The translations under genes were made by a program, and so were the position numbers. Shown one piece after another: positions 1 to 64,000 of a stretch of DNA of 64,000 nucleotides. The DNA is from Tricholomella constricta (taxonomy: Eukaryota > Basidiomycota > Agaricomycetes > Agaricales > Lyophyllaceae): positions 186,001-250,000 of the forward strand of contig JAACJP010000047.1 in assembly GCA_013368375.1 (NCBI GenBank), read 5' to 3'. The notes under the pieces are model-generated. The model was not told the origin of the DNA and searched no databases. It saw only the letters and a program-made list of their open reading frames with translations. Numbering within the stretch: position 1 is the first letter of the stretch; every line of letters starts with the position of its first letter.

Positions 1-331
1 TCTAGTAAACCGCCGTATCTGTCCGCTCGTAACCGCCGCCCGAACCCGTGAGTTCTCCGTTTTTTTAGCATCGTTCGTCTCGTTGTCGCGTCACCGACAT
101 CAACAGTCGCGTCACCGACCGGTTCCAGCTGGGAACTATCGCATACCATCGCACTCGTCGCATCGTCGTCGGTTCGACTAATATCGAGTCGGGTCGTCTT
201 AACCTTCGTCCAAACCATCCTTTTAGCCCTGCACACTTGCGTGTTTGGGAACTTTTAACACTTCTCGCCCCCTATAGTTGTTAGTTGTTTTGTTGTTGTG
301 TACAGCACCCACAGGCCTTCTAGCTCTATCA
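1..331 (+). repeat. A1 5' LTR, 3' portion
   Basis: Only the last third of the LTR is in the window. It ends in ATCA, the inverted match of the TGAT that opens the 3' LTR at 36838. The same block recurs at 17668-17998 and 36171-36501 (A2 LTRs, diverged) and 37498-37828 (A1 3' LTR, nearly identical). Confidence 0.88.
48..277 (+). other. Candidate LTR/leader intron of A1
   Basis: Opens with GTGAGT and ends with a pyrimidine run and TATAG, with TTTTAAC upstream as a plausible branch site. The same signals sit at the same place in the A2 LTR (17726-17944). Removing it puts LTR sequence in the same frame as the gag ORF. Not tested by RNA. Confidence 0.45.
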
Positions 332-1409
332 TTCTGGAGCCCACCGCGAGGGTTTTAAAAACCACCGCCGAACACGCAACCTTCTTACACTTTTTCGTAA
401 TAACCTACGACGCGGCGACCATTCCGCCGGAGACTCGACAAGAAACGAGAGCCCGAACCCTTCGTGCCGAAATCCGCGCTGTCTTCGGAGAGGCCGACAC
501 CGACTCAGAATCCCTCTCCCCGCTCTTTCACTCAGTAACCCCACATCGTGCGATCCACAACAACCTCAGTCCTCTGTTCTATAGCCCTTTATCAGACCTA
601 CCATCGCCTATCTCGACCGACCGAACCCCGTCTCGTGAACCGACCGCCCGAACCAACTCAGACTCCGACCCCTTTGCGTCGGAACTCCCTACTACCGATC
701 AAGGAGTAGAATTTAGACTCACTCCCCTATTGCCTACGACACCCGAAACCTCAGATTCTTCCTCACCGTCATATTCCCCCTCTCCGTCCCCTCTTCAGAG
801 ACCAACACCATCTGTCATGGCACAACCACCGATCGTTATGAAACCAATGCCCGCGCGCGGACAAAGTTCGGCACCGACATTCTCACCCGAACACGCACGC
901 GAACTACGGCGGTATTTCTCAGACCTGGATCACCTCTTCACCGAATGTAACGTGGTAGACGAACGAGAAAAGAAAATGCACGCCACACGATATACCGATA
1001 TCGATACAGCCGACCTATGGGAACAACTTGAGGAGTTCGCGAACGGCGCACACGACGACTGGCGAAAAGCGATAATGGCACTTTACCCAGGAGCTAGCGA
1101 GGAAAGAAAGTACTCGATGGCCGACCTCAACCACCTGATCAGAGAACGACACCGACTAGGGATCCAATCCAACAGCGACCTCGGAGAGTATTACCGACAG
1201 TTCCTTCCAATCACTCAATTCCTTGTCAGCAAAGACCGACTCTCGAAAAACGAACGCGACCGCCAATTTCGCCGCGCATTCCAGTCCGACTTATGGTCAA
1301 AAATCCATCGCAGACTCGAAATCTTAGACCCGAACCACCACCCAGACGACCCCTACTCCACCGAAAACATTCGCGCGGCGGCCGAACACATTCTCCACGG
1401 AACCAGCGC
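298..1409 (+). pseudogene. A1 gag, 5' part (split by element B)
   Basis: First part of the A1 gag-protease frame; the rest is at 7765-9463. Together they make 937 codons, and removing B plus one copy of its 5-bp target duplication restores the frame exactly. The segment holds the conserved capsid-like region (aligned block starting MAQPP at 817, with RRYFSDLD and WRKAIMALYPGASEE). No ATG occurs in frame before 817, yet the preceding roughly 170 codons align with A2 at the protein level, so they are probably translated, either from a spliced upstream exon or from a non-AUG start. Interrupted, so A1 cannot make full Gag. Family identity comes from the zinc knuckle and protease in the second part. 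Confidence 0.8.
335..352 (+). other. Candidate primer-binding site of A1
   Basis: TGGAGCCCACCGCGAGGG lies three bases after the LTR end and is identical in A2 (18002-18019). It starts with TGG, the complement of a tRNA CCA end. I could not assign the tRNA. The stretch is also inside the open gag frame. Confidence 0.4.
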
Positions 1410-1883
1410 TGTTAGGGGAACACCCGTTCACGACCTCCGACGCTCACCAACTGTTCCCCGACACGTGCGCTCGCTCCTGACCGATCGCGATCCCGACCCC
1501 GACGCTCTGACCCAAGCGTCGGTGTACATATTTACCTTACTCACTTCCTGTCATTCCCCTTGTTTCCCTGTTCATATTCCCGATCACCTGACATCCCGAC
1601 GACGGTTACCATCAGACAGCATCCGGAACCCGCTCATCATTATCACCTGTCATGGTTATCACATGTCATTATTATCACATGTACAGTACACTATGGAGAG
1701 CCTGCCCTCATGTATCACACTTGTATATAGCCGGCCCCCTGGCATCTGGGAATCCTTTACACTATTCTCTTTGGATTCCCCTTTGCCAGGTAAGCCTTAT
1801 TTACCTCGTTACAGTACATCAATATAACTTTGGATTCCCCTTTGCCAGTACGACTGAGCTCTGCTCTAAAGGTCGCCCTAACA
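1410..1883 (+). repeat. B 5' LTR with TATA box
   Basis: 474 bp with TG...CA ends. TATATA at 1724-1729 lies 35 bp upstream of 1759, where the sequence complementary to the PBS begins, which marks the likely transcript start. A 20-bp direct repeat starting TTTGGATTCCCC occurs at 1770 and 1829. Confidence 0.93.
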
Positions 1884-1885
1884 GC

Positions 1886-1895
1886 AGAATAGTGT
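1886..1895 (+). other. B primer-binding site, self-priming type
   Basis: AGAATAGTGT, two bases after the 5' LTR, is the exact reverse complement of ACACTATTCT at 1759-1768, just downstream of the TATA box. In the Tf1/sushi group the PBS pairs with the 5' end of the element's own mRNA instead of a tRNA; this arrangement has the same form. Confidence 0.75.
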
Positions 1896-2009
1896 CTCTT
1901 AGAAACCCGACGAAGCCGACCGACCAGCTTCCGCGCCGAAACACGCGTCTGCTACACGCGACCGTCCAACGCGCGCTCGCTCTGATCGCCCGCCCAGTCC
2001 CGTTTCGAG

Positions 2010-3254
2010 ATGTCCGAATTTGGTGACATGCCGCTCGAACGACCGTTCTCTCCCTTCCTCACGACGGAGGAGCGGTTGGCGAATATGGAAGCCACGATTT
2101 CGGCTCTCTCCGCCTCCAACACATCCAACTCGGCCTCTATGGACCGCCTCTCCGCTCTTTTCGAAAAACTCATGTCGGGGACACCCCCCAATCCCACCCC
2201 CGCTGCTCCCGAAGCAGACACGACCCCTCCGCCGCCTGAGACGATCCCTCCGTCGCCTGCGACGACCCCTCTGCTGCCAGGCGCTCCGCAATCAGGATCG
2301 CACCACCTCCGACCGTCGCCCCCTCCCATTTACGACGGCGCCCGGTCAGGCGGTCGCGCGTTCTGGAACGCCTGCAACCTCTACTTCTCCTTGTGCGGGG
2401 GAAGTTTCGCCGACGACCACGCCCGAATCGTATGGGTGCTGTCGTACATGCAGCACGGACGAGCCGCCGACTTCGTCAGTCGGGTGTTCCAGTTCGGAAC
2501 CGCCAAGGACGTCTTTCCCGCCTGGAAGGACTTCGAAGACACCTTCCGCGGCGAGTTCTTCCTCTTCGACGAAGTCGCTGACGCCGCGCTCATCTTGGAG
2601 TCGACGGCGTACTTCCAGAACGGTCGGTCGATCGACGAGTACATCGACTCGTTCCGATCCCTGTGGGTCAAGGCAGGCTACCCCGATGGGCGCCACCTGG
2701 TCCTCAAATTCCGTCGGGGCATGGACCCAAAGCTTTCGAGGCGACTTGGAAGCATCACCACGGGTCGCCCGCACGACGAGAAGATTGAGGAGTGGCTGAG
2801 GATCGCTCGTTCTCAAGATTTCATCATGAGGTCGGAGGACGACTTCCACCGTCGGATGGTCCCGACAAAGGCGCCGGACGGCCGCCCAACCACCGCCGTA
2901 GCCGCACGATGGGCGTTCGCTACTGCCCCCACTCCCATTCCCACTCCCGCTTCTGCCCCTCCCGCCCCTCGCGCTCCCATCGCACCAGCCCCTAGGCCGC
3001 TCCCCCAGGGCGTCCCGATGGATGTCGATCGGATGCGCGACCGGGTCGCACCTGCCGACGACCACTGCTTCCGGTGCAAGAAGAAGGGTCACTACTCGCG
3101 TGACTGTCCCTTGCGCTGGGACGTGCGCCACATGCTCGACGACGAGCTGGAGGCGCTCATCATGGAGCGTCTAGCCCGCAAAGACGCAGTTCCCGCCGAC
3201 CAGACTCCATTATCGGCCGACGCGGGCACCTCCGACGCTGAGGAGGGTTTTTAA
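2010..3254 (+). CDS. gag: Element B Gag
   Basis: 414-aa structural protein that would build the virus-like particle and bind the element RNA. The N-terminal third is low-complexity, rich in Ser, Pro and Thr. The middle carries a conserved gag block (WNACNLYFSLCGG, then EYIDSFRSLWVKAGYPDGRH). Near the C terminus there is one CCHC zinc knuckle (CFRCKKKGHYSRDC, about residues 352-365). The ATG at 2010 is the first in this frame, 126 nt after the LTR. The frame ends at TAA (3252) directly after the shifty heptamer GGGTTTT, so part of the ribosomes probably continue into pol. The same protein, broken, is found in element E (37829-38487). Confidence 0.93.
   Translation: MSEFGDMPLERPFSPFLTTEERLANMEATISALSASNTSNSASMDRLSALFEKLMSGTPPNPTPAAPEADTTPPPPETIPPSPATTPLLPGAPQSGSHHLRPSPPPIYDGARSGGRAFWNACNLYFSLCGGSFADDHARIVWVLSYMQHGRAADFVSRVFQFGTAKDVFPAWKDFEDTFRGEFFLFDEVADAALILESTAYFQNGRSIDEYIDSFRSLWVKAGYPDGRHLVLKFRRGMDPKLSRRLGSITTGRPHDEKIEEWLRIARSQDFIMRSEDDFHRRMVPTKAPDGRPTTAVAARWAFATAPTPIPTPASAPPAPRAPIAPAPRPLPQGVPMDVDRMRDRVAPADDHCFRCKKKGHYSRDCPLRWDVRHMLDDELEALIMERLARKDAVPADQTPLSADAGTSDAEEGF
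3245..3251 (+). promoter_or_regulatory. -1 frameshift site between B gag and pol
   Basis: G GGT TTT in the gag frame, followed at once by the gag stop TAA. It fits the X XXY YYZ rule, and pol lies in the -1 frame and is open through the overlap. Element E has GGATTTT at the same place. I did not identify a downstream structure. Confidence 0.7.
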
Positions 3255-6200
3255 TCGCACAACGGGTGGAACGTACGCCCCCGTTGTCTAGTCGTAATCG
3301 GTTCGCTCCACTGTCCGTAGAATATGCCAATACACCTATTATTGCTGCTATTCCTACGAGTGAACCGACCGACAAAGACGTACAAAACCCCTCCGACCCG
3401 ACGACACCGATCGCAGTCGCAAAGCCGATCGCCCCGTCGCGTCGTGGCCTACCCCGCTGGGAAAAGCGACTCCCTAGTCGCTTCATCGCCGCTGCCTCCC
3501 CCTGCCCCAGATCCCTGTGGCTCAACGTTGAACTGGAGACCACCGACACCCAGGAGTCGCACGCCGTCACTGCGCTAGTGGACAGCGGAGCAACCGGCAG
3601 CTTTCTCAATATCGCTTTCGTCGAGAAACACAAACTCACGACCAAGGTGCTTAGTCGGCCATCCCCAGTTTACAACGTAGACGGCACCCTCAACGAAGGC
3701 GGTTCGGTCTCTTGCATCGTAGAAGCTGTCTTGCGATACAATGGTCATACCGAACGAGCCGTCTTCGGGGTCACCCAGTTAGGCAAGCACGACATGATCC
3801 TCGGGTTCAACTGGCTTAAAAACCACAACCCTGAGATCGACTGGGAGACCAAAGAGGTGAAGATGAGTCGCTGCCCGATGCAGTGCGACACCTGCAAGGA
3901 TGAGGTCAAAGCCGATCGGCGCGCACGTACCAAAGTGCGTGCAGCAATCCGTGCCTGTCGAGCCGATGGCATCCCGACGATTGAGCCTGACCTGCGGACC
4001 CCGACCAATCCGTACGTGGAGGACGACTCTGATGACGACGAGTTCCTCCCCTACACTCCGATCCTGGAGGAACCCGACCCAGAGTCCGACGACTTCCTGA
4101 CGGAGACCTTCCTGAATGGCGATCGCATATTCGCGACCGCAATCCATCCGACCCCGACCGCCGAACATATTCGGGCCAGCCAAACGACATCGCAGCGACT
4201 TGCGGAAGCGCACGCTGCTAACTCCGTGCCCAAAACGTTCCGCGACGCCGTACCCACCCACCTCCACGACTTTGAAGATGTCTTCTCCAAAGTTGCGTTC
4301 GATGAGCTCCCAGAGCGCAAGCAATGGGACCATGCGATCGAACTGGAGCCGGGCGCGTCACCAACTGGCACGAAGGTCTACCCGCTGTCACCGGCGGAAC
4401 AGGTTGAACTCGACGCGTTCCTCAAAGAGAATCTCGAGACGGGTCGTATCCGACCGTCCAAGTCGCCCATGGCATCACCGGTCTTCTTCATCAAGAAGAA
4501 GGACGGGTCGCTCCGCCTGGTACAGGACTATCGGACGCTCAATGCGCTCACGGTGAAGAACCGATACCCGCTGCCCCTCATTAGCGAACTGGTGAATAAC
4601 CTTCGCGGCGCACGGTACTTCACCAAGCTGGACGTCCGATGGGGGTACAACAATGTTCGGATCAAGGAAGGCGACGAGTGGAAGGCAGCGTTTCGGACGA
4701 ACCGCGGTCTCTTCGAGCCGCTCGTCATGTTCTTCGGCCTCACGAACAGCCCCGCCACATTTCAGACCATGATGAATGATATTTTCCGCGATCTGATCGC
4801 CGAAGGTGTTGTTTGCGTGTACCTCGACGACATCTTGATTTATACCAAGACTCTAGAGGAACACCGTCGGGTCGCGCGATTAGTACTGGACCGACTCCGC
4901 GAACATCAGTTGTTCTTAAAGCCCGAGAAATGCGAATTCGAACAGACCAAGATCGAGTATCTGGGGCTGATCATTTCGCAAGGGCAAGCGGAGATGGACC
5001 CTGTTAAGGTCGCTGGAGTGTTGGAATGGCCAGCGCCGAAGAACAAGAAGGAAGTGCAAGCATTCCTAGGCTTCACTAACTTCTACCGACGGTTCATCCA
5101 GGACTTCTCGCATCACGCCCGACCCCTGTTCGATCTGACGGGCAAGGACGTCGCCTGGCGATGGGGAGAGTCGGAGCAGTCGGCCTTTGGCCTTCTGAAG
5201 TCGGCGATCACATCGGGGCCCGTTCTCATGTTCCCTGACGACGACCGACCGTACCGCATCGAAGCCGATTCATCTGACTTCGCAACGGGCGCGGTCCTGT
5301 CGCAAGAGTCGCCGTCCGACGGTAAATGGCACCCCGTCGCGTTCTACTCAAAGAGCTTGAACGCCGTCGAGCGGAACTACGAGATCCATGACAAGGAGAT
5401 GCTAGCGATCATCCGGTCTCTGGAGGAGTGGCGACACTTCGTAGAAGGCGCAAAGCACAAGGTGGAGATCTGGACCGACCACAAGAACCTTGAGTACTTC
5501 CTCACCGCGAAGAAACTCAATCGGCGTCAAGCCCGATGGTCGCTCTACCTCGCTAACTTCGACTTCGCCCTCCACCACCGTCCTGGCCGTAGCATGGGCA
5601 AGCCCGACGCGTTATCGCGCCGCTCCGACCATGGCGACGGAAGTGCTGACAACGCCGACATCGTACTGCTCAAACCCGAGTTCTTCGCGGTTCGTGCGAC
5701 GGAAGGTCTTGTATTGGTCGGAGAAGAGGATGACGTGCTGAAGGCAATTCGCAAGGGCAACCGCGATGGCGCACAGGAGGATGCGGTCGCGAAAGCGGCG
5801 CAACTGGTCAGGGCATCTAAGATCGCCGGTCGCTCCCTTCGCTTTGGCGAGTGGGGAGAGGAAGGCGGTCTGCTCACGTTCCGTGGACGGATCTATGTCC
5901 CGAACGTTCCTGACCTCCGCCGACGCATCGTGGAGCACCACCACGACTCCAAGGTCGCCGGTCACCCAGGTCGCTGGAAGACGTTAGAGCTGGTGTCGCG
6001 CAACTACTGGTGGCCCCAGATGTCGCGCTTCATCGGTTCCTACACCAGCACCTGCGACATGTGCTTGCGCACGAAACCCCGCCGCCAACTCCCCGTCGGA
6101 CAGCTGCAGCCGCTCCCCATTCCCGAAGGTCGATGGAATGTCGTGTCGGTCGACTTCATCACCGAACTCCCCGAGTCCAATGGCCACGACGCGATCATGA

Positions 6201-7285
6201 ACGTCGTGGATTCGGTCGGAAAACGCGCGCACTTCATCGCGTCGCACACGACTTGTTCGGCTTTGGGGGCTGCGAACCTCTACCGGCGCCACGTCTGGAA
6301 GCTCCACGGTCTCCCAGATGCCTTTGTCTCCGATCGAGGTCCACAGTTCGTCGCCGAATTCACGCGCGAACTGTACCGACTCCTGGGTATCAAGCTGTCG
6401 GCTTCGACGGCGTACCACCCGCAGACCGACGGACAGACCGAACGCGTCAACCAGGAGCTGGAACAGTTTTTGCGGGTCTTCTGCAATGAGCGTCAGAACG
6501 ACTGGGAGGACCTCTTGCCCGACGCCGAATTCAGTTACAACAACCATGTACATTCGGCGACGCAGCAGACCCCCTTCCTGCTCGACACTGGTCGGCATCC
6601 ACGCATGGGCTTTGAGCCACGTCGGGGCGCTTCCAAGAACGAGTCGGCCGACGAGTTTGTGGAGCGCATGAAGGAAGCACAGGAAGAAGCCAAGGCAGCG
6701 CTCTCAAAGGCCAAAGACGACATGGAGCGGTACTACAACCAGCGACACGCCCCAACGCCCGACTACCAGCCTGGCGACAAGGTGTACTTGGACGCGACCG
6801 ACATTTCTACGACCCGACCATCTAAGAAATTGTCGCATCGCTACCTTGGCCCTTTTGTCGTGCAAAGGCGAGTCGGCCCGCTCGCATACCGCCTCCTGCT
6901 GCCTCAGTCCATGAAGCGCATCCACCCAGTCTTCCACGTCGTGAAACTCATCCCCGCCGTCGCTGATCCGATCGAAGGTCGTCGGTCCAATCCTCCTCCT
7001 CCCCCCGACATAATCGACGACGAACCCCATTACGAAGTTGAAAAGATCCTCGATAGCCGAACCTTCCGCAAAAAACTACAGTACAAGGTCCTGTGGAAAG
7101 GCTATGGTTACGAAGAAGCTTCATGGGAACCTCGCGAAAATGTCACCGCCCCCGATCTGGTACGCAAGTTCCACCGCGACAACCCCGACGCTGCCCGCCA
7201 CATTCGTGGCATGTTCACATTATCCCCGGCCATCTTCGCCACCGCTACCCCGCACCGAGTCGTTGCGATTCAAAAGGGGGGGTGA
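3251..7285 (+). CDS. pol: Element B Pol polyprotein (protease, RT, RNase H, integrase, chromodomain)
   Basis: Uninterrupted polyprotein of about 1,340 aa in the -1 frame relative to gag. Order, counted from 3266: aspartic protease with DSGATG near residue 106; reverse transcriptase with LDVRWGYNN and the YLDD catalytic box near residue 519; RNase H (EADSSDFATGAVL, then the DHKNLEYF block); integrase with the HHCC finger (GHPGRW to CDMC), the catalytic block D (SVDFITELP), D (SDRGPQF) and E (TDGQTERVNQ), and a GPY/F-like module (HRYLGPF). A chromodomain lies at about residues 1255-1310 (YEVEKILDSR, KVLWKGYG, SWEP). Chromodomains of this class are known to tether integration to modified histones. 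No pol ATG is needed if the -1 frameshift is used. It ends at the polypurine tract. Confidence 0.95.
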   Translation, partial: LIAQRVERTPPLSSRNRFAPLSVEYANTPIIAAIPTSEPTDKDVQNPSDPTTPIAVAKPIAPSRRGLPRWEKRLPSRFIAAASPCPRSLWLNVELETTDTQESHAVTALVDSGATGSFLNIAFVEKHKLTTKVLSRPSPVYNVDGTLNEGGSVSCIVEAVLRYNGHTERAVFGVTQLGKHDMILGFNWLKNHNPEIDWETKEVKMSRCPMQCDTCKDEVKADRRARTKVRAAIRACRADGIPTIEPDLRTPTNPYVEDDSDDDEFLPYTPILEEPDPESDDFLTETFLNGDRIFATAIHPTPTAEHIRASQTTSQRLAEAHAANSVPKTFRDAVPTHLHDFEDVFSKVAFDELPERKQWDHAIELEPGASPTGTKVYPLSPAEQVELDAFLKENLETGRIRPSKSPMASPVFFIKKKDGSLRLVQDYRTLNALTVKNRYPLPLISELVNNLRGARYFTKLDVRWGYNNVRIKEGDEWKAAFRTNRGLFEPLVMFFGLTNSPATFQTMMNDIFRDLIAEGVVCVYLDDILIYTKTLEEHRRVARLVLDRLREHQLFLKPEKCEFEQTKIEYLGLIISQGQAEMDPVKVAGVLEWPAPKNKKEVQAFLGFTNFYRRFIQDFSHHARPLFDLTGKDVAWRWGESEQSAFGLLKSAITSGPVLMFPDDDRPYRIEADSSDFATGAVLSQESPSDGKWHPVAFYSKSLNAVERNYEIHDKEMLAIIRSLEEWRHFVEGAKHKVEIWTDHKNLEYFLTAKKLNRRQARWSLYLANFDFALHHRPGRSMGKPDALSRRSDHGDGSADNADIVLLKPEFFAVRATEGLVLVGEEDDVLKAIRKGNRDGAQEDAVAKAAQLVRASKIAGRSLRFGEWGEEGGLLTFRGRIYVPNVPDLRRRIVEHHHDSKVAGHPGRWKTLELVSRNYWWPQMSRFIGSYTSTCDMCLRTKPRRQLPVGQLQPLPIPEGRWNVVSVDFITELPESNGHDAIMNVVDSVGKRAHFIASHTTCSALGAANLYRRHVWKLHGLPDAFVSDRGPQFVAEFTRELYRLLGIKLSASTAYHPQTDGQTERVNQELEQFLRVFCNERQNDWEDLLPDAEFSYNNHVHSATQQTPFLLDTGRHPRMGFEPRRGASKNESADEFVERMKEAQEEAKAALSKAKDDMERYYNQRHAPTPDYQPGDKVYLDATDISTTRPSKKLSHRYLGPFVVQRRVGPLAYRLLLPQSMKRIHPVFHVVKLIPAVADPIEGRRSNPPPPPDIIDDEPHYEVEKILDSRTFRKKLQYKVLWKGYGYEEASWEPRENVTAPDLVRKFHRDNPDAARHIRGMFTLSPAIFATATPHRVVAIQKGG
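7272..7282 (+). other. B 3' polypurine tract
   Basis: AAAAGGGGGGG three bases before the 3' LTR (TGA then TGTTAGG); it overlaps the last pol codons. This is the expected primer for plus-strand synthesis. Confidence 0.85.
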
Positions 7286-7759
7286 TGTTAGGGGAACACC
7301 CGTTCACGACCTCCGACGCTCACCAACTGTTCCCCGACACGTGCGCTCGCTCCTGACCGATCGCGATCCCGACCCCGACGCTCTGACCCAAGCGTCGGTG
7401 TACATATTTACCTTACTCACTTCCTGTCATTCCCCTTGTTTCCCTGTTCATATTCCCGATCACCTGACATCCCGACGACGGTTACCATCAGACAGCATCC
7501 GGAACCCGCTCATCATTATCACCTGTCATGGTTATCACATGTCATTATTATCACATGTACAGTACACTATGGAGAGCCTGCCCTCATGTATCACACTTGT
7601 ATATAGCCGGCCCCCTGGCATCTGGGAATCCTTTACACTATTCTCTTTGGATTCCCCTTTGCCAGGTAAGCCTTATTTACCTCGTTACAGTACATCAATA
7701 TAACTTTGGATTCCCCTTTGCCAGTACGACTGAGCTCTGCTCTAAAGGTCGCCCTAACA
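7286..7759 (+). repeat. B 3' LTR
   Basis: 474 bp, the same as the 5' LTR wherever I compared them. Ends CCTAACA, followed by the AGCGC target duplication (7760-7764) and the rest of A1 gag. Confidence 0.93.
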
Positions 7760-7764
7760 AGCGC

Positions 7765-9463
7765 CGTCCGACGACAGGAAGAGCCGGCGCACGCACCACC
7801 ACAGATTGCGATCGCACCACGCGGACCTTTATCGGACGCGACCAAGTCACCGAACGCGAACCAACCCCTCAAATTGGAAGAGCTTTACGAGAAAATTCAC
7901 CTTCTAGAACAGCACATCCACCGCTTAGAACACACTACAGGAAGCGATGGCAATCGGCCAAATCGGGTACCTCACGACAACTGTCACTTTTGTGGTGGCG
8001 AAGGACATTACATTCCCAACTGCCCCATATGTCAACAATACATGGCAGAAGGGCGCTGCCGCCGACGACCCGAAGACAACAAAATAGGACTACCGAGCAG
8101 CGCGCTCATACCACTTGGGACACCAGGCAGATACATAAAAGACAAAATCGACGAGTGGCACAGACGTAACCCCAACCAATTAGCAACAGGACAACTATCG
8201 GCTAACGCGAACCCGACCGAAGGCATGATGCTAGAAATACTACAATTCAACGATATCACCAACCACGACTTGAAAATCGAGGATCGAATGGTCGTATTGG
8301 AGCGGGAACTCAACACATTGCGCGCACGGAAAGAAGTCTTTGACAGAGTAGAACTCATTAGTCGCGCGCCGCAGAAGCGACCTGTCACTATCGAGACCAT
8401 TCAAGACGCCGACGCTCCGACCACCAAGGAAGCACCCACCCCGCGAACTACACCGGACCCGAAGAAAAGCGACGCTAAAGCTCCCCCACTACCATCCAAC
8501 ATACCGCTGATCCCTAGCACCAGAGCCGACCCCGTGACCGCTACGCGCGACAAAGCGCCAATTCATCCGTTCTCCAATATTCCCGACAATCGCTACGTAC
8601 CTCCCACCACGCGGAACTTAGCTGCCACCGAAAAAGCGAAAGCCGATAGCGCATATCGAACCCAAGCGCCCATTTCCGACCCGACTAAATCGGCCGACCT
8701 CTTTGAACGCGCGCTCGACTCGACAATGTCGGTAACCGTCAGAGAACTTTGCGGAGTCGCACCAGAGATTCGCGGAAAATTCAGGGACGCCAACACACCC
8801 AAGAGGATCATAAACAGCAACCTTATTACGGTATACAATGAAGCCCCTGCGTCCGCCTACATAGAAGAACTCGATGCACTCCCCTGCGAAGGCAATAGCG
8901 ACAACGCGACGCCACCACCAGGTGCGTTAGTCACTGGCGACGTCTACGACACGTACTACCAAAACCTGTTACCGGGAGAATGCCCCGACAGACTGATCGT
9001 CGCAATGGAATCGCACGCGCTTAGATCCATCATGCTGATGGTCGACGCAAGGGAACAAATCGAAAGCATTGTGGATAGCGGATGTCAAATCATTGCAATG
9101 TCGGAGGAGGTCTGCCATGGATTGGGAGTCAAATATGACCCAACCATCGTTCTTCAGATGCAGTCCGCGAACGGTACGACTGACCCATCGCTCGGACTAG
9201 CGCGAAACGTACCATGCACCATAGGCGAAGTCACCCTCTACCTCCAGATGCATGTCATTCGTAACCCCGCATACGACATACTCCTCGGACGACCATTCGA
9301 CGTGCTCACCTGCTCCAACGTCAAAACGCGCTCTGCCGACGACACCATTATAACTATCACCGATCAAAACACTCAAGAAGTCATCGCGATCCCGACCTTC
9401 GCACGCGGACAGCGTCGCCGCCCCAAGAAAGACGTAAATTTTCGTATACTCTCGAGGAATTAA
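7765..9463 (+). pseudogene. A1 gag-protease, 3' part
   Basis: Continuation of the frame interrupted at 1409. It carries a CCHC knuckle (CHFCGGEGHYIPNC) and, near the C terminus, an aspartic protease domain with VDSGCQ as the active-site triplet (DSG followed by Cys, where Ala is usual) and ILLGRPF as the second conserved box. Protease is therefore in the gag frame, unlike element B where it is in pol. The protein ends ILSRN at 9463, with the frameshift heptamer eight codons before the stop. The matching intact protein in A2 is 940 codons (17965-20787). Sequence is open and well conserved, but the gene as a whole is split by B. Confidence 0.85.
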
Positions 9464-9498
9464 GCCATGATCACGGCGATCTCGCGCTCCTCCTCGAG
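9436..9498 (+). promoter_or_regulatory. -1 frameshift signal in A1 (heptamer plus stem)
   Basis: Heptamer A AAT TTT at 9436-9442 in the gag frame, an 8-nt spacer, then an 8-bp perfect stem (CTCGAGGA 9451-9458 with TCCTCGAG 9491-9498). pol is open in the -1 frame through this region. The stem arms are kept in A2 although the loop differs. Confidence 0.75.
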
Positions 9499-10040
9499 TA
9501 CGACCCGCGGAGCTATACCCCGACTGTTATTTCCTTTTGCGAACTCCCTTCCGAACCTAATACCGACGCTACCCACGACACCCAGCTTGCTTCACTCTAC
9601 ATCACAGCGCCAGGACTAACGCCTCCCTTGCCCATCAACAAATCTTTTATCCTCACCTCACCAACGAGCTCCACTGAATCACTACCGCACTACGATCGCA
9701 ACACCGGTTTACCAATTCCGACTGACACTGACACGTTCGTCGTTAAAATTAAAGGTGTACAAACCAAAAAGAAGTACAAACCCGTTGCGCAGAAAGTACG
9801 ATCTATCGTCGCTAGCTGCCCCGATCACTTCAGGATAGAAAGAAACATATTAGGCGATCCCCTCGCCGACATACCGATACTACATCCCAACCCACCACCA
9901 TTCCGACCCACGGGACGCTACACTATAGAACGCAAAGAAGACCTCGACCGCGAACACCCGGGATTCCTCACCGATACCGAACGCGCTATAATGCACGACC
10001 TCATGTGTAAACAAAACCTCGCGTTCGCATGGGACGACTC
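9437..10040 (+). pseudogene. A1 pol, 5' part (split by a solo LTR)
   Basis: Pol reading frame (-1 relative to gag) from the frameshift site to the solo LTR. It covers the poorly conserved linker and the region leading into the reverse transcriptase (FVVKIKGVQTKKKYKP block). Pol resumes at 10515. Removing the solo LTR plus one 5-bp duplication (474 nt in total) keeps the frame. Confidence 0.8.
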
Positions 10041-10509
10041 TGTTAGGGCGACCTCACGAGCAGAGCTGAGTCGTACTGGCAGAGGGGAATCCGAAGTTAT
10101 ATTAAGTACAGTGAGGAATGTAAAGAGGGGCTTACCTGGCAGAGGGGAATCCGAAGAGAATAGACTAAGGATCCCCAATGCCAGTGGGCCGACTATATAC
10201 GAGTACTGTACATAATAATCAAGGAATGGTCTGCGGCGCGTGTATGGACACGTTCCCGACGCTGTCCGATCCTCGTGGCTCAGGGTACGGGCACGAGTTG
10301 GGACAGCCGACGTCGGGATGTCGGGTGGTCGGGATCGGCGTCGGGCGCGCGCAGGGAGAGATGGGAACAACAGGAAGTGTGTAAGTATATACACCGACGC
10401 TTGGGTCGGAGCGTCGGGGGTCGGGATCGCGAACGGTCGGGGGAGCGATCGCATGAGCGGGGGGACGATCGGTGAGCGTCGGAGGGCGCGAAAGGGAGTT
10501 CCCCTAACA
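10041..10509 (-). repeat. Solo LTR of the B family, reverse orientation
   Basis: Starts TGTTAGGGCGACC, the reverse complement of the B LTR end, and finishes GTTCCCCTAACA, the reverse complement of its start. 469 bp. The 5-bp target duplication GACTC flanks it (10036-10040 and 10510-10514). It lies in the reverse transcriptase region of A1. A solo LTR is the product of LTR-LTR recombination after a full insertion. It differs clearly from the LTRs of the intact B at 1410. Confidence 0.9.
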
Positions 10510-10514
10510 GACTC

Positions 10515-13500
10515 GGAGCGTGGTCGCTTCCGATCGGACTTCTTCCCACCTATTGATATCCCAGTTGTCGCTCACACCCCATGGATCGAACGAAACATCC
10601 CCATTCCCCCAGGCATCTACGATGAAGTTTGCGACATTATTAAAACCAAGCTCGCAGCCGGCGTCTACGAACCATCCAACTCCAGCTACCGATCGCGCTG
10701 GTTCTGTACCCTGAAGAAAAACGGCAAACTCCGCCTTGTCCATAGCCTCGAACCCCTGAACCGCGTCACCATACGACACTCCGGAGTAACACCGATTCCA
10801 GACCACGTCGCCGAACAGTTCGCCGGTCGCATTTGTGGCGCCATGCTAGACCTATTCGTCGGTTACGATGAGCGATTGATCGCACCATTGTCGCGCGACC
10901 TCACTACCTTTCAAACACCTTTTGGCGCACTGCGCCTCGTAACCCTACCCATGGGCTGGACCAATTCCGTCCCTATATTTCATGACGATGTTACTTACAT
11001 CCTGCAACCCGAAATCCCCGACCACACGCTGCCATATATCGATGATGCTCCTATCAAGGGTCCCGCGACTTGGTACCCCGACCCCGACACAGGCCTACCG
11101 ACAACACATCCCGACAACTCCGACGTACGCCTCGCGATCTGGGAGTTCTTCAATAACGTCAACCGAATTCTCCAACGTATGAAATACTGCGGCGGTACCT
11201 TTTCAGGCAAGAAACTAGTCATATGTGCGCCGCAATTCAAGGTCCTGGGACACGTTTGCACACCGGCGGGTCGTGTCCCCGACGTGGACCGCCTCACGTT
11301 ATTGCGAAAATGGACATCCTGCGCCACACTATCGGAACTGCGCGCCTTCCTAGGAACTGTCAGAGTACTAAGAATATTTGTCAAGAACTTCGCTCACCGC
11401 GCGCACCACCTCGTAAAACTAACCCGTAAAGATGCCGTCTTCGAATTCGGGCCCGACCAAATAGCAGCGCAACGCGATATCGTCGAAGCAATCGCCGAAG
11501 CTAAGCCCCTGGTCCCCATCGACTATACATCCAACGACCCGGTTATACTCGCCGTCGATACCTCACACATAGCAGTCGGGTTTTACCTCTGTCAGACCGA
11601 CCCAATCAACCGAACGCGGTGCAGATACAACCGCTTCGGCTCCATTACGCTGAACGACCGCGAATCGCGTTTTTCGCAACCCAAGCTGGAATTTTATGGC
11701 CTCTTCCGCGCACTCGGAGCCTTGCGGCTCTACGTCATAGGCGTCCGAAACTTGGTCGTCGAAGTCGATGCCCGCTACATCAAAGGCATGCTTTCCAATC
11801 CCGGTATCCAACCATCCGCCTCTGTCAATAGATGGATTGTCTCTGTCCTCATGTTCCACTTCGAACTCGTCCACGTTAAAGGCACCTTCCACGGTCCCGA
11901 CGGATTGTCGCGTCGCCCCCGACAGCCCGATGATCCACCCGATACTTACGACCAAGACGAAGCCGACTTTGAGGACTGGGTCGACCGAATGCAAAGCCTG
12001 ATGCATATTATACAACCGCTGCCCCAGCCACCGTCGCCATTGCATATTTACCAGACCTTCGCCCTAGCTCAGATCTCAAGTAAGGAGGAGATAGTGGCAG
12101 CTGACACCGACCCGACGCCACCAGACCCAACGGCTCACGAACTCGTAACCAACTTTCCGCGACAGCCTAAAATCCGCACCGACGACGATACAGGCATACG
12201 CGACCCTAATACGAACCCGACAGACATGTCATATGATGATATACCTAGGACCGACGCGGCGAAAGCCCAGGATCGGCGCATCGACGTCGTTAGGCAATGG
12301 TTAACTGACCTCAGGCGACCTGATAATATGTCCGATGAACAGTGCGCAACCTTCATCCGTTACGCCACAGGTTTCTTCATCGATGGGACGCGACTATGGC
12401 GACGGGACAGACAAGGCGCACACAAGCTAGTCGCCTGACCCGAGACGCGACTGGAGATCTTACGATCGGTCCACGACAACCTCGGACATAAGCGATTTTA
12501 CGCCACCCGCGCGACCCTCCTCGAGCGCTTCTGGTGGCCCAACGTTCGAGCCGACGTCGTTTGGTTCGTACAAACATGCCACATATGCCAGATTCAACAG
12601 ACCACCAAAGTCCTTATTCCCCCGACCGTCGCAACACCCGCACCACTGTTCGCGAAGATATATATCGACACCATGCACCTACCGGCCTCCAACGGATTCA
12701 AATATATCGTTCAAGGTCGCTGTTCCCTAATCCACTTCCCCGAGTGGCGCGCGCTGCGAAAAGAAAACAGCCGTACATTGGGCGATTGGATGTACGAAGA
12801 CATCGTCTGCCGCTGGGGCGGACTACGCGAAATCGTCACCGACAATGGACCAGCCTTTATCAAGGCCGCCGAACACCTTACGAAGAAATACCACGTTCAC
12901 AACATTCGCATCTCGGGCTATAACTCTAAAGCCAACGGCCTCATTGAAAGACCTCACTTCGACGTCCGACAATCCCTTTTTAAAGCTGCCGATGGGAATG
13001 AGAACAAATGGTCGCAATCCGCCTATTCAGTATTTTGGGCCGAACGTGTCACGGTCCGTAAAAGAATGGGATGTTCCCCTTATTACACCGCGACGGGCAC
13101 CCACCCGCTTCTCCCACTCGATATCGTGGAAGCTACGTATATGCAACCACCGCCCGATTCTATCCTTTCCTCCACCGCCCTCTTAACACGTCGCGCGATC
13201 GCCTTACAGAAACGCTCCACCGACCTAGACCGACTACATTCCGACGTCTACGCGGCACGGCGGCAAGCAGCGGTCCGCTTCGAAATCAAACACGCCAGAA
13301 CCCTTCGCGATTACAACTTTAAACGGGGAGACCTCATCCTCATGCGTAACACCAAAATCGAGAAGTCGCTCAATCGAAAAATGCGACCGCGATACCTAGG
13401 ACCACTGGTCGTCATATCACGAAACCGAGGCGGCGCCTACATACTCTGCGAACTCGACGGCACAGTCTTGCACCGACCCGTAGCAGCATTCCGACTCACC

Positions 13501-13656
13501 CCCTACTTCGCACGGAGCAACATCCCCTTACCCGATAACGCTCTAGACATCGACACCAGACGACTCAGAGAATTGGAGGCGACAACGCTCACAGACGACG
13601 AAGACCGACCCGAAGTCGTTAGCGACGACTCCGAATCGGAAGAAGAACAAAATTGA
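10515..13656 (+). pseudogene. A1 pol, RT-RNase H-integrase, with one stop
   Basis: Main part of A1 pol. Reverse transcriptase with the YIDDA catalytic box (about 11034), RNase H (AVDTSHIAVGFYL, then KLEFYGLF and VEVDARYIKGM), and integrase with an HHCC finger (HDNLGHKRF to CHICQ) and D (YIDTMHLP), D (VTDNGPAF) and E (GLIERPHFD). A TGA at 12436-12438 interrupts the linker before integrase; A2 has CGC there, so it is a C-to-T nonsense change. The frame then continues open to 13656. A2 lacks this stop but has its own at 21648. The unusual spacing between YIDD and the next RT motif (a PDPDTGLP segment) marks a lineage distinct from B, C and F. Confidence 0.85.
12076..12092 (+). other. Candidate central polypurine tract in A1 pol
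   Basis: TCAAGTAAGGAGGAGAT, a 17-nt exact copy of the 3' polypurine tract of the A family (35449-35465, 36822-36838). It lies in the pol linker between RNase H and integrase and is also present in A2 (22950-22966). Confidence 0.6.
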
Positions 13657-14038
13657 TCGACTACATACCGACCAACCATATACCCTCTTAATTAATGCCC
13701 ACCACTTTCACCAACCGACCAATCGTCGCCGCCCCCGCCCAATTCATCACTATCAATCCCCGACCGACCAATCGTCGCCGACCGTTCCTACTTATTGTTC
13801 TCCATCCTATCATCACAACTCCACTCAATGTTACCGCCCTCACTGCTTAAGTTCACACACGTCAGGAAGACACCATTTTTTTTTTTCTATAGTACAAACG
13901 CCCATTTTACGGGCCTACCGATCCGCACAAACACGCTGTTCCAATGATAAAGACAAAAAAAAACAAACAAAAACGAAGAGGAGCGGCGCGTCCAAGATCC
14001 CAATCGCGCACGTCCTCACCCGACCGCCCGCCCGACCC
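13657..14038. terminator. Convergent gap between A1 pol and D1, with conserved hairpin
   Basis: No gene. It holds a T-run (13876-13886) and the palindromic GCCCATTTTACGGGC at 13900-13914. The same hairpin is in A2 between pol and D3 (24758-24774), and a weaker form (CCCAATTTTAGGG, 33935-33947) lies past the D4 stop. It may be a shared 3'-end signal for the two converging transcripts. Confidence 0.4.
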
Positions 14039-16074
14039 TCACCCCTCCACAGCCCCCTCGTCGAAGTCACTACCCGCGCGCTCTGGACCCTCGCCCTCCT
14101 CGTCGCTGGCATCATCGTCGGAACCCCGCCCCCCCACATAAGCCTCGTCGGCCGTGCACATCTGGTCGTAGCGATCTTGGAGGAGTTGAACAGCGACAGT
14201 CGTCTCAACGAACTGGTCGTTCAACGCTGCCAGGGTGGACCGAAGGATCTCCACCCGCGCCTCCGCCATTTGCGATTCCTGAACGAGGCTGTGGAGTAAA
14301 GCGTGTCGCGACGACAGCGCTCGCTCCACGTCGGCACGAGAGAACTGCGCGACCACGTCCGACGTCGCCTCCCGGTCCCGTCCCAACCCAACCAAGTCAG
14401 CCCCCGTCGGCAGACCAGCATCCCCAGAAATCCGTCCGCGTAGCAGGTAGTCAGACCCAAGGAAAGGCAACGCCTCGGTACGCTCCAGTGCCAGACGCCC
14501 TGCGGAAGCACCAATCCCAAACGGCCCGTCGGTCGCATACCGACCCCGACGCGTATCGGATGGCGACGAGACGATCTGCACCTCGCCATCGGAATTCTCA
14601 ACGGTGGGACGGGAGATGGCGCGACGACGCGGCCGCGACCCCTGCCCCTTGCCGCCAGCCGCGACCGACGAGACACAGCCTTTAGACTGGATCTTGCATC
14701 GTGCGCAAGGCCCACTGCCCGGTCGCTGGACGCACGTCTGGTTGGCGTGCACACAACGCTTGCACTACAGAAAAACACAACAAATTAGAAGGACACGCAA
14801 CGAGCAGGAGACCGACCCCGCTCACCGGAACGTCGCGCACGACCCAGTCGGGACACTCCACCTTGAACTCCTCCAACTTCAGCTCCCAGACGCTGGGGTT
14901 CGCAGTCGTCCTCCGCTTCTTCCCCTTCTCCGCGACCTCCTCTACGACCACGACCGACCCCTCGTCGTCCTCTCCCACCACACGCTTGCGTTTCTTGTCG
15001 GAGTCTCGGATGACCGACGAAGTCGCTTGGGCGGCACCTGCAAAGGGGATCAGGCGGCGCCCGCTCAGAGGGCAAAACATGGCGAAGGAACGAAGCACAG
15101 ACTCACCCGACCCCACGGGACGAGCAAGGGGACGGGACACCTATCAAACGACGTCAGGAAGTCAGCAATCCGACATTGCTAAAAGCGAACTCACCCCAGG
15201 CACCGGAAGGGCGGGCGACGCTGACGGACGACCACCACCCACGGACATGTACGCCACCTTGCGCGCACCGTCGCGCCTCTTACCCTCAACCTTCGGGCGC
15301 ACCGGTGAAGCCCCTTCTCCGACAGCGACAGGCGGCCCACTCAAAGCGACCTCGGAAACAGCGCGAGAGAGGGGCGCAAGAGGGTCCGGCAGAGGCTCCT
15401 CGACTTCACGCGCCATGCGCGCAGCCATCGCCGCGACACTGGCCGCCTCCGATACCTGACGGAAACCCTCTACCGTACGCGTGACCCCCTCGTTGCTATG
15501 GGCAGCGCCCGAAGCAGGCGCAGCGCTACCGGCAGAGCCAGCGACCACGGAACGACCGTCGGCCCCAACAGCAGAGGGCAGTCCCACACTCGCCTCGTCA
15601 TCCACGTCCATCGGACCCACTCCCTTGGTTAGCGCATTCGGACCGCCCACGGGCTCTTCTGGAGCCACCGACTGCGACCCACGAGTACCGACCTCCGACC
15701 CGAGGCGCAGACGTCGCTGCCGACGTCGGCGAATGTACTCGTCCTACACAAACAGAGCCAGCACCTCAGACAACAAACGGGTCCGACAGACCCAAGGGAC
15801 TCACCTCTGGCCGCAGACCAGCGAACTGCACACTCCACTCGCTATCCACACTCACGACGGCCCAAATGGCAGCCAGAGCCTCATCCTCATTGGGCCAGAC
15901 CTGCCGCTCCCCGCTGTCCACCTGGGCACGAAGGGACTCGACACCCTCTAAAATATCCTCGAGGACGACAGCGCGTTTGGCACGCGACGCGTCCGGCGGC
16001 AAAGAGCGCCATTCCTCCCAGTCCTTCCCCAGGTTGTCCAAGACGAGTGCGAGATCGGGAATTACGGGAGACAT
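14039..16074 (-). CDS. D1: antisense Zn2Cys6-cluster protein carried by element A1
   Basis: Four exons, 619 aa: 16074-15805, 15743-15195, 15140-14826, 14764-14039. All introns are GT-AG, 54-61 bp and phase 0. Exon 1 (90 codons) has a conserved DW-EWRSLP block and Trp71. Exon 2 is Ser/Ala/Pro-rich. Exon 3 has basic patches (KKRKR, GKKRR) that could be nuclear signals. Exon 4 opens exactly at the first cysteine of C-x2-C-x6-C-x8-C-x2-C-x6-C (residues 379-408), the spacing of GAL4-type Zn(II)2Cys6 DNA-binding domains, followed by a heptad-like helix (LHSLVQESQ onward) and an acidic tail. Likely a DNA-binding regulator; its targets are unknown. It lies antisense between pol and the 3' LTR of A1 and is intact. 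D4 is its shorter relative in A2. Confidence 0.75.
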
Positions 16075-16183
16075 GGAGGGAGGGAGGCAGGGAAAGAAAG
16101 GAAGAACTGACAACGACGACGCGTTGACAAAAAATTTCGCACCGCCACACCCTTCCCACGCCACGCACGCGCGACACCCAGGC

Positions 16184-16221
16184 CTGACTGAGGACAGTCA
16201 GCAGCTCAAGTAAGGAGGAGA
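16184..16221. promoter_or_regulatory. Palindrome plus polypurine tract upstream of D1
   Basis: CTGACTG-AGGA-CAGTCAG (16184-16201), then TCAAGTAAGGAGGAGA (16206-16221), 110-150 bp upstream of the D1 start. Three other copies have CCGACT arms; here a C-to-T change in the left arm is matched by G-to-A in the right arm, so pairing is kept. Confidence 0.6.
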
Positions 16222-16574
16222 GGAAACAGCGTGGCGCACACATGGCACCCACATGGACCAACAAAATCACATGACCATGCATCTCTGCAAAGAAGTGGCG
16301 TAGACCATCTAAACCAGACATGGTCGGCGACGCACGATAAAAGACCGAATAAAGCATCACAACGGTCGGCTGCCAACAAGAAGCGAAAGAAACGTAACAC
16401 AATTCTAGGACACGACAGTAACGAATGCAAAGATGGTTAATAACGGACAGGACGCGACTAGGACCAACCAGACGGCGACATTCCAAGCCCTAGAGCGCTG
16501 TCGCCAGCGTCTCCGCCCTCTTCACTCCTGCCACCACCGTGTTCTCGAAACCCCCCCCTGTCGTGCTCCTTGCC
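16222..16574. other. Gap between D1 upstream region and D2
   Basis: 353 bp without a convincing ORF. It would hold the D1 promoter and the D2 3' end. Nothing else recognised. Confidence 0.4.
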
Positions 16575-17156
16575 CTAGCTTTCCGCGACACCCACTAGAA
16601 CTTCGCTAACTAACTCGGTACGGCGCGCCCGGAGTACGTCTAAGGCGGTAGACGTCGCTACGACCTCTTGATAGAGCTGGCGGATCGACGAGCGGAGGAC
16701 CTCTTGCCGCGACTCGAGGACATGAGAATCCCGAACCAGAGACTGTAAAAAGGAACGACGGGTAGACAGAGCGTGGTCCACACCGGCGAGATCGAAGCGC
16801 GACACAACCGACAAAGGCTGCACCGGATTTGAGTCGTGCAGATCCTCATCACCAGGAACGTCGGAGGTCAACGACGAGAGACTGGCGACCTGTTCCATCG
16901 TGAAGCGACGGGCGACAACCACCAAGTCATGATCATGGACTTGGGAGACCCCCTCCGGGAGAGCCCCAACTCCCGCATGCCCACCGACTGAACCCTCCTG
17001 ACTCTCCGACTCCTGGCGCTCGTCGTTGACGAGGTCTCGTTTACGCTTACAAGCCACAGGGGTTGACGCGACACGGGCAGCTTCCTCGTCTATCACCTTA
17101 TCTATACCATCCGCCAAACGGAGTCGCCGCTCGCGATGACGGTGCGTATAGTCATC
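16575..17156 (-). pseudogene. D2, 3' part (other part at 36502-36661)
   Basis: Second antisense gene of A1, split by A2. This piece runs from an acceptor (CTAG at 17157) as a single 194-codon exon to the stop at 16575. It starts DDYTHRHRERRLRL, matching the start of exon 2 in D1 and D4, has the basic CKRKRD patch, then jumps to the C-terminal helix block (VDHALSTRRSFLQSLVRD onward). The Cys6 cluster and the introns around it are missing, so there was an internal deletion in addition to the split. Non-functional as it stands. The first-exon half is at 36502-36661, with about 35 codons plus the intron 5' end lost in between. Confidence 0.7.
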
Positions 17157-17194
17157 CTAGAATAAAGGCGCCAATCGGACCACGAAAAACACAC

Positions 17195-17998
17195 TGTTGA
17201 TGACCGCGCACGTTTGTATGCCAAGGTCTCAACCCGGCGACAACCAAACCCGATTTGAAATTATCCTAGGAAACACCTTGCCCAGCCATTCGCAGAGAGG
17301 ATCCGGCCGTACCACGGAGTTCCGCACCCAAGAGCCACTACCGATCGCAAATCCCCTACCGATCATACATCCGACCCGACGCCTCGAGCCGATCAAAACC
17401 CCCTTTGCCGAGCCAAAGAGCGCCACACTCCCTAAAAAGCGTCGCGCGGTACCAAGCTTGGCGGCGCTTCTCTCAAATAAACCAGTAAAACACCTGCCTC
17501 ACCGGCTCGCGAGAGGCGAGTCGGTCGCATAGTATAAAAACATACCCATGTACTACCTACCTGCCCCAGTGAATTACAGCCCGTATTTTCCCTCACTCTC
17601 AGAGTTAATAGCTCAAAAACCGTCGTCTCTGCCGTCTCTGCACCATTCTCATCGTATAAACCGTCGCCACCGTCGTAAACCTCGTAACCGCCGTCTCTGT
17701 CGTCTCGTACTCGTCGCCCGAACCCGTGAGTTCTCCGTAATAAACCTCATTCGTCTCGTTGTCGCACAACCGACACCGAAAGTCGGTTACCGACCCGCTC
17801 CGCCTGGGAACGATCGTATTCTATCGCATCGCCGTCGGTACAACTAATTACGAGTCGGATCGTCTTTACTTTCATCAAACCACCACTTTCAAACCCTGCA
17901 CACTCGCGTGTTTGGGAACTTTTAACATTTCTCGCCCCCCATAGTTGTTAGTTGTTTTGTTGTTGTGCACAGCACCTACAGGCCTTCTAGCCCTATCA
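17195..17998 (+). repeat. A2 5' LTR, truncated
   Basis: Matches 35698-36501 of the 3' LTR. TATAAA at 17533-17538. Ends CTATCA. It lacks the 5' 233 bp that the 3' LTR has, so the U3 start is missing. Confidence 0.88.
17726..17944 (+). other. Candidate LTR/leader intron of A2
   Basis: GTGAGT donor, TTTTAAC branch-like site and pyrimidine-rich CCATAG acceptor, 219 bp. Splicing would join the LTR ORF that begins at ATG 17548 (178 nt, remainder 1) in frame with gag. The caveat is that ATG 17548 lies only 10 nt after the TATA box, possibly upstream of the transcript start. Confidence 0.45.
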
Positions 17999-20787
17999 TT
18001 CTGGAGCCCACCGCGAGGGTTTTAAAAGCCACCGCCGAACACGCAACCTCATTCCTCTTGCTCATAAAAACCTATGACTCGTCGACCATTCCGCCCGCAA
18101 CCCGACAAGAAGCTAAAGCCCGAACCCTCCGTGCCGAAATTCGCGCTGCTCTCGGACAAGCCGACACCGACTCAGAATCGCTCTCCCCGTTCTTCCGCTC
18201 AGTAACTCCACACCGCGCGATCCATAAGAACCTCAGCCCGCTCTTCTATAGCCCTTCGTCGACATTACCGTCGCCTACCCCGACCGATCAAGCACCGTTC
18301 CCCGAACCAACCGCGCAAACCGACCTAGCTTTCGACCCCTTTGCGTCGGAACCTCCTACCACCGATCAAGGAATTGAATTTAGACTCCCATACCTATCGC
18401 CCGCGACCCCAGAAATCTCGGATTCTTCTTCACCGTCGTATTCCCCCTCCCCGTCCCCTATCCCGAGACCAACACCACCTATCATGGCGCAACCACCAAT
18501 CATTGTAAAACCGATGCCCGCACGTGGACAAAGCTCAGCGCCGACGTTCGTGCCTGAACGCGCGCGTGAACTGCGCCGATATTTCTCGGACTTAAATTAT
18601 CTCTTCATCGAGTGTAACGTCGTAGATGAACAAGAGAAGAAAACGCACACTACGCGATACACCGACATCGATACCGCGGATCTGTGGGAGCAACTTGACG
18701 AGTTCGCAGTCGGTACTACATACGACGATTGGCGAAAAGCGATAATGGTGCTTTACCCAGGCGCAAGCGAAGAAAGAAAATATTCAATGGCCGACCTCGA
18801 CTACCTGATCAGAGAACGACACCGACTCGGGATCCAGTCGAATAGTGACCTCGGGGAATATTACCGACAGTTCCTTTCTGTTACCCAGTTCCTTGTCAGC
18901 AAAAGCCGACTTTCGATAAACGAACGCGACCGCCAATTCCGTCGCGCGTTCCAGTCCGACCTATGGTCAAAGATCCATCGCAGGCTCGAGATCCTAAACC
19001 CGAACCACCATCCCGATGACCCCTACGCCACAGAAACCGTTCGCGCTGCGGCTGAACATATCCTCCACGGGACAAATGCCGCCCAACAACAGGAAGCGCT
19101 ACCGGGCGCACCCCCACAAGTTACGATCGCGCCAAGCGGGTCGTTAACGGGCGCAACCAAGTCGCCTAGCACGGGACAGCCCCTCAAATTAGAAGAGCTC
19201 TACGAAAGAATCAACTTGTTAGAACAACATATCCAACGCTTAGGACAAGACAAAGGAGGCGACGGCGGCCGACCGAACCAGTCACCTAATGACAACTGCC
19301 ACTTCTGCGGTGGTGAAGGACATTATATCCCTAACTGTCCCATACATCATACATACGCGACCGAAGGACGATGCCGACGAACCGACGACAACAAGATAGG
19401 CCTACCAAGCGGCGCGCGCATACCGGCGGGAACTCCAGGTCGATACATAAAAGACAAGCTAGACGAGTGGCACAGGCGCAACCCCGGCCAAATGGCGACA
19501 GGACAGCTATCAGCAAACGCGAACCCGACCGAAAGCATGATGTTGGAAATACTACAGTTTAACGACGTCACCGACCATGACCTAAAAATCGAAGATCACA
19601 TGATCGTGTTAGAACGAGAACTCAACACCCTACGCGCAAGGAAAGAGGTATTCGACGGCGTAGAACTGATTAGCCGCGCGCCTCAAAAGCGACCCGTCAC
19701 GGTCGAAACCGTTCAAGACGCCGACCAACCAAGAATTGCACCGGTCAACAAGTCAGCGCCCGCGTCGCAGCCCGTCTCGGACGCGACGAAAGGCCAAGCC
19801 AAGGCTCCCCCGCCGCCGTCCAACATACCCCTAATCCCCAGTACCAAGACCGATGCCACAATCAATGCCCGCGACCAGACTCCCGTACACCCTTTCTCTA
19901 ACATTCCTGAGAACCGATACGTCCCCCCCACCACGCGAAACTTAGCCGCCACGGAGAAGGCGAAAGCCGACAGTGCGTACCGCACACAGGCGCCCATTAC
20001 AGATCCGACCAAATCAACGACTCTATTCGAACGCGCACTCGATGCCACCATACCGGTCACAGTTCGGGAACTCTGCGGGGTAGCACCAGAGGTTCGCGGA
20101 AAGTTTAGAGAAGCTAATACGCCGAAGCGCATCGTCGCCAGCAACCTCGCAACTGTGTACCAAGAAGTCCCCACGTCGGCGTTTATCGAGGAACTCGACG
20201 CGCTCCCCTGCGAGCCCAACAACGACAACGCGACGCCACCGCCCGGAGCGCTAGTCACCGGCGACATCTACGACACGTATTACCAGACCCTACTACCCGG
20301 CGAACACCCGGACCGATTGATCGTCGCAATGGAATCGCATGCACTCAGATCGATCATGATAATGGTCGACGCAAGGGAACAGATAGAAAGCATCGTCGAC
20401 AGCGGATGCCAAATCATCGTCATGTCGGAGGAAGTCTGCCATGGGCTAGGAGTCAAATACGACCCGACTATCGTTCTCCAGATGCAATCAGCGAACGGAA
20501 CAACCGACCCGTCGCTCGGTCTAGCAAGAAACGTACCCTGTACGATAGGCGACGTCACGCTCTACCTCCAGATGCACGTCATTCGCAACCCCGCATACGA
20601 TATACTCCTCGGCCGTCCGTTCGACGTACTTACTTGTTCTAACGTAAAGACAAGATCTGCCGACGATACGATCATAACTATCACTGACCCAAACACTCGA
20701 GAGGTCATTGCGATACCGACCTTCGCGCGTGGACAACGTCGCCGCCCCAAGACCGACGTAAATTTTCGTATACTCTCGAGGAAATAA
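17965..20787 (+). CDS. gag: Element A2 Gag-protease
   Basis: Intact 940-codon frame from the LTR/leader junction to TAA at 20785. The frame is open from 17926; the first internal ATG in frame is 18484 (MAQPP), but the upstream region is conserved with A1, so the true start is uncertain (17965 is only a GTG). Gag block at about 18540-19080 (RRYFSDLNYLF, WRKAIMVLYPGASEE). One zinc knuckle (CHFCGGEGHYIPNC) at about 19300. Aspartic protease near the C terminus with VDSGCQ and ILLGRPF. The protein ends at a -1 frameshift site, so Gag-protease would be the major product and the Pol fusion the minor one. Packages RNA and processes the polyprotein. Confidence 0.88.
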   Translation: MHSTYRPSSPIILEPTARVLKATAEHATSFLLLIKTYDSSTIPPATRQEAKARTLRAEIRAALGQADTDSESLSPFFRSVTPHRAIHKNLSPLFYSPSSTLPSPTPTDQAPFPEPTAQTDLAFDPFASEPPTTDQGIEFRLPYLSPATPEISDSSSPSYSPSPSPIPRPTPPIMAQPPIIVKPMPARGQSSAPTFVPERARELRRYFSDLNYLFIECNVVDEQEKKTHTTRYTDIDTADLWEQLDEFAVGTTYDDWRKAIMVLYPGASEERKYSMADLDYLIRERHRLGIQSNSDLGEYYRQFLSVTQFLVSKSRLSINERDRQFRRAFQSDLWSKIHRRLEILNPNHHPDDPYATETVRAAAEHILHGTNAAQQQEALPGAPPQVTIAPSGSLTGATKSPSTGQPLKLEELYERINLLEQHIQRLGQDKGGDGGRPNQSPNDNCHFCGGEGHYIPNCPIHHTYATEGRCRRTDDNKIGLPSGARIPAGTPGRYIKDKLDEWHRRNPGQMATGQLSANANPTESMMLEILQFNDVTDHDLKIEDHMIVLERELNTLRARKEVFDGVELISRAPQKRPVTVETVQDADQPRIAPVNKSAPASQPVSDATKGQAKAPPPPSNIPLIPSTKTDATINARDQTPVHPFSNIPENRYVPPTTRNLAATEKAKADSAYRTQAPITDPTKSTTLFERALDATIPVTVRELCGVAPEVRGKFREANTPKRIVASNLATVYQEVPTSAFIEELDALPCEPNNDNATPPPGALVTGDIYDTYYQTLLPGEHPDRLIVAMESHALRSIMIMVDAREQIESIVDSGCQIIVMSEEVCHGLGVKYDPTIVLQMQSANGTTDPSLGLARNVPCTIGDVTLYLQMHVIRNPAYDILLGRPFDVLTCSNVKTRSADDTIITITDPNTREVIAIPTFARGQRRRPKTDVNFRILSRK
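18002..18019 (+). other. Candidate primer-binding site of A2
   Basis: TGGAGCCCACCGCGAGGG three bases after the LTR, identical to A1 (335-352). The tRNA was not identified. Confidence 0.4.
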
Positions 20788-20822
20788 GTGGAGATCACGG
20801 CGATCTTGCACTCCTCCTCGAG
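20760..20822 (+). promoter_or_regulatory. -1 frameshift signal in A2 (heptamer plus stem)
   Basis: A AAT TTT at 20760-20766, 8-nt spacer, then an 8-bp stem: CTCGAGGA 20775-20782 with TCCTCGAG 20815-20822. Two more pairs are possible across a small bulge. The same parts are in A1 (9436-9498). The pol frame is open through the overlap. Confidence 0.75.
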
Positions 20823-23800
20823 TACGACCCACTAAGCTATACCCCGACTGTCCTTTCTTTCTGCGAACTACCGACCGAATTTAATAGCGACGCCACCTAC
20901 GACGCGCAACTAACCTCACTCTACGTCGCGGCAGCCGAACTAACCACACCAGCAATCGCCGATCAATCCGTTAATACCAGCTCTACCCCTCTTGAACGAA
21001 CAACCCTCTGCACTATTTTACCAAACAACGAGCGCCATAGTGGACGCCACACCCAAACTCTGACCAACGCCGCCACAGACACCTTCGTTGTGAAAATCAA
21101 AGGCGTACAAACCAAAAAGAAGTACAAACCAGTGGCACAGAAAGTACGATCGATCGTAGCAAGTTGTCCCGACCACTTCCGCATCGAGCGCAAAATATTG
21201 GGCGACCCTCTCGCCGACATGCCGACTCTGCTCCCCAACCCGCCACCTTTCCAACCCACCGGCCGCTACACTCTAGAGCAAAAAGACGACTTAGACCGTG
21301 AACACCCAGACTTCTTAACGCCCTCCGAACGAGCAATTATGCACGACCTCATGTGTAAGCAGAATCTCGCTTTCGCATGGGACGATTCTGAACGCGGTAG
21401 TTTTCGATCGGATTTCTTTCCCCCTATCGATATCCCGGTCATCGCACACACACCCTGGATCGAACGAAATATCCCCATACCGCCTGGCATCTACGATGAA
21501 GTTTGCGACATTATCAAAACTAAACTCGCCGCCGGCGTTTACGAACCGTCCAACTCCAGCTACCGATCGCGTTGGTTTTGCACTCTAAAGAAAAATGGCA
21601 AGTTCCGCCTCGTCCACAGCCTCGAACCGCTCAACCGAGTAACCATCTGACACTCGGGTGTCACTCCGATACCAGACCATGTCGCTGAACAATTCGCCGG
21701 TCGCATTTGTGGCGCAATGTTAGACCTGTTTGTCGGCTACGACGAACGGCTAATCGCACCATCGTCGCGCGACCTTACCACTTTCCAAACACCTTTCGGC
21801 GCGTTACGCCTAGTCACCTTACCTATGGGCTGGACCAACTCCGTCCCAATCTTCCACGACGACGTTACTCACATCCTGCAACCGGAGATCCCGGACTATA
21901 CACTGCCTTATATCGATGACGCCGCTATAAAAGGACCAGCAACTTGGTACCCCGACCCGGACACAGGATTGCCGAAAACACACCCCGACAATGCCGACGT
22001 GCGCTTCGCGATCTGGGAGTTCTTCAACAACGTCAACCGAATCCTCCAGCGCATGAAGTACTGCGGCGGCACCTTCTCCGGCAAGAAGCTGATTTTATGC
22101 GCACCACAATTTAAAGTCCTCGGACACGTCTGCACGCCCAATGGTCGCATACCCGACGCGGACCGACTCGCTTTACTGCGTAATTGGAAGTCGTGCGCCA
22201 CCCTATCAGAGTTACGCGCGTTTTTAGGAACGGTCGGAGTACTAAGGATATTCGTCAAAAACTTTGCTCATCGCGCACACCACCTTGTAAAACTAACCCG
22301 CAAGGATGCAGTCTTCGAGTTCGGTCCCGACCAGACCGCAGCGCAGCGTGACATCGTGGAGGCGATCGCAGAAGCGAAACCCCTCGTACCCATCGACTAC
22401 GCCTCGGACGACCCCGTCATCCTGGCCGTCGACACTTCCCACATAGCAGTCGGATTCTACCTCTGTCAAGCCGACCCCGTCGATCGGAAACGACGAAGAT
22501 ACAATCGGTTCGGTTCCATTACACTGAACGACCGCGAATCACGATTCTCTCAACCAAAACTCGAATTTTACGGCCTATTTCGGGCGCTTGGCGCTTTACA
22601 ACTGTACGTTATAGGCGTCCGCAACTTGGTCGTCGAAGTCGACGCGCGCTACATTAAAGGAATGCTCTCCAACCCCGACATCCAGCCGTCAGCTTCCATA
22701 AACAGGTGGACCGTATCTGTCCTCATGTTCCACTTCGAACTGGTCCATGTTAAAGGCACGTTCCATGGACCCGACGGTTTGTCCCGGCGCCCACGACAAC
22801 CCGACGATCCAGCCGACAACTACGACGCAGAAGAAGCCGACTTCGAAGATTGGGTCGACCGGATGCAAGGACTCATGCACATTATTCAACCGCTGCCACA
22901 GCCGCCGTCGCCATTGCGTGTGTGCCAGATCTTCGCTATGGCTCAGGTCTCAAGTAAGGAGGAGATGGTGGCAGTATACACGGACGCGGTACCACCAGAC
23001 TCAACGACTCACGAACTCGCTACCGAGTCCCCACGACAACCCAGAATCCGTACCGACGACGATACAGGAATAACCGACCCAAATGCGAATTCGACCAACA
23101 TGTCATACGACAACGTGCCCAGGACCGACGCCGCTAAAGCCCAAGACCAACGCATAGATGCGGTTAGACAATGGTTGACCAACCTCGAACGGCCAGAAGG
23201 CATGTCCGACGATCAGTACGCCACCTTCATCCGATACGCCACAGGGTTCTTCCTAGACGGAACACGACTCTGGAGAAGAGATAGCCAAGGCGCACATAAA
23301 CTAGTCGCCCGCCCCAACGCACGACTAGAGATTCTGCGATCCGTCCACGACAACCTCGGACACAAGCGCTTCTACGCGACACGCGCAACCTTGCTCAAAC
23401 GCTTCTGGTGGCCTAATGTTCGGGCCGACGTCGTGTGGTTCGTACAGACATGTCACATATGCCAGATCCAGCAAACGACCAAGGTCCTGATCCCCCCGGT
23501 CGTTGCGACACCCGCGCCACTGTTTGCAAAAATGTACATCGACACTATGCACCTACCGCCGTCGAATGGTTTCAAATACATTGTCCAAGGTCGTTGCTCC
23601 TTGATTCACTTTCCTGAATGGTGCGCGCTCCGAAAGGAAAACAGTCGCACCCTCGGCGATTGGATGTATGAAGACATCATCTGCCGGTGGGGCGGACTGC
23701 GCGAAATCGTAACCGACAACGGTCCAGCCTTCATCAAAGCCGCTGAACACCTCACAAAGAAATACCACATACACAACATTCGGATCTCAGGTTATAACTC

Positions 23801-24530
23801 CAGAGCCAACGGACTCGTCGAGCGGTCCCATTTCGACGTTCGACAGTCCCTTTTCAAAGCCGCCGACGGAAACGAAAGTAAATGGTCGCAATCAGCTTAT
23901 ACGGTTTTCTGGGCCGAACGGGTCACAATCCGCAAACGAATGGGATGCTCCCCCTACTACGCCGCGACAGGTACTCAACCCCTTCTGCCGCTCGATATCG
24001 TTGAAGCCACGTACCTCCAACCCCCACCCGACTCTATCCTGTCCTCCACCGACCTCTTGACGCGACGCGCGATCGCCTTACAAAAACGAACGACCGACCT
24101 AGAGCGACTACATTCAGACGTATACGCGGCGCGAAGACAAGCGGCGATTCACTTTGAACTTAAACACGCCAGAACCTTACGCGACTATAACTTTAAACGC
24201 GGAGACCTCATCCTGATGCGCAACACGAAAATCGAGAAGTCGCTCAACCGCAAAATGCGATCTAGATACCTGGGACCGCTCGTCGTGATCTCGCGCAACC
24301 GCGGGGGCGCCTACATCCTCTGCGAACTGGACGGCACCGTCTTACACCGGCCTGTAGCAGCGTTCAGACTCGCGCCCTACTTCGCGCGAAACAACATCCT
24401 CCTACCCGACAGCGCCCTGGACATAGACACCAAGCGTCTCAGAGAACTGGAAGCAACAACAATCACCGACGACGAAGACCGACCCGAAGTCGTAGACGAC
24501 GACTCCGAATCGGAAGACGAGCAAAACTAG
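20763..24530 (+). pseudogene. pol: A2 pol, one nonsense codon
   Basis: 1,256 codons in the -1 frame from the shift site to TAG at 24528. Reverse transcriptase (KKNGKFRLVHSLEPLNR, GALRLVTLPMGW, YIDDA), RNase H (AVDTSHIAVGFYL, KLEFYGLF, VEVDARYIKGM), integrase HHCC (HDNLGHKRF, CHICQ) and D, D, E catalytic residues (YIDTMHLP, VTDNGPAF, GLVERSHFD). A TGA at 21648-21650 cuts the RT; A1 has CGA in the same column, so this is a single C-to-T nonsense change. Everything after it stays open. It is defective by one codon unless the stop is read through. It ends with an acidic tail (DDDSESEDEQN) shared with A1. Confidence 0.88.
22950..22966 (+). other. Candidate central polypurine tract in A2 pol
   Basis: TCAAGTAAGGAGGAGAT, identical to the 3' polypurine tract. 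It lies between RNase H and integrase, coding for SSKEE in the linker. Confidence 0.6.
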
Positions 24531-24886
24531 CCGCTCAACCTCCGATTACCCGTATACCCCCCCTTTTTTTTTATGATATTTCGACATCTATCCCTCTCAG
24601 GTTTCTACTTAAACGTCCCACGACCCGACCATTCGCGAAGTCCAACACCCCGAACGACAGTTTTTCCTTTCATTCTTTTGAACCCCATTCAATTTTCGGA
24701 TCCTACACTTGATATCGGGCTCCACACGAAAACTACGCAGCATATATTACATTTTATGGCCCATTTTACGGGCCCCGACAACTCCAATCACAAAAAACTA
24801 AAAACAAGCGACGCCTCTAGCGGAGGAACGACGCAGCCACAACACCAAGAAAAATAAAGCGGCACGACGCCGACCACCGCCTTCGC
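24531..24886. terminator. Convergent gap between A2 pol and D3
   Basis: 356 bp without a gene. A C-run/T-run follows the pol stop (about 24557-24572), and GGCCCATTTTACGGGCC at 24758-24774 is palindromic and shared with A1. Confidence 0.4.
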
Positions 24887-25082
24887 CTACTTCCCAGCCA
24901 CCAGGTTCCCTTTCACCTCCTCTCTGTCGCCCTCCTCGCCGGTCCCCATCGCGTCGCCCCCCGAATCTGTGCCACTATCGCTCTCCGAGACCTCGACACC
25001 GTCTGCCCGCATCAACTGGGAACGTCGCCGTCGGAGCGCAGTGATCGCGCTCATTGTGCCGGCGAATTGTTCACACACCCGG

Positions 25083-25272
25083 TGGAGTAGTCTGACTTGT
25101 TCTTCCGGCTTCGTTCTCGATATGGGATGATCTCTGTTCGCTGAGGATCTGATGATCTCCTCCTCGGTGTATCTACTATGCTGACTAATGATCCCAAGCT
25201 CTTGCCAAACATGTACAAACACCATTCGTGCGCCTCCTTCGCGCTTGGAGTGGCGCTGGCGCGCCTACTCCA
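25083..25272 (-). repeat. C 3' LTR with preceding polypurine tract
   Basis: 190 bp. On the minus strand it is preceded by a GGAGGGGG tract (about 25277-25286), the likely plus-strand primer. Confidence 0.88.
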
Positions 25273-25328
25273 TGTGCCCCCTCCAAACCAAGCGACGTCC
25301 CCGTCGCGTTCCACCAAACCGTCCTGCG

Positions 25329-28300
25329 CTATCCGTCCTCTTCCGTCGTTTCCCAGCCATCCTCGTCCTCCTGTTCTCTCTCCCGTTCCACCCCCGCGCG
25401 TTCTGCCTGCGCCCTCTCCTTGTCCTCCTCCGCTGCCCTTCCCATCACTTCCGCCTGCCGCGCCGCCATCTCTGTGCCCGCCCGTGGTTCGAAACCCCGC
25501 AGCCTCCGCGCGCTAAAGTTCCCGTCCAGCGCCACTCCTTCCAGTGTCTCCAGTTTGTACGAATTGGCGATCCGTTCCGTTACCCGTCGCGGGACGGACC
25601 ATTTCGGTAGTAATTTCCTCTCCGTTTTGAACGTGTAATCTAGATCACTTCGGTAGACCTGCACCAATTGACCTCTTTGGAATGTCACCTCACCGTGAGT
25701 TTCCGCTAATACGCGCTTGTCGAACGCAGTTTTTCGCTTCGCTGCGTGCTCTACCGCGGCGGCATAACCATCCAGCCGCTGCTGTGTCGTGTAGGCGATT
25801 TGGGTGGCGACGTCGTCCGTCTTCAGGATTGATGTGCTCTCCGCCGTGCTCGACTTGGGCGTGCCGATGACCAGTCCGAGCAGTAGTTCCTTCGGCGTGT
25901 GGTTGAATGCTGGTAGCATGCGCCAGTTCAGAATGCGGATCGCTTCGTCTAAATGCTTCGGCCATGTTTTCGGTAGGTCTTCGGTGGACATGGCCTCGCA
26001 TTCGGCGTCGTCTAAGTCGGGAGCGCAGAGACGTTTCAAGACATGGAGTAAGATCTTGTTCGTACCTTCGACCAGCCCATTCACCCATGGCGAATAGGCC
26101 GCGACAACGTGCGTCTCCGTGCCCCACTTCCTTGACCTCCTTGTTGTTGAAGTGTCGTCCGCCGTCGATCATGAACGCCTCCGATGGTGCGAAATCTTGG
26201 AATATGCGTCCCAGCGACTCGACCGTTGTCTTCGCCGTGCCCGCTGTTTTGTACTTGTGGGCCCACACGTGCTGGGAGTACGTGTCTAAGTACACCCCCA
26301 GGGTGTGGAACCCCCCCGTGCCGTTCGGTAATGACAAGTAATCGCCGACGAGGAGCTCGAAGGGGTGGCGACGCGTTATCGGGTTTAGTAGGGAATGCAG
26401 GTGGGTTCCACCGAAGTTCTTGCATTTGCCGCATCCCTTGATCCCTTCCATAATGGAGGCGTCAAGACCCGGGCTCCAGATGGTGTCGGTGAGTCTTCTT
26501 TTGACGGCGTCGCGTCCCCAGTGACCTCCCTTCAAGTGTTCCTCCCGTGCCAATTCCACCGCTTCGCCCCGCGTCATGCACTCCACGCGTGCCCTCGCCC
26601 TCGCTTTCGGTCCCCCTCCCACCTTGTAAAGCCGATCTCCCTCGACCATGTAATCCATGGCGCGATGCTTTGCCCGCCGTCGGACCCTCGCTGTGCTCCC
26701 CGTATCCAACTCGTGTAAGGAGTCGATCACCTCCAGGAACATGGGCTCGTTTGCGAACCGGTGGCGTAGCACGTCCACATCAGTTGTCTCCGCCACCCGA
26801 AAGATGTCGTGTATGAGTCCCGTCGCGGCTTCCCAATCCTCGCTCACATCCCACTCGCTACCGTCGCCTACCTCGTTTGGTCTGCCCTCCATGGCCCGGC
26901 TCAGACCGTCGGCGACGACGTTGGTGCGTCCCGGTACATGCTTGACGTCCACGATCTGGTGGGCTAGTATTCCGTCGCGCCAGCGTGCATGTGTCGCGCT
27001 CAGCTTATCATTGGTGAGCACGTCGCGTAGGGCCTGGCAATCGGTCACGACCTCGACGGGAAAGCCCCACACAATGTTTGAGAACTTGTCCAGCGCGAAC
27101 TTCAGCGCTGCGAACTCGAGTAGAAAAGGTTTGTACTTCCCTTCGGCCCGCGAGGTGCGTTTTGACGCGAAGCCAAGCGGGTGAAGTTTCGTTACTGTCT
27201 TTCCTCCCGGAAGCTCCGTCGTGAATCGTTGCGCCAGTACCGCACCGAACGCATCCTGGCAGCCGTCACTGGTAATGATGAAGTGCGTGCCATCCCACTT
27301 CGGTGCTCGCAGGACTGGCTCCGATGTCAACAACCTTTTCAGCTCGATGAATGACTTATCGTGTTCCTTCGTCCACCTGTCTGCGAGTTTCCAGCCCCCC
27401 ATCACCCTGCGGTACACGGACTTCGAACAACCCTTCGGCATCTCCACTTCACGAATGAGATCGCGCAGGGGTTTCTCGACCAAGGCGTAACCTTTGATAA
27501 GGTCACGGAACCAGCCTGTGAGCCCCAGGAACGCTGCTAGGTTCATAGCGTCCTCGGGAGTTTTCCAGTTGACGATCGCGGTGAGTTTCGTTAGATCGGG
27601 TTGTACGCCATCCTTCCCGACCGACGCGCCCGCAAACACGCCTGATGAGACAAAGAACTCTGATTTCGCCGCCGAAATCGACAGCTTCTTCTCTCTCGCC
27701 CTTGTGAAAAGCATTGTCATCTTCCTGATCATTTCGCTGAACTCGTTGGCGGCCATCCCGCCGTCGTCAATGAAGAGTTCTATCACCTCCTGCGTCAGGA
27801 GGTCGTGGAGACAATCCGCCGTCACGTTCGCAAACGTAGATGGCGCACCCGTGAGGCCAAATGGCATGCGCCGATACCAGAAGTATCCCCTCCCTTCGAC
27901 GTAAAATGCCGTATAGGGACGGGATTCCTCCGCCATCTCCACGGCGTAAAACCCAGACGCGAAGTCAAAGAGCGATATCCAACGGTGGCAACTTAGCTTC
28001 TGTTGTTTTGTCCTGATATCGCCCTGGGGCATCGGAGCGATCTCGGTGACCTTGTTTACCTCCCCGAAGTTTTGGCAAATCCGCCACTTCGGCGCTCCCT
28101 GCGGTTTCTCGTCGTCTGGTGTAGGTTCGCTTCTAGGCGGTATCTGGAACTGGGGGTCAAAGCCGTTGACCACGCACTGTTCGTTGACTCGTTGTTTGAG
28201 TTCCTCTAGCGTTAACCCCGTGCCTTGGTGGGCCTTCTGAGGAAGTGTGGTGGGCAAGACACACTTCACGTCATTCGGACTACACTGTTCGATGATGCCT

Positions 28301-29907
28301 GCCGCCAGCATCTCGTCTATTTTCTCGTGAAGGTATTGCCGCTGCGGGGGCGTTAGTGGCTTCTGTCGAATTCTCGATGAGAACTTAGCGTCGTCTGGCA
28401 CGTTCAACTTGTGTACTGCACCGTCGACTGTGAAGACTTCCCCCACCGACAAGGCAAATACGTCCGCGTACTCAGCGATTAGCTTGCGCACGGCGGCATG
28501 CTCGTCCGCTGTGAGGTCGTCCCCGATCTTCACGCTGCGCAGTATCTCCTCGATTCGTTCCAGTTTGAACGGGTTCGTTTTGCGCGTGAAGATGCCCTCC
28601 TTGTCGTGTCGCAGCTCGTCGACGGGTATGTCGGCGCCCGCCTCGTAGCCGTTTGCCTCCTCCCCTTGTAGGTGGTATATGGGTGTCGTTTTGTTCGAAC
28701 CGGTCATTGGTCCGTGTGCTAACGTCCCGCGCCGTTTCCCAGTCCTTGATCGCGGTATTCCTGGTACGTTGCGTGTTCGTGTGTGGAACCGCCGATGACG
28801 CCTCTGACCTGCGCCTCGCCATGTCGCCGCCTTCCTTGACCTCTTCCCCGTGCTGGGTCTGGAGTCCGCAGTGTCCGTGTTGCTCGATGTGCTCTGCTCC
28901 ACGGGCGGCTGCTGGTGCTGGTCAATCTGTACGACTGGTGTCGTGGCCGTGGTGTCAGAGGTTGGGACTCGCCTTATTGGGGGTTGACCTGCAGGTACTT
29001 CCCGCCCCCCCATCTCGGTTTCGTGTAGCTCTCCTCCGGCGTTTTCTCCCGTCGTCTCCCCATCTCCTCTGTCCTCCACGTCCTCTACCCATGCGGATCG
29101 CCGTGTTGTGCGTTGGGTAGGTCCCTTATCCAGTCCGTTTTGCTGTTCGCGCTGGTGTGGTTGTGCCTCGGGCTGGTCAATCAATGTTATGGGGTCGAAC
29201 GGGGTGTGTGTGACTTGCCCGGGGGGGGGTTGGTCTGCAGCTTCGGACTGCCCCCCCGATGCTTCCGCCCGCTTCTCCTCTGTGTCATCCAGGACCGTTT
29301 CCACCAATTCGGCTGGACCTTGGCAGACGTTAGGGTTCTCGTTGCGAAGCGTGGCGCATGCATTGTGGCTGCCGATCTGCACTTGATCGAGTCGGTACCG
29401 GTGAACCGCGTCGAACGCCAGCATAAGGGGCTTTCCGAACAGGAATTCCCAGCTCCCACCGCTGTCAAATACCTCGAAGGCGCCCCTCGCCTGTACGCCC
29501 GCCACTTCCATGAGCCCTTCCCATGCGGCTTCGGCGTTCACCACCTTTCCATCCGCCATCCGTAGGCGTCGCGTGGAAGGTCCCCAGCCGGTGAGTTGCT
29601 CTTTCACTTTCGCGAATACCCGGCTGCACATGGCCCCTACCATCGCACCATCGTCGAATGTGGCCACAACGCGCACTCTCCCGCCATCCAGGCCCAGGAT
29701 TTCCACGGTGTGCAGGAAGGGTGCCGCTTCTGGCGATGTCGGCGTAATCACTGGTGCTCGACCCACGGCGTAGACATCCATAATGTATGCATTTTCTCGA
29801 ATTACATTTTTTTCTGCGTCTACGTCGTGAGTATCTGCGTCGTCCCCGTCCACCCCTCGGCGCTGGGCGGGGACCCTTGCATCCTCTGCTCTCTGCTGTT
29901 GGGCCAT
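25329..29907 (-). pseudogene. pol: Element C Pol, frameshifted in integrase
   Basis: Polyprotein read from 29907 leftward. The N-terminal protease-like region has FDDGAM, a D-D-G where most retropepsins have D-S/T-G. Reverse transcriptase follows: WISLFDFASGFYAVEM, YRRMPFGLTGAP and IELFIDDGG, where the usual YxDD reads FIDD. Then RNase H (TSDGCQDAFGAVLAQ, VVTDCQALRDVL) and integrase (GGHWGRDAVKRRL, CGKCKNF, VGDYLSLP, MIDGGRHFNN). Near 26122-26145 the frame shifts by one: the remaining integrase (SPWVNGLVEGTNK, D/E part and C-terminal domain) continues in another frame down to 25329. Gag stops at 29919, nine bases before this ATG, so downstream re-initiation or frameshifting is needed; I saw no shifty heptamer there. 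Confidence 0.88.
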
Positions 29908-29918
29908 CCGTTGTGCAT

Positions 29919-31187
29919 TTAGTCGGATGGCCCTTCCCCATTTCCCTGGCTCTCGTCGATTTCCTCTATGTACGCCGACGGTTCGACCGCGGCGACGCCC
30001 CCATAGTCGTCGATCACGACATAGCGAACGGGTGCAGCGAACACCACGCGTAGGATGCTACGGCATATGGCACGCCAGTCGGCTTCCCTGATGTTGAGCT
30101 TGCGATCGGCGGGGAGAGGGCATCGGGGTGCGATATGTCCTGCCTGACCGCACCCGAAACACTCGTTGGAGTTCGTTGGGAGCGTTCCCGGTCGCAGCGG
30201 GTACGGCGTCAGCTCAGTCACCCGAGTGTTGGCGCCGTACTTCTCGATCCAGGCGTGTTGCTGCGCCTGGTGCGCCACTCGGCCCGCCTCGGTGTCGGGG
30301 TGGTGGACCATTAGGGCGATGCGTGCACGTAGCGCCATGCGATCGGCCTCCGTGGGCGGTGGTCTGGCGGTCCTGGCACCTGTCCCGCCTCCTCCACGTC
30401 CTGCGCTTCCTCCCCCTGCCGTCGGCGTGACTACCGCATAGGACAGGTTCCCCTGCCCCCCTCCAGTGGTGAGGAATGGATTGGCGTCGGTGGTGGTGAT
30501 CTGACGAGAGCGCTGCGGCGTCGCTGCGATGCTGGTATGGGCGAGCTGCGTGCGGATCGCGCGCGTGGGTGAGCTCATCGCCTCCAGTGTCCTCATGCGC
30601 TCGTCGATCCTCTTCTGCCTCTCCCTTTCCTTCCTCAACTCGGCGGCCCCATTGCGGATGTGGTCGATGTCGACCGCGCGAACCGCCGCCAGAAAGGTCG
30701 TCCAGTTGGCTGGCGTGCCGACGATCCTGTCTCGGATGAGGCTCGGTAGTCCGCGCCGTACGAGGCCGATGTAAGTGGACCCTGTCATATGTCCGGCCCT
30801 GCTTACCAGTGCGCCCATTTTGTCCGCCCACGCGATATGCGTGTAGACCTCCCTGCCCGCCACCGTTTCCTTCAGCCCCATGGTATCTTCCTTCAACTGC
30901 AGCGCGAGGATCTCCTCCTCATATTCCATCGCGGTCTTTCTGGCAACCGTCGCTCTCGGCCATCGCGCATGGAACTCCTGTACAACTGCATCCCAGTCGT
31001 CTCGAACAACCTGTGGTAGTGCGGCGTACCATTCGTCCGCCTCGCTGTCTGCATGCAGGTAGTTGATGAAAAGTTTGCACTTTACATCGTCGGCCTTATC
31101 TCCCATCGCTCGGTTGAAGGCGCGGAAAAAGTCTTGCCCGTTCTCCTTGGGGCGATCGCCCCAGAAGGGCTCGACGTTGGCCGGCAT
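29919..31187 (-). CDS. gag: Element C Gag
   Basis: Intact 422-aa protein. It opens MPANVEPFWGDRPKENGQDF; the block DFFRAFNRAM to ADEWYAALP followed by W-AVVQEFHARWPRA is the retrotransposon capsid type common in Agaricomycetes elements. A Gly-rich linker (about residues 245-275) precedes a CCHC knuckle (CFGCGQAGHIAPRC, about residues 342-355). The ATG is about 320 bp inside the 5' LTR; that leader (31188-31510) has no ORF worth naming and carries the primer-binding site. The stop TAA overlaps an ATG (TAAATG) and is close to the pol start, so pol may be reached by re-initiation. Confidence 0.9.
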   Translation of the reverse strand: MPANVEPFWGDRPKENGQDFFRAFNRAMGDKADDVKCKLFINYLHADSEADEWYAALPQVVRDDWDAVVQEFHARWPRATVARKTAMEYEEEILALQLKEDTMGLKETVAGREVYTHIAWADKMGALVSRAGHMTGSTYIGLVRRGLPSLIRDRIVGTPANWTTFLAAVRAVDIDHIRNGAAELRKERERQKRIDERMRTLEAMSSPTRAIRTQLAHTSIAATPQRSRQITTTDANPFLTTGGGQGNLSYAVVTPTAGGGSAGRGGGGTGARTARPPPTEADRMALRARIALMVHHPDTEAGRVAHQAQQHAWIEKYGANTRVTELTPYPLRPGTLPTNSNECFGCGQAGHIAPRCPLPADRKLNIREADWRAICRSILRVVFAAPVRYVVIDDYGGVAAVEPSAYIEEIDESQGNGEGPSD

Positions 31188-31492
31188 ATCGTCGTCTGAA
31201 GCGGTGGAGATGGGAATCGGGGGTGGCGATGTGGGTGCTGTGGGGCTTCGACCTCCAAATCCGTATGAATCGGGGCTTTCGGACCGGGACGTGTCTGTTG
31301 TGGGCGTCGGAGGTGACAGCGCGGGTGTCTGATCGCGGAAAGCGAGGAAGCGGCCCTGTGCGTCTCTTGGTAGCTGGTGGCAGCGTCGCGGCGCCAGTTT
31401 CTGTGTCGTGGGCTTCTTTCCTTCGTTGTTTCGTGATCCGTGCGTGCATTGCGTTGCCTTGCTTGTATTACTTGTGTAGCGTAGAGAAAGAA

Positions 31493-31508
31493 CTTGCTGT
31501 CGTCACCA
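31493..31508 (-). other. Candidate primer-binding site of C
   Basis: On the minus strand TGGTGACGACAGCA begins two bases after the 5' LTR, as expected for pairing to a tRNA 3' end (CCA). tRNA not identified. Confidence 0.55.
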
Positions 31509-31510
31509 GA

Positions 31511-31700
31511 TGGAGTAGTCTGACTTGTTCTTCCGGCTTCGTTCTCGATATGGGATGATCTCTGTTCGCTGAGGATCTGATGATCTCCTCCTCGGTGTAT
31601 CTACTATGCTGACTAATGATCCCAAGCTCTTGCCAAACATGTACAAACACCATTCGTGCGCCTCCTTCGCGCTTGGAGTGGCGCTGGCGCGCCTACTCCA
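31511..31700 (-). repeat. C 5' LTR
   Basis: 190 bp, same as 25083-25272. Flanked on the right by CCGG and the continuation of the D3 exon. Confidence 0.9.
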
Positions 31701-33619
31701 CCGGATAAGACTCCAGCGGGCGATTTCTTGACGAGATTCCCAAGCCTGCGACTCCTGCATGAGCGATCGCAACAGAGCGTGGTGCGACGAAAGGGCTCGG
31801 TTGACGTCCGCCAGGGGAAGGGAAGCGACACGCGACAGGTCAGTGGCGTACCCTAGGCCGTCCAAATCGCGGTTGCGGGGGAGAGTAATACCGTCGGGTA
31901 ACTGACCGCCATGAACGGACCACGTACTCATACCGGCCGACTCCTCCACGGCGTACAGCGCAGACTGATAGGCCCCCCCAGTCGGCCCGTAATCTTCGTC
32001 GCTGAGTGCGGTCAAGTCGCGCGCTCGACGACGTGCGACAGATGGCGACGCGACTTCCACGTCCTCCTCGGAGTCCTCCACAACGGACTTGGAGGCGACG
32101 CGGCGCCGACTCCGGAGACGCGAATTTTTGACCACCCCCGCGTCGGCCTGGTGCCTCACCGTCTCACACCGTTTCGAGAAGATCTTACACCGCGCGCAGA
32201 TCCCGCCTTCTGGCTTCTGGACGCAGTCGACATCGGCGTCGGCGCAACGGTCGCACTGCGACGGCATCAGAATACGACTGCCCCGACGAAACATACGACG
32301 ACTTACCGGCTCATCACGAATGAAGTAGTTTGGATGGGCGGCCTTGAACAATTCAAGTCGCTCCAACCACTTGAAATCAGCAGCGGCCTTTCGGGCCGCA
32401 GTAGTCTGCTCGCGCTTTTTGGCCGCCGCTGTTCCCTTCTTCCCAGGCACCTTCCCGACCTTGGCCGCCCTAGCCGCCTTCTCTACCTTGACCACCGCTT
32501 CCACTGCTTCGGCTGCGGACCCCTCGCCTTCGTCGCTGACGGCGCGCTTCCGCTTGCGGCTGGCTGACGCTGGCACCGTGTCGATGAGAACGATGGGCGA
32601 CCCGCCTACCGAAAATGTTAGAGGAAGCCCGTCAGACGGACGGAAGACAACGCCCGAACCAAGCACGAACTCACCCGTGGTACCGACTTTTGAACGACCA
32701 CCTACGGCCGAGATGTGGGGTAGAGTAACGGGCCGGTACGCGGGGTCGCGCACACTCGTTACCTTGGCCTTCACCTTGGCCTTCGCCTTGACGGGAGCCG
32801 AAACGGTGCCCGGCGCGGAGGGTCCCTGGTCAAGCACAACAATGTCGGGCGTCGGAGAGGAGCGCGACATGAGGGGGTCCCGCATCGGCTCCAGAGCTTC
32901 CCGCCCCATTCGCTCAGCCATCGCCGCGACCCTAGCCGCTTCTGACCCCTGCACAAAATCCACCACGGTCTGGGTGTCCAGGCCAGTCGTGCTGGCAACG
33001 TCGCTCCCCGATGCACCCGGCCCCGGAAGGGGGGTGGCGTCACCAGCGGTCGAACCGGGCGGAGCGGCGCTGCCAGTCGTCGAGGGAACCTCTGCTGTAG
33101 GAGCCGCCGAACTCGGTGCCGTCGCGGACACAGCCGTCGGCTCAGCGCTAACCACGGACAGACTGGGACCCATAGGTGGGGCCGCCACATTCGTCAACGC
33201 CAACGGGTCCTCGGGCGCTACCGATTGCGACGCACGTACGTTGGCCGCCGCACCCAAGCGTGCACGACGCACGTGGCGACGGCGCGCGTTTTCGCTCTAA
33301 AAAGACTCAATGAGCCGACCGGACAGTGGACCAGTCGACCGCGACGCACCTCAGGCTCCAGACCGCCGAATAGCCCTTTCCATTCCGCATCCCCTTCTAC
33401 AACGGCTCAGACGGCCCGCAGCGCAGCCTCCTCGTGAGACCATATCCACCATGGCCCCTCGCCCTCCTGGGCACGCAACGCCGTGATTCCCTGCAATAGC
33501 CCCTCGAGAATGGCAAGGCGCGCCTCGCGTGGCGCATTGTCAGGCAGCGCTCGCCAATCGTCCCAGTCGCCCTGCAGATCCTCGAGAATGAGCGCGTAGT
33601 TGGGAGGAAGGTCAGCCAT

Positions 33620-34030
33620 GCCTACGGACGGTGTGGGAGAGACAAAAAGGGGGGAACCGAGGAAGACAGAGGACCCTTATAACCTCGACGCGCCGTCAAA
33701 TTCTGTTGCACTGCCACCGCCATCCCACGCCACACACGCGTCAGTTCTGGAATTTTCTCGACCGGACTCCGGGCCGACTGAGGACAGTCGGCATTTCAAG
33801 TGAGGAGGAGACATGAACTACAGATCGAACGACAGCCGACGCTGGCAGCCGACACCGCCGACCACAAAACCGAACGACACAACGAACCGACCTGCGCCAC
33901 CTAAAAAATGAAAAGCTTGAATTATAAAGAACGACCCAATTTTAGGGCCCGAACAACAAAATAGGTATATACGGAATACGCGACCGATAACGAACGCAAC
34001 CCGACCGCAAAAAACACGACAAACCCGAAG
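33620..34030. promoter_or_regulatory. D3 upstream region with palindrome and polypurine tract; D4 3' flank
   Basis: No gene. CCGACTG-AGGA-CAGTCGG at 33774-33791 and TCAAGTGAGGAGGAGA at 33796-33811 lie 155-190 bp upstream of the D3 start. CCCAATTTTAGGG at 33935-33947 lies past the D4 stop and resembles the pol/D hairpin. The order matches the gap between D1 and D2. Confidence 0.55.
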
Positions 34031-35333
34031 TCAAGGCGACAAACCCTCGCCACCATCGTCGCGTACGCCACCGTCAGCACCGCTCCCACTACCGCTGCCT
34101 CCACTCCTCAAATTACCCATCGCAGACGCACCAACTAACTCTGCGCGCCGGGCCTGAAGCAAGTCAAGGGCCGACGACGTAGACACGACCTGCTCGTAAA
34201 GCTGACGGGACGACGAACGCATGATCTCTTGGCGCGATTCAAGGACTTGAATTTCCTGGACCAAAGTACGCAAGAAAACGGTGCGTGCCGATAGCGCCCG
34301 ATCTACATCTGCAAGACCGAACCGCGAAATAACCGACAACGGCTGGGTGAAGCCCGAACCACGCAAATCTTCGTTACGAAGGAAGTCCTCAGGGCGAAAC
34401 ACCGGACCCTGAAAAAGGAGACCCGCACCCCGGTCTACCGAACCCGCAGAACGAGTTACGACAAGGCGCTGAGCGGCCCTTGCCAGATCGGGCGAACGGA
34501 CCTCGTCGAACAGCGGATGGGGTATACACGCGTCGCAAAAGTGTCCCTCTACTGAACACGACACGAACTGGTGCGGAGCTGGCCGAAACGACCCCACTTC
34601 GTTCATCTCGCATCGTCTAGATTGAATCTCGCAAACCGCGCAAACCTCAATGTCGCTGCGCTGAATGCAGTCCAAGCCGTAGCTCACACAACGGTCGCAC
34701 TAGCCAATAGATGAACAGAAGAACAAGGACGCAGGAGGACCGACGACTTACCGCTTCGCTACGAGTGTAATGCTCAGGGTACTCCTTCTTGAATTCCTCG
34801 AGACGCTCCAGCCACAAGCGTTGTCGCATCCCTTGTGCCGCCAATACCGACTCCCCGGAGATCTCGACGACAGACTCCTCTTCGTCCCCGTCCCCAACAG
34901 AGGAAGCGCATGAACGCTCCCGAACGACAGACCCTGCCTCTTCTTCAGCAAAAGCGGCGTGCATACGCGCCCGGGTGACCGTCTCTCGGTAAGGGTAATC
35001 GGACTACCAACTAGCGCGTTAGTACGCTACAAAAACGACCAAATAACCAGCGGGCGAACGCACACTCGGTTCTAGATCCGCGAACCGCTCGGACCATTCG
35101 GGGTCGGACTCGATCGTAGACCATATGTTAGACAATGCCTCTTCCTCGCCGCTCCACATCCAACGCCAGGGACTAGCCACCGGCGACCTAAGCACGCCGA
35201 GGCTGTTCGACAAGTATTGTAGCACACGGGTGCGCGCGTAACGAGGGGAGTCGGCCGACAGCGATTGCCATTCGTCCCAGTCTCGTTCCAAGAAGCGGAG
35301 AGTGCGCTGGAGATCGACAGGAGGTCTCGACAT
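34031..35333 (-). CDS. D4: intact antisense Zn2Cys6-cluster protein of A2
   Basis: Three exons, 396 aa: 35333-35064 (90 codons), 35003-34752 (84), 34699-34031 (222 plus stop). Both introns are GT-AG and phase 0, and the exon borders equal those of D1. Exon 1: MSRPPVDL, DWDEWQSL, Trp71. Exon 2: SDYPYRETVTRAR, an acidic patch, and WLERLEEFKKEYPEHY, matching the D1 and D3 exon that precedes the cluster. Exon 3 starts on Cys175 of C-x2-C-x6-C-x8-C-x2-C-x6-C (175-204), then a helical block (TLVQEIQVLESRQEIMRSS onward, coiled-coil-like) and a Gly/Ser/Asp tail. It lacks the long Ser/Ala region of D1. The start is 132 bp from the 3' LTR, so the LTR could supply an antisense promoter. Function inferred from the cluster only: a probable sequence-specific regulator. 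Confidence 0.75.
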
Positions 35334-35426
35334 AACGATGGGTAAACCAAACACGTCAGCACCGCCACTTCCTCCTATCCTTGCCCCTCTTTTCCAAGGC
35401 GTACGCCCCCTGACCGATGCACGGGA

Positions 35427-35465
35427 CCGACTGAGGACAGTCGGTATTTCAAGTAAGGAGGAGAT
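35427..35465 (+). other. A2 palindrome and 3' polypurine tract
   Basis: CCGACTG-AGGA-CAGTCGG (35427-35444), then TCAAGTAAGGAGGAGA, directly followed by TGATG, the LTR start. On the minus strand the same block is the D4 upstream region. Confidence 0.75.
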
Positions 35466-36501
35466 GATGCGCACCGTTCGCGCTGTACACAGAACCTGCC
35501 CATAAAACGGACATCAACCGCTGCGCCACGACGAACACGGTCCCGGATGCGGCCAAAGCGCCGAACCGACCAACCGACAATACGACCGACCGACCGACAA
35601 TATGACCAAACGACCGACGCGCCGACCAAGAAACAGAGTAACTTGAAAACGCCAGTTCTCCCCTCTGGGCGCACGGAGCACGGAACGCCGTATAACCTGT
35701 TGATGACCGCGCACGTTTGTATGCCAAGGTCTCAACCCGGCGACAACCAAACCCGATTTGAAATTATCCTAGGAAACACCTTGCCCAGCCATTCGCAGAG
35801 AGGATCCGGCCGTACCACGGAGTTCCGCACCCAAGAGCCACTACCGATCGCAAATCCCCTACCGATCATACATCCGACCCGACGCCTCGAGCCGATCAAA
35901 ACCCCCTTTGCCGAGCCAAAGAGCGCCACACTCCCTAAAAAGCGTCGCGCGGTACCAAGCTTGGCGGCGCTTCTCTCAAATAAACCAGTAAAACACCTGC
36001 CTCACCGGCTCGCGAGAGGCGAGTCGGTCGCATAGTATAAAAACATACCCATGTACTACCTACCTGCCCCAGTGAATTACAGCCCGTATTTTCCCTCACT
36101 CTCAGAGTTAATAGCTCAAAAACCGTCGTCTCTGCCGTCTCTGCACCGTTCTCATCGTATAAACCGTCGCCACCGTTGTAAACCTCGTAACCGCCGTCTC
36201 TGTCGTCTCGTACTCGTCGCCCGAACCCGTGAGTTCTCCGTAATAAACCTCATTCGTCTCGTTGTCGCACAACCGACACCGAAAGTCGGTTACCGACCCG
36301 CTCCGCCTGGGAACGATCGTATTCTATCGCATCGCCGTCGGTACGACTAATTACGAGTCGGATCGTCTTTACTTTCATCAAACCACCACTTTCAAACGCT
36401 GCACACTCGCGTGTTTGGGAACTTTTAACATTTCTCGCCCCCCATAGTTGTTAGTTGTTTTGTTGTTGTGCACAGCACCTACAGGCCTTCTAGCCCTATC
36501 A
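35465..36501 (+). repeat. A2 3' LTR
   Basis: About 1,037 bp, TGATGCGCACC...CTATCA, with TGAT/ATCA inverted ends. TATAAA at 36036-36041. The first 233 bp have no counterpart in the truncated 5' LTR; the start is set by the polypurine tract and by the matching TGATGTGCACC start of the A1 LTR at 36838. Confidence 0.85.
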
Positions 36502-36661
36502 CCGCGTCCTGACCCCTTAACACCTCGATGCCGTCCAAAATGTTCTCTATGAGAGAAGTACACTCTTCACGACCAGTGTCGATGGGGAGCGAACGCCAGG
36601 CGATCCAGTCCTCGTCAAGGTTCCAGACGACTTTCCCAAAATCGGTGGGAGGACGAGACAT
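36502..36661 (-). pseudogene. D2, first-exon fragment of A1
   Basis: About 53 codons from ATG 36661: MSRPPTDFGKVV, DWIAWRSLP, LRGQD, aligned with exon 1 of D1 and D4. It runs into the end of the A2 3' LTR. The other half of the gene is at 16575-17156. The second half of exon 1 and the intron 5' end were lost at the A2 left junction. Confidence 0.75.
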
Positions 36662-36799
36662 TGTAATAAGGACGACCACGGACGGCAGGGGTATAAAACT
36701 GAATCGGACTCGTCGCCAGGGCAGTACGCACCGCCACCCCCCCCTGCATCACCCCGTACAACACCATGCCAACTAGGATGCCGATCCGGTACCTCGAAG

Positions 36800-36838
36800 C
36801 CGACTAGGGACAGTCGGTAATTCAAGTAAGGAGGAGAT
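36800..36838 (+). other. A1 palindrome and 3' polypurine tract
   Basis: CCGACT-AGGGAC-AGTCGG (36800-36817), then TCAAGTAAGGAGGAGA before the LTR start. The stem is one pair shorter than in A2. It also forms the D2 upstream region on the minus strand. Confidence 0.7.
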
Positions 36839-37828
36839 GATGTGCACCCCCTTCGGCTGGCCACCGATGCGACGTCCTGACCACAGTAAACCGCTCAAAG
36901 ATGCACGCGACAGTATCGACCGACTCGCCAACCAACTCGCCGACCAACTCCCGACCTAAACGCGACCTACCCATCTCGGCCGACCTCGTTCACGGGCGCC
37001 GGAGATCGGAGTAACCGTGTAGTCACCAAGCGACTACGCACGTTCGTCTGTCAAAACGCCAAACACCCGACTTGGCGCCTTACCCATGACGTACTTACCG
37101 ACAAAAACCACTCCGTCTCCTATTCACGGCACAGATCCGACTAACTCACGGAGTCCCGCAATCGCCGACTGCCCTGACCACGTATCCGATCCGACGCTGG
37201 TATCCGATCAATAACGCGCCACACTCGACTTGTCCTCAGAAACGCACCGCGCGGCACCAGACTTGGCGACAACCTAACGTGAAACGCCTGCATGGTCGCA
37301 CTAAGAGTCGGTGATTTGGCTTTACCATATAAACAAACCCCATGTAGTACCTACTGTCCCCCCCCAGTGAATTATAGCCCGTATTTTCCCTCACGTTCAG
37401 AGTTAATAGCTCAAAAACCATCGTCTCCGTCGTCACCGAACCGTCCTCATCGTATAAACCCGTCGCAAACCGCCGTAACTGTCGCCACTGTAGTAAATCT
37501 AGTAAACCGCCGTATCTGTCCGCTCGTAACCGCCGCCCGAACCTGTGAGTTCTCCGTTTTTTTAGCATCGTTCGTCTCGTTGTCGCGTCACCGACATCAA
37601 CAGTCGCGTCACCGACCGGTTCCAGCTGGGAACTATCGCATACCATCGCACTCGTCGCATCGTCGTCGGTTCGACTAATATCGAGTCGGGTCGTCTTAAC
37701 CTTCGTCCAAACCATCCTTTTAGCCCTGCACACTTGCGTGTTTGGGAACTTTTAACACTTCTCGCCCCCTATAGTTGTTAGTTGTTTTGTTGTTGTGTAC
37801 AGCACCCACAGGCCTTCTAGCTCTATCA
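36838..37828 (+). repeat. A1 3' LTR
   Basis: About 991 bp, TGATGTGCACC...CTATCA. TATAAA at 37328-37333. Its last 331 bp match the window start (A1 5' LTR) with one difference. After the TATA box the ATG is followed by TAG, unlike the A2 LTR. Confidence 0.85.
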
Positions 37829-38487
37829 ACGGCGTATTTCCAGAACGGGTGCACCATCGACGAGTACATAGACTCGTTTAAAGCCCTATGGGTCAAGGCC
37901 GACTACCCGGATGGTCGCCACCTAGTCCTCAAGTTTCATCGGGGCATGGAACCGAAGCTTTCTAAGCGACTCGGAAGCATCACTACGGGTCGGCCCGACG
38001 ACTCCAAGATCGAGGACTGGCTAGCGATCGCGCGCTCCCAGGACTTCATAATGAGGACCGAGGAGGACTTCCACTGCCGCGCGCCTCCGGCAATCCCGAC
38101 AGGTAGTCGCCCGACCGCCCCCATTCTGGTGCCCGCAGCCGCGCCCGCTCCCCCTTGGCGACCCACCGTACCACTAGTCGCTCCTGCTCGTGTGCCCGGC
38201 CCGGCATATGTCGCGCACCCCCCCGAGCGCCGGCTCTTTCCCCGGGTGTCCCTATGGACATTGATCGATCCATCGGTCGCCCTGCCCGCGACGACAACTG
38301 TCGTCGGTGCAAACATCCGGGGCACTTCTGGCGCAACTGTCCCTTGCGCTTTGACGTGCGCCACATCATGCCGGAGGAACTGGATGAGCTGATCATGCAG
38401 CTACTGGCGCGCAAGGATGCGATCCCGGCTGACCCGACTCCCGAGTCGGCCGACCCGACCGCCTTGGCCACGGAAGAGGATTTTTAG
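37829..38487 (+). pseudogene. E gag, 3' half, frameshifted
   Basis: Aligned with the B Gag C-terminal two thirds: EYIDSFKALWVKADYPDGRH, then a Pro/Ala-rich part, then a CCHC knuckle (CRRCKHPGHFWRNC). The frame changes by one near 38230, between the Pro-rich part and the knuckle. It ends TEEDF at 38487 with GGATTTT before the stop, the counterpart of the GGGTTTT shift site of B. The 5' part is cut off by A1. Non-functional. Confidence 0.8.
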
Positions 38488-39501
38488 TCACACAACGGGT
38501 GAAAAGTACGCCCCCGTTGTCTAGTCGTAATCGGTTCGCCCCCCTATCTGTAGAGTACCCCAATATACTTAATATTGCTGCTACTTCTACGGGTGAACCA
38601 ATCGACGAAGACGTACAATCCTCCCCCGACCCATCACCATCTCCTTCGGTCGCTCCGGCCAAGCCGACCGCACTGTCGCGTCGTGGGCTACCACGCTGGG
38701 AAAAATGAAAGGCAATTCGCAAGGGCAATTGCGACGGCGCACAGGAGGACGTGGTCGCGAAAGCGGCGCAACTGGTCAAGGCATCCAAGACTGCCTGTCG
38801 CTCCCTACGCTTCGGCGAGTGGGGGGAGGAAAGCGGTCTGCTCACGTTCCGTGGACGGATCTATGTCCCGAACGTTCCTGACCTTCGCCGACGCATTGTG
38901 GAACAGCACCACGACTCCAAGGTCGCCGGTCACCCGGGTCGCTGGAAGACGTTAGAGCTGGTGTCGCGCAACTACTGGTGGCCCCAGATGTCGCGCTTTG
39001 TCGGTTCCTACACCAGCACCTGCGACATGTGCTTGCGCACGAAACCCCGCCGCCAACTCCCCGTCGGACAGCTGCAGCCGCTCCCAGTCCCCGAAGGTCG
39101 CTGGAACGTCGTATCGGTGGACTTCATCACCGAGCTCCCCGAGTCCAACGGCCACGACGCGATCATGAACGTCGTGGATTTGGTCGGAAAGCGAGCGCAC
39201 TTCATCGCATCGCACACGACCTGTTCGGCCTTGGGAGCTGCCAACCTCTACCGTCGTCACGTCTGGAAGCTGCACGGTCTCCCCGATGCATTCGTCTCCG
39301 ATCGAGGTCCACAGTTTGTCGCCGAGTTCACGCGCGAGCTGTACCGACTCCTGGGTATCAAGCTGTCGGCTTTGACGGCGTACCATCCGCAGACCGACGG
39401 GCAGACTGAACGCGTCAACCAGGAGCTGGAACAGTTCTTGCGGGTCTTCTGCAACGAGCGTCAGAACGACTGGGAGGACCTCCTGCCCGACGCCGAATTC
39501 A
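38488..39501 (+). pseudogene. E pol with protease-RT-RNase H deleted, integrase truncated
   Basis: Begins like B pol (LSSRNRFAPLSVEY) and runs to GLPRWEK, where the sequence jumps to the pre-integrase linker (AIRKGN); B has about 2.3 kb between these points. An in-frame TGA (38706) lies at the deletion junction. Integrase then follows: HHCC finger (GHPGRWKTLEL, CDMCLRTK), D (SVDFITELP), D (SDRGPQF) and E (TDGQTERVNQ), ending at DAEF. The remaining integrase tail, chromodomain and 3' LTR are missing because copia sequence begins. Confidence 0.82.
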
Positions 39502-42500
39502 GGGGAATCTGTCCTTTCGAAGAAAGTGATCTGTAGCAACTTCTCTCCATATGTCGATCTCTGGAGGAAAGCCGTACTTCAAGTTGAGGGCACGCATTGG
39601 GATTTTTCATCTTGGGAGAAGGTTCAACGTTTTGCTGATGGCCTCCCCTGAACATATGAATATGAATCCCTTCGCGTCCTTATCCGCGATGGTTTTAACA
39701 ACCATCCTCCTCATGGTGTCATTACATTCCATGATGCTTCGCAGGTCGCCCTCAACATTGAACTCGCCAGTCGTCGCCTTTCTGCTTCTCATCCCTCCTC
39801 TGCTCGTCGTACGCAAACCACCTTGACCACTACTCCAACCACTAGTCAAGTCCCTTCTGCAACTCCATCCTCTGATCCGACCGCTTCAACACCTCCTGCT
39901 ACTCACCCCCGATGCTCGAATTGTGGCGCGATCGGACATGTCGCTGGGAATTGTTGGGAACCGGGAGGAGGTGATGTTGGGGGTAGGGATCGCTACCTTG
40001 CTGCTAATCCCCCTCGTCCACGCGCCCATGTTGCTTTGGCTCCCGATACTTCGCTTGACACCATCGTAGAATCAGTCGAATCCGAAATTGAAACGGTCTC
40101 CGCGCCTATTTCCTCTTATTCTCTGCCCGATGTAACCGCCGTCGAGTCTCCAGAAAATGCACTTTACTTGGATTTCGCCCATGCTGCCAGTCCTATTGTG
40201 CTTGCATCTCTGGTAGATCGTTTCAACGCGATCCTTGACTCTGGGTGCACCATTCATATCATCCGTGACCGAAAATATTTTTGGACATACGACGCCTCTC
40301 TCGCAGTCCCTGTCGGTACTGCGAATTGTGGCATGTTGGACACTCTGGCTAAGGGTGAAGTTCGTTTCCGCATTCTTCTCGACGGTCTTGAACAGGTCAT
40401 CGTTCTCAAAGACTGCCTTCATGCTCCTGACGTCCCCATCAACCTACTCTCTGTCGGATCTATGACAGAAAAGGATATGCGTCTGGTTTTCGAGAAGAAC
40501 ACCACATCGATTCATTTCCCGGACTCCCTCCCTCATCTTACAGCGCATACACTCAATGCGACCGTGATCCGTCGTCTCTCTTTCCTTCGACTGGATTTTG
40601 TCCTACTGACAAGCCAATCCACCTCTCTTCCTTCCGAGGATTCTCTCGTCTTTCCTGCCATCAGCCAGCAGGATTCTGACATTACCTTTCCTCGGATTGA
40701 ACATACTCCAAACCTTTGGCATCGCCGTTTCCGGCATCTCGGTCTCGACGCTACCCGGACTGTCCTTACCAAGTCGCTTGTCACTGGAGTCAAGTACGAA
40801 GGTCCATTTATCGACACTCACTGTATACCTTGTCTTATCGGGAAACATCCTCAACGACCTTTCGACCACTTTGCCCGTCGAGCTACTAAAGTTTGCGGTC
40901 TACTGCACATGGACACGTGTGGACCTTTCCCGGTTCAAACCCCTCATGGCAAAAGCTTCTTCCACACGATTCTCGATGACTACTCGAATTTCGGCTCGAC
41001 CTCTCTTCTTGCCCACAAAGACGAGGCCGTCGCCCATTACTTGTCTACAGAAGCTTCTTGGGAACTTAAGTCCGGCAACAAGGTCCTTAGTGTTCGATCC
41101 GATGGGGCTGGTGAATTCGTTGGAGGCGAACTCAAAGTCCATTTCACTTCGCGTGGTATCCAGCACCAAATCACCGCACCGTACGCTCATTCTCAAAATG
41201 GTAAAGCGGAGCGCTACATTCGTACACTTGAGGAGACCGCTCAAACTCTTCTCGCCGAATCTGGCTTACCTCCCTCTTTCTTCGGAGATGCTATCCTTAC
41301 TGCCCGATACCTTAGGAATCGTCTCCCCACTTCGACCCTCCCTGCCGACTCCACACCCTTTTCCATAATGGAGAACTCGAAACCTGACTTATCCCACCTC
41401 CGAGTCTGGGGTTGTCAATGCTTCGTGCTAATACCTTCCGAGATTCGTGTTAAAGGTGGACCGAAACGTTTTGAAGGTATTTTTGTCGGTTATGAGGATC
41501 ATCGCGTCGGCTGGAAAGTTCGTGATTTGAATGGGCGCTATCATTTCTCTCGAGACATTGTTTTCAATGAGAATGTTCGAGGTGCTCTCCGTCACGCTCC
41601 CGTTTTTCCCTCCTCTCCTACGATTTATCCACCCACCCCTCTGGCAGATTCCTCTCCTCATCTACCTCCCTCTTCCCCATCCTCGACTCCTCCTCCTCTC
41701 TCGACTCCTTCCCCGCACTCGACTCCTTCTCCTCCAGTTCTGCGCCGATCGACTCGCTCTGCCACGGCAACTTCTTTGGGTGTTGACCATGCAACTACCA
41801 TTAAACAGCGAGATGAACGTCTTGTTCGTCTCCGTGCTACTCGCGCTGCCCGTTCTGGGGTTGCTCGTGCTGGGGTTGCTTGTCCCGCAACTGTCCACCC
41901 TCAACAAATGTTTCCTGCCATCCTTGACTTCCTCTCCCTCCTCTCCTCTCAAAGCTTTGACTCTCCTGAAGACGACCTTGTCTTCCACGAACCTGAAGCT
42001 ATCTTCCTGTACAAGTCGCTTGTTGCGAATCCCGACCCTCTTCCCCGTCGTAATTCTTCTCGCCAGTTGAATCTCGACCTTCCTCCCGCTACTTACGAGG
42101 AAGTACTTCTTCGTCCGGATTCTGACGTCTGGAAGGCGGCAATGCAGCGGGAATACGACAGCTTTCAGGACCTCGGTGTATTCAAACCCACCATTCTTCC
42201 GCCTGGTCGCAAGGCCATTGGTCTCCGTTGGGTCTTCGATTACAAGTACAATCCCGACGGTTCCATCATTCGTGGAAAGGGAAAGGCTCGTATTGTGGCT
42301 CGGGGTTTCGCTCAATGTCCTGAAGACTACGGGACTACCTACGCTCCCGTCGCAAAACTCACGAGTATTCGCATTGTCCTTGCCTTCGCCGCCCAATTCA
42401 ACCTAGAACTTCGGACTTGCGACGCTAAAACAGCTTTCCTCACACAAGGGGCATACCCCGAGGCGGTTTGATATCAACCGCCCCTAAGGCGGTTGACTTA

Positions 42501-45100
42501 TGGTTGACTCAAGGTTGACTTGTGCTTGACTCGCATGTGATAAACGCGCAGACGCGATCGCGGCCTCGACCCGCTCCCCGGCCTACCACCACCTCCACAC
42601 CACCACCAACACCCCTCCCGGACCCATCCTCACAGCACAAGGACGAGCATGCCATCAGGCAGCGTGCTCGTCGTCTCCGGCGTCGTCGACCGCCCCGCCG
42701 CCCCTCGACACGCCCCCCGGCCCTCCCCCCACGCAGATTAAGCACAAGCACGCCGTCGGACGGCGTGCTCGTCATCCTTGGCGTCTTCAAACACCTCACT
42801 GCCTCTCGACACTCCACTGGCCTCCCACCACCAATCACCACCTCCATCCACACCCCCCGCACTCTCGAGCACGAGCGCGCCCTTCAGCGGCATGCTCATT
42901 GTTTCCGGTGCCGTCGAGCACCTGGCCGCCTCTCGACACGCCCCCGGCCTCCCACCACCCACCGCCATCTACACCCTTCCTTCCCAGACCCCTCCAGACC
43001 TCTCCCGAGCACGACCTTGGCAGCGCGCTCGTCGTCAATTTGACCCGCCCTTGGCTGCCCACCACTTACCACCACCACCAACACCCCTTCCCCCCCCCGC
43101 GAACCCTTTTACACCCATCCCGAGCACGAGCGCACCGCGACATGCTCGTCGTTAAACGCCCCACTGCCACTTGACACGCCCTCTGACCTCCCAGCACTCA
43201 CCTTCCCCACCCATCCGGAGCAAGAGCATGCCATCTGGGGGCGTGCTCGTCATCCTGGGCGTTGTCGAATGCCTGGCCGCCTCTTCGCCCCTGTTCGGCG
43301 GCGCGCTCGCGTCGTCTTTGTGTCGTCGAGTGTCCCGCTGCCACTCGACGCGCCCCCCGTCGCCCACCACCCTCCACCCACCTTTTCACGCATGCTCATT
43401 GTCTTGAGCATTGTCGGACCTCCCGCGTCGACTCGGATGCTGTCCAGCCTCACTGCCCCCCGACTGCACTGCCGGAGGCATTGCTTATCACCATAATCTC
43501 TGTACATTTCTTACTATAATGTTTAGTACATACCTGTTAATAATATCTATTGCTTTGAAAAATCTCAACTGATGGCTTACAGAGCCAATTTCAAGTAACA
43601 ACTTTTAGCAATGCTGTATGTACAGTACCTGCCTTCCAATGAAGAGGATATTGCGGGTTGATCATGAATGCCGGTTTTCTATTTTGGGACATTACACAAG
43701 CATCACACGTCCTACAGGAGCCTACAGGCTATACACAAGTCAACCGAGTTGACAACCGCCCTAGGGGCGGTTGATTTTCAACCGCCCCTTTGTTTGCCCC
43801 TTGTGTCAATGCCCTCCTGGCGCATGTGGTGTACGTGAAGCAAATCCCTGGCTTCCCTGAGGTTGATCCGCATCTCGTTCTTCTTTGCATTCGAGCACTT
43901 TATGGGTTAAAGCAATCATCTCACGAGTGGTATAGTCTCCTGCGCAGAGTTCTTGAGGATATAGGCTTGATCCGGTGCGAAGTCGATCATGCAGTCTTTT
44001 ACGGCAGATTCACTTCTCCCCCCCATCCCTCCATCCCCATGCCCGCCGATGGTTCTGAGCTCATCTTCATCATGCCCATCCATGTCGACGATGGCCTTGT
44101 CGCCACCAACTCGGAACCTTTGTACCTCTGGGTCTTGCAAGAGATGAATCGCCACTTCACCGTCGTTGACCTTGGTGCCGCCTCTTTATACTTAGGCATT
44201 CGTATCACTCGCGACCGGGCGAATCGTAAACTCTGGTTGTCCCAACGCCCATTTGTCATGGATCTCCTCACTCAGTATAATCTGCTCGACGCTCGTCCTG
44301 TTTCTCTTCCTCTCCGTCAAAAACTCGCTTCCTCGTCTTCTGCCCCATCGAATTGTCTTCCTGACATAGCCGATGCCGACGTCACTGTCCACTACCAGCG
44401 TCTTGTCGGTTCAATACTTTACCTCTCGCTCTGTACCCGACCCGATCTCGCTTACACGGCCATGTTGCTGGGCCAATTCAATGCAAACCCAACTCGCCTT
44501 CATCTTCTTGCCGCCAAAACTGTACTCCGGTATCTTCTTGGAACTGCCGATCTCGCTTTGGAGTACAATTTTAGCCTCACTCCTGTCGGTTCTCCCCTCA
44601 GTGCACTTGTTCCCAGAAGCTACGACATGATGGACGCAGATTGGGCTGGCGACAAAGACACTCGTCGGAGCGTTTCAGGTTATGCATTCTTCATCTATTC
44701 CAGCCTCGTTTCTTGGAGTGCTGTTCGACAGCGCACTGTTGCCCTCTCGTCGACCGAGGCTGAATATATGGCTATATCCCATGCCATGAAGGAAGCCATC
44801 TGGATTCGTCAATTTATGTGATCCCTCTCTCTGACTATTCCTCATCCTTTTCCTCTTCTGTGCGACAATCAGAGTGCACTCGAAATCGCGAAGTCAGACA
44901 GCACTTCATCTCAATCGAAGCATATCGATATCCGCTATCATTTCATTTGCGAACACCTCAGCTCGGGTTCTTTTTCGACTGCTTGGATTTCTACCTCGGA
45001 CATGACGGCCGATATACTTATGGAAGCTTTACCTCTCCCACTTCATCTCAAGCATTCTCGTGCTCTGGGCTTGGTTCCTTTGGCTCATGATTCTTCTTAA
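39502..45100 (+). pseudogene. Copia gag-pol polyprotein, two stops and one insertion
   Basis: The frame opens at 39502 (gag: YVDLWRKAVLQVEG), is stopped by TGA at 39649, and continues through a CCHC knuckle (CSNCGAIGHVAGNC, about 39910), protease (ILDSGCTIHI), integrase (HRRFRHLGL, CIPCLIGKH; D in HMDTCGPF, D in SDGAGEF, E in GKAERYIRT) and the RT start (GLRWVFDYKY, GKARIVARGF, DAKTAFL). The insertion 42443-43805 falls here; after it RT resumes (VKQIPGFPE, ALYGLKQS, HVDDGLV), then RNase H (DADWAGDKDTRRSVSG, STEAEYMA). A second TGA is at 44819, after which the frame goes on (CDNQSALEIAKSD) to TAA at 45098. Removing the insertion with one TCA restores the frame exactly. Defective. Confidence 0.85.
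42443..43805. mobile_element. Non-autonomous DNA transposon in copia (3-bp TSD, CACTA-like)
   Basis: 1,363 bp. Ends CACAAGGGGCA...TGCCCCTTGTG are inverted repeats; 3-bp duplication TCA at 42440-42442 and 43806-43808. Below the tips lie further inverted copies of TCAACCGCCCC and GGCGGTTGA. The interior is GC-rich and holds about eight units of roughly 115 bp, each with a GAGCACGAGC...GCTCGTC inverted pair. No transposase. A 3-bp TSD with CAC ends suggests the CACTA/EnSpm group, but this is not certain. Confidence 0.75.
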
Positions 45101-45672
45101 TTTTTCCATTCTCTATTTCGACACTCTTTCTAACTCCTGCGACGATGGGGTTGTGTTGGCCTCTGGTCCTATTCTCGTCGCTTACATTATCTTTTGCACG
45201 TGACCTACGATACATTTGCCTCCGTTTTCTCGTCCACTTCCTCAGTCGTCTTTCCCTCATCATCGGGACACTGAGGAATTTTACTTGTCTCTATTCTAGG
45301 GCCATCAGCCAGAACATTAAGTGATGATGACCCAAAAAGTCGACGAGTGTAAGCACCTCCTACAATGTACATGGCAGCTAAATTCCCTCTGTACAATGAA
45401 GTCAGGGCCTAAAGTCTCGGCGCAAATATTGTTCTCTGACGCCTGGCGTCGTAGTGTGAGTCAGGTTGGCGCTTCGTCGGCAGGTGCAGCGATGATGATA
45501 GCAAGGAATGCTACGAAGAAGAAGAGGATCGACGTGCATATCCTCGTAGCGTGGGCGAGCCGTTGGTTTAATCTGAGGTACTTATACTACCGTCGAACGA
45601 AGACTGTCACCAAGTAAGAAGCTTTGACAGGCATGGCCCGAATAATTAGGCATTAGCGATGTATATGGTCTA
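45101..45672. other. Copia 3' flank and unassigned sequence
   Basis: Probably holds the copia 3' LTR from 45154, end unknown. No gene recognised in the rest. Confidence 0.4.
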
Positions 45673-47089
45673 CAGTTGAGGACAGTCAAAGGCATCAATT
45701 GATGTAGCGCCCTAACGAGAATTTTTGAAGACAAACCGAGTTAAGATTTGAAACCAGCGACCTCGAAAGTGTCCAAAAAACCACCTCCGAAGTTTTTCCC
45801 ACGAGATTTTGGGTTGGCCAATACTTTGAGGCGAAAAAATTGAATTGTGTGTACCCCTTTTGGGGTTTCTTGGGATAGCTGGCGCTTATTTCCAGCGCCA
45901 TCATCACCGACTATGACATTGAGCGACCTGTTTCTGTCGTCGCATACTCAAACCTATCTCATTGACACTCATTCAATGCCAGGATGGATTGATGAACCAG
46001 TGAATAACTTCAGCAGGGCATGCATCGAGTTACCTGGCCATGTCCCATCTTTAGTAATACTGTACTAATATGACCAAGTCTTCGCTGGATGTGACGTGTG
46101 ACAAGCTGCACGATCTCTTCACCTCTTCAAGGCCACTCGCCTGGTGTGTCCAAAGCAAAATTTCTTCATGAGGAGTGATGATGTAGTCAATGTTTCACTG
46201 TTGCAAAAATGCAATGGCTACATTGCAATTGGTGGAGTGTATATTGTATCAGTATAGCTCATGTGGAATGCGCCTGCGGCGGAAAAAAAAAATTAGTATG
46301 CGGGTGCAATTGGTCACACTCTTCAATAGCATTTGTGATGTGTGACAAGCCCAAAAACTCTTCAATTCAGAGGTACCCGTGACTGAAGACTTGGTCGTAT
46401 TAGTACAGTAGCCTTCCGGAAGGTTTTTTGTCAGCTTCTGGATAGCGGTATTTACACCACTGGCACCTCTAATACTAGCATCTCTTGAAAACTATGGACA
46501 CCTCACCATTTCACTGGGATGTTGGGGAAGCCAGGGATTTAATTTGATGGCCAGAGAGGTTTTGCTTTTGTTTCCTTGAAAGACGGCCTTGTAATTTTAT
46601 GACAAAATCAATGGCAAAATGACATGAGCTTTGCCTGCAGGTCAATAAACACGATGTTAAAAAAAATTGCGGAAGGTGGCAGCAAGTAGTGAGATGAGAG
46701 AAACTCAATCAACGATAGTATGGGCATTCTGATATATTCTGATTGCCCGGGACAGTATTTTGCTGTATTTTGTTGACATCAGTGCCAGACTTAATGTTTT
46801 TTTGTGGCACAAGGGCTCGATAGATTTGTCTGATAGTCTCGGAAATGGTTTAGTAAATCAAAAGGAAGCGATTGGCATTTTCTTCGAGAATTTATCTAAT
46901 TTTTTCGGGGGTGGCCAATATTTTTGGCCCTCTGGCGAAGTAAACAGCCTTTTTAGGAAGAACGGCTCGTCCAAATGTCATGATTCTAGCACCATTCGGT
47001 AGCGTTTTGAAGCTGCTTTCTATCCCGAACAATTCCAAAGGCATAAAAATTCATTCATTTTTTTTGATGCCTTTGACTGTCCTCAACTG
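45673..47089. mobile_element. TA-flanked inverted-repeat element (Tc1/mariner-like, non-autonomous)
   Basis: 1,417 bp with perfect 26-bp terminal inverted repeats starting CAGTTGAGGACAG, flanked by TA on both sides (45671-45672, 47090-47091). No transposase ORF. AT-richer than its neighbours. TA duplication and CAGT tips fit Tc1/mariner/pogo-type movement. Confidence 0.75.
46060..46408. mobile_element. Second small inverted-repeat element nested inside the first
   Basis: 349 bp; ends starting CTGTACTAATA are inverted over about 24 bp with one mismatch and flanked by TA (46058-46059 and 46409-46410). Contains two similar direct blocks with GTGTGACAAGC. No ORF. Confidence 0.6.
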
Positions 47090-50000
47090 TAAGTATGAGA
47101 AGCCGACGACGCCGATCGGCATTTGACACCGATTAAGTTATCATCAATTCCATTTTCGGTGTCACCTTCAAGTTGTTCCGAACGTGCAACCCTCCAATTT
47201 GCCGGGTTGCGTCCTATGTACGGCCTCTGACCCTCTCTTTGTACTGTCAATCAGCCCCATGCACGCTTCCAAGCGCTTCACGACCCGCTCTCCGGGAAAA
47301 GGCAAATTTCAAGCTCAACGACGGACGCAGTCTACTCTGCTGGAGTCTTTCCTCTTGTTCTTGTATGTCCGCGGAAGAAAATACCCCTGTACACTCGCGG
47401 TGCACATGGCCACGACAAGGCTCCTGGAAACTTTCTTCCAGTCCTTTCAATAAGTTATCAGGCACAATCCAATGACACGACGTCTCGTTCCCAACCACAC
47501 TGTACCCGTACACGCACCTCGTAAGGCGGCCACTCCAATATAAACTTCTCAGTAACGACGCCGCCATTCCGTCGCCAGATCCAGCTCCTCCTCGAGCGAT
47601 CTAAATCCAGCCAAAGCCAAAGCAACCAGCCCGGCAGGGATCAAGAACTCCGGGAAACGATCTCACCGACGCTCGCAGCTGCCGTTGCCGGCGGCTACTC
47701 GATTCGACGCTTCCCCTCCTTTGCCTTCCCCTTCGCACTGCTCGTCCTCGCCCTGGATCTGGGGATCTGATCACAAACGCAAACGCCGCAAGCCCCCTCC
47801 TCACACCTCGACTTACACTTTACACCTTACCACCTTACACACACTTTTACCACACGTGTGCGGTGTGTGCGCGCCCCTCGCGTGGCATCGAAATCGCAAT
47901 CGCAATCGAACTCGGGTGGGTTCGTGCCATGGCCATGTCGTAAGCTCACCCCCCGTGTCTTCCGCTTCGCACCGGTGGAAGGTCCGCGGTGGAACCCATC
48001 GCTGCGTATGCGATCGATGGCGCAGAGTACTGGCAGAGCAGCCAGCAGATGCAGCCACGATGACGATGACGACGCACGGCTGGCTTCCCCGGTTTCCCGC
48101 CCGTCCCTCCGTATGTGTGTGTCCCACCGTCCAAGCCCAAACCCCAAACCCCAAATCCCAAGTGCGAGTGTGGAACTGTAGGAGAACGGCACCACCACGA
48201 CCGTGACTGTGCACCCCGTCCCATCTCCTTGGCTCTCTGAATCCTTTCGAGCTCGTGCGCACACATCCATCCATTTCTGTACTCTGCATTCTAGTTCCGA
48301 TAATCGACCCGCACCAAAAGCCAAAAGCCAAAAAGCCATCAAGCGAAGATCCAGTAAAACCGAGATCTGAAATCAAGGACGAGGAAAAGAAAAACCAAGA
48401 AAGAAACTCCAGATCTCGAGCTTACGACTTAAGTACGACTTGCGACGACTTTACGGCGATTCACCGCACCGTACCGCACCGCAATCCCACCATTGGATCG
48501 GGACACTTTCCCTCCTTCCTATTTCCTATTTTGTTTTTTTTTTTCCTTCTTTTTCGCTTTCCGTTCGCAAACGTCGTCGACGCCGTCCATGCAGAGCCTC
48601 AACTCAATATCCTTCCCCGCCACGCGTCGATCGCATCCCACTCACGATCTCCTCTCTCTCGTTCCCGCCAAGGCCGCAGCATGCACAAGTACCAAGCCCA
48701 AATCCCAGTCGCCGGGGTGACCACTCTTTGCCTTTACCCTAGCCCTAGCCCTAGCCCTTGTGTTCCGTTCCTGCGTCGCGTTCCGTTCCGACGGTTCCGA
48801 TTCCGGCATTCTTCTGTTCTGTTGTCCGTTTTTCTTCATGGACATTGTTCGCTGTTCGCTGTTTTGTGGTAAGCCGTTCGTTGTGCGCGCCCTGAGGCGT
48901 GTGGCGCACGTGTCGTGTCGTGCGATCGTGTGGTGTGGTGTGGTGTCGATTGCCTGGCTCTTTGGCAGTGCTCCGTACTCCTGATCGACCCAGCCTCGAG
49001 TGTTCGAGCAAACCGCAACCCGAGGTAGGGTCCCCGTGCCGAGATTTCGAGATTCGAGATTAAAGATTCGAGGTTCGAGGGTTCGTCATCGGGTTGTAAT
49101 GGTGGTGGTGGTAGTGATAATATAGTCAGTAGTCGGTAATTCGGCAGTCGGGTGCGAGCTTCCCCTTCCCCCTTCCCTTTCCTCTTCCCTTCGTTCGGCA
49201 CGGGCGTCGACCGCAATCAATCGTAATTATAACCTTTTTTTTCCTTTTTTTTTCTTGGTTGGTTGGCCGACCTGGGTGTTCGTCTTGCCCTTGCGCGTTG
49301 AGTGTTGGGCGTCTCGTCACTATGCTGTGCTTACCTTCAGGGCCGGAGGTTTGACGGAATGAGTTTCCTTCCCTGTGTGCGGTGGCGGCGAACCGAAATT
49401 TGTCACTCCGAATCCGAACTCGAGCTGCGCGCATGGGGGCGATACAGCGGCGATTGTGATGGGGGCGTGTGGTGATCTGGCTGGGGGGCTTCTTGGACTT
49501 CGACTTGGGGGGTCTCTGGTGCTTGCATCTTTACCTTTTTCGGATCCTTGCAAGTCCGAGGGGGGGCACCTCCCGCGAATGCAAGAGGCCATTGGAGGTT
49601 AAGACGCCGAGGACGCATGCACATGACCACAGAAGCACCGATTTACGGTTTGATTGCCAGACCAGCGGGGGGCACGTTCTTCTGGTGCGAGCGTAGGCGT
49701 GGAGGCGACAGAAAAGACGCTTATTTCGTGGCGCGTGCGTTTACTTTTTTTTCTTTTTTAGCGTTTCATGCGAGACGAATGTCCTTGGATGCTAGTGATA
49801 TCATGATGGTCAACATGGTAAACACCTCCCTTGGCCGGTGGTCCGGCGAAATGTAATAAATAGCGATAGTCGCCGGGGACTTCGATTTTCGAACGCGAAT
49901 GCGGCGTGCATAGGCTTTTGGAAGGGACGCCCGGGGATCGTTCGTTCGTGATGGAGGGCGTGCGTTTCGCGGGTACGGGTCCCTGGACATTGGAATGTGG

Positions 50001-50156
50001 CACCTGAAATTATCGATAAATATAATCGTGTCTGGATGAGGAAGGAGCATCACCGAAAGGGGAAGTTGAGAGGAGGGGGGACGGGATCGTTGGTTACATC
50101 AGACTGCTGCTGCCAAAGCTAAAGAGGATGCGACTCCTCTTCGTTTCCCTGCCAGA
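47090..50156. other. About 3 kb upstream of the regulator gene, no gene recognised
   Basis: Several overlapping ORFs on both strands, none with a recognisable domain or matching codon pattern. Pyrimidine-rich tracts at about 48505-48560 and 49161-49192 are typical of basidiomycete promoters and leaders. A long 5' leader for the gene at 50157 is possible. Confidence 0.4.
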
Positions 50157-51852
50157 ATGTCTTACCACCAGCACCACTCATTCCCAGCAGACATGGATCC
50201 CGTCCCCGATCCCAACAGCACCCAGCCCCACCAGCTTTATGCGCTGCCATCCCAGTATGACCCCTTGGTGTACCAGCAGCATGCGCAGTTCCAACTGCCC
50301 TATCCGTCCTCGTCGCACACCCGCTCGTCTCCGCCTGCCCGCCACACCCTCGCCGGCACCCTCGATCCCGCCACCAATATCTTTTACCGCTCCCCCGAGC
50401 ACCCCCGTCTGCGCACCGCCCAGGCCTGCGAAAAATGTCGCACCCGCAAGGCAAAGGTGTGTTTCAAAGATTCCCTTGCATTTCGTCCTCTCACCCGTGT
50501 CTCTAGTGCAGCGGCGAGCACCCCGCCTGCAAACGTTGCATTTCCCGAGGCCTCGTGTGCGAGTACGCCAAAGAAGGCCGCGTCCGTGGGCCCAACAAGC
50601 CCAAGCCCAAACACAACCCCGCCTCCAAAGAGGAGGCGCCCCAGAAAAGGAGTCCCTCCGCCTCCCTCGATCTCATTCCTCCCCCCTTCGTCTCTGCCGC
50701 TTACCAAGAATACGACCCATCTACCTCCTCCTCCTCTTCTCGCCACCGCCGCCGCAATTCGGACCGTCCGCGCCCGCGCCCACGCCCCCAGCCCCTGCGC
50801 CTCGACGGCTCCTCGTCCTATTCAAACTTTCGCCTCCTCCAGGGCCCGCGCTCCAGCGACAGCAGCAGCGCGTTACTGCCCCTGCCCTTCCCGCGCGCCT
50901 TTGACGACCCAGACACCCGCACAGGCGCAGGTACAGCTAGCGGCGAGGAACGCAGCCACAGCGAGAGCGGGTCCGCGTCAAAGTGCGTTTCTTTGTAGCT
51001 TTGACCCATCACTGTATTTTTAGCGCTTACACTGCTTCCTCCTCCGTACCCAGCCCACCCTCCGCCGTGTCCTCCACCTTTGACGCCTCATCCATCCATT
51101 CCCCGCCGCAGTATGTCGCGGGAGGCTCGGGTTGCAAGCCACAGAACCACACCAACGCTAACGCTCACGCCCACGCCCACGCCCAGAGCCTGGGCGTGAT
51201 GCACGCGTACGCAGACGATCACACAAATCAGCGCCAGAGCCAGGAAAGGGAACAGAGTCAGAATTACGCACATGCGCACGAGCAGGAACACGAACACGGG
51301 CAGGGGAACGACCACTTTCGCAGCCTCCAGCTCCAGCTGTTTCACCCCCAGCCGCACCTGCACCAGCACCTGCACCCGCATCAGGTTGAGGAACGGGAGC
51401 TAAAGGCGGAGTCCGTGTCCCCGCCACACCCACACCCACACCCACACGCGCATTCGCTCCGGGACATGCGACTGGAGCTGGAGGGGGCGCAGTCGTATTC
51501 GCACGCGCAGCCGCATCCTCATCCACACGTCCACCCTCACCCTCACCCTCACCCCTACCCTCACTCCCATCCCCATCCCCACGCACACCATCCTCACCAT
51601 CCTCACCACCACCACCAGCACGCTCAGCTGGACGCGCCGGACCTGCAGTACGATCCGCAGGCGCAGATGGGCGTCACGATGGGCATGGGTATGAATATGG
51701 GTATGGATATGAGTGTAAGTGTGGACCTGATGGGTATGGGTGTCGGCATGGGCATGATAGCAGCGGAGGACGCCCACACGCACGCACACGCACACGCACA
51801 CGCACACGCACACGCGCACGCGGAGCAGGAGGCGCGGGGATGGGCTGGCTAG
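50157..51852 (+). CDS. GAL4-type Zn2Cys6 transcription regulator
   Basis: 534 aa in three exons: 50157-50456, 50507-50982, 51024-51852; GT-AG introns of 50 and 41 bp. The binuclear zinc cluster is C91-x2-C94-x6-C101-x6-C108-x2-C111-x6-C118, with intron 1 placed exactly before C101 and basic residues (RTRKAK) in the DNA-reading loop. The rest is low-complexity: a Gln/Pro/Tyr-rich N terminus, a Pro/Arg/Ser-rich middle, and a C-terminal third with long His-Pro alternations, then MGM repeats and a His-Ala run. No fungal-specific TF domain (middle homology region) was recognised. Nuclear by inference. Such His- and Met-rich stretches could bind metal or simply be repeat expansion. Host gene, single copy in the window, unrelated in layout to the D genes apart from the cluster. 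Confidence 0.85.
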
Positions 51853-54278
51853 CCTCTCGCTGTTGCTGTTTCTGGTTTTCTTGGGACTTGCGTTTCGTGT
51901 TCTGCTCTGTTTTCTGCCTTCTGCCTTCTGCCTCCTGCCTTTTCCGTTTTCCTGCCCCGTGCTTTCTGGTTTGTTTTCTGGTCTGTTTTCTGCTCTGCTT
52001 TCTTTTTCCTATTGTCTGTTTCCTGTGCCATGCATGATAGATAAATAGAGAGCGACCCGATCATCCGTACTCATACTCGTACTTACCCCTTAACCCCCGT
52101 ATATTCATTCCTTCATTCGCTTACTGCCTCACTTACTTACTTACTTACTTACTTTTGCGCATGGACTGTCTCATCAGCCGCAGCAGGAGCAGGAGCAGTA
52201 ATAGGAGCCACAAAAATCATAGAAATCACAGGAGTTACGGGAGTGGCAGCACGGACGCGCTGCCCCGATGATTGGTTTTCGTTCATGCACCTGGCGTGGA
52301 GCAGCAGCCTTGGAATGTACGTTCTACGTGTACATGTGCGTGTACATGTGCGTGGGCGCCACGCGCAGCACAGGCGCGATCTGAGCACTGAACTTCGAGC
52401 TTTGTTGATGTTTCCGGACGTAGGCCTGGCGGACGATGATGTGCGTGTTTGACGTAGTGAGGGTTAAAAGTAAGGGGAAGAAGAGGGGGGAAATAAAACA
52501 TAAGGTGCAAGGTCACGGTACATAGAATGTACAAGTTACAAGGTACAAGGCGTAGGGCACGATACAAGATACAGATACAAGGCATGGTGCTGGTCGATCG
52601 CCGCGCATGCACACGAGGCCGTGGTCACAATGCGGGATGCGCGCGCGGAGATTTGGAGGCGGGAAGGAGGACGGGGGAGGGGGGGAGACGTGGAACGTGG
52701 AACGTGGGATATGGTGTAAGTAAGCATCGTACTCTGCGGAGCGATGCCTCAAGGAACAAGGTGAAGTGAATCTCGGCTAGAGCCGCATCGCATCGAGTCG
52801 CATCGCAGCAGGTGGACGCCGGCGGCGCGCGTGAGGTGCTAGAAGGTGAAAGGTAGAAGGAAGGTGGAAGGGGGAAGACGTTGGTGAAGGGCACAGGGGG
52901 TGGTTCTAGCGTGTTGTGAGTGTGTGTGAGTGTGTGCGTGTGTGCAGGATGGACATACATACATACATGCTATGTACGTGCACTGAGGAGTCGTGTTTAG
53001 GCTTCGGGACCGGTTTGTATTGGAACGCTCGATCAACACTGAGAATCATCATCATCATCATCATCATCATCAAGGTCAGTAGACAGTCGACGTCCACCGA
53101 CAAAGCAAAAGTAGTGGCCCATGGGCTACACTGCATATTTTCACCCCGATTGAACCTCGGCGCGAATGCAGGGTGCCAGCTGTGGCTGCCCCAGGCAGGC
53201 ATGGCTTAGAGTGGCACCCCCTTCTCCCCTCCCCTCCGGGGTTTTGCTGCTGCTAGATTCGAGAAGAGCAGGCTCAACGATTGACGCTGCATTATGACGT
53301 GTACCGGCGTTAGAGGCTGGCGAATCCCCAGTCCCAGTGCCTACGATTACGACCAGGCGTGAGGCGTGAGGCGTGGCGTGGCGTCTGAGCATCCCCATAA
53401 GCAACCCACGTCCCTGTATTGATATTCCCCAAGTGTTCCATGTAAACACGCACGAGTGTAAGGCGTGTCCCTGCCAATGATACTGATTAGCATTTCGTAG
53501 TAGACTTCATCTCCTCTGATCATCGATTTGGATTGGATTATTTTCGCCAGGCGATCGATCAGCCGACACGACACGCCGACTGCCAAGACCTACTAGAGAC
53601 TGGGTATCGATAGCAGGAGCAAAAAAAAAACTGGGCGAGCCCCATAGTTCGAGAACTGAGAATGGTGGGCAGGACGGTGCCGAAACGCGGGTAGTAGTAT
53701 GCAAGTGCTAAAGTAGAAGAGAGGCGAGCAGCCAGTAGGTCAGGCTAGATGAGATGGGGTTTTTTTATTTTCGCGGTGAGTTAGGAAGCATTCACGGTCA
53801 GGCTAGAAGATTCAGACTACCAGCTGGCCCTTGCGAATCGGGTTATGTGGGTCAGCTTCGCTATTAAGGCGGGCCCGGGTTGCGGCGTGGCGTCTTTTTT
53901 TTTTTTTCTTCTTCCTTTCTCGTGCTGGTGAACAGGAGGGGCTTGCATGTATATGCCAGGAGGCCCCACTTCAACGCGAGGCCGGTCGATTTTCAAAGAA
54001 GAATATCCTTGAGTCGGTCCGAGAGACCGACCTGCAGGATGATCGCCGGCCTTCGATCACGAGTGACTTCTCGTGTCTCCGGTGAACTTTAGTTGACTCG
54101 TATGAGCGAGGGGAATCGCTGGATGGATTTACTGGATTCTTTCATAGATCTGCCTCTAGACGTTGCAATTTGGTGCAAAAGAACACGGATTTGTGCAGGT
54201 CTCAGACATGCATGTGGCACTCCGACTCCTCGGACGCCGCCAGCGGTCGTCTATCCAAGTTGCTGCTAGGTTCCACTC
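51853..54278. other. Intergenic region with simple repeats
   Basis: No gene recognised in 2.4 kb. Simple repeats: CTTA tetramers 52131-52155, GT-rich 52913-52945, ATC trimers 53045-53071, GGCGT-type repeats near 53358-53390. Confidence 0.4.
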
Positions 54279-55905
54279 ATGACCGCAAACCCACGCGTCG
54301 TTTTTCTCAAGCGCCCAGAGATAGGGGAGCTGCCTGTTGTCGGACGCCATATTATCCTTGATTCGTCGCCCACCATCGACCTCGACAACGTTCCTCTCAA
54401 TGGAGGGTTTCTCACTATGACACTTATGCTCAGGTCAGTGATCTTTTACCTCCTCCATACCAGGCGCATTGTAGATTGAGGCTGATTTCTGACGCAGCCC
54501 CGAGCCGTCCATCCGCGATCGCATGCGCGATCCAAGCATCGCCAGTTACACTACGACCTTTATTGTCGGCGCTCCGTAAGCTATGCGTATCCGACCCTTT
54601 CGAACATGCACGCTCAGTGATTCTCGCGCTCCAGAATCATAGGGCCTGGCATCGTCCTCGTGTTGCGCTCAGAAAGGGACGACGTCAACGCAGGCGACTA
54701 CATGTACGGACAGACTCCCTGGGAAATTTACACCGTCCAACCTTACGTTGAAGGCATGTTTTGCACCAACTTTCACAATCGCCCGTCGCATGTCTTGACG
54801 TGCGCTGGCAGGGCGTGTTGACTTCAAGCCACGAGAATGGGCACCGGATACTTTTGATATGGACTCTCTCGCCCTCCGCGTCGTCCCCAATCCGAACGGA
54901 AGGTATCCTTTATCCAAGTATATAAGCCTTCTCGGAACACCAGGTCTTACTGCCTTCGTCGGATTCGAGGCTTTAGTGGACGCAAAGGAGGTTCGGTTAA
55001 TCATGTTTCGAGTCTTGATCGTTTCTCATTTCTATAACCTGTGTTGCAGGGCACAACGATATTCGTCTCTTCGGGAGCCTCAGGAGTAGGCAGGTAAACT
55101 CCACTCAATTCCAGTGATCTCAGCTCGTGATCAGAGCCCGTTCTTCCAGCATGGCCATCCAGCTTGCAAAGCTGAAAGGGTCTGTTGAGGTATAGCTCCT
55201 TTCGAATAATGTGGCACTCAGAAATTTGGACATCAGGATGAAAGTCGTTGCTTCCGCTGGTTCAGACGCCAAGGTCAACTACATGCGTTCGCTGGGCGCT
55301 GACTTCCCCTTCAACTATAAGAAGCTGAGCTACGACGACGCTCTCGCCCAGTATGGCCCGATTCATGTCTTTTGGGCGAGCGTTTTGTCTTCTTTATCGG
55401 AAAGACACGTTAACGCTCATGGTCTTAGGACAACGTCGGTGGCGAGGCGCTCGATGCAGCACTGGACTCCCTCATACCCAAGTCTCGTGCAGTCGTGAGT
55501 GCCTAATTTACCCAGCGAATCCCAAATTAAGCTCTGTGCACCACCAGATCTGCGGCGTGGTTTCAAGCGACAACGTCCCACCTGCGCAACGGTACCGTTT
55601 AAAGGTTCGTGCATCGTTTCCACGAATTCCACATTTTCAAAAGCTCTTTCCGATCTGGCTACTAGAACGCCCACCTGATCATGAAGAAACGGCTTGAACT
55701 TCGAGGCTTCATCGTTCCGGACTTCATTCCACAGTTCTTTGGGAAGTTCATGGAGGAGGTCCCCGCTCTCATGCCCCAAGGTAAATTGAGGAGCGAAGAA
55801 TATCTTACCAGGGGTATCGAGAACGCCCCGCATGTCTTGATTGATGTGCTCAATGGTAGATCTGACGCAGTTGGAAAACCTATCGTGATGATTGCGGGCG
55901 ACTGA
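54279..55905 (+). CDS. Zinc-independent MDR oxidoreductase (alkenal/prostaglandin reductase-like)
   Basis: 365 aa in ten exons: 54279-54433, 54498-54575, 54635-54753, 54812-54990, 55050-55093, 55150-55179, 55237-55366, 55429-55494, 55548-55604, 55666-55905. NADPH-dependent reductases of this family reduce activated C=C bonds. Seen: N-terminal DLDNVPLNGGF block, LGTPGLTAFVGF, the cofactor-binding SSGASGVGSMAIQLAK, then SAGSDAKVNYMRSLGAD and DNVGGEALDAAL; the end reads RSDAVGKPIVMIAGD. Catalytic-zinc cysteines are absent, as expected for this subgroup. Length is near the usual 340-360. Intron 3 has a GC donor (exon end at 54753); the others are GT-AG. It converges with the nitronate monooxygenase 98 bp away. 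Cytosolic by default. Start chosen because exon 1 aligns from its first residues. Confidence 0.85.
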
Positions 55906-56003
55906 ATTTACGCTTCCTAATAACACAGTATGAGAGCTCGACTTGAAAGATGGCGGTGACTTCATTTTAAAGCACTTACAAGTTTGAGCTTCCTTACTCA
56001 AAA

Positions 56004-57268
56004 TCATAATTTAAGACTGATTCTGCGAGTGACCGCCTGTAGAGTGTGTACCATTTCGTCGTGGATCTCCTTTATGATGGTCTTCATAAGGTGATCAGCG
56101 AAGCCAGGTATAAAACATAGATGCAAGCATACCGCCGAATCTCGCTTGTCTTTCACGAAGCCGATGCCCACACCAGCCCACACAACCAACCTGCTCCGTT
56201 CCCCCTTCGTCTTCGCTTCATCGTAGTTCTTCAATCGAGCATCGAGATCGAGGCCCTTATCAAAATCGACCAAGATATCATTTGCAAGCGCGCGCCCATC
56301 GATGCCCTCAGGCCAATAGCGCGTACGGTTGACGTCGTCGAACGCGTAACTTCTAGCTGTAGCGTTCATGCCTGCTTTAAGGATCTCTTCTTTGATCGCT
56401 TCACTGTATACGCTCTCCGGCGCGCAGAGGAGACGAGAGCCGATAACGACGCCGTCTGCACCCATGGCCAGCAATGCTGCGCTTTGCGCTCCAGTGGTTA
56501 TACCTCCCGCTGCGATTATCACGGGCCCATTGGAAATTTCGTTGAGGACAGCTTGCAGCAAACTGAGAAGAGGCGGCGCATAAGAACCCCCATGTCCTCC
56601 GGCCTCATTTCCTGCACGTCGGCAGAATCCGTGAATAGGATAGACGGAAGATTATGGTTAAAATTCCTGCCTTGAACAACGAGCACATCGACCTTCCATT
56701 CGTTCGTAGCACGCAGCGCTTCCTCGACCGAGTTGACGATGACAAACACGAGAGTCTTATGTTCGCGCTTGGCGTCATACGCGCGAACTTGTGTGATGTA
56801 CTTTCCCAGATCAGTTCCAAATGCAAACCAGATCGCCGCAGGCATTTCTTCCAGGTAAGCAGGGATGCGCGGGTCATCAGAGACCTCAGTTCTGTCGAGG
56901 ATCCATCCAAGGAACCCTACTCCGGCTGGAACCGGAGCACCAGAAGGAATATCAAGAGTTTTGCGTATGGATCTAAGGCCGTCTCTTAATTGCTGGGACG
57001 TGTCCCGACCTGTTCGTAACTCAAGGCATCGGAGCTTGCACTCGAGCTGGAGCAGCATAGACATTACCGGCGCCGAAAAATCCAAAAGCTCCCGCACCGG
57101 TGACGGCTGCCGCCATTGCGGGAGATGCGGCGGAGGCCATCGGTGCTGAGACTATTGGGCTCTGAATTCCTGCACCAGTATCATTTTACCTTCAGCTTTC
57201 ATCGCGAGAGATCGGAGGGGCAGTGCGATCTCACCCAGAAGTGTAGTCAACCGTGTGGTGATGGGCAT
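56004..57268 (-). CDS. Nitronate monooxygenase (2-nitropropane dioxygenase family)
   Basis: FMN-dependent enzyme that oxidises alkyl nitronates such as propionate 3-nitronate. Exons 57268-57235, 57169-57068, 57009-56671, 56611-56004; 360 aa. Seen: the N-terminal flavin-site block SPIVSAPMASA and GAGAFGFFGAG, VPAGVGFLGW, GNEAGGHGG with the conserved catalytic His, the phosphate-binding AAGGITTGAQ and GADGVVIGSRLL, then YWPEGIDGR. The intron between 56670 and 56612 starts with GC and ends with AG; splicing there is required to give the conserved GNEAGGHG. A further in-frame 51-nt intron near the 3' end (starting GTATGC, about 56145) may exist and would give 343 aa. TIM-barrel length is normal. 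Tail to tail with the MDR reductase; no common pathway is evident. Confidence 0.9.
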
Positions 57269-59371
57269 AATGGGGGAGGTCAAGAAGGAATGTAGCGATG
57301 GCCGAATCTTGTTCGTCCTCGCCAGTACTTGTCCAGGTTTCACAATCCGTTCACATGGGCAGCTAAATTCATTGGTAAGACGGTTCCGGGAGTGAGCGAT
57401 TTCCTTGACCGGTGTGGGAGTCGAATCGGAGCCCCAAATGCGCTCGGAACTCAGCGATTGTGGCGCGCCGAAGTACTCCACAAAGGTCGACAGAGTGCGT
57501 AGCCCCTCATCTTCATAGCATTTCTTGCTATCGCCATCGCTGCACCTGCTAATGAAGCGCCAACTCGGCCTATACTACGCTAGGGGCTAGAGAACGATAT
57601 TTGCGCCCTGATCTTAGGTCCTGACTTTTGTACAGGGCGAAGTCGGTTGCCAGCAGAGTGACCCAAGCACCTTTGGAGCCAACCCGTGCCCCAGGCTGAG
57701 GTCACGGCATAGTAATTCGTTGTATATTTGCACCCGAGTCGATCGCTCGAATATTGGAAATGCGCATCCGAAAAATGACCAACATTGGAAGGTCGACACT
57801 CCGCGCTACCAAGGTTTGACGCCATAACTGGAAGATATGTCCTCAGAAACACCTTCATATTGAATTTCGTGGCGCGTCTCATGATGGGAAGATTAATTTC
57901 AGCGACGGTGAGTCTCCTTTGAAGTCTACGTGTAATGTCCGTAGTATTGATTTATTTGGGTCAGATATACTCAGATGGTATAATGATGATCATCGCGGAG
58001 ATCAGGTTGTGGAGAGTCGCAGCCCACACAGTGGGCGGAATGGGAGCATAACAGACTGTTACTTAAGATCATTGTCGTCGCTTGACAACTTGAAGGTGGA
58101 AAGCTTGGAAGTTAAAAATGTCACGCAGGCCACATTGTCGTTCAAACTTCAGCACCACATACCTAGATCTCAAGCAGAAGCGACCTGCGAACCTTTCAGT
58201 ACGCCCCACAATACTTTTACTGCGATCCGCTGTTGATTTCATGGTATCATTAAGTGATAAACCATGACCTTACTTCCCTGTTAAATTAGCAGGAGGAAAC
58301 TCACCAAATATTACGAGGGGGATTCAGCGCAAGGCGCAGGCACCCGGACGCATAAAAAAAAGCAAACCCGGGTAAATGCGACCAGCAATTATTGTCTGGA
58401 AAAAAGGCTATAGTCAGACTTTGCAAGGTTGCGCTGAAGATAAAAATTGCGTACGGCCGCGAGGCGAAAATCAGGTGCAGGAGTGCCTGTATCCAGATGC
58501 CCAGATGCTAGGCAACATATCAGATGAACTATAGAAGGCGGCGTTCGTTCATACTTCGACTATCACGCACATAAATTCATTGGATTCTAGGATTTGCCAT
58601 TCAAATATCCCCAGCCGTGGTATTGCAGTATTTGAGTCACCCCGTTGCTGGGAATGTCTATGCGTTCTCCGTCTTTTTCGCGCCATCATTTTATGCGTTC
58701 GCATGGACCTGTCTGAGTCGCGAAGCTGGTGAGAAAAGCGCGTAGCTGCTCTTGATGTACCTGCGCTCTTTCTGATGCGGTGTTGTCTAAAAATAGATCG
58801 CTGTTTGCCTCTCAAACGCTCGCACAAATATCCCAGACGTACACACCCTTCCTCTCGGACTCATAACTTTAAACGACAAAAGATCCGTCTCTCTTTTATG
58901 TATGCTCGACTAATGTTGGCTAGAGGAATTGCAGGACTTCGATACTTAGGCGTGACTTGCGAAAATGTTGAAAAAGCGCGCGACGACGATCACCACATCA
59001 CAATATCGTTGGGCTGCCCGTTCCATCACGGATCCGACGCTCCAAATCAAAAGGTTTGCCATACGATGTGTGGGCTCATGAGCCCCCAAAAAAAAAACGC
59101 TTCCGTAGACGGTGGTGCAGTGGGTGCAATACTTGACATCTCGACTGAAATACCCGAAAATTGTTGAAAGGGTATGTTTATTTTCGTATGACTTTGAACA
59201 CAGTCAAAGGATTGAGGAATTGGACCTTATCAATATATTGAGCCTTTCCGAGCTTGTCGAGCGTGACCTCGTCCTAGGCCTGCCTGCGGCCTCTGCTGTT
59301 TCGGTATGTGATTGAATCACATTGCTACAAAGACCCTCGTTAACGGACGCGTAGGATGCTAGGCATGTGCG

Positions 59372-59490
59372 TCGTTGCGGGGCTTCCATCCCGTCCTGGG
59401 ATGCGTTCACAAGCATAGCTCCTGGTCTTTGATTGACATTACGAAAACTGCGTTGGCATCGTTGCGGGGCTTCCATCCCGTCATGGGATG
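59372..59490. repeat. Duplicated 32-bp palindrome-containing repeat
   Basis: 59372-59403 and 59459-59490 differ at one base; each contains CATCCCGTC(C/A)TGGGATG, a hairpin-capable core. A second 20-bp match follows each (59401-59420, 59503-59522). It lies 110-230 bp upstream of the secreted-protein start. Confidence 0.6.
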
Positions 59491-59545
59491 TAGAGAAAGC
59501 AAGATGCGTTCAAAAGCATAGGTCATACTGACTCAACAATGGGCC

Positions 59546-59551
59546 TATAAA
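59546..59551 (+). promoter_or_regulatory. TATA box of the secreted-protein gene
   Basis: TATAAA, 48-53 bp before the ATG, implying a leader of roughly 20 bases. Strong, well-placed core promoter. Confidence 0.6.
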
Positions 59552-59598
59552 GTCGCCTCAGATATTTAGGCCTCTCCTCAGCATCCCCTGCTTCAGAA

Positions 59599-60302
59599 AT
59601 GCGCTCTTCGATCTTCGCTGGTTTAGCTGTCTTCGCAGCGCTATCTGCCGTCATCGCGTTCCCCGTGGAGCATGAAAACGCAGCTGGTATGACGGCGGAC
59701 AGTCACTCACAATTCTTTACTCAAGATTGAATTCTGTCACAGGTGCAGTGTGCCCAGGTCAAGTAACGATGACCGAGGCCTTCATCGGGAAAGACCGCAA
59801 CGTCAAGGTTGAGATTGCGACATGCCCCGAAGCCAGTCTCCAGCCACGGGCGGAATTGGAAGCGCGCCAGACGAATCTTTGCGCAGTCCCCTGTACGTCT
59901 ACATTGTAATATGTGTTTTCTTGAAGGCGCGTTGAAGAACGTCTTCAGGCAATAGGAACTGCTTCCTTCCATCTGGTGGAGGACCTGATCCGAACGAGTG
60001 CAATGTCATCGCCGATGCTCTGCGATATGAGAGTCAGAATACAGGTGTGTCAACCGATCAATGACTTTTCGACCGCTCGCTCACATCTCTGCAGGGGCTA
60101 TATTCTCAGTTGGCACAGGCGTAAGTGCAATTTAGCCGTCGACGCGCATTCGCTAAACACAAGCAACTAGACGAACAACACTGTCGTCATGACGTACAGC
60201 AGCTGCAAGTCGTTCTTCTTGAATCAAGACATCGGGCCCGTATCTTACTGCAGGAGGAACTGGGTACGAGGCTCTGCGGTGCACTGTTACGGTCAAGGTT
60301 GA
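59599..60302 (+). CDS. Small secreted cysteine-rich protein (possibly glycan-binding Y3-like)
   Basis: 163 aa in five exons: 59599-59686, 59743-59892, 59949-60044, 60095-60120, 60171-60302, all GT-AG. An N-terminal signal peptide (about residues 1-20, IFAGLAVFAALSAVIA) predicts secretion. The mature part has nine cysteines. The block LPSGGGPDPNECNVIADALRY, followed by VVMTYSSCKSFFLNQDIGPV and SYCRRNW, resembles a family of small secreted mushroom proteins that I recall being annotated as glycan-binding protein Y3-like; this is from memory. Relatives, as I recall, continue 30-45 residues further. Here the stop TGA coincides with the first bases of an LTR (60300), so the C terminus may have been truncated by element F. 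Role unknown; possibly defence or interaction. Confidence 0.75.
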
Positions 60303-60429
60303 GACAATAGACTTAGGACGAGGGACAAGCGTAGCAGCTATGAATGTGTTGATTGAACTAAGGAAAAAGTGTATCGTAAAATAACGCGTAAGTAAGTAGG
60401 TGAGACATAACATAGTAGTGACCGTGACA
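60300..60429 (-). repeat. F 3' LTR (short)
   Basis: About 130 bp on the minus strand, TGTCACGG...GTCTCA, directly after the pol stop and the tract AAAAGGGGG. The outer end is set by the TG/CA rule only; the partner LTR is outside the window, so the boundary is provisional. Confidence 0.5.
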
Positions 60430-63400
60430 TTATCCCCCTTTTAATGGTGGATCGAGGCGATTGGGAGGCCGAGAGACGCGACCTGTGCGAGTAGTGGTAG
60501 TAGGCGGAGGTACGTAAACAGAACGAGGATTTTCATGTATAGTAGGAGGAGAAACGGGACGAGGATGAGGAAACGACGACGAACCGTGAGCCGAACTCTG
60601 TTCACGACCGTCTACCGAGGTTGACACGGCTCCTGGCGTAACACCAGTTACGTCGAAGTGCGACACGGGAGACTCGGACGTAGAGAGGGGAAGTTCGGTC
60701 GATGGAACATCTTGGGCGTCGTGAGTGGAACTAGTAGGTAAATTGTCAGTAATAAGAGAAAAGTGTTGTTGTAACGTAATAGGATGAGGCCTCGGGGCTC
60801 GGGGGTGACGACGGTGGAAACGATCGATAAGTTCGTTGGCGGTGGTAGGGATGTCGGAGAGGGCGATCCAGGAATTTTCTGAGTCGGGAAGGGAGTGCCA
60901 GTGGACGAAGTATTCATAACGATGACCGATTTTGCGAGAGTCGAGGATGTTGGAAATGGATGGGGTAGAGTCGGCGAGTTGGAAGGGTTGAGGAGAGGAG
61001 TGGGGATGGAATTCCGAAGGGTCTTGATAGGGTTCTAATAGGGAGGTGTGGAACACGGGATGGAGTCGAGAGAGATAGGATGGGAGGCGTAGCTGATACG
61101 TCTGCAAGCCGATACGACGAACGACTGGGAAAGGGCCGAGGCGTCGATGATCCAATTTGAGCGACGGCCTAGTCGTTCGAATGTTACGGCGAAGTAGCCA
61201 TACCAGTTGGTCGGGAGAATAGGATGGAGAGGGTAAGACCTTGGTGTCGAATATTCTCTTTTGACGATCTTGAGAATACTGAAGTTCGGCGCGTAGTTCG
61301 GAATGAATTTGATCTAAACGTAGAGCTAAATCGTCAGCAGCAGGGACGGTAGAGACTTCAGAAAGTTTAGGAGTGAAGGTAGGATGGAAACCATAGTTGG
61401 CGTAGAATGGCGAATGTTTTGTTGACGAGTTTTCGGAGTTGTTGAAAACGAATTCTGCCAGGGGAAGGTAATCAACCCAATCGTCCTGCTGGTACGAGCA
61501 GTACGCGCGCAGATAGCCCTCAAGAGTCTGATTAGTACGCTCTGTGAGGCCATCCGTGCGTGGGTGATAGGCTGTGGAGAAACGAGCGTCGATGTCGAGA
61601 CGCGAAGTAAGTTCTTTCCAAAAGTTAGAAACGAAAAGGGTGCCACGATCCGAGATGATGGAATCTGGGAGACCGTGGTAGCGAAATATGCGATCGACGA
61701 ATAACCACGCGAGATCCGACGCGGTCATCGACTCTGTACAGGGAATGAAGTGCGCTGCACGCGTTAGACGATCACAAACGACGAGAATTGAATCGTAAGA
61801 ATGAGAATTAGGAAGCTTAACAATAAAATCCATAGAAATTGATTTCCATGGGCGTTCAGGGATGTCGAGCGGTTGTAGAAGACCATAGGGCTTGTGGCGA
61901 GGGATCTTGATACGATTACACGTATCGCACGCTGAGACGTAGCGGCGGACATACGTATAGATTCCCGGCCAAGAGTAGTCGCGTAGAATATTCTTGACGG
62001 TCAGAGTACGTCCAGGATGACCACCAAGTACACAATCATGGCGAGTATAGAGTATCTCGGCACGAAAGGACTTTGGTACGAAGACGCGACCGTTGTGGAA
62101 TACCATGTCGTCTTGGGCCGTGAATTCCGTAGATCCATGAAGAAGTGCTTCTCGCCACTCGGAGTCTTCTTGGAACGCTGTTCGAAAACGCTTGAGGAGT
62201 TCAGAATTGTCGATGGCGAGTGTTGTAAAGGCAGAAATTGAAGACGAAGTAGACGAATCTGTTTCGGAAGAAGGAAAAATGCGTTTAGTGTGCGACGAAG
62301 TAAGAATTGTCTTTCGTTGAGCCTCCAGGACGTCATCCCCTTTTTGAGGTAGGAAATCGGGGCGCCTAGATGGCGAGTCGGCGACGTTCTGAGTACCTGG
62401 GGCCCAATCGAGACAGAAATCGAACTCGGAAAGAAACATAGACCACCGAGCTTGGCGGCGATTAAGTAAACGAGAAGACATAAAATACTCAAGATTTTTG
62501 TGGTCGCAAACCACCGAAATGGGGACGGAGGTACCCATCAGCCAAGGACGCATATCACGAAATGAATCGACGATAGCAAGGAGTTCCTTGTCGTGGATGT
62601 CGTAATTAATTTCGGCGGGCGAGAGTTTTCGAGAGTAGTAGGCGACGGGGTGAAGTCGATTACTCTCGTCGGGTTGCTGGAGAATACCTGAAAGAGCGAA
62701 ATCTGAAGCGTCAGTAGCAAGAGTAGAGGGTTTGGAGGGGTCGAAATGGCGCAAAACAGGGTACGAAGTAAAAGCGCGCTTAAGTTGTTCGAAAGACGAA
62801 CGCGCGGAATCTGTGAAGTCGAAAGGAATATTTTTGTGAGTTAACTTGTTCAAAGGAAGGGCAATTTTAGCGTAGTGATCCACGAAACGTCTGTAAAAAT
62901 TAGTAAAACCAAGGAAAGATTGAATATCACGACGGTTTCGAGGAGTAGGCCATTCGGCAATGGTAGCGAGTTTTTTGGGATTCATCTTGATACCGTCAGC
63001 TCCGATGAGGAAGCCTAGGTATTCGACCTCGGTCTTGTCAAACTCGCACTTCTTCGCGTTAGCAAAAAGACGAGCTTGTCGAAGTCGATCCAAAACCAAT
63101 TTGACTTGATGATCGTGTTCTTCTTGGTTTCGAGAGAATATCAGAATATCGTCGAGATAAACGACGCAGAAGACGCCGATATAGTCCCGGAGAGTGTCCT
63201 GAATAAAAGCCTGAAAAGTCGCTGGAGCGTTAGTCAAACCAAATGGCATAACCAAATATTCATAGAGTCCTAGTGGTGTCCGAAAGGCGGTTTTCCATTC
63301 ATCTCCTTCTCGAATGCGAACTAGATTGAATGCGTTCTTCAGGTCAATGACCGTGAAGAGTTTACATCCTTGCGTCCGATCCAAGAGATCATCGACGTGG

Positions 63401-64000
63401 GGGAGAGGATACCGGTTCTTCTTCGTAATCGCGTTAAGACCACGATAGTCCACGCAAAGACGTAAATCGCCGGTTTTTCGTCGAATAAAGAGGATTGGCG
63501 AGGCGGCAGAGGAAGTCGAGCGCCTAATAAACCCTTTCTTGAGATAATCATCGAGGTATTCGGAAAGGTACTTTTGCTCTTCCTGATTCAGTCGATAAAT
63601 CGAGCCGAACGGAGGCGTTTTCCCTTCGTCGAGTTCGATAGATATATCGTAGCGTCGATGGGGCGGAAGGTGATTGACTTCTGTGGGAGAAAAGACAGTG
63701 TCAGCCCACGACATATACTTGGATGGTACGTGTTGGTATTGGTCGTTGGGTGGTGGCGCAGTCGGAACTTGGTCGTCAACTTCGTTTGAAGAGTCAGACG
63801 ACGTAGCCGCGACATAGACGGGTGAACCTGTAGGGTGAAAACGGAAAAGTGAAACGGGAGCGTGTTTAGCGTATTTGAGAAACCGCTGTGGCGTGGTGAC
63901 CGAAATGTTCGGCTTGGGCGTAGGCAAAGGATTATCTGTAGAGGAGCGACCGTAGCCGGTCCATTTAGCCAGAAAATTGAGATACGGTGGTGCCGAAGGC
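60430..64000 (-). CDS. pol: Element F Pol (RT, RNase H, integrase, chromodomain), partial
   Basis: Open to the window edge on the minus strand, more than 1,185 codons without a stop. Order: linker (PTPKPNISV), RT with LCVDYRGLNAITKKNRYPLP, FTVIDLKNAFN, VMPFGLTNAPATFQ and VVYLDDILIF; RNase H with ATDASDFALSGIL, YDIHDKELLAI and DHKNLEYF; integrase with HHCC (GGHPGRTLTVKN, CDTCNRIK), D (SMDFIVKLP), D (SDRGTLF) and E (TDGLTERTNQ), and a GPF module (HRRLGPFPVV). A chromodomain-like block (ILDSRKIGHRYEYFVHW, SWI) follows, then a Ser/Pro/Thr-rich tail. The stop TAA is inside the polypurine tract. No damage was seen, so it may be recent. Closest in layout to B, but a separate lineage by sequence. Confidence 0.9.
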   Translation of the reverse strand, partial: PSAPPYLNFLAKWTGYGRSSTDNPLPTPKPNISVTTPQRFLKYAKHAPVSLFRFHPTGSPVYVAATSSDSSNEVDDQVPTAPPPNDQYQHVPSKYMSWADTVFSPTEVNHLPPHRRYDISIELDEGKTPPFGSIYRLNQEEQKYLSEYLDDYLKKGFIRRSTSSAASPILFIRRKTGDLRLCVDYRGLNAITKKNRYPLPHVDDLLDRTQGCKLFTVIDLKNAFNLVRIREGDEWKTAFRTPLGLYEYLVMPFGLTNAPATFQAFIQDTLRDYIGVFCVVYLDDILIFSRNQEEHDHQVKLVLDRLRQARLFANAKKCEFDKTEVEYLGFLIGADGIKMNPKKLATIAEWPTPRNRRDIQSFLGFTNFYRRFVDHYAKIALPLNKLTHKNIPFDFTDSARSSFEQLKRAFTSYPVLRHFDPSKPSTLATDASDFALSGILQQPDESNRLHPVAYYSRKLSPAEINYDIHDKELLAIVDSFRDMRPWLMGTSVPISVVCDHKNLEYFMSSRLLNRRQARWSMFLSEFDFCLDWAPGTQNVADSPSRRPDFLPQKGDDVLEAQRKTILTSSHTKRIFPSSETDSSTSSSISAFTTLAIDNSELLKRFRTAFQEDSEWREALLHGSTEFTAQDDMVFHNGRVFVPKSFRAEILYTRHDCVLGGHPGRTLTVKNILRDYSWPGIYTYVRRYVSACDTCNRIKIPRHKPYGLLQPLDIPERPWKSISMDFIVKLPNSHSYDSILVVCDRLTRAAHFIPCTESMTASDLAWLFVDRIFRYHGLPDSIISDRGTLFVSNFWKELTSRLDIDARFSTAYHPRTDGLTERTNQTLEGYLRAYCSYQQDDWVDYLPLAEFVFNNSENSSTKHSPFYANYGFHPTFTPKLSEVSTVPAADDLALRLDQIHSELRAELQYSQDRQKRIFDTKVLPSPSYSPDQLVWLLRRNIRTTRPSLKLDHRRLGPFPVVRRIGLQTYQLRLPSYLSRLHPVFHTSLLEPYQDPSEFHPHSSPQPFQLADSTPSISNILDSRKIGHRYEYFVHWHSLPDSENSWIALSDIPTTANELIDRFHRRHPRAPRPHPITLQQHFSLITDNLPTSSTHDAQDVPSTELPLSTSESPVSHFDVTGVTPGAVSTSVDGREQSSAHGSSSFPHPRPVSPPTIHENPRSVYVPPPTTTTRTGRVSRPPNRLDPPLKGG

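Follow-up and report, generated by a model that had tools for sequence, protein, structure and literature searches.

Several retroelements are described as carrying an additional gene on the strand opposite to pol. In plants, the Retand, Grande, and RIRE2 elements contain conserved antisense open reading frames (aORF-3R) between pol and the 3′ LTR, which the passages on these elements in PMC11963269 and PMC7264820 propose to be regulatory; according to the same passages, many of the Retand frames have a TRP28 domain that is predicted to bind DNA. In fungi, an antisense gene named brtn is present in Boty, a Ty3/gypsy element of Botrytis cinerea; it was reported by Zhao et al. in 2011 as cited in later papers (PMC7264820, PMC8365987, PMC4227169), and a list of antisense genes located between pol and the 3′ LTR includes it (PMC7264820). 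Furthermore, HBZ of HTLV-1 is referred to as an antisense regulatory gene of a retroelement (PMC11963269). Since Boty already carries brtn, the antisense arrangement is not new to fungi, and the initial annotation of the locus analyzed here, which knew of no fungal gypsy element of this kind, was wrong in this broad sense.

Here, we analyzed a 64,000-nt stretch of DNA (the window) from the 44-Mb genome of Tricholomella constricta, an agaric of the Lyophyllaceae, in which a gypsy element, A, carries two antisense genes, termed D, after pol. Judged by the citing papers' description of Boty, A resembles it in being a gypsy element of a fungus that adds antisense coding capacity after pol, but it has two such genes where one is named in Boty, and the host of Boty is an ascomycete. 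Like aORF-3R as characterized in the cited plant passages, the D genes are antisense reading frames between pol and the 3′ LTR; unlike the Retand frames, they have no TRP28 domain and instead feature a six-Cys cluster, introns, and a common upstream palindrome. HBZ, in the cited account, is likewise an antisense gene of a retroelement, whereas D yields no bZIP Pfam match. In the open-licence literature we found no account of antisense genes that occur as a pair and encode a Zn cluster, and none of a conserved pair, of splicing, of a six-Cys cluster, or of a common palindrome in such genes.

Element A and its antisense genes

The LTR elements of the window are nested, with element B inserted into A2 and A2 inserted into A1 (Table 1). 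Pfam searches of the element A pieces recognized a protease, an RNase H, and an integrase zinc domain in this order, which together with the LTRs identifies A as a Ty3/gypsy element; in the same pieces the integrase core model stayed below its cut-off and no reverse transcriptase model matched. The pol frame of A2 is broken by a stop at 21648-21650, and the open frames of other copies reach 1295 aa. Because a full A LTR measures approximately 1,037 to 1,046 bp in the other copies compared, the A2 3′ LTR was delimited as given in Table 1, and the 5′ LTR of A2 lacks its first part. No target-site duplication was seen at the A2 junction, where this LTR is truncated and D2 is cut. The family has been active recently, as the two LTRs, compared at full length, are 99.9% alike in one fetched copy and 100% alike in another.

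Table 1. Positions of elements, antisense genes, and motifs in the window
Feature	Position	Strand	Remarks
A1 5′ LTR end	331
A1 3′ LTR	36838-37828	+	991 bp; 14 CCGAC/GTCGG sites
A2, whole element	17195-36501		Inside A1
A2 5′ LTR, truncated	17195-17998	+	99.5% match to 3′ LTR end; first ~233 bp missing
A2 gag-protease and pol frames	17926-24530	+	ORFs; Pfam protease, RNase H, integrase zinc domain
A2 polypurine tract	35451-35464	+	Adjoins 3′ LTR
A2 3′ LTR	35465-36501	+	1037 bp; 14 CCGAC/GTCGG sites; length set from other copies
B, nested gypsy element in D1	25076-31700	-	LTRs 25076-25272 and 31504-31700; CCGG on both flanks
D4, distal gene of A2, intact	34031-35333	-	Exons 35333-35064, 35003-34752, 34699-34031; 396 aa
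D1, proximal gene of A2, broken	31701-33619	-	Exon 1 33619-33350, exon 2 33296-32307, Zn exon 32255-31701
D1 3′ end past B insertion	24887-25075	-
D3, proximal gene of A1, open	14039-16074	-	Exons 16074-15805, 15743-15195, 15140-15107, 15037-14826, 14764-14039
D2 C-terminal exon, distal gene of A1	16575-17156	-	Without Zn cluster
D2 exon 1 fragment	36502-36661	-	Cut by A2 junction
Palindrome CCGACTGAGGACAGTCGG upstream of D4	35427-35444	.
Palindrome and polypurine-tract-like motif upstream of D1	33774-33811	-
Palindrome and polypurine-tract-like motif upstream of D3	16184-16221	-
Palindrome and polypurine tract upstream of D2	36800-36837	-	Adjoins A1 3′ LTR

As the initial annotation had proposed, both A copies of the window have, behind pol, a pair of antisense genes that belong to a single family. 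Exon reading confirmed that D4 is intact, with GT-AG introns that are all in phase 0; its first intron contains a TACTAAC box, its last exon opens with the Zn cluster, and its start lies 131 bp from the 3′ LTR. D1, which had also been considered intact, turned out to be broken, with an in-frame TGA in exon 1 (33409-33407) and a last exon that is split by B. D3 had been listed as broken and is not visibly so, as its reading frame remains open from 16074 to 14039 via five exons with GT-AG borders, while D2 is indeed broken because the A2 junction cuts its exon 1 at 36502. Exon 1 comprises 90 codons in both D4 and D3, and an alignment of these two with 13 more exon 1 frames, taken from seven other copies, spans 90 columns without gaps. 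The first Cys of the cluster is also the first residue of the Zn exon. D2 has no Zn exon. As this exon is missing from the sequence of D2 and also from that of a second copy of the same subfamily (L044), a distal gene without the Zn cluster looks like a subfamily trait.

A genome-wide search with the integrase region of A1 yielded 103 matches, of which 101 were used in counting D genes; two fragments that do not reach the end of pol were left out, and 10 further A matches falling short of the pol end were not counted. Among the matches listed, 79 A copies reach the 3′ end of pol, and an antisense proximal D gene was present in 76 of them and a distal one, nearer the 3′ LTR, in 66, so that the arrangement proposed from the window is regular throughout the family. 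The proximal gene usually lies 0.3 to 0.5 kb and the distal gene 2.5 to 3.2 kb past the end of pol. Three of the 66 distal matches are 7.8 to 9.8 kb off, namely that of the window copy, where B lies in between, that of C37, which belongs to a neighboring copy, and that of C24, which is uncertain. One of the three copies lacking a proximal D gene, C6, is located 2.6 kb from its contig end. In seven of the eight A copies that were fetched, the 3′ LTR follows behind the D genes.

Among the matches listed, none of the 12 more distant gypsy matches (36 to 53% identity) had a D gene after pol; the D match found 7.8 kb beyond one of them (C9) is owned by the next A copy. Five of these 12 regions were read and contained neither a frame with the Cys pattern nor a tblastn D match below an E value of 0.016, and in three of the five the 3′ LTR stands close behind pol. 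The A copies are not fully independent of each other, since some contigs are duplicates and C6 repeats the window arrangement.

The D genes could in principle be an independent element that has inserted into A, for which the initial annotation expected A copies devoid of D genes and D genes standing alone, or a host gene picked up passively. This was not the pattern that we found. Among the matches listed, 11 distal and 3 proximal D matches do have no assigned pol match, as a separate element might; however, several of these unassigned genes, compared by eye among 100 of 187 rows, are located where a contig starts or next to the end of an A LTR, and the same position is occupied in 76 of the 79 copies listed and in two subfamilies, which renders such an origin extremely improbable.

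Selection on the D genes and features of their proteins

The pooled pN/pS across 28 distinct copies of the distal Zn exon, 26 of which are open, was 0.317 (pS 0.165, pN 0.052), and four of the five wrong frames of this exon gave values of 0.96 to 1.43. For exon 1, the 23 distinct frames gave 0.473 with a median pairwise value of 0.27, and stops were present in one frame. The wrong frames overall ranged from 0.90 to 1.43, the exception being the frame on the opposite strand whose silent positions are shared (0.39 and 0.58). Stops occurred in each wrong frame of every copy. The proximal exons, with two or three sequences each, yielded 0.21 to 0.41, and single pairs gave 0.47 for the Zn-less distal exon, 0.13 for the exon 1 fragment of D2 (13 silent and 6 replacement changes), and 0.07 for pol. 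D evolves faster than pol, yet it is constrained. The introns diverge more (0.146 and 0.165) than exon 2 (0.105), and the splice sites are kept. Collectively, the open exons, the low pN/pS, and the kept splice sites revealed that the D genes are spliced antisense genes under purifying selection (0.32 in the distal Zn exon, 0.13 to 0.47 in the other D exons). They share with aORF-3R both the position of an antisense frame between pol and the 3′ LTR and a protein product under purifying selection.

The same data bear on the idea that the D region matters as antisense RNA, through interference or double-stranded RNA, and not through proteins. The D genes do lie opposite to the 3′ end of the sense RNA, but the pN/pS values, the frames that are open in most copies examined, and the conserved introns speak for protein products, and we consider a role as RNA very unlikely. 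In view of their antisense position behind pol in nearly all copies, their presence in two diverged subfamilies, the purifying selection, and the 3′ LTR that follows them, the D genes are almost certainly genuine antisense genes of the element.

The Zn exons show the spacing C-x2-C-x6-C-x8-C-x2-C-x6-C that had been claimed, and the six Cys residues are invariant in all 19 aligned D Zn exons. Zn2Cys6 factors have the Cys pattern C-x2-C-x6-C-x5-12-C-x2-C-x6-8-C, and the spacing of this family (PF00172) is present in all 19. The corresponding Pfam profile, Zn_clus, reached its cut-off in none of the 19 Zn exons, a single one of which matched at all (E value of 0.041, 14.4 bits versus 21), and the D4, D1, D3, and D2 pieces gave no Zn_clus match at E values up to 1. 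The domain search that the initial annotation had suggested hence returned no member above the cut-off, and since the profile stays below it, we file D as Zn2Cys6-like and not as a Zn2Cys6 member. Basic residues are usual between Cys 2 and Cys 3 in Zn2Cys6 factors, and D4, D1, and D3 are without them. In structure comparisons, Gal4, Put3, and Ppr1 matched weakly and without significance (best Foldseek E value of 3.2), residues 1 to 39 being the part that matched Gal4 and Ppr1. The label "GAL4-type" is therefore weaker than stated: the invariant Cys spacing stood, while profile and structure added weak similarity.

The D protein consists of a 90-residue N-terminal domain, predicted to be all-helical, a variable linker, the six-Cys cluster (missing from the distal gene of one subfamily), and, at the C terminus, a long helix with the potential to form a coiled coil. 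It resembles the fungal Zn2Cys6 (Gal4-type) factors in the Cys spacing, the weak match to the Gal4 and Ppr1 structures, and the long helix after the cluster, but it differs from them in its score below the Pfam cut-off, in the linker of approximately 100 residues between cluster and helix, and in being encoded by a retrotransposon. TRP28 (PF04195) was found neither in the 19 Zn exons (E values up to 10) nor in the D4, D1, D3, and D2 pieces (E values up to 1) or the 15 exon 1 frames, and no bZIP Pfam match was obtained with the Zn exons, the window D pieces, or the exon 1 frames. When full-length D4 was compared with 7,994 candidate proteins, none was a homologue at an E value of ≤1, and the Zn-exon alignment, compared with 7,995 candidates, matched a single protein, which is one annotated in this same genome. 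The same protein database contains 1,403 pol relatives, which indicates that such elements are common in it, and gene calling without introns may hide D there. Viral contigs gave no match.

The upstream palindrome and the CCGAC sites

Each of the four D genes in the window has the palindrome CCGACTGAGGACAGTCGG upstream of it (4 matches at ≤3 mismatches, 0.12 expected). The palindrome and a purine tract make up a 38-bp motif that lies 93 to 155 bp 5′ of the ATG, with 0 to 5 mismatches, in all nine proximal and all nine distal D genes examined (18 of 18). The pattern CCGACTGNNNNCAGTCGG occurs at 109 places in the genome, compared with 0 for the control, and 49 of the 50 distinct places among the matches listed (50 of 109) are within 2 kb of a D match. 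Since the purine tract at the distal gene directly adjoins the 3′ LTR, it most likely represents the polypurine tract, and the proximal copy of the motif was probably duplicated along with the D gene.

Given that the palindrome stands beside the polypurine tract, its conservation could be explained by plus-strand priming. The motif would then be a priming signal, composed of the 3′ polypurine tract and a central copy carried along with the D duplication, and the D proteins would act elsewhere, for example in nuclear import, packaging, or integration, without binding it. We regard this as rather unlikely. It is consistent with the purine tract directly adjoining the 3′ LTR in the fetched copies, with the near-identical tract and palindrome upstream of the proximal gene in all nine cases examined, and with a palindrome that, by its sequence, could fold as a hairpin on either RNA strand. 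However, priming accounts neither for the palindrome being kept beside both purine tracts nor for the enrichment of CCGAC elsewhere in the LTR.

CCGAC is the arm of the palindrome. CCGAC/GTCGG is found 11 to 14 times per LTR in five A2-type LTRs and 13 to 14 times in two A1-type LTRs, while shuffled sequences contain approximately 4 to 5; three LTRs of distant elements contain 0, 0, and 1 and the B LTR 0, all of them being much shorter than the A LTRs. The full palindrome is absent from the LTR, where its best scores in four LTRs were equalled by 7 to 32 of 60 shuffles. The comparison of LTRs covers two subfamilies, whose 5′ LTR parts (the first 489 and 572 bp) align poorly with each other (54% global identity). 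In both of these parts CCGAC leads the 5-mers, with 10 separate sites in A1 and 9 in A2, two of which share a column. In the 3′ parts CCGAC ranks 4th and 11th among the 5-mers, and the 6-mer ACCGAC comes 34th in the 5′ part of A1. Such a kept number of sites at shifted positions is what selected binding sites would show. The excess of CCGAC extends throughout the element; in pol it is phase-biased, with 23 of 25 occurrences in one phase, and can thus be explained there by codon use. A 6.9-kb stretch beside the distant gypsy element L054 has a 2.4-fold CCGAC excess as well.

A further possibility is that the D proteins are anti-silencing factors, which would bind to clusters of CCGAC sites and thereby free A copies of repressive chromatin or of CpG methylation. 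This would parallel VANC of the Arabidopsis VANDAL elements, which, as described in PMC5735166, is an element-encoded protein working via dense short motifs in the noncoding DNA of its own element. The analogy has its limits, since the proteins and the elements are different and the function has been shown for VANC (PMC5735166), whereas for D it would be a prediction. The motif is dense in four A LTRs (10.5 to 13.5 per kb) and low in six host loci (1.0 to 3.6 per kb), and the turnover of site positions at a kept number would also fit; the excess in the coding region, however, partly reflects codon use. We judge this anti-silencing reading to be improbable.

A inserts at NCGN. A steering of integration to CpG by D is unsupported, as B, which has no D match inside, also sits at CG: its flanks other than the primer site have CG in four of four cases (CCGG twice at duplicated loci and ACGC twice). 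Of three distant elements, one had GCAC and another ATAG, while in the third no duplication was evident; for a fourth (L062/L057) no LTR pair was found.

That the D proteins are DNA-binding regulators acting on the CCGAC sites of their own element is the mechanism that we favor, and we estimate it to be about as likely as not. In this recently active Ty3/gypsy family, in which pol and the 3′ LTR flank two spliced antisense genes, the D products would most likely be dimeric, sequence-specific DNA-binding proteins recognizing CCGAC/GTCGG of their own element. The palindromic CCGAC pair in front of each D gene would then confer autoregulation, and the clustered single sites in the LTR would serve to control sense transcription, be it by activation, repression, or anti-silencing. 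The gene structure, the antisense position, the purifying selection, the common upstream motif, and the CCGAC excess in the LTRs are observed; we infer that the D genes are expressed, that their products bind zinc, dimerize, and bind DNA, that CCGAC is the site, and that they have a regulatory role, whichever its sign. More tentatively, A could possess a self-recognition system, in which two antisense spliced zinc-cluster proteins bind CCGAC, a word that A would accumulate in its LTRs and, as a palindromic pair, before both of their genes, and thereby give rise to an autoregulated switch or an anti-silencing circuit; the Zn-less distal partner of one subfamily may in that case be a dimer partner or a brake.

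Genes lying antisense behind pol had been recorded before, in plants and in Boty, with no known function. The A family is a fungal one with dozens of copies, some of them very young, whose extra proteins are under selection and for which a candidate DNA site can be named. This brings the role of the antisense proteins of retrotransposons within reach of simple binding and reporter assays.

Insertion of the A family at CpG

Throughout the genome, Ty3/gypsy elements of the A family are inserted at CpG. Excluding 3′ flanks leading into the primer site and 5′ flanks behind the purine tract, we found that 52 of the 58 LTR 3′ flanks (from the 100 listed out of 187 matches) read NCGN and six NCAN, while the 5′ flanks comprised 40 NCGN and a single NTGN (41 in total, from 79). 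CG accounts for 9% of the dinucleotides in the window. Three fetched A copies carried 4-bp duplications (CCGC, CCGC and CCGT); in a fourth (L050/L042), CG was present at both flanks and a duplication was not found.

Coordinates of the features described
Feature	Sequence	Position
Example A-family LTR end flank	window	36502-36505
Direct repeat	window	1410-1883 and 7286-7759
Stop in A2 pol	window	21648-21650
CG site of element B	window	25072-25075
Repeated nested arrangement	contig C6	1432006-1446726
LTR ends with D gene	contig C11	898254-904671
A copy at L046	contig C61	83400-89400

Variant copies and neighboring repeats

The pol frame of A2, the copy nested in A1, is broken by a stop in the window, and pol frames of 1295 aa are open in many other copies. 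On C11, LTR ends about 6.4 kb apart enclose a distal gene of the antisense D pair, with no pol among the matches listed, possibly representing a non-autonomous derivative that retains D. The NCBI protein D9615_010527 (L046) combines a DUF6534-annotated stretch with a Zn exon like that of D3, the proximal D gene of A1, and is likely a gene-prediction fusion within an A copy; the distal D gene was not found in that copy.

The 474-bp direct repeat, 100% identical, probably constitutes the LTRs of a further element inserted in A1. The end of C6 repeats the nested arrangement of the window (A1 pol, D genes, A2 pol, B LTR) and then breaks off, perhaps as an allele or a duplication.

CpG sites of element B

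CG sites (CCGG, ACGC) are also occupied by element B, a smaller gypsy element inserted in A2, in the window and in copies on C11 and C58. Since no D match was found inside element B, its presence at these sites speaks against CpG targeting being tied to D.
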